Shown here: in pieces, positions 1 through 64,000 of the stretch
Numbering within the stretch: the first letter of the stretch is position 1
Layout of the letters: every line of letters starts with the position of its first letter
From: Undaria pinnatifida
Lineage: Eukaryota; Sar; Phaeophyceae; Laminariales; Alariaceae
Direction: 5' to 3'
Assembly (NCBI GenBank): GCA_012845835.1
Contig: JABAKD010000002.1
Location: 17,387,129 to 17,451,128 of the forward strand
Length of the DNA stretch: 64,000 nucleotides
Notes under the pieces: model-generated
Told to the model about the DNA's origin: nothing
Database searches by the model: none
What the model saw: only the letters and a program-made list of their open reading frames with translations
Made by a program: the position numbers and the translations under genes

Positions 1-3000
1 AAGAACGCCAAAGAGAGTGCCATCAAGAAGGCTTACAGGTGTGTCCGCGTGTCTGAACTCCACAAGCAGAGCTTGTCTCCTGCCGACTTGGTTTTCAGCT
101 GCATAGTCTAAAGTACATCACGTTTTTTTCCGAGAGCACCATTTTTCCGTGCGTCCTCTGTCCGCTCGCGTACGACGAGCTGATGGACGCCCGCGACAGA
201 CAGAAAGGGCGACGAGCTGGTTCTAGTGTCTCTCCAAGAAAAGAAAGTGGTGCTTGGCTTCGAAACTCGGCTTGCCCCTCTCCTGGCTTACTCGGCATGA
301 GGTAGAGGTACCAGCCCCTCTTCTCGTCTCTTGCCTCTCTCATTTTCAACGCCTTTTCGGATGACGTGTGTATCTGTCTCAATCGATCCACATGGAGATC
401 GCTGATTGGTCAACGTGTTTTTTTCACTATAATTCCATCAAAATTCAGAATTGCTTTCAACCAACTTTCCTCACATCCCACAGCCCAGCAAGAGCCCTTA
501 TCACCTTATCTTCCAGCCCTCTACTTGCCTATGCTGGCATGGTGGCTTATGCTGTCGGCTGTAGGGACTGCTCTTATATGGTGATGCTCGGGGCCAACAC
601 GCCAGCCAGCCTGCCAGGCACGTGGTCTCTAGACTTTGCATGATACATACATTGGCCTTCTGCCAGCTTCGGGTATCGGAGCTTTGGTCTCTCGCCTCCA
701 TTTTTCATTTCCTCTCCCCTCTCCACCGCAGTAGTCCCGCGCGCGTTCGAGATGCAAAGAGCGACAGCAGTATCGTACGAAGTGTTCATGCTGTTGAAAT
801 ATTTCGGGTGTGGGACATTTTTGTCAGCTCTTTGCTAATCTTTGCAGGCTTCGTGATCGCGCATACATACGTGCTCGGCGCAGGTCGGGGGGCACGATTT
901 TGGCAACGGCGGTAACGAGTAGTATAGGAGTTGCAGTTTTTGATCAATGCCACTCGCGATGAGCGATGAGTATCGAGCGCTATCATGTGATATATCGCCA
1001 CTGCTACTGCTGCTGTGAATAATAAAGTACGTATCATACAAGTGCGTAAAAAAATACCAACGCTAGCCATTATAGTGGACAAAAAATAGGACCCCTCCCA
1101 ATAAAAAACTCACCCATACTAGTATGTTACAAGTACCAACAACGCAGCTTGCAAAGATGAGTATTGACCCGAGATTCGTCGAACTCACAGCCCTTACAGT
1201 ACCCGTCTGGTATATAATAATAAAATACGTTCAAGTACTTACTGATAGCCAACCCTAACCCTTACCGCCTGCATAGATACGTGTAAGTACTTGCTGATAG
1301 TCAACCCTTACCCGTCCCTTGTGTAGTGGCAATGCTTCGGAACCGCAAAGTTTGATCAACGTCCGTTCCCGCGAGCAAAACACCCACACTCTGCACCTGG
1401 TATACATAGGCGACTGGTTTGATTTGTCCGCATGTACCCACCTAACAGCAAACAACCAGCCGCCTCGCTAACCAGCTGGCTCATTTTATTTTACTTGATA
1501 CCAAGTCTGTTTTTGCAGATGGACAAAGACTGGTACACAAACGAAAGTGTATCGAGCTTGAGCTCTTTTTACCCGGATCTCCAGGAGGATGTAAAAATAT
1601 AAAAATAAAAATAAAAATAAAATAATGATTTTTTTTTTTTTACAAACTCGACACCCGATCCGCTCTTCATCTACGCCTGTCTGCCCGACGCACGCAGGAA
1701 GCTAGCGCTCAAGTACCACCCGGACAAGAACCAGGACAAGGTCGAGTGGGCCTCAAAAAAATTCCAAGACGTCGCCGAAGCTTACGAAGTCCTTTCGGAC
1801 TCGGAAAAACGAAGCATCTACGACCAGTACGGCGAGGAAGGCCTCAAGCAGGGCGCGGGCAACGGCGACGGTGGAGGGTTCCCAGGAGGCGGTTCGCACG
1901 GATTTGGCGGCGGTTTCCCCGGCGGAGGCTTCCGCCACGGGGGGGGCGGAGGTGGGACCAGGTTCCACTTCGAGGCCAGCGATGCTCAGAAGACTTTCGA
2001 GGACTTCTTCGGGAAGGGCACTCCGGGAGGTGCGTTTATCCGGAGCCGACCTATCCAGTGGGTGTATCGGAAGGGGCAGAGTTTGGTTCGACACCCGCGT
2101 TGCGTTCGCCTCGTTCAACGGTTGAAGCAGTTTTTCCGAAACTTCAACGAGATACCCGATTACAAGTCGTACGAAGGGCAGAAGCGCAAGCGGGATGGTA
2201 GGGGACAGGGTCGGGGACAAGGTCGGGCGCGAGGTGCGTCTCGAGCCTTGGTAGAGAGGGAGTCGGAGTTGTTTTCTCTCTGGGATTTTCTGTTATGTCT
2301 CTTAAGATTTTGCTGTACTCGTAGCAGTTGTTAGTTTTTGATGTTTTGTACGGACGTATTAATAGTAGCTCTCCTTTTCCCCATCATTTCTCCCAGGAGT
2401 GTCCGCGCCTGAAACCGATCCTCCGGCCGACCGCGCCGATGCTTTTGCGGGCGACGGTAGAGCGAGTGCCTCCTGTCATGTGAACCGAGGGCAGTACAAC
2501 CGTGCCGTCACCACTGACTTCGCATCATTCGTAGTTGGTTGTTGGGTTTTTTCGCCCGGACCGCCTTCCACCTTTATCTTTCCTCGTAGCAACAAGGACA
2601 AAATGTTGACGCCGCTTTGCTTGCCTCGCCGTCCGTCTGTTTTTGCCTCAGGCGGTGGTGGGGGTGGGAGCATGTTCGATGACTTTTTCGGCGGTGGAGC
2701 AGGCGGTGGTGGGGGGGGTGGCGGGTTCGGAGGCGGTGGCGGCTTCGGGGGCGGTGGCGGCTTCGGGGGCGGTGGTGGCAGGAGAGCGCAGCCGGCGCAG
2801 GATCTTTACCTCAAGGGTTCAAGCGTCAGCAAGTTATCGGAGGCCAAGTTCCCCAAGAAGGGCTCCGCGCACGTTTGGCTGGTAAGTGCTGGTGTAGCTA
2901 TATGCTGATTAGTTTTACGTTTATTCCAGTCTTTCGTATTTGCGCGTTTTTTTTGTGTCCCCTTGTTGGCTACTGCTGTATGCTGGCGCTTTCGGGTTGT

Positions 3001-6000
3001 CGTTGCATTTTTTTCCTGGTTGGACGCTCGGAGCGTACATACCACGCAGCTATGCGCCTTTCTTCGCATGTTGAATATAGCCGCCTCGCCTCGAACTAAA
3101 CCTATCTCTGGCGGTGTAACTGTACCGCGGTACGTAGCGATTGTATACGATTGTGTTGTGGTTTGAAACCCTTTTTAGGGGCTGAGACGTTACCTGAAGC
3201 GTACCTGTCTCGCCTTCCCGTTGTCTTGCCGCGCCGCTTGCTCGCGTGTTTCGGGAATATCGCCGTGCAACGCAACAGGTCCACTTCTATTCCCCACGAA
3301 GCCGCGAGTGCAGCCAGCTGTCGCCAACCATGGAGAAGCTGGCGGATGCGTTGCGCGGCGTCGCCAAGGTATGCTATGTTCGGGAGCTTGGTCTGTCGTA
3401 CGACGAGGACCGAGCGCACGCTACGTAAGGCGGCAGGGTAGTCGTGGAGTGTGCGGTAAATATCCTGCCGTCGTAAAAAAACGCGTGCTGACGGAGCTGC
3501 TGCGAAAAGACAAACGTGACCGGTGGATGTGCGATGATTCGGCGAAGCGTTTTTCACACGTTTGTCCCCACATCCACACCCCGATGGGTTGTGATTTTTT
3601 TGTTTTTGACGTTTGTGCGTCGCCGCGTTTTTTTCTTTTTTTTTCTTGCTCCCGCCGTGCAGGTCGGAGCCGTGGATTGCTCTGGTAGCACAGAAAAGTT
3701 TTGCGTCAGCCAAGGAGTGCGAGAGTTCCCCGGGGTGGCGCTCGTGATTGACGGGAAGGCGACCTCCTTCGACGGCAACACCGGTGGGTTTATTTTCCGT
3801 TTTTTTGTCTCGTTTTATCGTTTTACCCTATTTTCTGTACCCGTTTATCTGCAAAGCGCCTGTTGTCATGCGTGCTGCGCGCTTGCGGTGTTTGCGGTGT
3901 GGTCTGCCTTGAGGTTTTTCTCCGCACGTCCGGTGGCGTTTGTGGCTTTGTGTGGCACCCATCTCGGTTCACCAGTTACTTAGCAAAAAGTCGGGTTCCG
4001 TTGACGGGCAAGATTCTTGCTGTTTTGGCGTGTGTGTACTTGTTTTTCGTCAGATGGCCTAGCGACGTTGATGTGTTAGACGGGGCGTTTTGTCATGCCC
4101 CCCGCCATAGTCACCGCACAACCCACTGCTTTCGGTTTTCCAATACTGTCATAATGTGCGTGGCCGGCGTTATGAACTTTAGTGCTTTGAACGCAGCTTC
4201 GCTATATTTTCGACTTGAAAGAAAGGCCGAGGCGCACACATGCACCTCCCACCGACGCCTCTCCGCCCACATTATTTCCTCCATATACTGTTTCTTACGT
4301 TTTTTGCTTGTAATGTTTGCCTCCTGCCCACGCCTCTCGGCTCACATTACCTCCGCCACACCCTTTTTTTGTTGCACATATTTATATATGTACTTTGTGG
4401 TTGACGCAGACGCCAAGTCTTTGCACGAGTTTGTTCTGGAGAACTTGCCGACTGAGCACGTGGCCAACCTGCGACGGAGAGATCAAGCCGATGCGTTTTT
4501 GGCGAACGAGTGCAAGAACAATTCGGGGTGGGGCGCTTGCGGCGTCTTGTTCACGGACAAGTACGACACGTCGGCGGCGCTTAAAGCCCTCTCCTTCCGA
4601 TACCGTGACAGGGTGAGACGCGCGTACGGTGGGCGTTGCCGGGAGTTGGGGGTGGGAGGTGGGGGTTGGGGGCGGGGGGCGGTGGCAAGGGTGGTGTGAT
4701 TTGTGCGCGCTTCCGTCTTGTGTTGAGCAACAGCGGATGAGAGTCGATGTTGCTATCGCTTGCTGTTCGATGCCGTGTACGGTGCCCTGCGGTTGGTTGT
4801 GTCAACGCTATCTCTTTCATGAGCCCAACTTGGCCATGCTCACCCAGCTGCGTTTTATGAAAGCGCGTTGCATAGCGATGGTGAGGTCGTATGTCTGACG
4901 ACCCTGCGCGTTGCGTTTCTGTTGTGGCCAGGTTGCGTTTGGCGAAGTGCGCGGAAAAAACGACGCTTTGGCGAACAGCTTCCTCATCTCGTCGTACCCC
5001 AGTCTCGTATTTTTCTGCGGCGGAGACGCGAGCGTTTCGTTCCCCTACGAGGTGAGACCATTTGGCGCACCTGTAATTTGGCAGTCGGCATTGGATTGGG
5101 TACTGTGCCGGTGACGTTTGTGAGTATACGTGTTACGTGTCGCCTTGGGGCTTTGCCGCTGACCATGAGCGAAGCGCTTATTCTTATGTTTTTGTTTCTT
5201 GATCACCTTGTGATTTGTCATGCAGCCGAACCGTAGTATGAGCAGGCGGATGCCAGCGACTGACCACACAGGAGGCCTGGAACTCCACGAGCAGGGGCCT
5301 CCGCCGATATTCGTTTTATCTCGGAGTCCCTCAGAATCGTCACCTGTTCGTAGTCCTCTTACGGTGGTTGAGCGCTGCGCACCCTAGATTGCGGCTATTA
5401 AGTACACCTACGGTAGCCGTCGTAAGGTTTTGCCCTTTTCTTGACGGAGATATCGTTTTCGCGCCTATTACTAACATCTTGAGTCGTGGCCCTGTTGTTT
5501 TTCTAACGGAGATCTCGTTTGCCGTGTGCGCCTGGCACGATGATGTGGCTACTGTCGTTCATGGCAGGGAGAGCTGAAAGCTGAGCCCCTGGACGCGTTC
5601 GTGAAAGGTCTGAGAGATGGCTCCAAGTGCAAGACAGCTGCCACCAAAAACACGGAAATGCGCGATCTAGGTGAGAGGAAGCACCCCCCACTCCCCCGCA
5701 TCCGCTGGTGGTGATGAGGCGTCGTAGGCGTCCGCAACGTGTCGTAGGCGTCTGCAGCGCGTCGTGGGTGGCTTGCTCGTCGTAATGGTTTTGAAATTCA
5801 CGCCTTCGAAGGACAGCAAACCCTAAAGATTTTCGCCACCCTACTGCTTCCCGTGACCGGCTCACTGTAACGCCTGCGCTACGTAGTTTACTGGTAGCCA
5901 GTGGGAGGTACGCGTGGTCTCCAGCCCAAAGTGTGGACCCGTGATCCGGGGGGGTATGTATGCAACGGGCAATCTGTGTGTGATGTGCGTGACGGGACTA

Positions 6001-6360
6001 AGTGTTTCCTCAACCACTGTTTTATCGGCACTTTCTTGTTGTCCCGTTTTAAACACCCCGCTACTCGTCGTGCTGTAGCCCACTTATGCACCATTATTTC
6101 TAACGGTTCCCTGTTGTTCCGTCTCCTTGCCCCCTCCCCCCCACTCATATCGTCGGTCGCGACCTGCCCCCGACGGCGTTCCAAACTACTGTTTGGCAGC
6201 CTCGAGATTGCGACCGGACGAAGATTTCTCGAAGACTCGCGTGAAGGCGCTCCGGGAGCTGCTGCTGGCGTTCGGCGACGCCTGCGAAGGCTGCGTTGAG
6301 AAGATCGACTTCGAGCGGGCACTGCGGGAACACGTGATTGCCGCGCAGTCCGCTCGATAA
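1..6360 (+). CDS. DnaJ co-chaperone with two thioredoxin-like domains and a C-terminal CxGC (MANF/SAP-like) domain; 5' partial
   Basis: Spliced by hand from nine exons: 1-38 (partial), 1698-2029, 2652-2881, 3279-3368, 3663-3783, 4410-4612, 4932-5051, 5568-5670, 6200-6360. All junctions are GT-AG and in frame. They give 465 residues and a TAA stop; the N-terminus lies before the window. The first two exons carry the J domain, with the HPD tripeptide (KYHPDKN) and the helix ending in [19 protein letters not shown] Gly/Phe-rich linker with two FF motifs (DFFGKG, DDFFGG) follows. The first thioredoxin-like fold starts VWLVHFYSP; where PDI has CGHC it has SREC, so only one active-site Cys remains. 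A second fold (VLFTDK...FRYRDRVAFGEVR) has no CxxC. The last exon holds [11 protein letters not shown], like the CxGC motif of the MANF C-terminal domain. Known relatives are ER chaperones; ER location is inferred because any signal peptide is outside the window. The first intron is 1.66 kb. Confidence 0.9.
39..1697 (+). other. First visible intron of the DnaJ gene, with small duplications
   Basis: It starts AG|GTGTGT and ends CACGCAG. It holds a 52-base-period imperfect duplication (from 1227 and from 1279, core AAGTACTTNCTGATAG), a short A/T tract near 1590-1640, and at 1141-1195 a fragment resembling the 5' module of the composite repeat near 30.0 kb. No coding exon is supported inside it. 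Confidence 0.7.
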
Positions 6361-9300
6361 CGCATATGACGCGCTCCGTCGATTTTATCCAAAGACTGAA
6401 CATATTCTGGGTGCTGATTTTGTACTACTATTCATTTATTACCAGTAGCCTATACGGGCGGGGTGCTTTACGCTGGAGCATAGCTGCCATCCCGCTGAAA
6501 TTGTATGTGTTTTTAGTGGTCTCAGTTCTCGTCAGAGCAGGGTTTGTTGGAGCAAATCATGGAGGGGGGGGGGTTGTGTGCCGTAGTGTCTGGCTTGTGC
6601 ACTTTTGCTTAGGCAAAAAAGAAGGAAACCACCGAATTGGTTCGAAGGTCTAGAAAACCACGGTGCTTTCACGCTGGCTTGTAGCGTGAGGGCTACTAGC
6701 CGCGTATTGCTGTAGGATAGAAGGTCTAGAAAAATCTGGGCTGGTTCTGGCTTGAACCGGGCATGCAACTCTTACCTCGCGGATTATCTGCTGTCGAATG
6801 CCCAGAAGTTTTTCGTGCTGTTGGTAGTGTGAACCAAATATGAAATATGTCTCCTTTTATAAGCTCAGGGGTTCTCTGGAGCACTTTTGTTTTTGCTCGG
6901 CCGGCCCCGCACGTTTGGAGGATACTGCGGGGACCATCAAGCACCTGGTGGGACAACTGTTTTGTACAGCCGAATTAGGGTACGGTAGAAGTTTGTATGT
7001 GTTAGTTGTGGTGGCGAGGGCGCGTGTGGGTGCGTGGTTGAGTGGGTGAGGTGTTCAGGGTGCAGCGTTGATCGCGAAACCAGCGAATGCACAAGCTTAA
7101 TTTTGTTGTGATGGGGAAATGTGTCTGTGTCGTGGGGGTATTTAACCGTTTTGGAACCCATGTATAGCGACCAAAAAAACTACGAGTGCAATCTTGTCAA
7201 GGGACTAGGTACAGCGTAGAGCTTGACGTAGCACTACCGTGCTGCGCGCGTGGAGTAAAGCTCCTTACGTTCAAGCTTGGGTGCACACCCCACGCCCGAC
7301 AGCTTAAGCTGCTTGTGTGGCCGATGCTGTAATCTTTTGATTTTGACAATTTTTCTCCCGAAAAGGGCTAAAGGTGCATGCGCACATTAGACGTCATGCG
7401 AAGGGCTATCGGTTCCCCCCGTTGGTCAATTCGTCTGCCATTGCCATCGACGTTTTGCCATGGCGGTAAGTAACAAAGTATAGGGTATTTCCCTTCCAAG
7501 CTGGCTAGGGTTTGGGGGGTTTTGATTGTTTAGCGCCTTCCGAAACAAACGCGAGTACCCGGACTCGATCGATTAGTTGTCCTGCGTTGCTGCACAGTAT
7601 TAGTTGTAGTTCCAGAACTCATCCTGTCTGGAATCCTGAACCAGCTGACATTTTCCAATGTACATGAAAACACACGAGCGTCGCTGAAACACACGACTCA
7701 CTGTTGAGTACTCCTACGGTGTGTGGGGACGCGCGGGCGGAACGAAGCAGCAGCAGATAGATGTTTATAATTATTCTATTGTGGTGTTTATTCGAGGTGA
7801 ACAAGGGGAGTGCACCCGCAACTGGCGCCGAAGCTAACTGGTTCCTTAGCGAGGGCATGACCCAGAAAATATGTCATCTGGGCCAATGTTTCCAAAAGTG
7901 TTGGTTTGTGCGTTCGCTCGTTCATGTCCGCTTGGTTCACTTGTGGACGGGCCCTGATGAGTTTTCGGTTCTCGGGTGTCGATTCTTGGTGCTGGCCATC
8001 GTGCGACGCAAACATCTATTCCATTGGCCATAGTCCATCACCTTTCTGACCCGCACGAAGTTTCAGCTGCTTTTGTGCCGCCTGTCTCTGATTCTGATTG
8101 AGTTGCCGGCGCGTAAACCATTTTGGGTGTTTGAGTGCTGCGAACTAAAAACGAACAGGAAGGCGAGCTACGCGAGAGTGCCTCGCTCATTTTCGAGTCT
8201 GTCTGTGATCGCTAACACGGTGTAGTAAGCAGCTTGCAAAGACGAGTGTCGATCCGTATATTCATGGAACTCACATCTGACGTATTTGAAATAGTTTTAT
8301 AAAACACTGTATGTAGCACAACGGCCAAATAAATGCTGGCCACTCGCTCGCGCCTTCTCGTTGCGTGCCCGCCCCTCTTCGTTCCTCGGCACCGCTTGAA
8401 CCGCTCACGCCTTCGCCGCTGTGAGCAAGCAGCCTGTGTTTGTTTGTGGTTTCATGCAAACTGCTACTGCGAGTGTCGCTTGGTGATCCTCGTCCTTGCG
8501 ATATGATTCGACTTCGTCTTCGTCCCTGCATTATAGTCCCCGTCCCTCTGGCAACCGAAAGGCTGGAGAAGTTTCTGCAAGGAGGGTGGTATGGTGTGTG
8601 TTGTTCCCATTGACTGAACTGATCTTTCCACCCACCTAAATCCAGCACAACAGTGTCCGTGCCGATTCCTCCCAGAGGGACAAGCTCTGCCATGCTGTGG
8701 TCACAAAGTACGAGGCAGAGACACACATTGAAAATACAACAGAGGTCCTTTGGTCATGCAATGCCAACCGCAATGAACTCGCGGGCAAAGCATGAAAGCC
8801 AGCACACCAGATTATTTGCAACATAGAGGGATAAGATAACTGAAAACTTTTTCAAAGAAAAAAAACAAGTTGAAACAAAGAGGGAATCTAGTTGTTTCGG
8901 AGTCGTCGACGCGCGACCCGTACCTCCCTGTGGTTTTAGCTTTGCAACACGGGGAGCAAAATCACACCCGGGCCCAACGTTTAGATTTCTCCTTGCTGTC
9001 CTGCTTGTTGCAATACATACGCTACCTCCACTTCGTTCGTCGATCGCCACAACGAAAACCAGCTCTAGAAAAGAAAAAAAACGCACTCTGCAATTACTAA
9101 AAGAAAATAGTGGAAGGAAGGGAAGGACTCAGCAATCGTCCAGGGATCGTGCTTCAGATTTCAATATACGATTTTTTATACCCGACACGGATCACCAAAG
9201 AGCTCACTCTTAGGAATTGTTCTGGCCTAAATCGACCTCGTCGCTCTTGTTTTCATCCTTAACGAAAACTGGTCATCCCGCTTTGCACATGGCTTTTCAA

Positions 9301-10788
9301 AGGAAATGAGCCAACGCTCTGGGTAACAGGACACGAACGCATTTAATTCGGTGGAAACAACGTACTACGGAATAATGCGCGCTATTCTGCTGCGATGTGA
9401 GCTGGCTTTCGAGATTTTCGCAGGAAAGAATCTCGCGGTGCAATGATTTATCAGTTGTCCTTTTGGTCACTTATTGTCCACTCATCAATCATTTTGACAT
9501 TTGATTTGACAGCTTTCGCCTTGTATCCATTTACCGCAGCATCTCTCGATTTTGCTGCTCTATCTTACCGCGATGCGATTTCCGATGCCTCCAAACGGCT
9601 TCTGACATCTGGGAAACGTCAGAGCGTCTTAAGATCTAAGTGACAACCGCCCAGCGTATAGTACAAATGGTAAATGTCTAAAATGCTTTGTCCGCCCTCA
9701 CCCCGCGTTGGCGCATAGATACGTCACTGCAAAGTATTAGCTACATGAACGGCCAACCTTGTCCTTACGTGATCTACCGGCTGTAGCTCATGTAGCTCTC
9801 TCATCGTCACAAATCATGGGGCTAACGACGCCATAGGTTGTGACTCCACTCCGTTTCACTCCTTCTACCAGGTACCAGGTGGAACGTGTTTCCCCTCAAA
9901 CGTTTTATTTTGACCAACACAGCCAATCGAAATTTCCGCTTCAAACATGCAAGAACATTAAAACAGCACCACTAGCGCACACACGCACGGCACATACTAG
10001 TCTACGTCGTCTATTTGAATTCAAATTACTGGTTATTTTACGTGTTATAGCGACCATGGTGCCGTATTTATTGGAGACAATCTACACGCCAATGCTGCTG
10101 TGCTTGTGTACGCAACGCACATTGTTTCGTCGGAGACATGGGCACTAGGGCAAACGGCACGCACATTTCCCTTGCACGCAGCGGGCCTACAGGATGCTTT
10201 CTTCGGCACTACAAGTAATCATAACGTGGTAGTCGACACTCGGGTTTGAGCGTGCGTAGCAACTCACAGAACCGACAAAACCAAAAAAAGTGTTCCCACG
10301 GAGACATACACACGCGCAACAGCGACTTACAAACATGTTTGTTTATACTACAGCAGCAGCAGTAGCACACACGAGAAACAAGACTTTGTTACACTAAGGT
10401 GAAAATACCACAGGGCAGTGGGGGGATGATAGCGGAGACGATGCTACGAGTACAAGCCTTCACCGCGGATCACCCTCGTAGGCCAACGAAGCGTGCGACA
10501 GCGGCGACGGGGTCGGATTCTGTCTATGCAGCCACTTCTTCCTCAGTAGACCAGTCTGATCGAATACGTATGGAATAATGCGACCTTTTGCGTCATATCA
10601 AAAGGTCCCTTGTGTGTACGATGAGACTGGTAGGTACCCATGGCGGGATCATTCCGGCATCTTCACCTACGCCCCGCCCGAAAAAGGGCAGCGCGTTAAC
10701 AAGCAAACGCACTCAGACGGATAACCCGAAATTTTCGTCTGCTTTGGTACCATTTTTTTTAGTGCTATATATTGGTAGAGTGGAAGCG
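6361..10788. other. Convergent intergenic region between the DnaJ gene and paralogue A
   Basis: The 3' flanks of two converging genes. I see no further coding exon; the longest open frames lack recognisable motifs. It contains a fragment of the composite repeat (8222-8280), a copy of the TCCAGCAC/GTGTCCGTGC dispersed family (8605-8830) and one TACCAGGTA motif (9867). Long 3' UTRs for both genes probably occupy part of it (inference). Confidence 0.6.
8605..8830 (+). repeat. Dispersed repeat family 3, copy 1
   Basis: Shares, in order, GAACTGATCTTT, an ATCCAGCAC core, GTGTCCGTGCCGAT, and (with the 43.7-kb copy) a stretch ending CATGCAATGCCAA and GCCAG.ACACCAGA. Relatives lie at 26515-26760 (+), 43750-43960 (+) and 61810-61935 (-). 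Non-coding; probably a short non-autonomous element, type unknown. Confidence 0.7.
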
Positions 10789-13700
10789 CTACACCGTGTC
10801 TTCGACGCAGACGTCGTCGAAGTCCAGACCAATGAGAGTGGCATCGTCATCGACATAACCCAGGGTGCATCCAGTCACCGGCTGCGCGCAAGAGCGAGTG
10901 GGGGGGGGGGCACATCGACGGGCACGATGCAGAGACCGGTCAGCGTAATGGCAAGATCAAGATGCATACACACACGTGTGCGACGATGGAGGTAGCACCT
11001 TATGGCAAAGTATTATCTGAAGGACGAGGCTCCTTCACGCCTTTTTAAAACTGGAAACCCTTTTTTTTTGGGACAAATTTACTTGCAGCTAGTATAGAAA
11101 GGGATTCGGGGCTCCAAAAGGGGTTATCCCACAATCCTCGCGGAACAAACCTAGGCCACGGGTTTAGTCGTCGGGCTACACTTTCAGTGTGCTCAAAGCA
11201 AGTTTTTGGGTGAGGTGTGTGCATCAGGTATGGAGCTCCTTAAGAGGTTAGGAGCCTCGGAATACACACACGGTGCACCGTTACCGAAGCAGGTGTCCAG
11301 CACAGCGGCCAGGTCACCGGATGGACCAAGCGGAGTTGTACGCCCCAAAAGTGAGCACCCACGTGCGAAGAGCGCGCTCGGACGACACTTGCGGACAGCT
11401 CCATGATGGTGCAGAATAGAACGTCATGTGCATCGTTTGCCGTTTCTATGGCAGGCTTTAGGGGCATAACTTCCATGGGAGACCCAATGAAATCCATGAG
11501 TCACACATGGAAGACCCATGGAAATCCATGGGTTTCCCATGGAAAACCCATGGGTGACTCACGCCGGCAGAATAACCCATTGGCAACCCACATGCAACCC
11601 ATGGGCTACCACCACTAAGCCATGGACAACCCGTGGGTCACCTATGGCTATCACTACTAAATCGTGGGCAGCCCTTGGGTGACCCACGGACTACCATCTC
11701 TGTGAGTCATGGGTCAGCCCGTGGGTTGCACGTGGGTTGCCCATGTTTTGCCCATGGGTCGCCCATGCGTTGCCCGTGGAGAAATCCCGTGGGTTGCTCA
11801 CGGAAGACGCTAAAGCATGCTACCTGGAAGAAATTTTGTCGAATAAGGTTGATGGCGGTTCCGAGGTACCAGGAACATCCGCGTGTCTTGCGTCTCTTTT
11901 GAAATGGCACAACGACCAAATCTACCCGACAGGGGGCCAGACCCGTGAGTGTGACCCATCATGTCTTACATCGTTGTTGTACTGGTTGTCGACGATGTAG
12001 TTGTCCGAGGCCCTGAATACCTCCGGGTTGAACGTCAACGTCCCAGGGCCGATGGTCGGGTTGGGGCTGCGCGAAACAAAGAAACGCCCACGGCAACGAA
12101 AGGAACAACGAAGAGTACGGTTATCGAAAAACGCCGCGCAGACTTGACGCGCTGGGCAGGGGTCGGAAACGTTGTCACGCTTGTAACATCAGAGCCTTTT
12201 AACACGCTTCAAGTACAGCAAGGCACCTCATGATACCGATTTGGGAACGCATGGAAGCCTCAGCGTGAGGGCCTCACCACTACCCCAGCGACAAGAAACA
12301 GCAAAAAAAAAAAATGGTACCCGCTAAGCCATGGAAAACACCGTGTACCGCGTTTCGTGTTCCCATAAAAAAGTGCGGTACTCGAGGTAGCATCTGTCGC
12401 CGCTCGTGGCTCGCACGTTGCACAGCATATCGTAAACTGCTTGCGATCCGAACAACTGAACCTCCCACCTCCCCCCAACGACAAAATAAGGATACCGCGA
12501 AAGGAGGATTGCTGTGAGCGACCACCTAGTTGAAACTCATGCCGCACATAGTCAAATGCCAAGCATAATAATCATACGTGAGATGTCATCCCACGGTACA
12601 GTTGCAACGAAAATTTCTAAGCCTACTCCTAACATGAGAAGCAGTCAATCGCGCAATCCGACCAGCACTCACTTCTATTTATGCGCTAGTCCTAAAACAA
12701 ATACCGGTATATATCCTCGAAAAAGTGTCCGGCTAACCGGTAGTTCCTGACGTTCCTGGACTTGAGCAGCTCAATCGGCCAGAACACACTCTTTTTAACC
12801 CGAAAATTTTACCCCCTACGGTGGGACGACTCGTGACGTACTCAAGGAACCCGTGAGGAAAATCTACCGTCCTCACGTTCCGTACAGACCGCCGTATGTG
12901 ACGGCGAAGGCGCCGCCGCTGTAGTCAGCCCCGTTGGTATCGAACTTGACCGCCTTCTTGAATCTGGTGACAGGTAGGTCCCAAAATTGGGCAGTGCACG
13001 TATTGTGGGGGGAGCTTGAGCGGTCGCACAATGTACCGTAAACAACAAGCAAGAAGCATAAGCGCCGTTCGTTGCCGTGAATCATGAGAACACCAAGGAG
13101 GTGTTTTGACGGCATATGTCCACACGGCGTAGTGGAGACCCCCTGACTTATGATCTTCGGGGGAGGGCAGACTATTCACCTCCGCAGCGGGCTAGGAAGC
13201 ACTCCTTGGTGGGATCAAGGTTCGGACATCCAATCCACCCTAACCCCCGGCCTGAATCCCGAGCCAAAACGGGCCAGAAACGCGGCTGCGCCGCTTTCGT
13301 ATCGAGCGGAAAAAAATACAGAGAATGCTGAATCGCTCGCTGACCACGATTAGAACTGCAGACCCCGCCCACCCAATGACCAAGGAATAACGTCGCTAAA
13401 GATCCGCGGGACCAGATCGCAAGGCTTGCTGGCGTCGTCGTCACCCAAAAATCAACCGCCATGACAACTGTTGTTTCTCGATTTATTTATTTATTATTTT
13501 TTTTCATCCTCCGGCGGAGGGGGAAAAATGAAGCTCAAGCTCACCACACTTCCACGTATTTTCGTATGCGACGTGTGTCGATTCAACTCAGTTGCTTTCG
13601 CAGCCCAACGCTAGCTGGCGCACCCTTCGGATCCCACTGTAGCGATAGCGTGGGCTGTCCCTATCAGTGGTCCTCGTTACAACCCCGGCAGCGCAAGCTG

Positions 13701-16700
13701 CCGTTGTATACGGATGATTTAATAAGCTGGATTTAATGCCAAAAAAGTGTTATTCGTGCCCGAAATGCAGCACAGTCGAGTTCGCGCCAAATCAATACGT
13801 TCATGCCTGCGGGTTAGTCTTGCCGGGCGAGTTGGAAAAAAAAACAAAGCAGGCGCATCTACCCTACTCTAGTAGAGGCACTCTGAAGTATTCATTCGCA
13901 GGCAATCCTCACGTGACGTCACCGCCGGTCACTGCGATACCCCCGCCGTATTCAGCCTCGTTTCTGTTGAACTGCGCGGCACCCTTGAAGCTGCAGGTTG
14001 ACACAAGCACAAAAAGGTCGGGGGCGGGCAAGGGAAGGAAACGAGGGCGGGTCACCGTCTGAGCGGTGGCGATACTCTAACGTAGAGGAGGTACTCTTTC
14101 GCCCGGCGATACGATTTTACTCAGGAACCCAGGGTCCGGCTTGAAAAGTATCGCACCTTGCCTGAAGTGCGGATTTACGCCGCCACGAAACAAAACAGAG
14201 TCAACAGAGTCAACAGAGTCAACAGAGTCAACAGAGTCAACAGAGTAAACAGAGTAAACAGAGTAAACAGAGTAAACAGAGTAAACAGAGTAAACAGAGT
14301 AAACAGAGTAAACAGAGTAAACAGAGTAAACAGAGTAAACAGAGTATACTCACAGAGTATACTCACAGAGTATACTCACAGAGTATACTCACAGAGTATA
14401 CTCACAGTTCACAGAGTATACTCACAGAGTAAACAGAGTAAACAGAGTAAACAGAGTAAACAGAGTAAACAGAGTAAACAGAGTAAACAGAGTAAACAGA
14501 GTAAACAGAGTAAACAGAGTAAACAGAAAGAAACGTGGACAGGGATTGGGTGTCGTCTGGCTTGTTACAGCAGTGTCTGGGCACCACAGGTCTCTTCGGC
14601 CCGACGCAGCGGAACAACAACACGAACATAAAAAATACACGTACCAATACGGAAGGGGCAAACAGCAAACAAGTCTCGAACGTTTCGTTGTTTCTAGTAG
14701 CAAAGCCAACTTGCGCGAACACGCCCCCGCCTGCCTCCAGCGGGAGAAAGGGACCAATGATGTAATGCATGCCACAGAAAGGAAGCCCTTGATACAAAGC
14801 GCCGTTGGCTGTTCATACTCTTGCCCACGCGTGCCGCAGCGCAAGAACGGCAATACAATGGACATGGTGTTGCCGCCCAAAGAGTAAACCTTAGCCTGGC
14901 TGTACGAAACAATTTTTATTCGAGGACACAAGCGATGTGCACTCACAGAAGGGCTCCGTTGATGTTTCGAACGCCCCCACCCCAGTCGCTGTAGCTGATG
15001 TTGTCGTTGAAATAGGCCTTTCCATAGAACCTATCGTCCAGAGCGTTGTCGGTCGCGTGGGGCATAGTGCATTGCGAGCGTGAGCAAAGGGGTAACGAGA
15101 GCTTGGAACCAAAACACGCCTGGGTACGGCAAGTTCGATTTACGGGTACAGCGCGCAAGACATGTTCTCTTCAGACAACCATGCGACGCAATATCGAAAG
15201 TCAGGAAGGAGGTGGGCTCACGTCATTTTTCCCCCGTTGTAGACAGCGGATCCCTCGTCGCAGCCGTGGTTGGAGAAGACCGCGTCGTCACGGAAACTGT
15301 CGTCGAACAGAGCAAAAAAAGAGGGCGACGTTTAGGCAGTGGAGTAGCGACGACGTACACATGGCAAGCGCGGCTATCAATAGACGAAACGAAACCATGT
15401 TCATCGGTGAAACGAACTGCTACCGATAAAAAAAATGGATGCACCTCACGGTCCTGACGGGCCAAGGGATGCACTCGGTCGGCAGTCTGACTATCGTGGT
15501 GCTTTGAGACGCGTGCTACAAAAGAGGCGCATCTCTTTTTTTCTGTTACTACCCCTCAATTTGGGAGCTTAAGACATGTCCCTCCCAATAAAACTGGTAT
15601 ACGTAGACCGGATGACAAACCAAATGGCCTTGTAGGCACACGACGAGAATAGGATGAAAATTAATGGGGCGTATTTTCGACGATTGTGGGTTAAGGAGTC
15701 GCGCCATTCGGAAACCATTTCCGACGAAAAGCGCTTCCTCCGTCGTCGTAGCACGCGTCTTGAACGGTGGTCTCGAACGCTGTTCTTCGATCGAAACGCT
15801 TCGGCCTACCATCGTGCACGCGTAGGGAAACTATGCTCGGCGCATACACATAGGACGCGCAGCACGCGTCTGGAGAACGGTGGTGTCGAACGCTGTTCTT
15901 CGATCGAAACGCTTCGGCCTACCATCGTGCTTGCGTAGGGACACCATGCTCGCGCATACAAATAGGACGCGCAGACGTCAAGCCATGCAGGATTCGCTTA
16001 CATAACAGTGCCCGATCTATTGGAGACTCCACAGCCCGATGCACCATCGAAACTTCCTGCGCGATCACCGGAGGCAAGTTCCAGGGTTTTGGCGTGCAGG
16101 TCAGAAAAACGTCAGACAACAAGAACTATTGTAATTTTGTAGAATCGAACCACCGGTGCGCTCAGCACAGAAACGGACAACACCCGCCTATCCTGGGTTC
16201 TAGTTAGTACTAGAAGCGTATCGCGCTTGACCACAGCGGAGCTAGAACTGTAAGCGATTGATCCCGAGACACCCTTTGCATTCGGGATTCTGCGAGCTTG
16301 AGATTTCGTTTGGCGCACCTGCGTTGTCGTCGAAGGTTGCTGTCTTCGAAAACCTGCCATCCATCGTAAGAGAAGTCGAACATGGCAGACGGCGGGTAGG
16401 GCTTCTCGTCGGACGATCTATAGCATGTGCTCGTCAACTACAAACAGAACAACGCTGTGATTCACGTTCATAAAAGTGCCGGCGTTCGCCACGCTTGCGC
16501 GCGGGCACAAAATTGAAAGTCATCCACTCCCGGTCGCCACGAAAGGGACACCATCGTGGTTTGCGGCAAAAATCATACCGCCACAACTTCATGCCTGGTG
16601 TAAAGTAGCTTGCATCCTTCTGCTCTCTTCCTGTAATCTTTCCGCTTTTCGCTGAACCAGGAACCCAAAAATCAATGCTGCCGTGTTTTATTCCCAGTTG

Positions 16701-19700
16701 TACTCGGTTGCACTCGAAAAAAGCACGCTTTAGGCTACTCAATGGCCGTAAAACGCCCAACTACGCCAACACAATTGCTAGCGTAATTGTAGGCCTACCT
16801 GCAGCATGCATGCACGAGCAGCGGCCATACCTGACGTAAGCATCGTCGCCCTCGTTGTCGAGGGCCAGCCAGCGATTGTTCTTGAAGACGCTGTCGCCAC
16901 GGAACCTATTGGACAATGGAAAGAAACACACAAACACAAACATTTTTCACATGTGTGAGGGCCCCCCACTCTTGACTCAACATGTAGTTTAACTGCTGCA
17001 ATTATCAGCAGCTCTCCTGTAGAATCTACCGTGTGTCGAGAAAAGAACACTACAGTAGTTGTGTATAGCTAACATAGTCAGGGATGGCGAACAGATGGAA
17101 ACAACAGCGAATAAAAAAAAATAGGAGTCTATAGTAGTATTATCAAATAAATATTAACACAATGCACACAAACGAACGCAATGACGGGGGGATCATGGCC
17201 AAAGCGGTCCGCGACCAGCGCTGGGCGACGGGCCGTTGGTCTGCGAGGGCGAGCGCCGTTAATTAACCGCCGAACAGACGGGAAGGAAAAAAAAAACCAA
17301 TTATGATAGTAGGATTAACTTGATGCCCACGGTGGAGACATTCCGGAGGTCTCGAAAACAATTTTCACGGCGACGTGGAAACGCAATAATCATAGGACAT
17401 GAGGGTGTCCGAGCATTGAGAGCGGGGCACTACGACATCCACCGTGTACCAAACACCGAGGATGAAAAAGACGGGTTGTTTGGGGGCTAACATAAAGCAG
17501 GAACGGTGAATAAAACAAGAATCAGGTAAAACAATTTTACCGTGCGTATTCCTCGTAAGCCTACACTGCTGTACTATGCACAAAAAACAAGACAGGGCTC
17601 GGCGCGACCAAATGTACACCATGTACAAAAAAAGTCGCGCCAGTGTAAATAAAGGACAAAATGGCCAAGAAGTAGTGGGTACGTGGTGAGCGATACAAAT
17701 ACAATGTGGGAAGATCGCGTCAAAGCTTGTCGGCGGCCAATCTGGGAAAACGTGCCTTCAAACGTTTGAAATGGCGAGTGCTGGGTTCGCTGGCTGTTAG
17801 TCCGTCAAAGCGTCCACAAAGTCTTCTCCGGAAAAAAAAACTCTTCAACGAAAAAACTCAAGGCTTCTGCGGCTGACGCCACGTCACGTCATGCAGTGGA
17901 AGCGATTATAAGGGTAGTGCCAATTGAATAGCGCGCCGGGATGATGTCTGCGTATTCGTACGGCGTAGGAGGTCGAGAGGTTGGATCGAGAGCTGTCCAG
18001 GACCAACGAGACAGCGCGCGTCCAGGGTTTGAAAAGCCCCCAGCATGGTACTACTTGAAAGTTATGCTGTGATGCTCCAAGTAGTTGCATCACGTACATG
18101 GACATATTATGGGAAGTTCCGGCTGTACTTCTTCAGGATGTAACGTTTCAAAACGATGCTCAGGTATGTGACGACAAAAATTGGCGAGCGCTGGGCGACT
18201 CGCTGCTGAGCCCGTGAAGCCCTGCAGGGGGAAAACGCCACCAAAGTATGGAAACGCAACCAAAGTATGGAAACGCAACCAAAGTATGGACACACATCGA
18301 CGTGAAAATCCGATCATCTTACTTTAGAGTGCCGAGGTTGCTCCGGAAAACGTTGCCGTTGTTGTTGAAGAGCGTGTCGCCCTTGAAGCTGTCGCCACGA
18401 AAAACATAACGGTCATATCCATCCAACGACGAAAAGCATAACGGTCATATCCATCCGTTAGTGGGTCGAAAGAGTGGCTTGATATAGAGAGCGTTACGGG
18501 TGTGGGTGTGTGGGTGAGCTGCCGCGCCTCGCCTGACATCCATTAACGAACTCGATTTTTTTTCCACTTGGGTTGGTTGCTATTGCATACCGACGAATCT
18601 CCCAGCCGCAACGCACACCACACACCACCTTTGAAATACCCAAGCAGACGGACGATTTGGCACGTGCTGGGCGGCGATGATAGTAGCGTGAAAAAAAAAC
18701 TGAAAAAAAATCCAGGACTGCAGTCACATTATATCAGGATAAAAAGCCATCGCTGATGGGTGCAGCACGCGCGTGATCGCAACTCAACGCGTTTACAACT
18801 GGAAACCCTTTTTTTTTTTACAATTTTTTACACGAAATTAGTATAGGGAGGGACTTAGGGCCCCTGAAGGGCTTCCGAAGATACACGTTTTCGCACATGG
18901 GGCAGACGACCGATCCCCACGTGATGATCTATAGTTCTTTCCGGGAGGATATATGTACGGTCTGGCTCATGATACCGGTGGGAGCCGTGCGATCTACGTG
19001 CTCTAGCAAAAACGCTTCAGGGGATACAGCATGCCTAGAAACGATTTAGGCAGGGGAACTTTCCAGTAAGGTTCACTCTTTCCAGGAAACTATTTCTCAC
19101 TGCTAGTGTGAGGAGGAAATATCGTGGTACGCAGTTCGGAGATCGTGGTCCACAGATCGGAACAACTTGAAAATAAACAAAAAACATCGAAAGCGGCGGC
19201 GCAGCCACTTTTCTCGCCCGTTCCTGGCCTGGGTTTTGGGTCCGGGTTGGGGTTTTTAGGGGTTGGGTTGGGTCTATGCACGCCCGTGCCTTGATCCCAC
19301 CCCCATCACCGGGGAAGATTCCTGGTAACACGAACATGCGCGGCAAAACAAACCCGACCCTGCCGTGGGAAGATCTATCCCAACTACCTACTACTGTAGC
19401 TTCTATTAGTGGGGGTCCTCATCGATATGCACTCTAAATTTACAGATCCTGCGCAACATCTCATGACGGCAGAATCCGATACAGGATCCATTGCAGATTA
19501 TCCATATGATCTATGTGATCTATGTAATCTATCTCATATTTGTTATCTATATGATCTTTGTGATCTATATGATCTGTATGATCTATGTGATCTGTCCGAG
19601 GTGTGCATCTTTTTTGAGACACAACAAACAGCGGCTGAACAACCTTCAGCCGACTAAATTAACAAAAAAAAATGGCCACCGCTTGACCGCGTCTTTCTTG

Positions 19701-22700
19701 AAACGAAAACGGAAGCATATCCCGACCAACCCAGCAGTGAGTTACAATCATACATACGGCGCGGCCACGACGATTTGGCAGCGCGGGGGGGGGGGGGGGG
19801 TCGGACTCACTCGATTGTGCCGGAGTTGTAGAACATGGAACGGATGTTCGTCACCTTGCTTCCGCGGAATTTCCCCATGAACGTCACGCTAGCGCCAGCA
19901 TAGACTTCGAGCATGAATCCTGTCCCACCCTCTTCATCCTGCACCGGAAAGTCAAAATTCAAAGGCATACTCAAAAATGACACACGTGCATGCATGCCGC
20001 GCGGGGTCGATAGGCATTGTAAGTATCTGTCGTAAGCATATAGGCGGGTGATAATTCAAACATCAAGATCCAAAGCGCTAGCTTCTTTTATTCGCGATGC
20101 AAAGTACAGGAAGGTCGCGTTCGAGCTGGCTCAAGCCGAATCTACGATCGAGGTTCCACGACCGCCGGTCGATAGTAGTTGAGGATAATATTATCCACAT
20201 CCTCCAATCGACCGACGCGCACAGGCAAAGGACGGATAACCATCCTGATACGCAAGATCTTAGCGACAGCTGTACGATTTTTTAGTAAAAAATACTAATA
20301 AGGTCGCGTTTTAGATGGTTGCAAGTGCATCTATTTGTGGGGGTGATCCCTGCTCCAAATTATCATTGCCAAAGAATTACAACTTCAACCGCCGACGTAC
20401 ATCGAACTAAATCCGAAAGATTTTTAGCCGATCGTCCACTGTAAAAAGACCCACCACCAGATCCCGGCACGGCAGTATACTCGTACGTATAGTACGCATA
20501 CCTGCATGTTTTAACGCCTTCATAATTAGGGTGTATAGCACGTCTATCAGCTATGTATGAGTGCTCGACGTTGAAGCTCATGCTGTACGTTTTGAATGGC
20601 ATATACTAATATTAATAATATGTAACAATAATGACTAAAATAAAATATTTTAAAAAAGTACATATATACGTATAGTCATCCCACTTTCGGAACCTTCCAG
20701 GAATTCTCGGTTGTCTTACCCCGCTGTTGGGACCGAACCGGGTCACGGGCATGTCGAATATCAGCTCGGCCCCTTCTTCGACTGTAAACCGGAGATTGAC
20801 GAACCTGAAGAAAACGCCGTGGTGTCGCGGTCATGGCACGTGGGGGGAAGAGCGAAACGCAACAAAGTACACATGCTTCATGACGTCGTCCACGAGCCGA
20901 CGCATTTCTTGCGCAATATATGACGTGCAAAGACCGACTACCGCCCCCTCCCGGCTAGTGAGGGAGCAATGCAGCCGGTGACAGATGCCATCTCAGACAG
21001 GAATAAGTCAGCCAAGCAATGGACACCCCATTTTGGAATTGATTCCTCTGTCCATTGCATTGTGTGTACGAAGGACGCGGATGGATAGGCTGCGACTCAC
21101 AGCAATCCCAACATGCTATTAAAATACGCTGCTTGTATGGATGCATATCGTCGGAAGGTGCTGACGAGAGTGCGAGCAACATACTGCTCGAGCAACGATT
21201 AAGAGCAATGTTCAATCACATCGTGTTTGCAGTTGTTTTACCTATCTGAAAACCCCATATGCCTCCATCCAAACCATAATGAACACCAAGCAAGGGAAAA
21301 GCAAGCCAGTCGTTTTCATTGGCGCTGCACAGGTAAAAGTACATGTTACACGAATAACAAACATGTATATGTAGAAAACGAACGAGACGCCGTATCACCA
21401 TTAACAGAGCTAGCTGGGAGTCGTCACGACTTAAGTACTGAAATCACCAACTAGTCATTAGTCGGACTATCCCTCCGGGAACCGACTAACTAGTAAACGA
21501 CCAACTTAGTGGTTTCCCAGAGGTATTGAGTATCCGCATTACTGGGGTTACATTTTCGGCCAAGGCAGCGGTATTAGTATGGGGATGTTATGGTGGTGTT
21601 GTGGTGATGTTATGGTGATATTATGATGCTATGATGATGTTATGATGATGCTATGATGATGTTATGATGATGTTATGATGATGCTATGGTGGTGTTATGA
21701 TGATGTTATGATGATGCTACGCTGATGTTTTTTTTTTTTTTTTTTTTTCCGCACACTTGTACTTTCCAGCTTCTGGACAAGCCGTGGTCACAGGTGCCGT
21801 CCTTTCTCCCCCCCGGTTCTTGCCTTCAATTTTTATCGCGCATATGATTCAGCACTCCCACTGCTCGGCGATTTTGTTATCGAGTGTTGTTGCTAATTCA
21901 CGCTCTCGCGCTTTCCGCAAGTCAATTTGTGCACAAGAAAAAGTCCCAACGAATTTATACGAGTATGCACTAGGCGGGGCTCGAACTCACGAAACTGACC
22001 TATACTAAGGCTCGAAGATAACCTGATACGCCACCGGGGCGACCGGCTTTCATGATGATGTTATGATTATGTTTTGATGATGTTATACTGATGTGCTGAT
22101 GATGCTATGATGATGTTACGATGATGTTACGATGATGTTGTGGTGATGTTATTATATGATAATGTTATAATGTTGTGATATACCCCCTTTCTCAGTACCG
22201 GGTCTGAGCTATCATATCATCATATCGTATCATATCACATCATATAATATCATATCATATCATCATATCGTATCATATCACATCATATCATATCATACTC
22301 GCACGAGTGACTCTGTACCTCACTGACGAAAATACTTGAGGCGATTTTTTTGGCGCAGCGTAGCTTTTCATTCCATCGCGGAGTTAATATCGCTTGCCAA
22401 AGGGATAATAGCACGAAAGCATCAATAATGCTGGATGTGCAGGTTCAGGTTTTCTTTATTAGGCGGGGCGCTCTGGGCCGGGGCAGACTAGGGCTGCGTC
22501 GCTCACCAAGACTTGAATCGGCAAGTCGGCTGGCCACCAGTCTGCTTGCCGACTACAGTCGGTTTGTTGGCTACCGGCACCTGTCGAATACGAGTAGGTA
22601 CTACCGGAGTCGTGAATTTCTGCCGACTCACAGCTCTACCAATCACCCGAGTACCGGGGACTCACAGCTCTAAAAATCACCCCAAGCACCCCGCTGTCAA

Positions 22701-25700
22701 AGGTACCAGCTACGAACCGTCTAAGCGAGACCATAACCGATACCAGGTAAGCAACAAGGTACGCAATGAACAAGATACCCCGGAGTAGGTATCGCACCCA
22801 GCAAGCGGAACTACTCCCATCAAATCTGCGTATTACTAGTATGTTGTACCAGGTATCGTATATCGCGAGCTGTTACATGTATGAGGTATTAGTGGGGTAT
22901 TATTATTAGTCCGTTTGACCACTTGCAAAAGGTTAACCAATAGCTTACCCAAACTGAGCCTTATAATACTCTTCCCCCTTGAAACGGCGGGACAGCAGGT
23001 CGGCCGGATATACGGACGGACCTGTCAATTATCCAAGTCATTTCATTTCCTGGGCATACCGGGGAAAGTGTTTTTCAAGTTCGCCATGGAATGGGGAAAA
23101 TCTGAAAAACTTTATTGTGGTGGATGTGGGGCTCGAACCCACGACTCAAAAACCCATGGCCTGTAGACGACGCCATTTGTTTTAGTCCCGTTTTACCACT
23201 TGCTAAAGGTTAACCAATACGAAGCTTACCCAAACTAAGCCTTATAACACTCTCCCGCCCTGAAACGGCGGGATAGCAGGTCGGCCGGACATACCGGCGG
23301 ACCTGTCAATATCCAAGCCGTTTCACTCCCTGGGGATACCAGGGAGAGTATTATTCAAGTTCGACATGGGGAAAATCTGAAAAAGTTTATTATTGTGGAT
23401 GGTGGGGATCGAACCCACGACCCATAAACCCATGGTCTGTCGACGACGCCATTTGTTTTAGTCCGTTTGACCACTTGCAAAAGGTTATAACCAATAGCTT
23501 ACCCAAACTAAGCCTAATAAACTCTGTTCTTCCCTGAAACGGCGGGATAGCAGGTCGGCCGGATATACGGGCGGACGTGTCAATATCCATGCGGTCTCAT
23601 TTCCTGGGGATACCGGGGAGAGTATTTATCAAGTTCGACATGGGGAAAGCCTGAAACAGTTTATTATTGTGGATGGTGGGATTTGAACCCACGACCCAAA
23701 AAAAACCATGGTCTGTCGACGACGCCATTTGTTAAGGTATTATTAGTGGAGTATTAGTCCGTTTGACCACTTAAAGTCTTGCAAAAGGTTAACCAATAGC
23801 TTACCCATACTAAGCCCCTTAATAAATGTGGCGTCGTCGACAGACCGTGGATTTTTTGGGTCATGGGTTCAAATCCCACATCCACCATAATAAAGTTTTT
23901 CAGACTTTCCCCAGGTCGAACTTGAAAAATACTCTCCCCGGTATATCCAGGAAATGAAACGGCATGGATAATTGACAGGTCCGCCCGCATATATATCCGG
24001 CCGATCTGCTATCCCGCCGTTTCAGGGGGAGAGTGTTATAAGGCTTAGTTTGGGTAGGTTAACCTATTGCAAGTGGTCAAACGGATTAATAGCCCACACT
24101 AATACCAGTTCACACGCTTAGCACTAACTATACAATTGTCAACACCACGTGCACTGCGATACAACAACAACAGCAACAACAACAACAACCGCTATATGCT
24201 ACTTGTATTATGCTAGCTATGGGTATAGTACGTAGTAGTACGAAGGCAGAGTTTTTTTTTTTTCGAGTAGACATGTCGGCGCCGGTCGTGCTCGCCGGCA
24301 CAATTCGACGCGAGTCAATAAGGGAAGAACATGCGGAACTAATCCTTTTCGCGAGCGATAAAGATGAAGGCACGTACGGTCGTAGTGGGGGGGGAGGAGA
24401 GAGGACCCGCTATGTGACCCCGGATCTGAGCTGCTACTACGGCTACTACTGCTACTGGGAGGGAGCGCGTGAGTATTGAGAGGATAATAAATGGAACGAA
24501 GGGAGAAAAAAAAAACTACTTCGTACAACAACACACTACACACCCTCACCCACACGCGAAAGAGGAGAACGTTATTCAATATCCAAGCCGGCAGGATTAC
24601 CACCCCGGTCCCCAATCCCAATCCCCATGCACTCTCCGCAGTTGCACTCACGCGTCGTAGCATTTACACGTCGTATATACGCACATAATGTGAGAACAAC
24701 ATCCAGGTACTAAACTATACCAGGTACACAATAGACCTGTGTTCACACAAGAAAGTGTCCAAGTAGTTATGGCTCGCTTTTGGGCGGACGCGAAGAAAAT
24801 GGACTAAGAAATCGTGCTCAGCGGCGAGCGCTACACTAACTCCTATATAACAGCCTATCTGAGCTCAAAGGTTGTTCAAGGGTGGTGACACACTAATAAT
24901 TAAAATCTGAGGCTCACTCGAAATAGGTCTGTTGGCGGGTCTACAGTATACTGTTTCTGGCATACTAGTAGTCATCAACAGCAAGTTCAAACAATACGAT
25001 ATGAATCTGCTCTCTACGGGTACATTGCATCATCACCAAACCGGAACCGGTTGCATGCAAAGTCGAAGAACAAAAACACCCAAAATGAGCTCAAATATAA
25101 AGACCGTTTTATCAATTATATATGAACAAACATGATCTATATTTATGACCATAGAGCAGTGGCATGGTTGTGGACATATGTGTCCGCCCGCAATCTCGGT
25201 GCGACGCACGAGTGCGTCTTTGTCCTGCGGCCTCTAATATGTCCTTACCGCACGAAGTCCTGGGTGGACTTGATGGTGAGGGTCTTGCCGCTTTCGATGA
25301 GGACCTCCTCCAGGTCCCCACCTTCATCGTTCGCGGGGCAGTCCACCCTGATCACGGTGCCCAAGTCGATCTCGCTCACAGAACTCACGTCTCCAAAGTA
25401 TTTGTCGATGTCGTCACATTCTGACCTGAAGACAGAAAATTGTAGATAAACCAGGTATCAGATATACCAGGTATGGCTGAATACTCGGTTACTTCACTAC
25501 CCGATGCAGGCAAGCAGGTGGCTGGGGTTCTGAGAAAAGGTGAACGCAGAATATACTTACATCTGTGAGCGGGTAGCGGGGTATATCAGCGAGACTAACA
25601 AAATAGAAGGAGAGAGAGGCACCTCGTCGTTTAGTCTAGTCTAATTATATGTATGCCGTGCACTTACCCCTGTATCATTGATAGAGGCAGAGGCAGGAGC

Positions 25701-25907
25701 GTAAAGATGCTCGTTGTGTTCTCAAACAACTACCAGGTACAAAGCAAGAGGAAGCTCGAAGTCCACAGCTATAAAATAGCGTAGCCCCGTACCCTGCTGT
25801 AGTATACAATGTCGCTGTTAGTTGTTGTACCTGACCGTAGAAAAAGTAGCCAGGGCCATGAGAGCGCACAAAGCCCAGGACTTCGTTGGCTTCATCCTCG
25901 AACACAT
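10789..25907 (-). CDS. Paralogue A: secreted Pmp-like right-handed beta-helix protein, 399 residues, 14 exons
   Basis: Exons, 5' to 3': 25895-25831, 25425-25249, 20804-20720, 19938-19811, 18388-18323, 16905-16831, 16353-16319, 16056-16002, 15296-15222, 15030-14947, 13990-13913, 12963-12877, 12066-11970, 10881-10789. They total 1200 bases and end in TAG. The first exon is a signal peptide (MKPTKSWALCALMALA). Residues 22-80 are an N-terminal cap. From about residue 150 to 336 each exon starts with F(K/R/Y) and encodes one coil with F..N and GG motifs (for example FNRNEAEYGGGIAV), the pattern of chlamydial polymorphic membrane protein repeats. Residues 370-399 form a cap ending DDVCVEDTV. Six Cys are shared with B and C. 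No catalytic motif is seen. An in-frame ATG four codons upstream (25907) is an alternative start; I prefer 25895 by alignment with B and C. Likely exported to the cell surface or wall (inference). Introns 2 (4.4 kb) and 13 hold large repeat blocks. Confidence 0.9.
11047..11130 (+). repeat. CTGGAAACCC(T)n dispersed repeat, copy 1
   Basis: It matches 18796-18880 through CTGGAAACCC followed by a T run, then TAGTATAG, GGGA and a GGGGCTCC or GGGCCCCT segment. Both copies sit in introns of paralogue A (13 and 4). Confidence 0.65.
11473..11812. repeat. Self-complementary CCCATGGGT array in intron 13 of A
   Basis: About 340 bases made of diverged copies of ACCCATGGGT and half-sites such as CCCATGG, GTGGGTTGC and CCGTGGGT. 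Because the core is a palindrome, both strands carry the same motif and many overlapping hairpins are possible. The matching intron of C (about 525 bases, against about 1090 in A) lacks it, so it arose after the A/C duplication. Confidence 0.85.
12645..12830. repeat. Dispersed repeat family 6, copy 1 (intron 12 of A)
   Basis: It aligns by eye with 39930-40105. Shared blocks are TCGCGCAA.CCGA, GCG.TCCTAAAACAAA, TAACCG.TAGTTCCT, TCAA.C..GGCCAGAA and CC..CGGTGGGA.GACT. Non-coding; element class unknown. Confidence 0.65.
13488..13672 (+). repeat. CCTCCGGCGGAT repeat family, copy 1 (intron 11 of A)
   Basis: The copy runs from a T-rich start with CATCCTCCGGCGGA, through GCTCACCACAC and CAACTCAGTTGCTTTCGCAG, to CTGTCCCTATCAGTGG. 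A nearly full inverted copy lies at 27703-27892 and a partial one at 55905-55972. The CCTCCGGCGG core is palindromic. No coding capacity. Confidence 0.75.
14196..14526. repeat. CAGAGTMAA minisatellite with a central CAGAGTATACTCA block (intron 10 of A)
   Basis: It has four zones: 9-base CAGAGTCAA units, about ten CAGAGTAAA units, five 13-base CAGAGTATACTCA units (containing the palindrome GAGTATACTC), and again about a dozen CAGAGTAAA units. It is open in some frames only because the unit has no stop there. It lies inside an intron. Confidence 0.92.
15500..15745 (+). repeat. Dispersed repeat shared with 63430-63710
   Basis: Matching blocks include CGCGTGCT, AGAGGCGCA followed by a T run, CATGTCC, GTTAAG, GCCATTC.GAAACCATTTC and GTAGCACGCGTCTT. 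It lies in intron 8 of A, while the second copy is near the right end of the window. Non-coding. Confidence 0.6.
15750..15973. repeat. 111-base tandem duplication in intron 8 of A
   Basis: Two units start AGCACGCGTCT at 15750 and 15861 and share the GATCGAAACGCTTCGGCC segment. Differences are few, so the event is recent. Non-coding. Confidence 0.85.
18236..18290. repeat. 19-base minisatellite CAACCAAAGTATGGAAACG
   Basis: About three near-identical units, close to exon 5 of A (18388-18323) in intron 5. Beside it, 18408-18458 carries a short duplication of ACGGTCATATCCATCC. Confidence 0.85.
18796..18880 (+). repeat. CTGGAAACCC(T)n dispersed repeat, copy 2
   Basis: Second copy of the element at 11047-11130, in intron 4 of A, in the same orientation. 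Confidence 0.6.
19492..19597. repeat. TATGATCTATGTGATCT minisatellite (intron 4 of A)
   Basis: Diverged 9-base units of the form TATGATCTA/TGTGATCTG. It is open in frame as repeated YDLCDL but lies within an intron. Confidence 0.8.
21576..22170. repeat. ATGATGTT minisatellite split by a SINE insertion
   Basis: GATGTTATGATGATGCTAT-type units run from 21576 to 21727 and resume from about 22052 to 22170. The SINE at 21728-22047 lies between the two halves. The array is in intron 2 of A. Confidence 0.88.
21728..22047 (-). mobile_element. tRNA-headed SINE, copy S1, with poly(A) tail
   Basis: Read on the minus strand it starts GCCGGTCGCCCCGG, has a polymerase III A-box-like TGGCGTATCAGG and a B-box-like AGTTCGAGCCC about 50 bases later, then a roughly 240-base body, and ends in an A tail (21 T on the plus strand at 21728-21748). 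The body is shared with 56543-56864 and, with a longer 3' end, with 30560-30951, 39567-39812 and 50396-50590. It is inserted in a microsatellite, so a target-site duplication cannot be told from the repeat. Confidence 0.85.
22199..22302. repeat. TATCA pentanucleotide microsatellite
   Basis: Short-period TATCATATCATCATATCG array in intron 2 of A, with a duplicated higher-order block. Confidence 0.9.
22909..24095. repeat. Tandem array of a 275-base tRNA-related unit: three direct copies plus a facing inverted copy
   Basis: Direct units at 22909-23183, 23184-23459 and 23460-23734, a truncated start at 23757-23826, and an inverted unit at 23827-24095. Each unit, read on the minus strand (plus strand for the inverted one), starts TGGCGTCGTCGACAG and carries a T-arm/B-box-like GTGGGTTCGAGCCCCAC (or GTGGGTTCAAATCCCAC) followed by CATCCAC, as in a tRNA 3' half. 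No convincing anticodon stem forms, so these are tRNA-derived repeats rather than working tRNA genes. In intron 2 of A. Confidence 0.85.
24770..24965 (+). repeat. Dispersed repeat family 10, copy 1
   Basis: Shared blocks: GGCTCGCTTTTGGGCGGACG, GGACTAAGAAATCGTGCTCA, GGCGAGCGCTACACTAA, ATCTGAGGCTCACTC and TGTTGGCGGG. Other copies at 53660-53865 (+) and 56085-56300 (-). All three lie in intron 2 of A or C. Confidence 0.8.
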
Positions 25908-26514
25908 GTTGACTTTGGAATGCGCCGCAGGTTAGTAGGCTGAGGGGCGTGCCAGTTATGTCTGTAGTATGATGCACAGCTTAGTGCAGCAGTACCGTAG
26001 ACGAGTAGTAGCAGTGAGTGGTACTCGCGTGTACAGAAAGACGAGAGACCGATCTGGTGATGGCACGCTAAGTTGTCTGTGTGCGTTCCGCGCGTTTTTT
26101 TGCTCTTTGAAGGGTGTGCTCTTCCGCTTCCGCCCTTCTTCCTTGTGAAAGGAGACTATATACCCCGGTACTGCAGCTGCTGTGCTGAACACTTCTTTGA
26201 ACTGACGCGCGCTGTCCTTGCGTCATTGCTGTCGCGTGAAATTGTCAAGCGGCGGACTGTTGGTTTTACGAAAATAACCAAACGAAACCACAAACCTTAG
26301 AGAGTCTAGACTAGACAGTAGACACCCAGCACAGCTTTCAGACGGTTTTCTGTGGGGATCCGGGCTCTTCATAACTTCATGAAAAGCATGAGGCATGAGA
26401 TAGATGTTTTTTTTCTCTTCTTTTTCGCTTGGATCTTTGAACCGTACACACATGTACATGTATGTATGCGGCTAAGGGAAGGCCACATGCACAATACGTG
26501 CGGTCTTCACCTTG

Positions 26515-26760
26515 CTGAACTGATACGAACTGATCTTTGCATCCATCCACATCCAGCACACACAATAACCAGTCCGTCGGTGTCCGTGCCGATGCTCCCG
26601 CGAGAGAACCGAGCTCTGTGTTCACAAACTACAAAACAGAGATGAACAGCAGCAGCAGCAGCGAAGCGAGGTGATTAGGCGATGCATATAACTCAATGCC
26701 GAACGCAGTGAACGAAGAGAAGGCGGAACATATGCAAGCCACCACACACCATACGATACA
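26515..26760 (+). repeat. Dispersed repeat family 3, copy 2
   Basis: Matches 8605-8830 through GAACTGATCTTT.CA, ATCCAGCACA, GTGTCCGTGCCGATGC and GAGCTCTG. Lies upstream of A and B. Confidence 0.7.
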
Positions 26761-27702
26761 ATATGCGTATGATACGCATGTGCCTAATTAAGTACTTATT
26801 GGGGTCCGCAGGCTATACACGTAAGAAACCAGGTAGGTGGTGCTGCAGGTACCTGGTGTAGTATGAAAATGCATGTGGCTGTTAATATTTTAGCATGATA
26901 GTGTGTATGTATCCATATTTTTATAGAAACCTCGTTGTTGTACGCGTTGGACGCGAAACACTACCAACAATAAAATGCCGTATCACACACGGCAAGCAGC
27001 AAGGTCTTGATATCACATCATCATCATCAGAGGTGCGTCACGGCCTTGCGTTCAGTCTGCACTCTTCTGTGGTGGGGGTGAGGACCACAGACAGGGAGGT
27101 AAAATATAGTAGATCGTACAGGTCCATGCGTTTCGTGGGGCACATTCAGCATCAACAATATTTACCCGGTACTGTAGGTATTTATTTATTTATTTTATTT
27201 ACTAATTAGTTAGTTACTGCATAGACTCGAACACACACCTGTCTGCATAATATTGTTGTCGTCTTTTCTTGTCAAACATCTAGAGTCCGTGGTCGCACAA
27301 AAAGGTGCTGGAGCCCTAGGAAGATCCGAGAAGCCTAATGAAATAAAAAATCGTCGGGAAAGACTACGCTTTCCCGTCTATAAACGCACGATACGAACAT
27401 TATATACGAAACATCGTGTATATTGGTTATATATTATTGTGCGTCCCCGATGGTTCAACACTTTCAGAACCAGTAAAACTTTCAACCAGTACGTAGATAC
27501 TTGTAGAAACCAGCGTAACTAATGAATTAATGCCTGTCGTAGGTGTATATATGAAAAAAAAATACTAGTAGTACAGTACTAGTAGCTTCGAACCCCTCGA
27601 GGGGCTCTTTCTTGCAACAAGTTGACAGGCCAGGAGAGTTGTTCTGGCGAAATCGATTACTTACCAAATAATTAATTTGACGAGCATAATATAAAATAAA
27701 GC

Positions 27703-27892
27703 TAACCACTGATAGGGACAGCTTACGCTATACCTACAATGGGACTCGAAGGGTGCGCCAGCTAGCGTTGGGCTGCGAAAGCAACTGAGTTAAATCGACA
27801 CACGACGCGTATGAAAATACGCGGAAGTGTGGTGAGCTAAAGCTTTATTTTTCCCCATCCGCCGGAGGATGAAAAAAGAAAAGAAGAAAAAA
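27703..27892 (-). repeat. CCTCCGGCGGAT repeat family, copy 2 (inverted)
   Basis: Near-complete inverted match to 13488-13672, including CCACTGATAGGGACAG, GGGTGCGCCAGCTAGCG and the CCGCCGGAGGAT end. Lies between A and B. Confidence 0.75.
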
Positions 27893-28417
27893 GCTAAGTG
27901 CTCGTCAAATTACATCCAGCACAAGCGGTAAAACTATAATATATTACTCTTCATGATTCTAGACTATCGTTACATCTCGCACGTATATTTGTATAGCTTA
28001 CTTACCCGTATACGTTCAGTTCGTTCATCGCCGACCGCTGTGTGAACGTGAAATGATCGTGTGTCACAGCACGCGGTCGAACATCCTTCGTGCAAATGAT
28101 CCGATATTTTCTTCATGGAATTATCCAACCAATCTCGAATTTTCTCTAGCGGGGGCATGATCTTTGCCCATCATAAGATTACCCCGGCTTGCTTGCTTGA
28201 TCTTGTTACGATGCTACAACTACGCTTCCCCAACGTTGCTGTATTTGCACTTCGCTCGCGCTCAGCTGGACTGTCTCTCTCGCACCACATCGGCAGTGCA
28301 CTGTGTGGTGGTTGCATACACATTTAACAGCCCACTCATTGGATCGTACCAAGCGCCCAACCGTCTTCATCACCATCAAGAAAGCACGGAGAGGAAGCCA
28401 AACAATCGCGTTCGAGC

Positions 28418-31400
28418 ATGGGCAGGTCTTGGGTGTTCTGCTCTTTGATGGCGCTAGCCTCGCTGTCGTCAGCCAGGCAAGAAAAAACGCGCCCGCTCAT
28501 GTACCGATTTGCAGTTAGTTACAGCTCTGTGCGGTGCAAGTTTAAGTAGTATTAATAGTAGTACAGCAGTACGCAACAGACGGCGTTAAGAAATCACCAC
28601 CTTGTTGTTGTAACAGTTGTTGTTGTTGGTCACAGGGCAGGCTGCAGTCACTCTGGAGTAGTGGAGGGATACTCCAGGGGATTAGGTCGGCCTCGCGTGT
28701 TGTTCTCTCTGAGTTCAATGCGTGTACTTATTTTTCTTTTATTCATTTTTTTTCGCGAACGAAACTATGATACTAATAGTGCAAAACGCCAATTAATTTC
28801 TGAAAAAACAAATTATTAGACCAGTTCTTGCAAAGAATGCAAAACGCCGACTTCTTAAAAAATCAAGTTCTTCTTTTGCAAAGGCGTGCAGTAGTAGGAG
28901 TACGACGACCCTATTTTGTTTTTTTCTTGAACGGTTGAGAAACATTAAATTTTGTTATAATACCACATCAAGGCAAGATTTATCATCCCTAATTTATTAA
29001 TATTCGCCAAATCTCAGCCTCAATTTCTTAACTGTCAATTTTTGAATGTCTGTCGCGTACTGCTGTGTTTGCGATGTTGCGATCATTGGCTTTTAGCTCA
29101 TAAAGCAAACCATGCCAGCCGGCCGCGGGCCCCCAACTCCCCACCCCTTGTGGAACGTGAACGTACAGCTTTAATTAACTTCCTCCGAATTTATCCAGGT
29201 CCCTCTGCGACGACGTCCAAAGCTATTTGAACATACCAGTCCCACTCGATGGCGACACGGAGATCGAGCTCGATGTCTCAAGCATCGAATGCCCGCCGAA
29301 CGGAGAACTCCCTGACGAGCTGGACGAGGTCATTGTTCAAGGTGGAACCCTCACCATCTCTAGCACTCAGAGCTCTGCACAGTGAGTACCATGACCACTA
29401 CTATGCAGTCTAGCACCGCAAAAGCTCCGTTCGTTGAGTGCGCGTGTTCAACTATTAGACATATAGGCAACGATGACAAGAAAAAGGACTTACGTGTTTT
29501 CTATTTGTTTTCCTTCCCCCCATATCGTAGTCTACCATAGGCGAGAGCGGTGATTTTTTATCTGGGGAGCTACTAAAAATGCCACCGGGGGCATTCGACT
29601 TCACGGTGCCACCGAAAAGGACACCACCATAGGCAAAAAGTCCCGCCGAAAATATGAAGCGCACTACGAGTAGTATACCGGTACTACCGACGACGATCAT
29701 GCCTGAACTGATTGAAGTTGTCTAACGGCACCAACATGTATGTGCATTATACTGCCGCGGCGGGTGCAGTTGTTGTCAAGTCCGTGGTCATAGGACAGGC
29801 TCCAGCCACTCTGTAGTGGAAGCATACCCAAGGAACAATGAACATAAGTAGTGCGGCCTGTCGCCGTTGCTCGTCCGATATCCAGATGTCTTCCGCGTCC
29901 TCATGTACATAGTCTGATAAGTTAGCTCTCTGGGCAAAGTAAAAACGGGTCAAGAAGGTTCTTTTCGGCAGCTCCAAACTTTTTTATTCTATTCATTTAT
30001 TTTTACTATTAAAATGAAAATACACCCCAGCTGTGAGATCGAAGATTTCGTCGAAACTCATTTTCGCAAGCTGTGCGTTTCCGATCGCGCGTATTACTGG
30101 GTGTGCCCTCATTAAGAATATAGGTCGGCGACTCCCGTTGGAGAACTACAACGTAGCTTTCCCAGGGTCAACAGGGTGATTTTAATCAATCTGTGCGCCG
30201 CGGGAACTATAAAAGCCGTTTTTGAGGGTCAAAATTTGACAGCTGTGGAAGGAAATGCATCAGTTTATCAAGTACATAGGCTGTAAGTCGTATAACCGGT
30301 GAGGGGATGGCGGAGTTAAAAAAAAAACTGGGGGCCGGGGGCGAAAAAGAGGGGGGAGGGGGGACTCAATCTGTGCGCGCGGAAACTATAAACCCTGTTT
30401 CGGGGACAAATTTGACGGCTGTGGAAGGGATGCATCAGTTTACCATGTATATCCTCTAAGTCGTACAACCGGTGAGGGGACGACGGAGTGTTCGAGGAGG
30501 GGGGAGGGATTCCAACCGCTTTAGGTCGCATATACGCATATATGTATACCTGGTAGGAAACTTACTTATAGCGCGTGTTTTACTCTTCAGCTCGAATCGT
30601 AAGAGGTTCACCCCTCAGCAACCTTCTGGACTACAGTGTTCGTTGCCACAGGTGTCTTCCCTTTCCCTCCCCCCCCCCCCCCCCCCGTACTTTCCTTCAT
30701 TTTTACCGCGCACAGGGTTCAGCATTCCCACTTTTCAGCTTTTATAATCGTTGAGTTGCATCGAATTTTGCTAACTCACGCTCTTCTTGCGCTTTCCGCT
30801 AGTTGTCAATTTTTACGCGACAAAAAGTCCCTGTGTATATACGAGCACGAGAAGGCGCTCGTGAATTGATATGATAGTTGAACCGACGACCTTGACTTTG
30901 ATAAGGAATAATATTCCTATTCGCCTACTTCTCCATAGGGCAGCCTCTTGCTATATTCAACAAAGAAGAAACAGTAGTACTAATATACGTACGTACCTGA
31001 TATGTCTTCGGCTTTGCTGGGCTTGACTGTCAAAAGGTATCCCGGATCAAGCAGCGCCGTTAAACACAAACTTCTCCATGCTACAAGGTATACGATAATA
31101 CCTATGCACCTTCTTAGGCACCCAGCAGCCATGTACGGACCGACGCGCTCCAGCTAACCTGGACTTTACCTTGTTCTCCGCCTCCTCCCCGCATCTTTTC
31201 CATGCGGCGATCTTTATCCCAGATTCATTAACCTCCGTTTTACTGTGGAGGACGGGGCTTCACTCGTTTTCAACTTGGACACCGTCTTGTTCGGTCCCAA
31301 CTCAGGGGTGAGCGGGGCGGGGATTGGGGTGCATTCATATCATGCACGGCCGCAGCCCTTAAGACCATAGACCCTCGTTCCTGTAATCCCGGGACAGGTC

Positions 31401-34400
31401 ACTTCGGGCTTTCGCCGACCAAGCAGACATTGCTGGCACCACGCGCCAACTGCCGTGGGATGATCGGCGACTCGCATGAAGAGTGATTTGTAACCTACTA
31501 AGAATCGCTTATGCGGCGGACTTCGGCACCTTGCTCGCAAGAAGAGTGGTCTGTATCCTACCAAGAACCGCACATGAGGCGGACATGGGCACCTTACGCG
31601 TACTTTATTGCATGCATGATGGATGGCAGTGTTAAATTACTTGATGGGATGTCCACGGGGGGGGGCGGGGGGGGGGGGCGAGTTTGCGACCATGCTCGGT
31701 GTCACGGCTAGGGGAGAGGGGGGCACTGCGAGCTCTGCCACCGCGGCACACTAAATCATCTGGTGACATTATGCTCTAAACGTAAACACTCCCCACTATG
31801 CTTCGTGTGCGGAAGACAATCGAAGCTTGCAACCGCTGGTACGAACAGCCTCAACCTGTATGAGCATTCTTCACGCCCAGTATGGCAAGCCCAATAAACT
31901 CTGTGGCTTTGTGGCTCCCTCCGCTCTTTCCTTTTGCCATGGTCAAACGCGGTAATGTCCGCTTGTTGTGCCGGTTTGCCTGCTGCACCTTCCCAGTACG
32001 AAGAAAACGCGCAGGGCTTCATGATCGACGTGAAAGAAGGTGGGAGTGTCACCTTCCTCGGCGACTTCGAAGGGAGGGAGGTGCGGAATGTCCGGTCCAT
32101 GTTCTACAACGCTGGGAGCATGGAGTGAGTCGCACCCCGAACCGTCGCTTGCGGTCGCCATCCATTTCGGCCGTGGAACTCGTCCAAGACAGTGATGCCA
32201 TTAAATAAGCAATCGGAGTCGTTCTACGGTAGCCCCCCCCCAACTTTTCTCTAACGAAATCGCCGGTTTAGAAACCAGCACATCCCGGCCGAATCTTCTG
32301 AAAAACGGTGTCCCTTGCCACACACCCCTACGCGATCGTTCGATAGTCCTCTGCAAATCAGAAAATAAATGAAGGGGCATAGTTTCCATAGCATCCTTCC
32401 TTCTACCGAGCAGCCATGAACTATGACCATGAAACGTTCGTTCAAGAAAACCGCTGGTTTTTAGGGGGGGAGGCTATCGTAGAACCAGTCATCGGGTAGA
32501 ATTGCCATAGAGGTCACACGCGCGTGTGGGTTTTGTTGTTGTAAACCAGTGGACGTTGAGAATGGCGTCGTTCTACAATGTAGAGGGCAAATGCTAATGT
32601 CTGAGGCGCTTCCCTGAATTTCTTGCGCAACTCGTGTGACAGCTTCAAGGGCGCGGCACGGTTTGAAGAAAACGGCAACGTTTTCCGGAGCAACAGCGGC
32701 GTTCTAAAGTGAGCTATCAGATACCTTGTTCTGAGTAAGATTGACACGACGTTCTCGGGACAAGCTCTCCTCGCCCCGGGCGACGCGGTATGGCGGAATG
32801 TTGATGCGCGTGGGACGCTTGAACATTGTGTGCGCGCCCGGTCTGATAGCCTTGCATTCGAGAAGGACCATGCTCTTCCTTTTTGGAGTCCAGGCATGAG
32901 CTGGCCGAGATACATGCCAAGACATCCACGGAAAACGCCAACGTCACGTGTCATCGGATAGTCCCTCGCACTTCGACTAACGTACTATTTTTCTCTGCTC
33001 TATTTGCGCCTCTCCTCCACAGGTTCCGCGGCAAGACCATCTTCAGGGATAACTGGTACCTGGCCATCGACAACATTGACGCTGGATACGTGAGGTAGGT
33101 TTGTGGAGGCCGTGCTTGGACAGTTGATCTACAGTAGGCTAGTGACACAGAGTCCTGGCTTTCCTGGCGAGGATCCATGAGGTTATCGCGGCGCGTCATC
33201 GCGGCGCAACTGTCGCGACTCTGCGATAAATTCGAGCATTAGTGCCTTTCTCGCGAGTGTCAATTCGTGTCAATGTTGATGTTGGCAGCAGCAAGCAACG
33301 TTTCAGCGTGACCGTCGTCAAGTGTGATGGTTCTCATGTTTTGGTCGATTGTGGGAATTACAACAGACCTTCGTCGTCTCGATTCCTTTTACCAGGTCGC
33401 CTGTTCAACACTTCGCCCATATATCGAGCGGCCCAACGTCGTTGCCACGGCTCTGATGCTTGCCCCATCGTGCAACGCTTGCCGTTCGTTGCCAGGTTCT
33501 CAGTGAGGTCGACTTTCACGAGAAACGCAAAGTTTTTCGATGGAGGGAGCGGCTGTGCCATCTCCAACGACTCGCGACAGGGAAGGGTAATGTGCGTCAA
33601 TTTCCCCATCTTATCAATGGTCGGGTTGTTTTCGGGTACTTTTGTATTCCCATGATTGAATCGTTGCGGGACAAGCATCTCCTCACGGTTGGATCGTGGG
33701 ACTGTATCCTATGTGTTTCTTGGCGAGCCTCGGATTAGCGGCTCGAATTGCGCGTCCCAACTGTTACGCCTGGTATGGTGTTCGGCCTTCCTTGGTGGTG
33801 CTCTACGGAGCCTTTATCCCTAGGACCAGCGCGACGGACGTTCGCATCAAAACTCTTACCCGCTATTGTCGTAACTGTCTGCTGGTGTTGTAGAATTTTG
33901 TCCGCTGTATATCCCCCCAAACGCGCTGATATTTTCATGTCATGCATGAAAATGCCGTATTGAGGGCCCAATTGTTGGCGGTCTCTTTTGGGAGTAAGAA
34001 CGGTGCTCCATCTCGAAAGGGATGCGTTGTCAATGATTAAAATACTACAATAAATGCAAGAAAAAAACGATCTCCCTCGCCCCCTGCCGCCCCCCGCGTG
34101 CTGGTCTTTGTCCTGAACTAGCTTCCGAGGCGACGCGACTTTCAAGGAGCACAGTTGCGAGGGCCCTGGGGCGATAAGCTCTTCCGGGGAAATAAAGTGA
34201 GCCGTCTACCCATGCCCTGCTGTTGCTTGTTTCGATGTTGCTGACGCACGACTTTCCAATCTGTGCGCCGGCCACCAGAGCTTGGTTTTGCCACCAGCAA
34301 CCAACTGTTGATATGAGTGGCTACGGATACCTCATGCCCGCGGATGTTCCTGGCCTTACCTCGAGTGCTCACGGTGCCATATCCACATGACGATGTACGA

Positions 34401-37353
34401 ATTCCACGGCGTAGGTTCTATGGGAAGGCCTACTTCATCGACAACTCCAGCAGCGACGGAAACGGCGGGGCCGTGCGGAACGTCTTGGGATCCATGACGT
34501 GAGCTGCCAACGATAGGTTGCATGCTCTGGAGTGGTTGGGTTGCACCGTTCTGGTCGTACTTATACCGTGCAATGTCAGACGCAAGAGCGAGGGCTTCCG
34601 CCCACCGCCGTTCGCAAGTGTCCATGCCACGGCCGTGGTGGTATGGAGCCAATAATATTGTAGCTCCGAGGATATGCTGTTAGCCGCAGAATGTTGCCAC
34701 CAACCAACAACTATGTTAGAGTCCCATAGAGCGCAGCAGCCCTGTGCGCTTCGCTCGAGGCAGGGCAACGCCTGTTACTGTAGTACAACTCGATCCGAGT
34801 ATGAGCGCGGAACATCTTGGGGACTGCTTCGAGCAGCAATCCTAGTGGACTTTTGAGCCTGTTCACGCTATTCACGCTACATATCGCTCCAAATCAGAGA
34901 TCTGTGTATGAGCCGCCTTATCACAAACTGCCTCTTGGTGCGACTTTCTTATGTTCGGTGCTTCAGCTTCAAGGCAGCCGCTCAATTTCTCGGGAATGTG
35001 GCAGACTCTGGGGGTGGCCTCGCTGTGGACGGCGGCGATGTCACGTGAGAAAATCAATAGAAACCTGGGCATGCGTGTGCTACTGAGAGGGGCAAGATTC
35101 CTTCTATATCTTTCTCCTGGATGTCCTGCAATATATTTCGGTTCCCAGTGCAAAACTCTCATCACGCGATGGACCTCGGAGTGTGCCGTTGGCGTCGTCG
35201 GTACTCGCGTATGCATGTTTCCACACGGGTGGGTCGGTCATTCCACGCCCTGTTAAGTGTCTTTTCTTTTGAAAACGCTGCCCAACTTTCGGAGCGAGGT
35301 ATCCGGCGGGTCGCCCGTTATTGCCTCACAGATGTCGCACAAAACGACCTACGCGGGCCACGATTGTTCCCACATGTATGACGTCGTTGGGTGGCTCCCG
35401 GCCTTAGATTTCCCAAGCCCCGACTCAAACATGCGATGGCTACCCTAAATAGCGTATTTTCCCCAAGCTATTTTCCCCATGCTTTGGCTTTGCTACAGTT
35501 TGCCTTTGGCGTGTGCCAGTTCGTGATGTGCCGGTTTTGTCACGTGCCACCTCGATACGTCGGCAGGTTTGAGAAGGGCGTGCTGTTTGACGGAAACGAC
35601 GCCAGGCAAACGGGGGGTGCATTCAGCGTCACGTACCTCAGCAAGTTCGAAGAGTGAGTACACAAAAAATACGGTAGGCCCTGGGTCCCTCTATAGCACC
35701 GGTTGAGTGGTATCGGTTGCCCGATACTCTGGTGCCTGCACAACCGCGTGGCACAAACGGGGACAGCAAGCAGTGGTAGTGTGGGGAGTAGTGCCGGTCG
35801 CGTCGCCATAGTGCCGGCATTTCCGCCTGGCGCATACCGGCAACTCTGGATAGATGATCCACTAGTACTACTATACTACAACTAAGTGAATACGAAACAA
35901 CCAAGGCTACTGTAGGGGTGTCGCTTTTGGGGCCTTTCGTTCCAGTGTGTATAGGGGTCACTCGCGCGAGTGACCCCCCCGCTGTTCTTTTTGCGGCCCT
36001 AATCATTGGTGCTATTAGCAACTTTCATTCAACGATGTTAGTCCCCAACGGGAATGGTAAGCCACCCGCGCCAAAATAGTCACCCAAAGTGTAGTGTTTT
36101 TGTCCGTGAGGTAGAGAGTCACCCGCGCGACTGGATCCAACACCGTAGTGAAAATTGGGGTATATCATAACATCATCATAACACCGTCGTAACATCCCCC
36201 CTACTAATACCATGCCGTAGCCTCGGTCAAACGGTAGCCGGCGCGGTAGCAGCTATATGCGCGCTTCGATAGGCGGCGGAAGCGAGCGAGGAGCCACGGT
36301 ACGGATGCCCCTTTCCCGCCTACCGGCCACGTGTAATGGCTCTCTTACAGTAACTCTGTTCGTTTCTGCGTTGTCGTCACCCTGCAGCGGGGAAGAAGAC
36401 AGCGGTTACGGGTCGCTTACGTTTGAGAAGCCCGACACCGTGAGGACCGTGGGTAACTCCGTCGTCCCTCTGGACGATACCGAGGTGAGAACGAAACGAG
36501 TACTGGTGCGCCTCATTCGTGAACACCCCTAGTTTATGCCCACGAACTGGCGATTACCCCTTTGTTCGCGAATACGCCTTGCTTGTGTCCACGAACTGAC
36601 GAACTCTGTACTGAGCTCGGGCGCAGTTTTTGAGCTCTGGCGCAAACTCCTCGAAAAACGCGAGACCGCACTGCAGTGACAGCAGTTCCCACGGATCGAC
36701 GAAGTGAAAACCCGCAGATGACAATTCCGGAAGTTGTACCCGTTGAGTTTGGAAGTGGCCAAAATACAACTATAGTCCCGGAGAGGGGCATGTCAATACT
36801 GCGCAAAATACACTGGGACGCCAGTAGCGGCCGCAATCCCGCTGGTTTTGTACGGTCCTGCGCTTGGCTTAAATTGTCGGAGAAACGACCACCATTGTAG
36901 CTCTGGAGAATTCATGAAACGTTGGACGGGCCGTGCCCGGTGACCTGCAGAGCAGCCTGGACGCGCCTGTTTGAGATCATGCAGAGAACCCCGCGCACAA
37001 TCTTTTTCGTAAGGTTTCGGCGAATCTCGCTTGGCATAGCGTGCTTGAGGCGATACGTTCGGCTGGATTGTGAATCCCTGAATTTCGTGTTCCCTTCGAT
37101 TACACAGCGACCGGCGAGTGCCATCTCCACCTGCAGCCTGTTTGCCTTACAGTAATTTTCAGCTCCACCGAATTCCGTTCCATTTAACCGCTTACATCTT
37201 GTCCTTATCCTTTGTCCGGTCTTGCGTTTGGCTGTGTCTCCGCTGCCACTGCTTTGCATCCAGTTTGATTTCCCTCTGTGCACGATTGGCTACGTCGATG
37301 ATGGGTCAACTGTAGTCGGTTACCCCGAAGATGACGTTTGCGTCGAAGCCTAA
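28418..37353 (+). CDS. Paralogue B: secreted Pmp-like beta-helix protein, 399 residues, 13 exons, diverged
   Basis: Exons: 28418-28476, 29199-29381, 31223-31307, 31997-32124, 32643-32708, 33023-33094, 33496-33591, 34122-34196, 34415-34498, 34967-35044, 35567-35653, 36388-36484, 37264-37353. They total 1200 bases and end in TAA. Every exon aligns with one in A and C with the same phase, except that 33496-33591 covers two exons of A and C without an intron. The signal peptide is MGRSWVFCSLMALASLSSA. The N-terminal cap keeps LCDD and ECPP. The coils read FKGAARF, FRGKTIF, FRGDATF, FYGKAYF, FKAAAQF and FEKGVLF. The C-terminal cap ends DDVCVEA. All six family Cys are kept. The first intron would start with GC (CAG|GCAAGA); a canonical GT donor at 28501 keeps the frame but adds eight residues. 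B is head-to-head with A; the two start codons are about 2.5 kb apart. Sequence divergence from A and C suggests an older split. Confidence 0.87.
28596..28680 (+). repeat. Short dispersed repeat GGACAGGCTCCAGTCACTCTG, copy 1
   Basis: Similar blocks at 29755-29830 (+) and 55985-56060 (-): GTTGTTG, GTGGTCA.AGGACAGGCT, CAG.CACTCTG.AGTGGA. The first two lie in introns 1 and 2 of B, the third in intron 2 of C. Confidence 0.55.
30026..30490 (+). mobile_element. Composite repeat family 2, copy 1, with two 3' subrepeats (intron 2 of B)
   Basis: The 5' module starts CAGCTGTGAGATCGAAG and runs through ATAGGTCGGCGACTCCC and GGGTCAACAGGGTGATT. Then come two subrepeats of about 110-130 bases starting TCTGTGCGC, with GGAAACTATAAA, TTTGACGGCTGTGGAAGG, TGCATCAGTTTA and ACCGGTGAGGGG, separated by an A/G-rich tract. 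Other copies at 54660-55060 (+) and 59440-60100 (-); 5'-module fragments at 1141-1195 and 8222-8280. No coding capacity; transposon class unknown. Confidence 0.8.
30560..30951 (-). mobile_element. tRNA-headed SINE, copy S2, with a different head
   Basis: Body and 3' end match the S3/S4 type. Read on the minus strand its 5' end is not the GCCGGTCGCC head of S1. Instead it has A-box-like TGGAGAAGTAGG (30935-30924) and B-box-like GGTTCAACTAT (30884-30874), 51 bases apart, as in S1 and S5. A C16 run interrupts the body. Intron 2 of B. Confidence 0.65.
31473..31600. repeat. 63-base tandem duplication in intron 3 of B
   Basis: Units starting CGCATGAAGAGTG (31473) and CGCAAGAAGAGTG (31536). The period is a multiple of three, but no coding exon is supported here. 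Confidence 0.7.
32220..32489. mobile_element. Terminal-inverted-repeat element (MITE-like), about 270 bases, intron 4 of B
   Basis: The left end GTTCTACGGTAGCC plus a C run is mirrored by the right end, G run plus GGCTATCGTAGAAC. The inverted similarity continues inward (CGCCGGTTT against AAACCGCTGG). The interior encodes nothing recognisable. Flanks contain AGTC on both sides, a possible but weak target-site duplication. I found no second copy in the window. Confidence 0.75.
35954..35977. other. Perfect 24-base palindrome in intron 11 of B
   Basis: Twelve-base arms GGGGTCACTCGC and GCGAGTGACCCC without a spacer. A related CACCCGCGCGA segment lies at 36120. Function unknown. Confidence 0.8.
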
Positions 37354-37949
37354 CCGAGATGCCCGTTTCGCCCGACGAAGACGTGGCCACTATAAGATGT
37401 ATGGCTGAGATCATCAGGGTGTTCTCTTTGCAGCGGCGATTGGACGTATGGTGTCCCGGTTCAAGAAAGCGTCTATATCGCCACTGGGCACGGGGTATTC
37501 GGAAGAATGAGGCGTAATAATGTCATCCATGGCCGTAGTCTTTAGGGACATAGACACTCGGGGAAAAGGGAGGAAGCGGAAAAGATGCGCCAACGCCTCA
37601 CAAGGGGGTCTTACGGTTGGTCCAGACGTTGTCCGTATTTGGCTAATGCATGTGTGCGCAGGACAGGGCGGATAGGTGCTGGACCTTCACCATAATACAT
37701 ACACTCCCTCAATATCTATTAGTTGGCCTCCGGACCCTCTCCACCCCCGTGTGAAGGTTTCTGAAGTATATTGGCCCCTAGTTGCTTGTAATCTTACACT
37801 GCATGTTTACTTTTTGTATAATATAGCGGCGGTTGGTTGTACCTGCAGCTTCACGGCATGCAGTCACGTCCGTGTTGTCATTGTACTTTTCTTTGTTTCT
37901 GTTTTCGTTTGTTAGAAGCCCCTAGGCATGGGTGAAGCGGCGAACGGTT

Positions 37950-38022
37950 AGCCCGTGGGGCACCTCAGTTGGCTAAATTCCGTTGTAGTGGCGTCATCGG
38001 TAGACGTGGGTTCGACCCTCTA
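37950..38022 (+). other. tRNA-like segment with polymerase III A and B boxes (degenerate)
   Basis: CACCTCAGTTGG at 37961 resembles an A box and GGTTCGACCCT at 38009 a B box, with spacing close to that of tRNA genes. Acceptor ends do not pair, so it is a decayed tRNA or a SINE head rather than a working tRNA. Confidence 0.45.
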
Positions 38023-39566
38023 AGCAGTACGTTGGATACTGAGGCCTTTTTTGTGTCCCAGTGAATATTTTATTTTCTACCTTCTCGCTCGGCACGTTTA
38101 GAAGGTTTCAGGGCGAGACACGTAACAATAACACTCAACACGTGTTGAGCGATCCGAACGTTACTGGAGACAACCCGCATTACAGGAGTCGGCCCCGCGG
38201 CCGTCACTGCCGTTTCTTTTTTGGTATGACATTGGTGATCGCCCGATCGCTCACGTAGTGGTGGACGTGTGCAGTGCCTATTCGTTTCCATTTCCCTTTG
38301 GTTCCTCACGTTATTGTGAGAACCATGACCCCTGCGGTATCTAACCACCGAACCGCGCGACCGGTAGTGCGCCCGGTACTGTCACTACCTGCTCGTTCTC
38401 TGTAGAGCGTTTCCCCCGTGCGAGTATGTCTAGTGGATGTCGGTTTAGTTGCAGTGGTGTAGGACCACCCGCGTAAGGAGCAGCCCATTCGCAGACGACG
38501 GGGACATTAATCCTGCCACACCAACCGCCCTGGCCGGCACTCGGCTCCTAGCTTCTCTACTCCCCGACATTCATCCGGTTCGGAACGCCTGTGCTCCTGC
38601 TGGTGTTCGCCGTTATGGCAAAACTATAGACAAAAATTCTCTCATTTGTGGCCGATTTATCTGCTGTTGTTTTTAATTCGCGCGGAGTATTCCGCAAGCT
38701 ACCTCTCGAGAGCTCCAGAATCCCTTTAGGACTCAATAATTCCTTTCGAAACAGGTAGCGCGGTTGATAATACAACTCCAGCGGCGGTAGGAACGACAAT
38801 TTTCGTAACAACCGAAAGGCAAGGTTGACGTGAGGTCAAGGAGGTAAATAACGCTGCTCGCATTTGGGCTTTGACGTGTTTTTTCGCGTTTGGGTAGGAT
38901 CGGTTAAACACCAAGTTGTGGTAATGAGTTTTGACAGTTTACGGTGAGGTCGTGACCTTCGCGTCCTGAGGTTATCTGAGGCGTCCGAAATTCTAGCGCA
39001 GGAAGCCCCCCACAGCTCAGTCCCTTCCCATAGATACACCGTCAGCACATGCATAATATCACCTCACCTCCTGTGATCGCCTGCTCTGTGTGCTGATCGG
39101 AAAGCGCCACAACACCCTCGTCCGCAGCTCGTTGCCCCCTCCCCCCCTTCGACGGCGCTGGCATGGGGCGGGGGCGACAGTCCTGGTCCTTCTACATCAT
39201 GCCCCAAAGAGCGCGAAACGAGTTGATCGAGTCGTTGTGTTGGGGTTAAACAAATCTGCGGGTCTCCTTCGTCGGCAGCCGCATCGACATCGTCCCGCAC
39301 GCTGGCACCGTTTCAAGTACTCATTGTTGGAATATACAGCAAACGGTGACGTCGGTGCTAAACCGTATCCGCAGTTGGCCGATGCACATTATGCGGCGAG
39401 TTTGTCGACTTGATCTCCTATTCAGGGCCATATGACTTAATAAGGACGTTTATGTAAAGCACCGGAACAATGGCACCACAGCAATGTTACATAGTCGCCG
39501 TCCCCGATGGAGTAGTACGTAAATGTCGTCCCTTCTTTACAGTCAATATCACTGTTTCAATTTTCC

Positions 39567-39812
39567 CCAAGATCGCGCTCGTGCTCATGGGAACTTTGCC
39601 TTGCGTCAACGTTGACTAGCGGAACGCGCGAGAACGCGAGTGTGCAAATTAATATAAATCGACGAGTGTAAATGCCGATAAAACAATGGGAATGCTGAAA
39701 CATTTGCGCGAGAAGAATGAAGGCGCGTACCGGGGGGAAGAAGGCAGCGGTGACCACGGTTTGCCGAGAAGGTCGCTGAGGGTAGCGCCTCTTACGAGTT
39801 GAGCTGAGAGGT
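39567..39812 (+). mobile_element. SINE body, copy S3 (5' truncated)
   Basis: Shares the body CGCGCGAGAACGCGAG, GGGAATGCTGAA, ACCGGGGGGAAGAAGG, GTGACCACGG and the long 3' end AGAAGGT.GCTGAGGG..GCCTCTTACGA with S2. The tRNA-like head is missing or unrecognisable. Confidence 0.7.
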
Positions 39813-39929
39813 AAAATTGACAACTGAGCCACCCCGCGGTAGGGGTGAAGCAAATTCTAAGATTTGTCTGAGCTCCTAAAATGAGGAGCTAGCTCCGTAT
39901 CAACATCATCACCCGAAAAATGAATTCGA

Positions 39930-40105
39930 AGCCGTTCGTTCGCGCAACCCGAAAAGGTTTCTGTTCCCTGCGCTCCTAAAACAAACACTACTCGTAAAAT
40001 TTTATGGGTAACCGTTAGTTCCTCACTTGAGCGCAGGTCAACCAATCAGAAGGCCAGAAACGTTTTGGCTCAAAACCTGCAACCTCCTCCGTGGGATGAC
40101 TTCAA
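39930..40105. repeat. Dispersed repeat family 6, copy 2
   Basis: Partner of 12645-12830, same orientation. Confidence 0.65.
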
Positions 40106-42887
40106 CTAAAATAAAACATATAATTCCAGGGTTGTGTACAACCGTTAGGGTGATCGAGCTAAAGCGACGCTCTCCTGGAGCGCATTCTGCCACATCTTTA
40201 CTTCTACGGCTCCTTTTCTCGCGCTCTGTTTAAAATTTTGCCCCCCTTAGCGCCACTCTACAACGATCCTCCCGCCTCGCGTGTTGTCTTGAACAGCACA
40301 AGCGAGCGTGTTTTGCAACAACTTGGGTCAACCTTTATAAACCGTTGCAGATACAATTTACAATACCGCACTCCTGTAGGTTATGAGCCTCGGCTCAAAA
40401 GCGCCAGGTCGGCTTTCTTCGATTTCGTCGAGATCAAACACGAGGGAAGACCGCTGTCACGCTGTCGCTGCGAACCAGCAAGATAACGCCCCTGTCCCGC
40501 TTTCACGCCATAAACGACTGTCAAGACCGCTGCTATTTCACTACCACGCTAGAAGCGCGCACCAAGACTGTCGTCGTGACATAACGTGCACAGTAAATAT
40601 AGCCCTTGAGGATATATCTACCGAGCGAAGCCATTTTTCAACCAGACGACCTTTTACCACTGCACCGGCGTCATGAGAGAGTCGCACGCAGCAGTGGGCA
40701 AGGTCATCGGGGCTGTCAGAGACAACTCAAACGACTTCATGTTTTTTAATTCTCATCTGCCGCGACGTTTCTCGAAGGGTATCAGGATGGGAATATGCGA
40801 CGGAAACATGAAGGTCGTTAATGTCGATTCTCCTCATTTTTCCGGGAGCCCACAACGCATGGAAGCACGTAAACGAAGGGATCCTGCCCATGCATCGCAA
40901 GTGTCGGCGTTTGATTTGAGTGTTTAGGGTGTCGTGCAGCATTTTCACGTCGGCTGTTCCGGTAGTAGTTCTGATTTTCGTCGTTGTACAGTTGTTCTGG
41001 TTAGGGTTATAGTATTTCTTCGGCCGTGGATGTGTTGTCTGTTCCTTTTTATTTTTTCAAATTTCCCCCAGTCAATTTGAGCCCGCGGGTCACCTTTGGG
41101 GGGATATTGTGGTGTAGAGGGACACGTCGGTATTACCCTCGGGTTTCCTGTTCCTGTTGATGCGTAGACATGCATGTCCTTACTTGAACCGTAACTTATA
41201 GCTGGCATAAGGACCTGTATTGTAAGACTAGGGGTCGTTACAGACACAGGCCACCCTTTGCGGTCTCTCTACTATGCAGGTTCCACGTTGTTGGCCACTC
41301 AATTGTATTATATAGCCTCCTTTTGGTATTAGTCTCACATAGCCATGGAGAAGAACTGAACGCGGGCAAATCCGCGAAGCAAATGCATCATCCCCTTTTT
41401 CCTATACATATGCCTTCAAAGGCATATGAAACCCTTTATATTGTTTCCATATCCTAAATATTACGCCTTGTTAAGCTCCCAGGGCAATACCACAACACTA
41501 GCACACCCTGATGAGCCGTATATATGGGTCTATGCAGAAATGTAGAAGATTCGGGGAAGCACCGGTTCCACGGTCTAAATAGAACATGTCTTGAAGATGC
41601 GGTTCTTCAAAACCTACTCCCACACCGAGAACGGAAGACGGGAAACGGGCTTCAGCAAAACCCCAGCAAATGGCGGGATCGACAGGCGCGAGAGCTATCA
41701 TTCGCCGCAGGTTAACGAGGGGAAAGTGTCCAAAGGAGACAGAAAAAGGAAACGGGAACTATCCAGAAGAGGAAAAAAACATACGCGAAAATGCTAGGGT
41801 CGATGGCGGAATAGTCAAAAACCTCGCCAGGAAAACCCCGAGCGGTCGCACAAAAGCGTGTAGGAACGCTCTATGTATGAAGCCCAACTCGAGCGCGGAA
41901 TGGACATCGTACTTCACCCTTCGTGGACGACGTCGAAACCGAGGGGAGAATTACCGGGAACATCCCATGAAAACTGAATACATGAAAAACCTAGACAAAA
42001 CGAATATATCCCCGGACCGTCGCCGACTACGACGTGAAGTTGTAATAACTCTGATTCGATTTGCGTCAGTATTGGTATGGGTTCACCTACCGAATCGGGT
42101 TTGCAGCGATGCTTGCCCCGGGTTCCTGCTGAGTTCAAGAGCTTTTAGTTTTCTCCAAATCAGTTTTTGAGTGACGTGTCTGCTATAGAGCTCCCCAAGT
42201 GAGGAGTCATCCCACAGTAGGGGTTGCAGTTGTTGGATTAAATAATAATGTACCTGTTGTCTGATTGAGCTCCTCAAGCGAGGAATTACGATCGATTAGT
42301 CATTGATCAAGTAATTTCATGAGTACATAGACTAGACTATATATTTTAGGACTTGGGGCATAGGAGCTTGGTCGGGTTGTGCGAACGAATGCCTTTGAAA
42401 TTATTTTTCGAGTGAAATATTGAGCTCCTCCTGTGAGGACCTCAGGGACAGATCTGACGATGATGTACCCCTGCCGTGGGATGGCTTGTAGCGTTCGTCT
42501 CTTGCTGCTGATGAGGCTCCAGCAGCGGCGGCGGTGAGAGAATATGGCTGCTGACACCTCCCCTCTCTGCATCCTACGCTCGCTCAACGAGGCAGATTAG
42601 CTGGCATCTGGCGGCTCGGAGGGTGTTTTCATCTACGGCCAAGTCCTATGCTCGTGTGCTAGCTGTGCGGAGGCACTTTCGTTCGCTAGCGTGCCGTCCG
42701 CCTCCAGCCGCGTGGCCCCCACCTGCATCTGTGCATCAAAGCAGTTTCGCCCAACCGCCGCGCTATTCGCGCGTGATGCTATCTGTGTATGCTCATCTTG
42801 CAGACGGCCATCCTCCTATTCGAATGTAAACCACCACCTTACCCCAAGATACCAGAGATCGAACCGAAGATAGAAGATAATTGACTT

Positions 42888-43141
42888 GATACCCGAAAAT
42901 ACACCCGAACATATCAGAAGAGGCCCGTAGATATACCACGATGTCTACACGATCGAAGACGAGGATACTAACACCCGATCGCCCTCGATTTTTCCCCAGT
43001 GCCAACATACCTGTGATACCCGAAAATACACCCGAACATATCAGAAGAGGCCCGTAGATATACCACGATGCCTACACGATCGAAGACGAGGATACTAACA
43101 CCCAATCGTACTCGATTTTTCCCCAGTGCCAACATACCTGT
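42888..43141. repeat. 127-base tandem duplication
   Basis: Two nearly identical units starting GATACCCGAAAATACACCC at 42888 and 43015. They differ at only a few positions, so the event is recent. Non-coding. Confidence 0.92.
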
Positions 43142-43749
43142 CCTACGTGAAATCTCCAGACTTATTGGGAGCTGATCGGGTTTGATCATTTTCAACTTGT
43201 GAAATGATCACCCAGCAAAACAGAGTTGACACCAGAGAAAACGTGGCTTACTTGTCAGCCCGCAACCCCGCGGAGACAGGCCCCACAAGGTCAAACCCAA
43301 GACTGACCGACGACTGACTGGTGATCCGTAGCCGCAAAGAGACGCTCAACCACGGACCCACTACCGACCCGCAGCCGCGGGCAGACCCTTTCCCACGAAC
43401 CGACCATCTGCTGCACGCGACGATCTCAGAGCAAGCAGCAGTATCCGTTTTACCACAAAGATGCAACTCGAAATAATGGGAAACCGGGGATGTATTCCGA
43501 ATATCCCCTGACGACCACAAGACTCTAGACCCCCTGATTCAATCCGCCATGGCCCTTTTATGCGTCATTGCCATATTTTACATCGCCAGAAATCAAGGTG
43601 TCTCAGGTTGGCTAAAACCAGACAATACGCACGTTTGTGGCTGGCTCATCTGTTGTTTGAGTTGAGGCGCGATCATCCCCAGTCTAGCTCTTGAGAGCTA
43701 CATACCCCCCCCACGACTCCAGTATACCAGTATGTGTTCTTCACATCAA

Positions 43750-43960
43750 ACAGGTATTTCCACCTATCTACATCCAGCACAGCTAGTGTCCGTGCGGATG
43801 CCCCCTGAGAGACGCTCTGTAGTGATAACTTACGAGACAGATATACGAGACAGATATACACATTACAGAATACAGCAAGGTAATTTGTCCATGCAATGCC
43901 AATCGTAATGAACACGAGGGAAAAACACATGCAAGCCAGGACACCAGACTAGTCGCAAGG
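43750..43960 (+). repeat. Dispersed repeat family 3, copy 3
   Basis: Matches 8605-8830 over its full length: ATCCAGCACAG, GTGTCCGTGC.GATGCC, CATGCAATGCCAATCG.AATGAAC, GCAAGCCAG.ACACCAGA. Confidence 0.75.
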
Positions 43961-44658
43961 AAAAAAAAACATGGTAATAAGAAGAAACAAGAATGATACA
44001 AATAGCGAGTCAAAATAGGCAGCTCGATCGATTAACTCGAGTTCACGTCAACCACAACAGTAATCATAGCATGCACGGCAGGCAGCACGAGATGGTTTCA
44101 ATATAAGAGGCACATATATACATATATATATATATATGGGCTTTGACATTCTTTCGTGTTGGGTTATCATTGACCAACACACCAGGTTTGATATGGCCCT
44201 CGACGGTCATCGGTGAGACGAAGCTCTCCCGTCCAGGGTATCTCCTCCCAACCTCTAACGCTACATGGCTAAGCTTCGGACAGCTCAGCCTCTGCCCATG
44301 CATTACCCTCCTGCGTGTGAATGGTTCAGACAGCCACCCCACATCAATACAATAAACACTGCCGCCCCGACGCCCATAGTGGGAGTCTGTGCAAAACTGT
44401 TTTCCCGGTAAAAGCCGGGCAATAGCGCACGGCTTTCACGGTGTAGATTCTCCTCTATATCCCGTGTTAATTCTAGTTTACAGCCACTACCGCAGGGTAG
44501 CAGTCTTTGTCCAAACACCCCAGCATCTTCGTCAACGTGTCAACACCGTGGAAAAAGACAAGCGCATCAACAAGAAGATGCCTTCAGACGGACGGACAGC
44601 GACGGCGTATTTTACTTCGTTCCAAATAGTTAGTGTTACATTACGTAGAGGATCAGCG

Positions 44659-47600
44659 CTAGACCGTGTCTTCGACGCAGACGTCATCGAAGTCGAAACC
44701 AACCAGGGTGGTGCCTTCCTCGACATAGCCCAGAGTGCATCCAGTCACCGGCTGCTTGCAGGGGCAGGTTGGGGAGGGGGGTGGGGGCGCAAAGACGGAC
44801 ACGGCACAGAAACTGATCACCTTGGCGACTGCAGTATGGTCCACATATCATACAGGGGTGGTGTCGTGGGATTGATAATTTATGAACCTTAAAAGAGTAA
44901 GCAACCACGTGCAAAAAGTGCGCTCGGTGTTTTGGCTTGGGCGGCACGATCGACACTATTCAAGGTGATGCAGAACAGACGCGATTCACTACCCGTCGTG
45001 TGTAACACATTCCGTAGAAATAACCTGGAGATGAGCGACATACCCAGTATCTACCAGGCGTGTATCAAGAAAGAGGCCGGCCACCGTTTCACAATCATGC
45101 CGTCGAGCTCATCAGGCCTCACCAATCACTATAATGACCGAAAAGTAGGAACGTGGTATCAGGTTTATATAGTACCGGTTGCGTGTATTTCGAAAGGCAA
45201 CCCGAATGAATCCTAATGAGCTCTGGTACACGGCAGGCGGTCAGGTTACCCTATCATCGTGACAACAATATCCTACCTCGTCGTTGTACTGACTGTAGAC
45301 GAGGAAGTTTCCTGAGGCCCTGACCACCTCAGGCTTTTTGAAGGTCATTACTCCCGGGCCGATGTCCGGGTTGGGACTGCGAGAAGCATCAATGCACGCG
45401 ACAACGAAAGGAAAGAGAGTGTGCACATCGCATCAGCAGATTGGAGGTAGCAGGTGGCGTTCGCAAAACACACGCACGCTTGCGGCATCACAGTGGTCGG
45501 AACACACCGGCACCAATCGATGTGCGATCTGATGGCGCCGACGACGCAACGCACACATGGATTATCATGCGTGCCTCCCCAGCAACCCAATCACAAGTAT
45601 TTTGTCGTGTCACATGATGGAAAACACGACATAAGTTTGCGATTTCCTATCGAAAGGCAACACAAGAGTCAACACGTGGTCGTGGCTCGCATGTTGCACT
45701 GCATAATAAAAACATTGAGTTGCACCGCATCATGAAAATATTGAGCGAAAGAAACGATCATCCGACCCCCCCCTCCGCCCTTTCCGAGCAATATATTATA
45801 TCGTGTACGGATACATAACGCAAGCAGGAAATTCCTTTGGCACAAAAAAACTGTCCTCACGTTCCGTACGATCCGACCCCCCCCTCCGCCTTTTCCGAGC
45901 AATATATTCTATCGTGTACGGATACATAACGCTAGCAAGAAGTTCCTGTGGCACAAAAAAACTGTCCTCACGTTCCGTACGGACCGCCGTATGTGAGGGA
46001 GAAGGCGCCACCGTTGTAATCAGCCCCGTTGGTATCGAACGTGACTCCCTTGTTGAATCTGCGACCATTGGCATATCACAGTACATTTGATAGGGAAGGA
46101 ATTTAAGCGATGGCCATACATCGGTCGAGCAAGCGCAAAAAAAATTGGCGTTTCCGTCATTCGCGAGACACCCTGGAGGTGGCTCATCATATGTGTCTGC
46201 GGCATAGTCACCTATTCGGTCGTGCAACTGTAGTTTGATCTAAACCCAATTCGTGAGTTTGCGCTCGAAACGTAGTACAGCCGAGTGGGCGCCAAACCCG
46301 TCTTCCTTTTCGTGCCTGCCAGTTAGTTGCCTGCTTGGGGAGTTGGCAAGAAAAAAATATACTACGTAATAAGTCTGCGAATGTCCTGCGTAGCATTAGG
46401 AACACCCCTCACGTGACGTCACCGCCGGTCACCGCAATACCCCCGCCGTATTCAGCCTCGTTGTTGTTGAACTGCACGGCACCCTTAAAGCTGGACGTTG
46501 GCACGCGCACAAAGAATTCATGGGCAGCAGACGGGGGGAGAAGAGGGCGTGGTCAATGTCACAGCTGTGGTGGCAACCGAACGCACGGGAGAAGGCTCTA
46601 CGCTCAGTAACACGATACTGCGACGAACACGACATCCGACCTGAAAGCTGTCGCACCCTGCTTGCAATGCTGTCGGTCTGTATACTACAGTAGTAGTCTA
46701 CGGAATGCGGGAACGCCTGCAATCTGCACTCACAGAAGGGTGCCCGCGTTGTTTCGAACACCCCCACCCCAGTCCCTGAAGTTGATGTTGTCGTTGAAAT
46801 AGGCTTTTCCATAGAACCTGTCGTTCAGCGCGTGGTCGACCGATCGGAACATAGCGGAATGGCGAGAAGCGGTAAGTGGAAACGATACATTGAAACAACG
46901 CAGCCGGTAATAACGACTAGATCTCGTGAAAGGTGTTGCTACATGTAGACCGCAGGACGGTGACCACGGAAGAGCATATCGCAAGACACAGCAACTTTTG
47001 GAGACTACCAAATGGCGCAAGATCACAATGCCAGTAGGTTGACTTACGTCATTTTGCCCTCGTTGAGAACGGCCGCTCCTTCGTCGCAGTTGTGGTTCTG
47101 GAAGTTGGCGTCATCACGGAAGCTGTTATCGAACAGACACGAGGAAGATGGGGGAAGGGCGGCGGGCGTTCTCACTTGTCTGCCTTCGTCATTCAACCGC
47201 ATTGACTATCCCTTTCGAGATGGAGCACCGGGGGGGTACTAGGGGGGGACTAGTCGCGGGTCGCGGTTTACACGCGCAACCTTGCGCGATGAGACGAGAC
47301 CAAACCATCTCAACGACTGTAACGAACTTGTTGAGTTGCAAATCGGATGCTTTGTACTCATGTGAAGTGTCAACGGATAGACGGGTGGTCGGCTTCTCGT
47401 GATAGTTGGAAGATACATAGCAAAAAAGGCATCACGCTCGGGGCTTTTTGTCTAGGACACGCAGTCGTAGACATGGAGGGTTCACTTACATAACTGTGCC
47501 CCCTTCGTTGGCGACTCCACAGCCCCCGGCGCCATCGAACCCTCCTGTGCAATCACCGAAGGCAGGTTCAAGGGTTCGGCATGCAGGTAACGGAATGCAA

Positions 47601-50600
47601 TAATAAGTACGTATTGTGTGTTTGAATTACTGGTATATATGTACACGGCACAGTACACGGCACAGGATCGGACGCTGATGTGCCTCTATTCAGAAGCACA
47701 TCGCCTTTCACGCATTCTAGGTTCGTGAGCATAAAACCGTATACAGGTATACATAGGGACTGCCCTTCGTGTCACGAACAGTTGAAATGCGAAGAACACT
47801 TCACTTATGGCGTCGTCGCCGCATAAACGTACTCTGCAGTTGCTCTATTTATGGGCACTCCTTCTGCACAAAATTCGTGCGTGGGCAGGCGGAATTTACC
47901 ACCCCCCAGTCGCACGCCTCATGCTACACTGTTGGAAGAGGTGAAATCCCCTGATGTGAACACATGAACATCTTCAGACATCATTAACCCCCCCGATACA
48001 TGTTCGTACTAGTAAGCGTGTCTATCTATACGAATATGTGCATTGCGTGTGACAACGGCCCGGTTGAATGTGTGTTTGCGCGAAGTCAAATTTCGTTTGC
48101 CTCTCACGACGCACCAATACTACGCACCTGCGTTGTTGTCGAAGGTCGCCGTTTTCGAAAATCTGCCATCCGTGGAACAAAAGAGGTTGGGCAAGGAATA
48201 CGGCGGGTAGAACCTCTTGTCAGACACTTTCGTATCACTGCTCTGTGTTCGAGAAAACACTGGAAACTTGACCACTCCACGTATAACACCAGTGGAAGAT
48301 CATCGTTGCTTGTGGCAAGACTAACCGTCTCAGCATTATTCAAGCCCCACGCCACACTCTGCAGCATGCACGAGCAGCGACCTTGTTCAAGACACTATAC
48401 CTGACGAAAGCATCTTCGCTGCCGTTGTCGAGGGCAAGCCAGCGATTGTTCTTGAAGACGCTGTCGCCGCGGAACCTATTGGACGGAACGAAATACGTCA
48501 GGCAAAGCCAAAGTTCAATTTTCATGTGGGTTGGTGTTAGAGTGACAGGATAGGGCTGGCCTCATTAGTAACAACACAGCAGTGTAAAGCGATACGTTTT
48601 TCTTGCCAGTACAGTAGGTTCAAAACGTGCTTCACCTTGTTGGAATGGAAGCAGAAAAGGTGTGTATATGTTAACGTAAGGCGTTCCAAGAACTTTGCTA
48701 TGGTCTGAAAGCTGGAAAGTGAGTGGTGCGGTGCCCCACTTTCCTACTCCGCATGGTCCCCTTCGCATCCGTCAGCACCTTTCGTTGTCCATTTTGATCC
48801 AATCATCAGTCCATTCTTTTTTTGGTTTGTAAGCATACATCAAATTATCCTACGAGTTGTAGTGTCTACAGCTGAGAGTCTAACAATGACTGATGGCGGC
48901 TTGTTATGTAACGATGGGGCCAGGGTTTCCTCTCGCGACTGTCCGGGCAAATGCCTCACGCAGGGTCTACCTGCGTTGGCGGGGATCTAGCTGTCGAGAA
49001 GCTCTCGTCTTAAACAAAAACGGCCAAGAGGAGTGGTCCTGGCGAGGAACGGCCTCCGTAGTGTGTGGAAAACCCAACACCTGGTATGCGTAAGCATGCA
49101 TGTCTGGTGCTTGTAAGCACCGCCAAAGGAATAAAATAAACTCGAAGTCAAACGGTCTGTATATCTGCAACGGCGGCTATCTTCAAGCTTGTTGCTCGTT
49201 GTAACAACTGGAATACTGGAGATTGGAGCTAGCTTGGGGATTTGCGAAGCTGGTTATGACATTTCTCCTATCAACTCTAAACGGATAGTCGGGATGGGGA
49301 TCAAGGCCCGAACGCTTCGCCTCGCGATGACATGGTGAACCCGGGGAGATCTGGAGCACGGAGGTTGGAGCATAGCAGTGCGTGGGCTTGCGCGCTGGAG
49401 ATCTATTATCTTGCGTCCTGGATTCTTTGTTTTCTGGTACCTAGGATACGGGGATTCGTAAAGGGGCCTGGCTGCTGATTCATTTGTCGCGTATACCTGA
49501 TAAGCGCTACGTAGTTGAAAGAAATTTTGCGGACACTACCGCATCCAACGCAACGCTCTGATTGCCGATCGGTATAGGCCCATGTAGGTATGGACATGAA
49601 CATCCGACATACTCACTTTAGAGTCCCGAGGTTGCTCCGGAATACGTTGCCGTTGTTGATAAAGAGCGTGTCTCCCTTGAAGCTGCCACGATGAAAGACA
49701 AAACGATTACATTCATCCATTAGTTGGTCGTAAAGCGGTGTTGCTTGGGAGCGAAGCGTGACAATAATGTATTACCGATTGTTGAATCTGATTGGATGTA
49801 TAACCAGCAAAATTTTGGGGCCACCGCCACTCGGGGCAGTTTGCCCAAGCCCAACTCAACAAAAACTTGTACAGGGATATATTCCAGATAAAACAACTAA
49901 CAGCGGCCCGAAACCCTCAGTTATTTCAACTGACTTTACGTCTGCGATTGCTGTTACATTGCATGAACTATACCAGGTATACGAAGTAAAGCAATACACA
50001 AAAGTAGCCCCGAACAAACCGGCGAAAGTGATGCAATACCAGGTATACGAAGTAGAGCAGCACACAAAAGTAGCCCCGAACGAACCGGCGAAAGTGATGG
50101 TGAATCACGCGGCGCGGGCGAGGAGGGGGACGGGGGACTTGGAGTCGGACTCACTCGATTGTACCGGTGTTGTAGAACATGGAATATACGTTGTCCACCT
50201 TGCTTCCACGGAATTTTCCCGTGAACATAACGCTAGCGCCGGCAGCGACGTCGAGCATGTATCCCGATCCACCCTCGTTGTCCTGGACCGGAACGGCGGG
50301 GAACACATAATACTTACAATAGCCACTGCGATGGCAACATCAACATAATGCGAGTGTGGTGGACATCCCCCCCCCCCTCCTTTTGTTAACATCACGTTTA
50401 CTTTCCAGCTCACCTTGTAGTGAGGTACTATCCTTAGCAAATTTCTGGATAAGCCGTGGTTTCAGGTGTCAACCCTTCTCCCCCTCAGTACGCGCGTTCG
50501 TTTTATGGCGCATAGGGTTTAGCATGCCCACTGCTTGTCGATTGGCATCGACGTTCGCCAACTCGTGCTCTCGCACTTTCACCATGGTCGAAATGTTAAA

Positions 50601-53600
50601 GGAGAAGTCCATTGCGAGATCAGAACACAAGAAATCGACCCATTGGACCACCGGAGACGCCGCATATAAAATGTCGCCAGGAATGGCTATCGCTGACACA
50701 TTTCTCAGTCTGCTACTGCCTGGCGTCGGCAGCGTCTACCAGTGGCACCAATGTAGGGGTGTAGCAACCATTGTTTTTTCCTTCTGAGGGTGGTTGCTTG
50801 AGGAGCTCCCTAGCCCACCCGAACAAGTGTTCTTTTGAGCAAACTGAAAGTGCAATCCGATAAACAAATCCTCGTCCCAGGTATGTATACAAAAAACATC
50901 ACTTTGCCAAACGAGAAATGGCATACCAACGCATTTGGGTCAAGGAGCCTTTGTCATCCAGAAGGTCTTGTGGCCGAAAAGTGCTACCTCCACCGTAGCA
51001 GGCGTCCAGTATACAACACCAACACTGGGACGTGCCTTAGGGCGCATAAGAGGGTGTAGGCACGTCTAACGCATGCTTTAGGCAGTTGTTTTTCTACACA
51101 GGCGACATGTAAGGTTCACACATACAGGCTTGGTACATATACATGTACTATCCGGTATGCATTTATGTAATCACACCAGCCCAACCGGCAAGGCACAACA
51201 CAATAACAACGAATCCGATTTTAATCGCCAATTAAAGGGTTTGACGCAACCAATACATGCCGGATGGATTGTGGTGGCCGTTCGAACTTCGCAACAATCG
51301 TCGCCAGTCGTCTAAAGACTTAGACTCGAACGCGTCACGGCCAAGGAAACGTGTATATAGAGCAGAGGTGCATGTTCCGCGTTATACGTACGGTCGTGTT
51401 CGCACAAAGTAGACCTATTGGTATGTATGATGTTTGTTGTGGGCCGCTCTTCCCTCTCTCCTTTTCAACGGAAGAATCTTCCACAAGATTGTGGTTACTT
51501 ACCCCGCTGTTCGGGCCGAACCGGGTTACAGGCATGTCGAAGATCAGCTCGGCCCCTTCTTCAACTGTGAACCGGACATTGACGAACCTGAGAGGGCAAT
51601 GGCGTGGTGTCGAGGTCGTGGCACGTGGGGGGAAGGGCGTACACTAGATTCAGCGCAGCAAACAAACGCTTCATGGTGTCGTCAACGTGCAATCGCGTGC
51701 TTGCGCTGTTCGACTACAGAGCGTATACTGGCTCTATATGAAGCAGCGGTAGTAGTCTGGACTGCCAGGGTATATATATACTTGAACCAGCTTATACTAG
51801 TTTCTTTTCACAGCAGCAGTAAGTTCTTGCGCATTTGCGAAGTCGAGGGGTACTCTTTACCAGGAAGGCGTGTTACGGCAATGCCGTCCAAAGCCATTAG
51901 CATAATAACGGAAAAACAGCCTATTGCAACACTTACGCGTAATTATTTCAACTATCAAGGTATTTTCGCGATTATTAACCCGGGAGAAAGAGGCCTGTGC
52001 CCGGTATGCATACGTATGTGGTGAGATTGAGTTTCAGCACAATTGCGAGGCAGTTCGGAGTTCGGGACTAGGGGATGAATCAGTCTCCGAGGCCACACGG
52101 AGACTGACGCTGGGCCATTACAGTAAGGGAGGCTCTATCGCGAGACAACTGTACGACTGTCGGACGAGAGACACTGGGGGGGTAGAAAAGGCTACTGCAG
52201 TTTGGAATATCGATTGGACAGAAAATGAGGCGATCATCGTACATAAATCAATCAAAAGTTGAGTATCGCGTAAACGTAACCAGCCTATTACCGTAATCAT
52301 GCGAAGGATGGCACCCATCGGAGATAGGGCACCCACCGGAGATATGGCACCCATCGGAGAGATCGCACTGGGGTGCGCAAAAAAAAGCAAGAACGACACG
52401 ATTTAATTGTATTTCCGCACCCCCTTCGGAGAGATGGCACCGGGTGCGATCTCTCCGATGAAAATCCAAGATTGAGTGCTACCACAACGGGCCACTTTTG
52501 AGCTGTACGAGGTACTGAATGCAGTAGGTTCCTTCGACATGCGGTTAGCTTACATCATCAGGGCGCCACTGCTCTTACGTACCATTATTGTACCGACGCA
52601 GTCCGCGCGTTGAAGAGAGTCAAGCTGGTTTCATTTAATCGGTGTTGTATGCTCTCAACCAAGGGCACAACGCACATACCGGGAACTGGGATCAATAAGC
52701 TGCTGTGGTGGTGTTCAGTATCGCACCCATCGGAGAGATGGCACCGGGGGTGCCTTGAAAAACTAGAGTCAAATGATTTAATTGTATTTCCGCACCGGTA
52801 TCGGAGAGATGGCACCCATTGGAGAGATCGCACTAGGGGTGCCAAAAGAAGAAAAGGAATTTGTATTTAAAAACGTGATCGCATCCGGCGCAATCCTTCG
52901 CATGAGCCCGGTAACAGGGAGAGGCTAATACGGAACCTGATGATCCACGATGGAGAGCAGACGTAGGTAGTAGAAGTGCAACTGAATGTAGATAATGCGT
53001 AGAATAGATAATTTCGACAAAATCCTCGATCTCTTGGCACAGCTGTACAACTGTATTTTTCATTTTTAACGAAAACAGAGAGATTATTGTGATCCGCAAG
53101 ATCGAGAGCGTACGCATTTAGTGAATGGGTAGCTACTCGATCCCCACTGATTCAGTGCTTGGTTTCCGCCTTGTTTAGCACTAGACTCAGAATAACAAAC
53201 ATCTTAACACGTTTTCTACTTTTTTCATTTCCGTGAACCGGAGAAGTGCCTACGTCTTCCCAAACCAACCGAACTTCTGAAGGCATTCCCTCCAGTCTCA
53301 AGAGCACAGGACATTGCCAAGATCTCTTACAATTAGATGAATGTGGAGAGATCGGGTTTCGATATTACCTATGGCGAGGAAGTGTGACACTTGGGACACA
53401 GGGAGAGTTATCCCACGAGCGTTGGAGCCACCTCTCACACGATGATGCCTCAACGCTCATGTGCGGCAAGAACGATGGACGTACGTAGAAGGACGCACGA
53501 CTGCCGCCCGAGAAGACGTGGTAGGTGAAGTAGAGCAGTATACAGAGTAGATAGTTCAGGGCTTCGTAGAGTGAACGAACACCGAAGAGGTATGGTAGTA

Positions 53601-56600
53601 CAGTACAGAACCGCCAATAAGAAAGTGCCTACCAGGTATGATATTAATCATAAGAAAGTGATGGCTCGCTTTTGGGCGGACGCCAAGAAAACTGGACTAA
53701 GAAATCGTGCTCAGCGGCGAGCGCTACACTAAATCCTACTGTATGATAGCCTTTGCTCAACGTTGTTCATGGGTGGTGTCACAATAATAATCTGAGGCTC
53801 ACTCCTACAAAAATACTACCAGATACGAGTATCTTGTTGGCGGGCCTATACTGCTGTATGCCGTTTACAATAAAGCCGTTGGGATAGGTTGGTTGTGGTT
53901 TCAGAGGGAGTCTGAGCACAGCACAGTAGTGTGGTGCGGGTGGCTGTCGCCCAGAATACGCCCCCCAGTGCGATTCTTGTAGTCCGCAAGATTGGCAGCC
54001 GTGCTTATGTGCCGTTGGCGTACGTACGTAGGCTCAGATGGAGCAGCTAACACGGCCCCCCTCTGATCAGTTCTCGTTTCCGACCATTTTTGGCCGTGCT
54101 TAACAATAAAGACATTTGTTTTTACTAGTTTTCCTTCACCCACCCGGGACACTGCCTTGCTTATCTCTTTGCTCTCTAATTTTCTTATTTTCCCTCCTCC
54201 CCGGCCTAACTTGAAATGGCAATATAAAGTATAGAAGATGCCAGAAAAGAGGTTGCCAGCCATAGTAGATAGGGGTGTATGGTAGGAAATAACAAATGAG
54301 CGAGCTGGAATAAGATGGGATAACGTGGTCAAGAAAATATGAAAGCATTTAGGGGGGGGACCAAGAAGAGGTACTGTCGTACAGTCTATTTAGAAATTCG
54401 GAGGGTACAGGACAGAAGAAGTAAAAGAAAGAATAGAAGAAAGGGAAAGGCAAGCGCTAAGAAATAAGGTGAAAGAGGGGAAGCGCTTAGAGATATACGG
54501 GGGGTTGAGGGAAGATATTGGAATGAAAACGTATCTGCACGGCCCAATGTACGCGAAAAAGCCAAAACTGCGATTTCGTGTAGGGGACCTGGACTTACCA
54601 GAAAGAAGAAAGAGATGTACCAGTAGTCGGGAGGAGGAGGACGTGGCTACAAATATTATAAAATTTAAAAATATACTTTTTTGCAAGCTGTGTGATGCTC
54701 CGATCGGGCGTATTACGGGTTGTGTGTCCTCATTAAGGATATAGGTCGGCGACTCCCCTTGGAAGTACAGTGTAGATATCAGGGTGAACAGGGTGATGCT
54801 AGTCAGTCTGTGCGCGGAAACTATAAAACCCGTTTTTGAGGGGAACAAAATCTGACGGCTGTGGAAGGAAACGCATCAGTTCATCAAGTGTATCCTGTAA
54901 GCAGTATAATCGGTCAGGGGAGAGCGGGGTTTTCAAGGGCGTGGGGGCCTGGGTTTGAACAAGAGGGAGCGTGGGGGGTGGGGGGGCAAACGGGCGGGGC
55001 AACTAATTCTGTGCGTGGAAACTATAAATCCTTCAAGGGGATACATCTGACGGTTATGCAATTGCAAATATGTGTGTGGGACAACAACAGAGAAGAGGAC
55101 TCACATAGTAGGGAAGTGTGAAATATATAAGGAGGAACGGGATGTGTTAGAGGAGGGGGCGAGTAAACTAGAAACTAGACGTATGTGACACGGAAGAGTT
55201 TGGTAGACTAGAGAGTAGCGAGAAAACGATCGCTATCCTAGGAGATAGATGGTGGCCGCAGACTGCGAAAAAGGACGGGGATTGGATAAAGTATCAGTTT
55301 GTATGTCGTATACTTGTACGGAAGAAGCGTAATGAGCGCCCAAATTCGGGGGTGTCTCTGTCAGAAGTAGGGACGGTGCTCCGTCTCGAAAGGGATGTCA
55401 AAGGACTAAGGCAAGCAACAAATGAGTGCGCCCCCCCCCCCCCCCCCCCCCCCCGGTATCTTCTTCCCGCTTCTTCGCGTTGTTTCATCCGTGCTGCAGT
55501 TATATGTTCCGCTTCAGCGCATATGTTCTTGCCTTTCTGATCGTCTTTTATCACGTTCTTCTGTTTTTTTTTGTTTTTTTTATTCTTTTTAGTCTTACTG
55601 CTGTTGTGGTCTGGCCAGCTTTTGTTGAGTTCTCGTACCCGATGCGCTACCAATTCACTTGCTTTTACCTTGAATAATTGGGGTTGTTTGTGGGTTTACC
55701 TTGAATAATTGGGGTTGTTTGTGGGTTTCTCTGTCTCACTGTCTGACCACATAATTTTCATCTCGCTCTCCAGGACGAGCACGGACACTGGGTGTCCTGG
55801 TGTCGTTGGCTAGAAAGAACGGTTTGATGACAGCACACACGTGTATCATACATTTTGTGTGCCACTCTCTGTTTTATTCTTCTCCTCTGGGGTATTTTTT
55901 TATTTTTTTATTTTTTTTACTTTTTTATCCTCCGGCGGATGGGGAAAAATAAAGCTTTTAAATTAGCTCACCACACACGGTATTATTTCACTCCAGAGTC
56001 ACTGGAGCCTGTCCTGCGACCACGGGCTTGATTACAGCAGCATAGACCCCGGCACCAAGAAAAAATGCATCAAAATTATTGGAGTGAGCCTCAGATTGTT
56101 TTTGTCACACCACCCTTGAACAACCTCTAGCATAGGACTTACGACCAGGTACCCTGGTACACCGAAGTATCTGATTTAGTGTAGCGCTCGCCGCTGAGCA
56201 CAATTTCTTAGTCCAATTCTCTTAGCGTTCGCCCAAAAGTTATTATCACTTTCTTATGATAAATAGGCACATTCGTATCCGCGGGCCTATACGTACTGCA
56301 TTCGAGTTAATGTGAGAACAACAACAGCAACAACAGCAGTAACAACAGTAAAACAGCAACAACAGCAACAACAGGAACAACAGGAACAACAGCAATAATA
56401 ACAGCAACAACAACAACAACGATGAGGTACGGGTACATGCTCATCACTCGAAATAATACTCCGTATATGACAGGAGTGTTTTGGGGAAGAAAACATCGGC
56501 GCCGATCGTTTTTTGCCAAGTTGGTATGATATACACATACATGCCGGTCGCCCCGGTGGCATATCAGGTTATCGTCGAGCCTGGTAGATAATAGGTCAGT

Positions 56601-58236
56601 TTCGTGAGTTCGAATCCCCCCGAGTGCATGCTCGTATAAATTCGTGGGGACTTGTCCTTGTGCAAAATTGACTTGCGGAAAGCGCGAGAGCGTGAGTTAG
56701 CAACACTCGATGAAACATCCACGAGCAGTGGGATTGCTGAACCCTATGCGCGATAAAAATCGCAATTGAAAAATTGAAGGCAAGAACCGGGGGGAAGAAG
56801 GGAAGACACCCGTGACCACGGCTTGTCCACAAGCTGGAATGTAAAAGTGTGGAAAAAGAAAAAATACCTGGTACAACAAACAGATGGCTCGAAAACTAAT
56901 GACGTGCACATAATACTCAGTATAAAAGAACGGAACGATTGTGCAATTATTGCTACTACTGTCTGTTACCACACGCGAAAGAAGAGGAGAATCATGCTCA
57001 AGCCAACGGGGTCGCCACCAACCCGCCCTCCCAGCCTAAACCCGCGCCCGAGACATGCTTCCAAGAACAGAGAACCACATACCAGGTACGTCGTACCAGT
57101 GAGAAAGTGCTTGTACACTCAGCGACAGGGCAAAAGAGGTCAAAGCAAAAATGTCTCAAGTTCAGCGATAGAACAAGTATAGTACGATGTAGAGGTCCCC
57201 TCTTTAGCGCGGGTTGAACAGTGCCGACTGACTCCCTGCCATAGTAGTATTATTGCCTGTGAAATCGCTTGGCATAGACGGGAACCAGGGAACAACTACG
57301 AAGAACTGCTGTTGTTACGAGCAGTTTAGCCAGGACATATAGATCTAGTCTATAATAGGACAGCAGTGTGCCGGGTGCCGGTTGCCGCTATACGAGTATA
57401 ATAGTGCCAGTATTTCCAGCTGGCACATACCGGCACTACTACTAAAGAGCAACCACTAACACTAATACAAGTACAGCAGCAGCAGTGAGCAGCATTGGAC
57501 TGCTTTGAACTGAACCGGGGTTTTGGCATGAGACATCAACATCATGTACTTGACATTGCTGTTGAAGAGCGAAGGCAATGCGTTTTATCATTTCTGTGCC
57601 TGTGCGCTCTGAACCGTAAGTTTGATGAAAAGTAAGGCTGAAATCCTTACCGCACGAAGTCCTGGGTGGACTTGATGGTGAGGGTCTTGCCGCTTTCGAT
57701 GAGGATCTCCTCCAGATATCCGCCGTCGTCGTTCGCAGGGCAGTCCACCCTGATCACGGTGCCCAGGTCGATCTCGCTCACAGAACTCACGTCTCCGAAA
57801 TACTCATCGACGTCGTCGCACTCTGACCTGAAAAGAATTTGAAGCAGAATACATAATTGATGGGTTGGTACTGAATTAATCGAACCGATCACCAGCTACG
57901 TATTTTTTTCATAGTTTTACCGGTATAAAATCATGGCGAACGAGTTACGTAGCGGTATAACGTCGTTCACAGAGAGATGATGCTGCAGCACGGAAGCACG
58001 ACGCTCGAGCTCTGAGAAAAGGCGAAAGCACACATCGTCACAACGCGCGGGCAGGCGCTGAAGCAAAGCAAGCAAAAGCAGAACAAAGGGCTCAATGCCG
58101 ACGGCAAAAACAGCTGCTGCGCGTATGCATAGCTCTAATCTGTAATTCTACCGCACCTCTAATCGTACCTGACTGCTGTAGAAAGCGTAGCTAGCGCTAA
58201 GAGCGCGCACAGCGCCCAGGTCTTGGTGGGCATCAT
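44659..58236 (-). CDS. Paralogue C: secreted Pmp-like beta-helix protein, 401 residues, 14 exons, close to A
   Basis: Exons, 5' to 3': 58236-58169, 57827-57651, 51587-51503, 50282-50155, 49682-49617, 48475-48401, 48162-48128, 47544-47490, 47122-47048, 46817-46734, 46490-46413, 46058-45972, 45376-45277, 44751-44659. They total 1206 bases and end in TAG. The signal peptide is MMPTKTWALCALLALATLSTA. Exon lengths match A except exons 1 and 13 (each 3 bases longer). Coils: FKGDTLFINN, FRGDSVFKNN, FRDDANFQNH, FYGKAYFNDN, FKGAVQFNNN, FNKGVTFDTN, several followed by GG plus hydrophobic residues. Six Cys are conserved. Homology to A extends into intron 13 (44890-45000 against 11330-11420), so the duplication covered more than exons. 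Introns otherwise differ greatly in length and repeats. The intron downstream of exon 12 holds a 111-base tandem copy of the exon end and its donor. Same inferred role as A: an exported, possibly adhesive or wall-associated beta-helix. Confidence 0.9.
45758..45985. repeat. 111-base tandem duplication covering the 3' edge of exon 12 of C and its splice donor
   Basis: The block ATCCGACCCCCCCCTCCGCC to CTGTCCTCACGTTCCGTAC is present twice. It contains the last bases of exon 12 and the donor GTGAGG (true donor at 45971/45970, duplicate at 45860/45859). Reading through the true donor meets TGA at once, so only the first donor makes the family protein. Confidence 0.88.
49968..50099. repeat. 66-base tandem duplication containing TACCAGGTA (intron 4 of C)
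   Basis: Two units starting ATACCAGGTATACGAAGTA, with AAAAGTAGCCCCGAAC and CCGGCGAAAGTGATG. They differ at about five positions. Confidence 0.9.
50396..50590 (-). mobile_element. SINE body, copy S4 (intron 3 of C)
   Basis: On the minus strand: GAGCACGAGTTGGC, GGGCATGCTAAACCC, CACGGCTTATCCAGAA and the long 3' end of S2/S3. Truncated before the tRNA-like head. It shares its orientation with S1 and S2. Confidence 0.65.
52307..52860. repeat. Two clusters of GGCACCCATCGGAGAGAT repeats (intron 2 of C)
   Basis: At 52307-52460 and 52720-52860 the roughly 19-base motif GGCACCCATCGGAGAGAT (or CGCACCC...) occurs at least seven times, once inverted (ATCTCTCCGATG). Both clusters share the stretch TTTAATTGTATTTCCGCACC. 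This looks like a duplicated element of about 140 bases. No coding potential. Confidence 0.8.
53660..53865 (+). repeat. Dispersed repeat family 10, copy 2
   Basis: Closely matches 24770-24965; preceded by a TACCAGGTA motif at 53630. Confidence 0.8.
54660..55060 (+). mobile_element. Composite repeat family 2, copy 2 (intron 2 of C)
   Basis: Contains GCAAGCTGTG.G, GATCGGGCGTATTACGGG, ATATAGGTCGGCGACTCCCC and AACAGGGTGATG, then a 3' subrepeat (54805-54920) and a second, truncated one (55000-55060) after a G-rich tract. Confidence 0.78.
55428..55454. repeat. Uninterrupted poly(C) run of about 27 bases
   Basis: One of many C/G homopolymer runs in the window. In intron 2 of C. Confidence 0.9.
56085..56300 (-). 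repeat. Dispersed repeat family 10, copy 3 (inverted)
   Basis: Inverted match to 24770-24965, interrupted by ACCAGGTACCCTGGTAC. Next to a family copy (55985-56060) and a partial CCTCCGGCGGAT element (55905-55972). Confidence 0.75.
56325..56420. repeat. AAC/AGC trinucleotide microsatellite
   Basis: AACAACAGC-type array. A shorter relative lies at 24162-24190, also near family 10. Confidence 0.9.
56543..56864 (+). mobile_element. tRNA-headed SINE, copy S5 (intron 2 of C)
   Basis: Starts GCCGGTCGCCCCGG, with A-box-like TGGCATATCAGG at 56557 and B-box-like AGTTCGAATCC at 56607. The body matches S1 (ACTTGCGGAAAGCGCGAGAGCG, CCACGGCTTGTCCA.AAGCTGGAA) and ends in an A-rich stretch. Together with S1 it defines one subfamily. 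Confidence 0.8.
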
Positions 58237-59439
58237 TCTGTAGACCAACCAACTGTGGAATGAAGCTGTAGAGAAGGTACCTCTGAACGAGTGCCTGTAC
58301 ACAGAGATGAGAGACGCGTCGACCCACCAAGTAAGAAATGCCTCTGCGGTGCTCTCGGTGTGCGCTTGGCGTGGGTGTTCTGTTGCAAGAATGGAAGCTG
58401 ACTGCTGCACACCACGACGAGGTGGCCGTTCTTGTATAGCCTGAAGCTTTTGACGAAATCTTCGAAAAAACAATTTTTGGCGGACCGGCACATCTACAAC
58501 AGTCTATACGAGATCATCTGTATTTCTTGAAAGTTAGATATTCCGTTGCGATTTTATCCGAGAAATTTCCAATTTCAGATGGGTCTTCTGGTCCATCTGT
58601 GTATCTACCGATGTTTTGATCTTTGGTATTTTTTGAGGATACACACCAAAAATGATCCACACCAAAAATGATCCACACCAAAAATGATCCACACAGGCTC
58701 TTTTATGTTTTTGAGAGGCATGAGGCATGAACTTGCTAATCTTCGGGATCTTTTTAGTGCGAATACGTATTAATATAACAAGTAACCACAAGGAAGGGCT
58801 CCGCTCCGCGGACGGCTGACGCCGCCCGCTTCGCTCGCGCGAGGAAAAATGCAACCAAAGAACATGTTAAAGGGCAGAAAGAAGAGGCCCATGATTATTT
58901 GGTGCGACCGTAGCGAATTGATAACGCCAGGTGCTTGTGCAGAGCTAGTTGCCCCGTGCTGTGCACTCTGTGCTATTTGCTTGTTGGCGATGTCACACGT
59001 TATGATCGGCGGTACGGGTGGGTGTGATTTGCGGAGTGAGTGTGTGGGGGGGTGGGGACCGATCGTGGGGAGCGGCGGCTATTGCAACAGAAACCCGCAA
59101 AAACATGCCAGCGGCAGTCTAGAGTAATAAGCTCTCTAGACTACCCGACAGGTGATATAACATATTTACCTTTCTTTCGAGCCATCCAACAGCTCCAATT
59201 CATTTATTATACTCGAAGTATATATTATGGTCTTCAAGTTGAATTTCACTTTCGCCCCCTCCTCCCTCGCCCCCCCCCCACCATCGCCTAGACCTAGCAC
59301 CACACGCGTATAGTAAGCTCCTATATACATTTTTAGGCGACCTAAAGCTGTTGAAAATCCCCTCCCCCCCCCCTCCCCCCAAACTAAGTAACCCCCCCCC
59401 CCCCCGCCCTCCGCCCGCTCTCCCCCCCCCTCATCGGTT

Positions 59440-60100
59440 GTACGACTTACAGGACATACATGAAAAACTGATGCATTCCCTTCACAGCTCCGTCAGATTT
59501 TGTTACCCTCAAAAAAGGGTTTTATAATTTCCGCGCACAGAATAACCCCCCCCCCCCCTCCCCCTCCCCGGTTCTACGACGTACAGGATATACATGATAA
59601 ACTGATGCATTCCTTTCACAGCCGTCAGATTTGGTTACCCTCACAAAAGGGTTATATAATTTCTGCGCACAGAATAACCCCCCCCTCCCTTGCCCTCCCC
59701 CTTCCCCCCCCCTCCTCCCCCCCTCCCCCCCCTCCTTTTCAACCCCCCGCCCCCCGGCCCCCGCTCCTCCACTCCTCTTAAAAACTCCACCCGCCATCGC
59801 CCCCGCCCCCCCATCACCTTACAACTCCATGCTCCCCTCACCGGTTATGCGGCTTACAGGATATACGTGATAAACCGATGCATTCCTTCCACAGCGCAGT
59901 TAGATTTTGTCCCCCTCAAAAACGGGTTTACAGCTTCCGCGCACAGATTGATTAACATCGCCTTGTTGACCCTGGTACAAGCTACACTGTAGCTCTAAGG
60001 GGAGGACACACACAGCAATACGCGCGATCTGAGTAGCACACACAACTTGCAAACATGAGCTTCGACGAAACCTTCGATCTCACAGCTGCTGAGTGTATTC
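59440..60100 (-). mobile_element. Composite repeat family 2, copy 3, with three 3' subrepeats and poly(C) spacers
   Basis: On the minus strand: 5' module (60100 to about 59970), then subrepeats at 59970-59835, 59680-59560 and 59545-59440. These are separated by almost pure G-rich tracts (C-rich on the plus strand), the longest about 150 bases. The other two copies have two subrepeats each. Confidence 0.8.
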
Positions 60101-60809
60101 TTATGTTTATCATAAAAAAACAAAATCAAAGAGTGAGTGAAGGAAGAAACCAAAGAAAAGCTGGACCGTTTCGCAAGTAATGAAAGGAAGCGGTGTCCAA
60201 GTGGGAGGTCTTGAGAGGCCAGGGATTCACCAACCGAGCACTTTCAGCAAAAATATAAAAATAAGTAGTTCTATGCGCCTACCAGGCAGGTAATGCCTGT
60301 GAACAACAACAGCGGAGGTTGTCGCTGTTGTTGCTGCTATTGTGGGTTGGTGGTCGAGGTGGTCGTGGTGTTGTTAAATTAAAGGTGGGGGACACAGAGT
60401 GCCCCCTGCAGGTCTGCCAATTGAGCAGGTCCTCGGAGAGTACTCACTTTCGTTCCTTCGTAGAGATCAGATGTAGCTTTAAATTTATTCGTTTCCGCCT
60501 GAGGCCGGGATAGCTCCTTCTGAGACCGGAGGCTCCGATCTACTTCCTAACTTTTCCGAACCCGAAACCCATCCAAATGATCTCAAATTCGGATACTTAC
60601 AGGCCTTTCGAGGCCGTATCTTAACAGCAGTGTACTGTGTTTAGTGCGGTGCCTTCCTTAAATTAGTATCGTACCAGGTAGATGTGAGTATTATACTGTG
60701 CCTATCTATTATGATGATATATATATGCTCTTTCGTCGTGTGGTCTTTTTCAGTGTGGAAGCGCAGTGTGTCCTACAATAGTGGTAGGTCGTGGTATATG
60801 TTGCCTGCA

Positions 60810-61452
60810 TTTTGGTGTCTGTGTTTTGGTGTCAGCGTTTTGGTGTCTGTGTTTTGGTGTCTGTGTTTTGGTGTCTGTGTTTTGGTGTCTGTGTTTTGGT
60901 GTCTGTGTTTTGGTGTCTGTGCTTTGGTGTCTGTGTTTTGGTGTCTGTGTTTTGGTGTCTGTTTTTGGTGTCTGTGTTTTGGTGTCTGTGACTGTGTTTT
61001 GGTGCCTGTGTTTTGGTGTCTGTGTTTTTGTGTCTGTGTTTTGGTGTCTGTGTTTTTGTGTCAGTATTTTTGTGTCTGTGTTTTTGTGTCTGTGTTTTTG
61101 TGTCTGTGTTTTGGTGTCTGTGTTTTGGTGTCTGTGTTTTGGTGTCTGTCTTTTTGTGTCTGTGTTTTGGTGTCTGTGTTTTGGTGTCTGTGTTTTGGTG
61201 TCTGTGGTTTGGTGTCTGTGTTTTGGTGTCTGTGTTTTGGTGTCTGTGTTTTGGTGTCTGTGTTTTGGTGTCTGTGTTTTGGTGTCTGTGTTTTGGTGTC
61301 TGTGTTTTGGTGTCTGTGTTTTGGTGTCTGTGTTTTGGTGTCTGTGTTTTGGTGTCTGTGTTTTTGGTGTCTGTGTTTTGGTGTCTGTGTTTTGGTGTCT
61401 GTGTTTTGGTGTCTGTGTTTTGGTGTCTGTGTTTTGGTGTCTGTTTTTGTGG
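60810..61452. repeat. GTTTTGGTGTCTGT minisatellite, about 45 units
   Basis: A 14-base unit with a few variants (GTTTTTGTGTCTGT, GGTTTGG, CTTTTTG). No stop exists in any plus-strand frame of the unit, so all three frames stay open and show a 14-residue period (VLVSVFWCLCFGVC). I read this as non-coding. Confidence 0.93.
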
Positions 61453-61809
61453 TCTTCCTCAGATTAGTACAATAACAGCAGCAGCAGTTCACCCATTGCT
61501 ACTGTTGTAGTATCCATACTCTTCTTATTATTATCTAAAAAAGAAGGAATCCTGGCTCAGGCTAAATTTATTACGTGAGAAAGGGTGCATTCTACACCAG
61601 CTCCAGCATAGACGCGTGCTACTACGATATACCAGGTAGAGAGGTAGCACGTTTTGGCCAAAATAATAGTTACTTCAGAAAAGGGCCAAATCGTCGTCAT
61701 TCTTAATTTGCATTCTTATTTTGTGTTCCGTGTCATGTATATATATGCCTAGGCCATCATCACGGTTTTGTTCATCGGTTTGCGTTTTTAGTTTACTCAA
61801 GAATCATTG

Positions 61810-61935
61810 TTTGTGAAGTGTGTATCCCATGCTTCTACAGCAGCAGCAGTTTGTGGCCACAGAGCTCTTCCCTCTAGGAGGCATCGGCACGGACAATGGT
61901 TGGTTGATGTGCTGGATGTAGATGTGCGGAAACAA
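61810..61935 (-). repeat. Dispersed repeat family 3, copy 4 (inverted)
   Basis: On the minus strand: ATCTACATCCAGCACATC, TGTCCGTGCCGATGCC, AGAGCTCTGTGG.CACAAACT. Confidence 0.65.
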
Positions 61936-63429
61936 CGTCATAATCATCATAATAATCATAATCATCAGCTAAATATCCGCCTTGGGACTTCAAACGCAAA
62001 AAAATGACGAAAAAATTGATGTGAATATACAACATTATTAGCCACATACATGAAGTAATGCGAGATATACTGGTAGAGGAGGAGAATCTAGATGCGTTCG
62101 AACCGCAACGGAGGAAGCTGTGAGGCAACGTGAGGCATGCCGATGATACTCGGATTGCCTCAAGCTTCCCCTACCTAGACGCTTGATGAGATCGCGGTCG
62201 TCGCTTTTAGGCCTGTATCAATGGGCCCCTAAAAGGGTGAATGTCAAGAACACACACAAAGATAGATAGAGCTCTTCACGTGAGCAGCTCTCAGATCATA
62301 AGTGATGCCACACCACTTACCGTACGTGGCATGTGTGTCCCTGTACCGATTCACAAATATCTTACCGGCATCTTGCTGCAAATCTCAGCCCGGCTTTCTT
62401 ATTATCCTGTTTCTTACTAGATGCCCGGTACCGTCGCCGTGGCGTTTCCGCTCCGGTATTCGTAGTGGGTCGGGGTCGTGTGGGTTGCACGTGCATGAGG
62501 CATGCTTTCGTTAATCACCTTGGCTCTTCGGAGTAGGGCGCTTTGGGCTTTTCCGACAAGCTGTAAAGGCTTTACGGCTTCAGAATACGCATTTTGGCTG
62601 GCTGCGAAGCTCTTTAACACCCAGCTGACACACAATGAGCCGAATATAGTCAGGCGAGCGAGCCTACTAAGCACCCCCCCCCTCCTAGGGGAGTCATAGA
62701 AGGTGCCCCCGGAGGGCCTGCTAGACGAGGAAAGAATAGCGCTCCCGCGCATGCTGAAAAAAATGCGGAGGTGGTGGAGCCTTTGCTGCATGGGTGCGTG
62801 ACATGATTTCTCGGCCATGAAGACTTCACCCTGCTCCAGAAGAAACACTACTTCCTCCTCCTCCACCCCCTTTCTCTACGACGACGACAGGTCGACGACT
62901 TCCAGCGGCGACAACGGCCCTCAAGACGGTGTAACGTGAGAGCGTCGAGACACTCATGCGAAGACGGCCTTTGTCCTCTTTCGCGGAAGGCGTACAGCGG
63001 GGGAACTATCACACCGAGGGATGGCGTTCGGAACGATGGCCGGCAAGGAGAATCCGAGATGTGACCGGCCAGAGGAAACAGCTGGGTCCAACATTTAGCG
63101 GACGACCTCAAGGCGTGTCGAACCACCAAGGACTCCGCTGAAAGCCCCCCATTGTTGTCGGGAGTAGACACCGTGGCCCACGGTGGCTAAGAAGAGGGGC
63201 AAGTAGTGCCCCGGGGCCGTTAAGGTGGAGGACCGTTTCGTAACGACATGTGTCATGGGGGGGAGGTGAATATATACGCTGACCACGCCAAGCAAGCAAT
63301 GACAATAATAGTGGCAAGGGGAAAACGTGGATAAAAACGGCGATTTCGTTGAAGAAAAGTTGGGGAGGCGATGAGGGGGAAGGGGGAGAGGCGCATTGAT
63401 ACCGCTACCGACAAAATAAAAATGCGAAT

Positions 63430-63710
63430 AATGTCAGATCACGCGTGCTGCGGTAGAGGCGCACCACTTTTTTTTTTCTGAGGTTCCTCGCTTTAGGAGG
63501 TAAAGGCATGTCCTTCTTGTCCTTCTTAACCCAATAATTCATTCGGCGAAAAAAAAAAACTGCTACTGGATGAAAAATCCCACGGTATACGGTGAGAATA
63601 ACGCCAAAAACTAACCCATTTTCCGACTATTTTAGGTTAAGAGCCCCGTCATTCAGAAACCATTTCAGACCAAAATTGCTACCTCTATCGTAGCACGCGT
63701 CTTTTCGAAA
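63430..63710 (+). repeat. Dispersed repeat shared with 15500-15745, copy 2
   Basis: Matching blocks as listed for the first copy, including CATTCAGAAACCATTTC and CGTAGCACGCGTCTT. Confidence 0.6.
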
Positions 63711-64000
63711 GTGTGGCACGTTTCCAGTTCGACGAATAAGCACTTTGTGTTCGCCTGGGGCGTGCGACAGCAGCACAGTATCGGCGCTGACATCCGGATC
63801 GACGAGAGCAGCAGTAGAAGAACAGAGAAGGAAAGTAGTACGGCAAGGTATTCGGCCCATTTGCTCGAGCGAGACAAAAACAACCTCTGCTGCCCTGAGT
63901 AAAACTTGTACCAGGTAGCAGGTATTATTTTGGCGATGACATTTGTTTTCGCTCTCCCTGTTGGGCGTAGAGCACTGCTCGCTATAACCTGCACTTAGCC

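Follow-up and report, generated by a model that had tools for sequence, protein, structure and literature searches.

The window analysed here, a stretch of 64,000 nucleotides from Undaria pinnatifida (bases 17387129-17451128 of contig C26 in a genome of 511 Mb in 68 contigs), contains three related genes, A, B and C. Gene models were obtained by exon-by-exon comparison of the three regions combined with splice sites. Exon 1 of A and C was located through conservation between these two genes, and their exon 2 is a block of 91% identical DNA in which a single frame is maintained. All three spliced frames are open up to the stop; position 10789 is the last base of the A stop codon and 58236 the first base of the C start codon. 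At the protein level, C is 82% and B 52% identical to A.

10789..25895, minus strand: gene A, 14 exons, 399 amino acids
28418..37353, plus strand: gene B, 13 exons, 399 amino acids
44659..58236, minus strand: gene C, 14 exons, 401 amino acids

The exons, with the phases at which they start and end, are as follows.

25831..25895, minus: A exon 1, signal-peptide-like, 0 to 2
25249..25425, minus: A exon 2, N-terminal part with two cysteines, 2 to 2
20720..20804, minus: A exon 3, 2 to 0
19811..19938, minus: A exon 4, 0 to 2
18323..18388, minus: A exon 5, coil 5, 2 to 2
16831..16905, minus: A exon 6, coil 6, 2 to 2
16319..16353, minus: A exon 7, coil 7 first part, 2 to 1
16002..16056, minus: A exon 8, coil 7 second part, 1 to 2
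15222..15296, minus: A exon 9, coil 9, 2 to 2
14947..15030, minus: A exon 10, coil 10, 2 to 2
13913..13990, minus: A exon 11, coil 11, 2 to 2
12877..12963, minus: A exon 12, coil 12, 2 to 2
11970..12066, minus: A exon 13, 2 to 0
10789..10881, minus: A exon 14, C-terminal part with two cysteines, 0 to stop
28418..28476, plus: B exon 1, signal-peptide-like, GC donor, 0 to 2
29199..29381, plus: B exon 2, N-terminal part, 2 to 2
31223..31307, plus: B exon 3, 2 to 0
31997..32124, plus: B exon 4, 0 to 2
32643..32708, plus: B exon 5, coil 5, 2 to 2
33023..33094, plus: B exon 6, coil 6, 2 to 2
33496..33591, plus: B exon 7, coil 7 unsplit, 2 to 2
34122..34196, plus: B exon 8, coil 9, 2 to 2
34415..34498, plus: B exon 9, coil 10, 2 to 2
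34967..35044, plus: B exon 10, coil 11, 2 to 2
35567..35653, plus: B exon 11, coil 12, 2 to 2
36388..36484, plus: B exon 12, 2 to 0
37264..37353, plus: B exon 13, C-terminal part, 0 to stop
58169..58236, minus: C exon 1, signal-peptide-like, 0 to 2
57651..57827, minus: C exon 2, N-terminal part, 2 to 2
51503..51587, minus: C exon 3, 2 to 0
50155..50282, minus: C exon 4, 0 to 2
49617..49682, minus: C exon 5, coil 5, 2 to 2
48401..48475, minus: C exon 6, coil 6, 2 to 2
48128..48162, minus: C exon 7, coil 7 first part, 2 to 1
47490..47544, minus: C exon 8, coil 7 second part, 1 to 2
47048..47122, minus: C exon 9, coil 9, 2 to 2
46734..46817, minus: C exon 10, coil 10, 2 to 2
46413..46490, minus: C exon 11, coil 11, 2 to 2
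45972..46058, minus: C exon 12, coil 12, 2 to 2
45277..45376, minus: C exon 13, 2 to 0
44659..44751, minus: C exon 14, C-terminal part, 0 to stop

Agreement among the three genes in frame, splice sites and exon limits exceeds chance, and the exon borders are predicted from this sequence comparison. An earlier note on this DNA had described 13-14 exons with matching phases, which is borne out; B (13) has one exon fewer than A and C (14) because its coil 7 is unsplit. The further statement that internal exons run from phase 2 to phase 2 holds for nearly every coil and fails for exon 3 (2 to 0), exon 4 (0 to 2) and exon 13 (exon 12 in B; 2 to 0), and the last exon runs from phase 0 to the stop. 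Likewise, the exon length given there, 66-87 bases, fits most coils but not coil 7, which is cut into a 35-nt exon 7 (2 to 1) and a 55-nt exon 8 (1 to 2) in A and C and forms one 96-nt exon in B. The GC donor behind B exon 1 lies at 28477-28478.

The product of exon 1 is a hydrophobic segment of about 20 residues that is kept in A, B and C. In a hydropathy scan, the highest window of each protein starts at residues 4-7, and no window past exon 1 is as high. The proteins, called secreted in the earlier note, look so by sequence; the conserved hydrophobic exon 1 is a putative signal peptide, and they are probably secreted. Exon 2 encodes an N-terminal part carrying two cysteines, and exons 3 and 4 encode turns of lower regularity. 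Seven coils of 22-32 residues follow, numbered 5, 6, 7, 9, 10, 11 and 12 after the exons of A; in B the coil exons measure 66 to 96 nt, all with phase 2 on both sides. The final two exons encode one further turn and a C-terminal part with two cysteines. Without exon 1, the three proteins have a pI of 4.22-4.28 and six cysteines at matching positions. The coils were said to begin F(K/R/Y)G and to contain a GG motif each: the initial F stands, the next residue is K, R, Y, S, E or N, and GG is absent from coils 5 and 6. For a relaxed Pmp-type spacing pattern, we counted 3, 2 and 3 occurrences in A, B and C, where 2000 shuffled copies averaged 0.06, 0.04 and 0.07; the strict published Pmp pattern gave 0, 1 and 0.

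Searching the genome with A gave at least 86 matches at E up to 1, and searching with the relative K1 gave at least 108 (maximum E 3). When a match to exon 2 or exon 3 was required to count a locus, the family comprised at least 19 loci: A, B, C and the 16 or more others listed here.

C26, 16.42 Mb: D
C26, 16.53 Mb: E
C26, 0.42 Mb: F
C56, 12.47 Mb: G
1.94 Mb: C19
14.00 Mb: C25a
13.96 Mb: C25b
10.20 Mb: C36
10.82 Mb: C38c
C38, 11.29 Mb: H1
C38, 11.37 Mb: H2
C38, 0.27 Mb: N
C28, 1.78-1.89 Mb: K1, K2 and K3
C20, 5.14 Mb: M

A weak last-exon match at C56:12492806 (E 0.02) may mark one additional locus. Within 10 kb on each side of the window (L051, L052), no match reached E 0.05.

We modelled six relatives (H1, H2, K1, K2, K3 and M) by a search that required phase 2 on both sides of each coil; these models therefore show that such exons exist and leave room for other readings. 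All seven coils were found in order in H1, H2 and K1-K3, and the first six in M, whose seventh coil was not found in the following 2.7 kb. None of the six models has a credible first exon, and H2 has no credible exons 13 and 14. In K2, exon 3 is represented by a match over 22 residues only (L041:1684-1749) from which no model was obtained, and this copy may be broken. The last exons of K2, K3 and M are cut off or lie beyond the DNA covered.

Thirteen further exons, from C36, C19, F, C25b, G and D, were read with all three start phases tried. All 13 coils start in phase 2 behind an AG, and 12 of the 13 end at a GT in phase 2; coil 7 of C19 ends at a GC donor, read from the sequence of L056. Coil 5 of D is likewise a 2-to-2 exon. 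For G and C19, match ranges had hinted that coils 5 and 6 were fused; we rejected this, since coil 6, as read by eye, is in both genes a separate 2-to-2 exon of 72 nt. In the same two genes, a single 139-nt exon combines coil 12 with the next exon.

The earlier note had proposed a genome search with a coil count. It gave seven coils in each of the eight complete coil sets (A, B, C, H1, H2, K1, K2 and K3), and one repeat per exon with equal, symmetric phases in 76/80 coils read at the DNA level (seven from each of these eight genes, six from M and 18 from short stretches). Four coils deviate from the single 2-to-2 exon: coil 12 in G and C19, and coil 7 in A and C. Of the 14 genes whose coil 7 was read, 12 (B, H1, H2, K1, K2, K3, M, C36, C19, F, C25b and G) carry it unsplit and two, A and C, carry it divided; the split is therefore explained most simply by an intron gained in the A-C line. 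Nine genes were read at the junction of coil 12 with the following exon: seven (A, B, C, H1, K1, K2 and K3) have an intron there, and G and C19 have none.

Coil duplication or swapping would produce off-position resemblance or a varying order, so we asked at which position the nearest neighbour of each coil lies. The comparison covered 76 coils from 16 genes, with coil 7 of A and C joined over the intron; for D and E, coil 5 came from the search matches. For 76/76 coils, the most similar coil of any other gene occupied the same position, where chance predicts about 14%. With each gene's own subfamily left out, this held for 75/76, the exception being coil 9 of H2. The eight complete sets contain the same seven coils in one order. 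Among the genes known by match positions only, where matches cover part of the coils, no coil appeared twice or out of order, and no difference in repeat number or order was found among paralogues. One candidate for a coil duplication in C, a 111-bp tandem duplication at 45760-45981 (105/111 identical), was rejected: it repeats only the last 10 bases of C exon 12 plus the donor, and its frame contains stops.

We then considered selection. Between A and C, dS is 0.43, dN 0.10 and dN/dS 0.24, ranging from 0.03 to 0.53 by exon. The values for A-B (0.35) and C-B (0.33) are rough estimates, the synonymous distance being above 1.2. The other pairs gave 0.32 (K1-K3), 0.20 (K1-K2), 0.23 (K2-K3), 0.18 (K1-M) and 0.22 (H1-H2), with exons 1 and 14 excluded throughout, as well as exon 3 of K2, exon 13 of H2 and, in the pair with M, coil 12 and exon 13 of M. 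As judged from these sequences, selection is purifying on average (0.18-0.35 across family pairs), and such pairwise means can hide single diversified sites. The symmetric phase-2 layout would indeed allow coils to move without breaking the frame and is in this sense ready for shuffling, as the earlier note held. The coil order, the same-position neighbours and the dN/dS values speak against its proposal that the family may be exon-shuffled. In the genes read, the fixed order and same-position neighbours suit a conserved family of proteins better than a recognition system built by shuffling, and the coil set looks frozen.

Profile searches partly supported the assignment to Pmp-type repeats made in the earlier note. 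The NCBIfam model TIGR01376 (POMP_repeat, cut-off 15 bits) scored above its cut-off in three of six proteins, B (24.1), C (16.2) and H1 (22.5), but below it in A (13.6 bits), and gave no match in K1 or in P0001, an intron-poor relative about 28% identical to A. This model also matched one of 14 control genomes, that of E. coli. The Pfam search covered A, C, H1, K1 and P0001. For Chlam_PMP (PF02415, cut-off 20.6 bits), no match was listed in A, C or K1, and H1 (15.8) and P0001 (15.1) were both below the cut-off. Nothing in Pfam exceeded its cut-off in A or C; DUF285 matched A under its cut-off (E 0.0032), and Beta_helix matched A with an E of 9.9. In none of the five proteins did an enzyme family, including alginate lyases and epimerases, match over its cut-off. 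Two weak matches were set aside, Pfam G8 for K1 (E 0.023) and NCBIfam rhombotarget A for P0001 (E 0.07). A showed no match to solved structures by sequence at E up to 10. With the alignment of the three proteins, 40 and 168 stretches of the viral and prokaryote collections matched a pattern, and none of them encodes a relative.

A structure prediction, also proposed in the earlier note, was run as single-sequence folding of P0001. The model is a three-strand parallel beta-helix of low confidence (pLDDT 52.8, pTM 0.61, 173/351 residues below 50). Foldseek returned no significant match for it (best E 0.64), and among known beta-helices, adhesins, tailspikes and others score alike. Two of the seven coil-start introns fall outside any predicted strand of this model. 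The coils of A, B and C thus probably form a beta-helix, as modelled with low confidence for their relative.

Some loci of the same genome carry similar repeats without introns between the coils. L046 matches residues 25-342 of A (tblastn E 9e-16 against selected loci, 9.1e-6 against the whole genome). Position profiles place its third coil best at position 9 and its fourth, narrowly, at position 10, and leave the other five ambiguous. In the open frames of L046, L047, L048 and L050, we read no intron between coils. L047, L048 and L050 are clear Chlam_PMP repeat proteins, unlike A, C and K1, which lack such a match. A further long frame with Pmp-type repeats, L049, was seen by tblastn only. 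Elsewhere in the genome, open frames that carry Pmp-type matches reach 2089 amino acids. Open frames of at least 200 amino acids contain 66 of the genome's 96 POMP-repeat matches, so introns may have been added later.

On sequence evidence, A, B and C share exons, phases, coil order, purifying selection and acidic composition, and behind the start they lack any strongly hydrophobic segment. We consider it reasonably probable that they belong to a dispersed secreted family with a frozen coil-exon layout, a beta-helix fold and a non-catalytic structural or adhesive role. An ancestral one-coil exon flanked by phase-2 introns would have been duplicated in tandem before the family spread, and the one-exon-per-coil layout would then have been retained as a fossil of repeat duplication. 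Later changes would include, in the A-C line, a new intron within coil 7 and, in two relatives, the absence of the intron behind coil 12. Each exon would supply one turn of a right-handed parallel beta-helix whose ends are closed by disulfides. Once exported, the protein would serve the extracellular matrix or the cell surface in a structural or adhesive capacity, without catalysis, and the faces of the helix could bind matrix polysaccharide or other proteins. We infer that a non-catalytic, extracellular structural or adhesive function is the most likely one.

The main competitor concerns the origin of the introns. The coil-border introns might have been inserted singly at equivalent sites of an intron-free repeat gene, a possibility that we regard as doubtful but substantial. 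L046, which lacks introns in its helix, the 66/96 POMP-repeat matches in long open frames, and the fact that on the simplest reading at least one intron, that inside coil 7, was gained within the family all speak for it. However, the seven borders agree in coil register and in phase, neither of which the gained coil 7 intron follows, and L046 may itself have lost introns. Gain, loss and swapping of coils by exon shuffling, yielding a surface recognition or adhesion family like LRR-ROCO and NB-TPR genes, appears very improbable. Such a history would suit the clustered gene copies, the secreted-looking proteins, the slight variation of intron positions and the symmetric phase-2 exons, whose phase is that of the LRR exons reported in PMC11378527. 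It would not account for one coil order in 8/8 complete sets, nearest neighbours at the same position in 76/76 cases, no coil appearing twice in genes known from match positions only, dN/dS well below 1, or the asymmetric intron within coil 7 of A and C. We also consider unlikely, though less so, that each turn is a separately spliced, frame-neutral exon, cut inside its second strand and multiplied by tandem duplication of a one-coil exon, and that alternative splicing makes helices of different length from these exons while the coil order of the genes stays fixed.

A beta-helix could also belong to a carbohydrate-active enzyme, for instance a lyase or epimerase whose substrate is alginate or a different wall polymer. 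This is a slim prospect, a little below that of alternative splicing. No Pfam enzyme family scores over its cut-off in the five proteins searched, and A has no relative among solved structures by sequence. Since adhesins, tailspikes and other beta-helices score alike with the P0001 model, a common fold is no proof of function.

The preferred reading, a family with a frozen coil-exon layout, can be set beside two known systems. The family resembles Pmp/POMP proteins (TIGR01376, PF02415) in its F..N and GG motifs and its repeats of 22-32 residues. According to PMC11166332, the coils of Chlamydia Pmps are beta-helix turns, and PF02415 is also found in almost 200 non-bacterial proteins. Unlike chlamydial Pmps, A and C have no autotransporter domain: no family for the barrel or the middle domain was listed for them at E up to 10, and A, B and C terminate 29-30 residues into the last exon. 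Their coils, moreover, lie almost all on single exons of a eukaryotic genome. In brown-algal ROCO genes, the LRR exons measure 72 bp and have phase 2, and one-repeat-per-exon LRR and TPR genes of brown algae are interpreted as pointing to the shuffling of candidate immune receptors (PMC11378527). The family shares with the LRR-ROCO genes described there a single structural repeat per exon and phase 2, but its exon length depends on position (66-96 nt here, 72 bp in LRR-ROCO). In contrast to LRR-ROCO, A and C have no GTPase or other signalling domain over cut-off, with no ROC-COR or NB-ARC domain listed in Pfam at E up to 10, and coil shuffling is not seen in the family.

The name has already been applied to kelp transcripts: in PMC10573767, a kelp unigene is named polymorphic outer membrane protein, a likeness by name only. 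Pmp-like proteins and one-repeat-per-exon genes are each already known. Among the literature matches listed, in a search that left most subscription papers outside, no paper described one-coil-per-exon beta-helix genes. Exon shuffling in Ectocarpus is reportedly the subject of a 2012 paper. Because the family has the one-repeat-per-exon layout with no signs of shuffling, this layout alone is no evidence for a shuffling system. With at least 19 genes, position-aligned coils, and an intron gain and an intron absence that can be placed, the family offers a set for studying the origin of repeat exons.

The window contains further features beside or within the three genes.

1621..2334, plus strand: exon-like open frame, the first 161 residues of which match a DnaJ domain (Pfam E 3.9e-16)
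14193..14527: about 35 copies of the 9-bp unit AAACAGAGT, within the A intron that separates exons 10 and 11
22906..23733: a 274-bp unit present three times, within the long A intron that separates exons 2 and 3
30000..30479 and 59427..60118: a common dispersed repeat, its pieces about 69-81% identical
60810..61449: about 45 copies of a 14-bp unit, with several frames open on both strands
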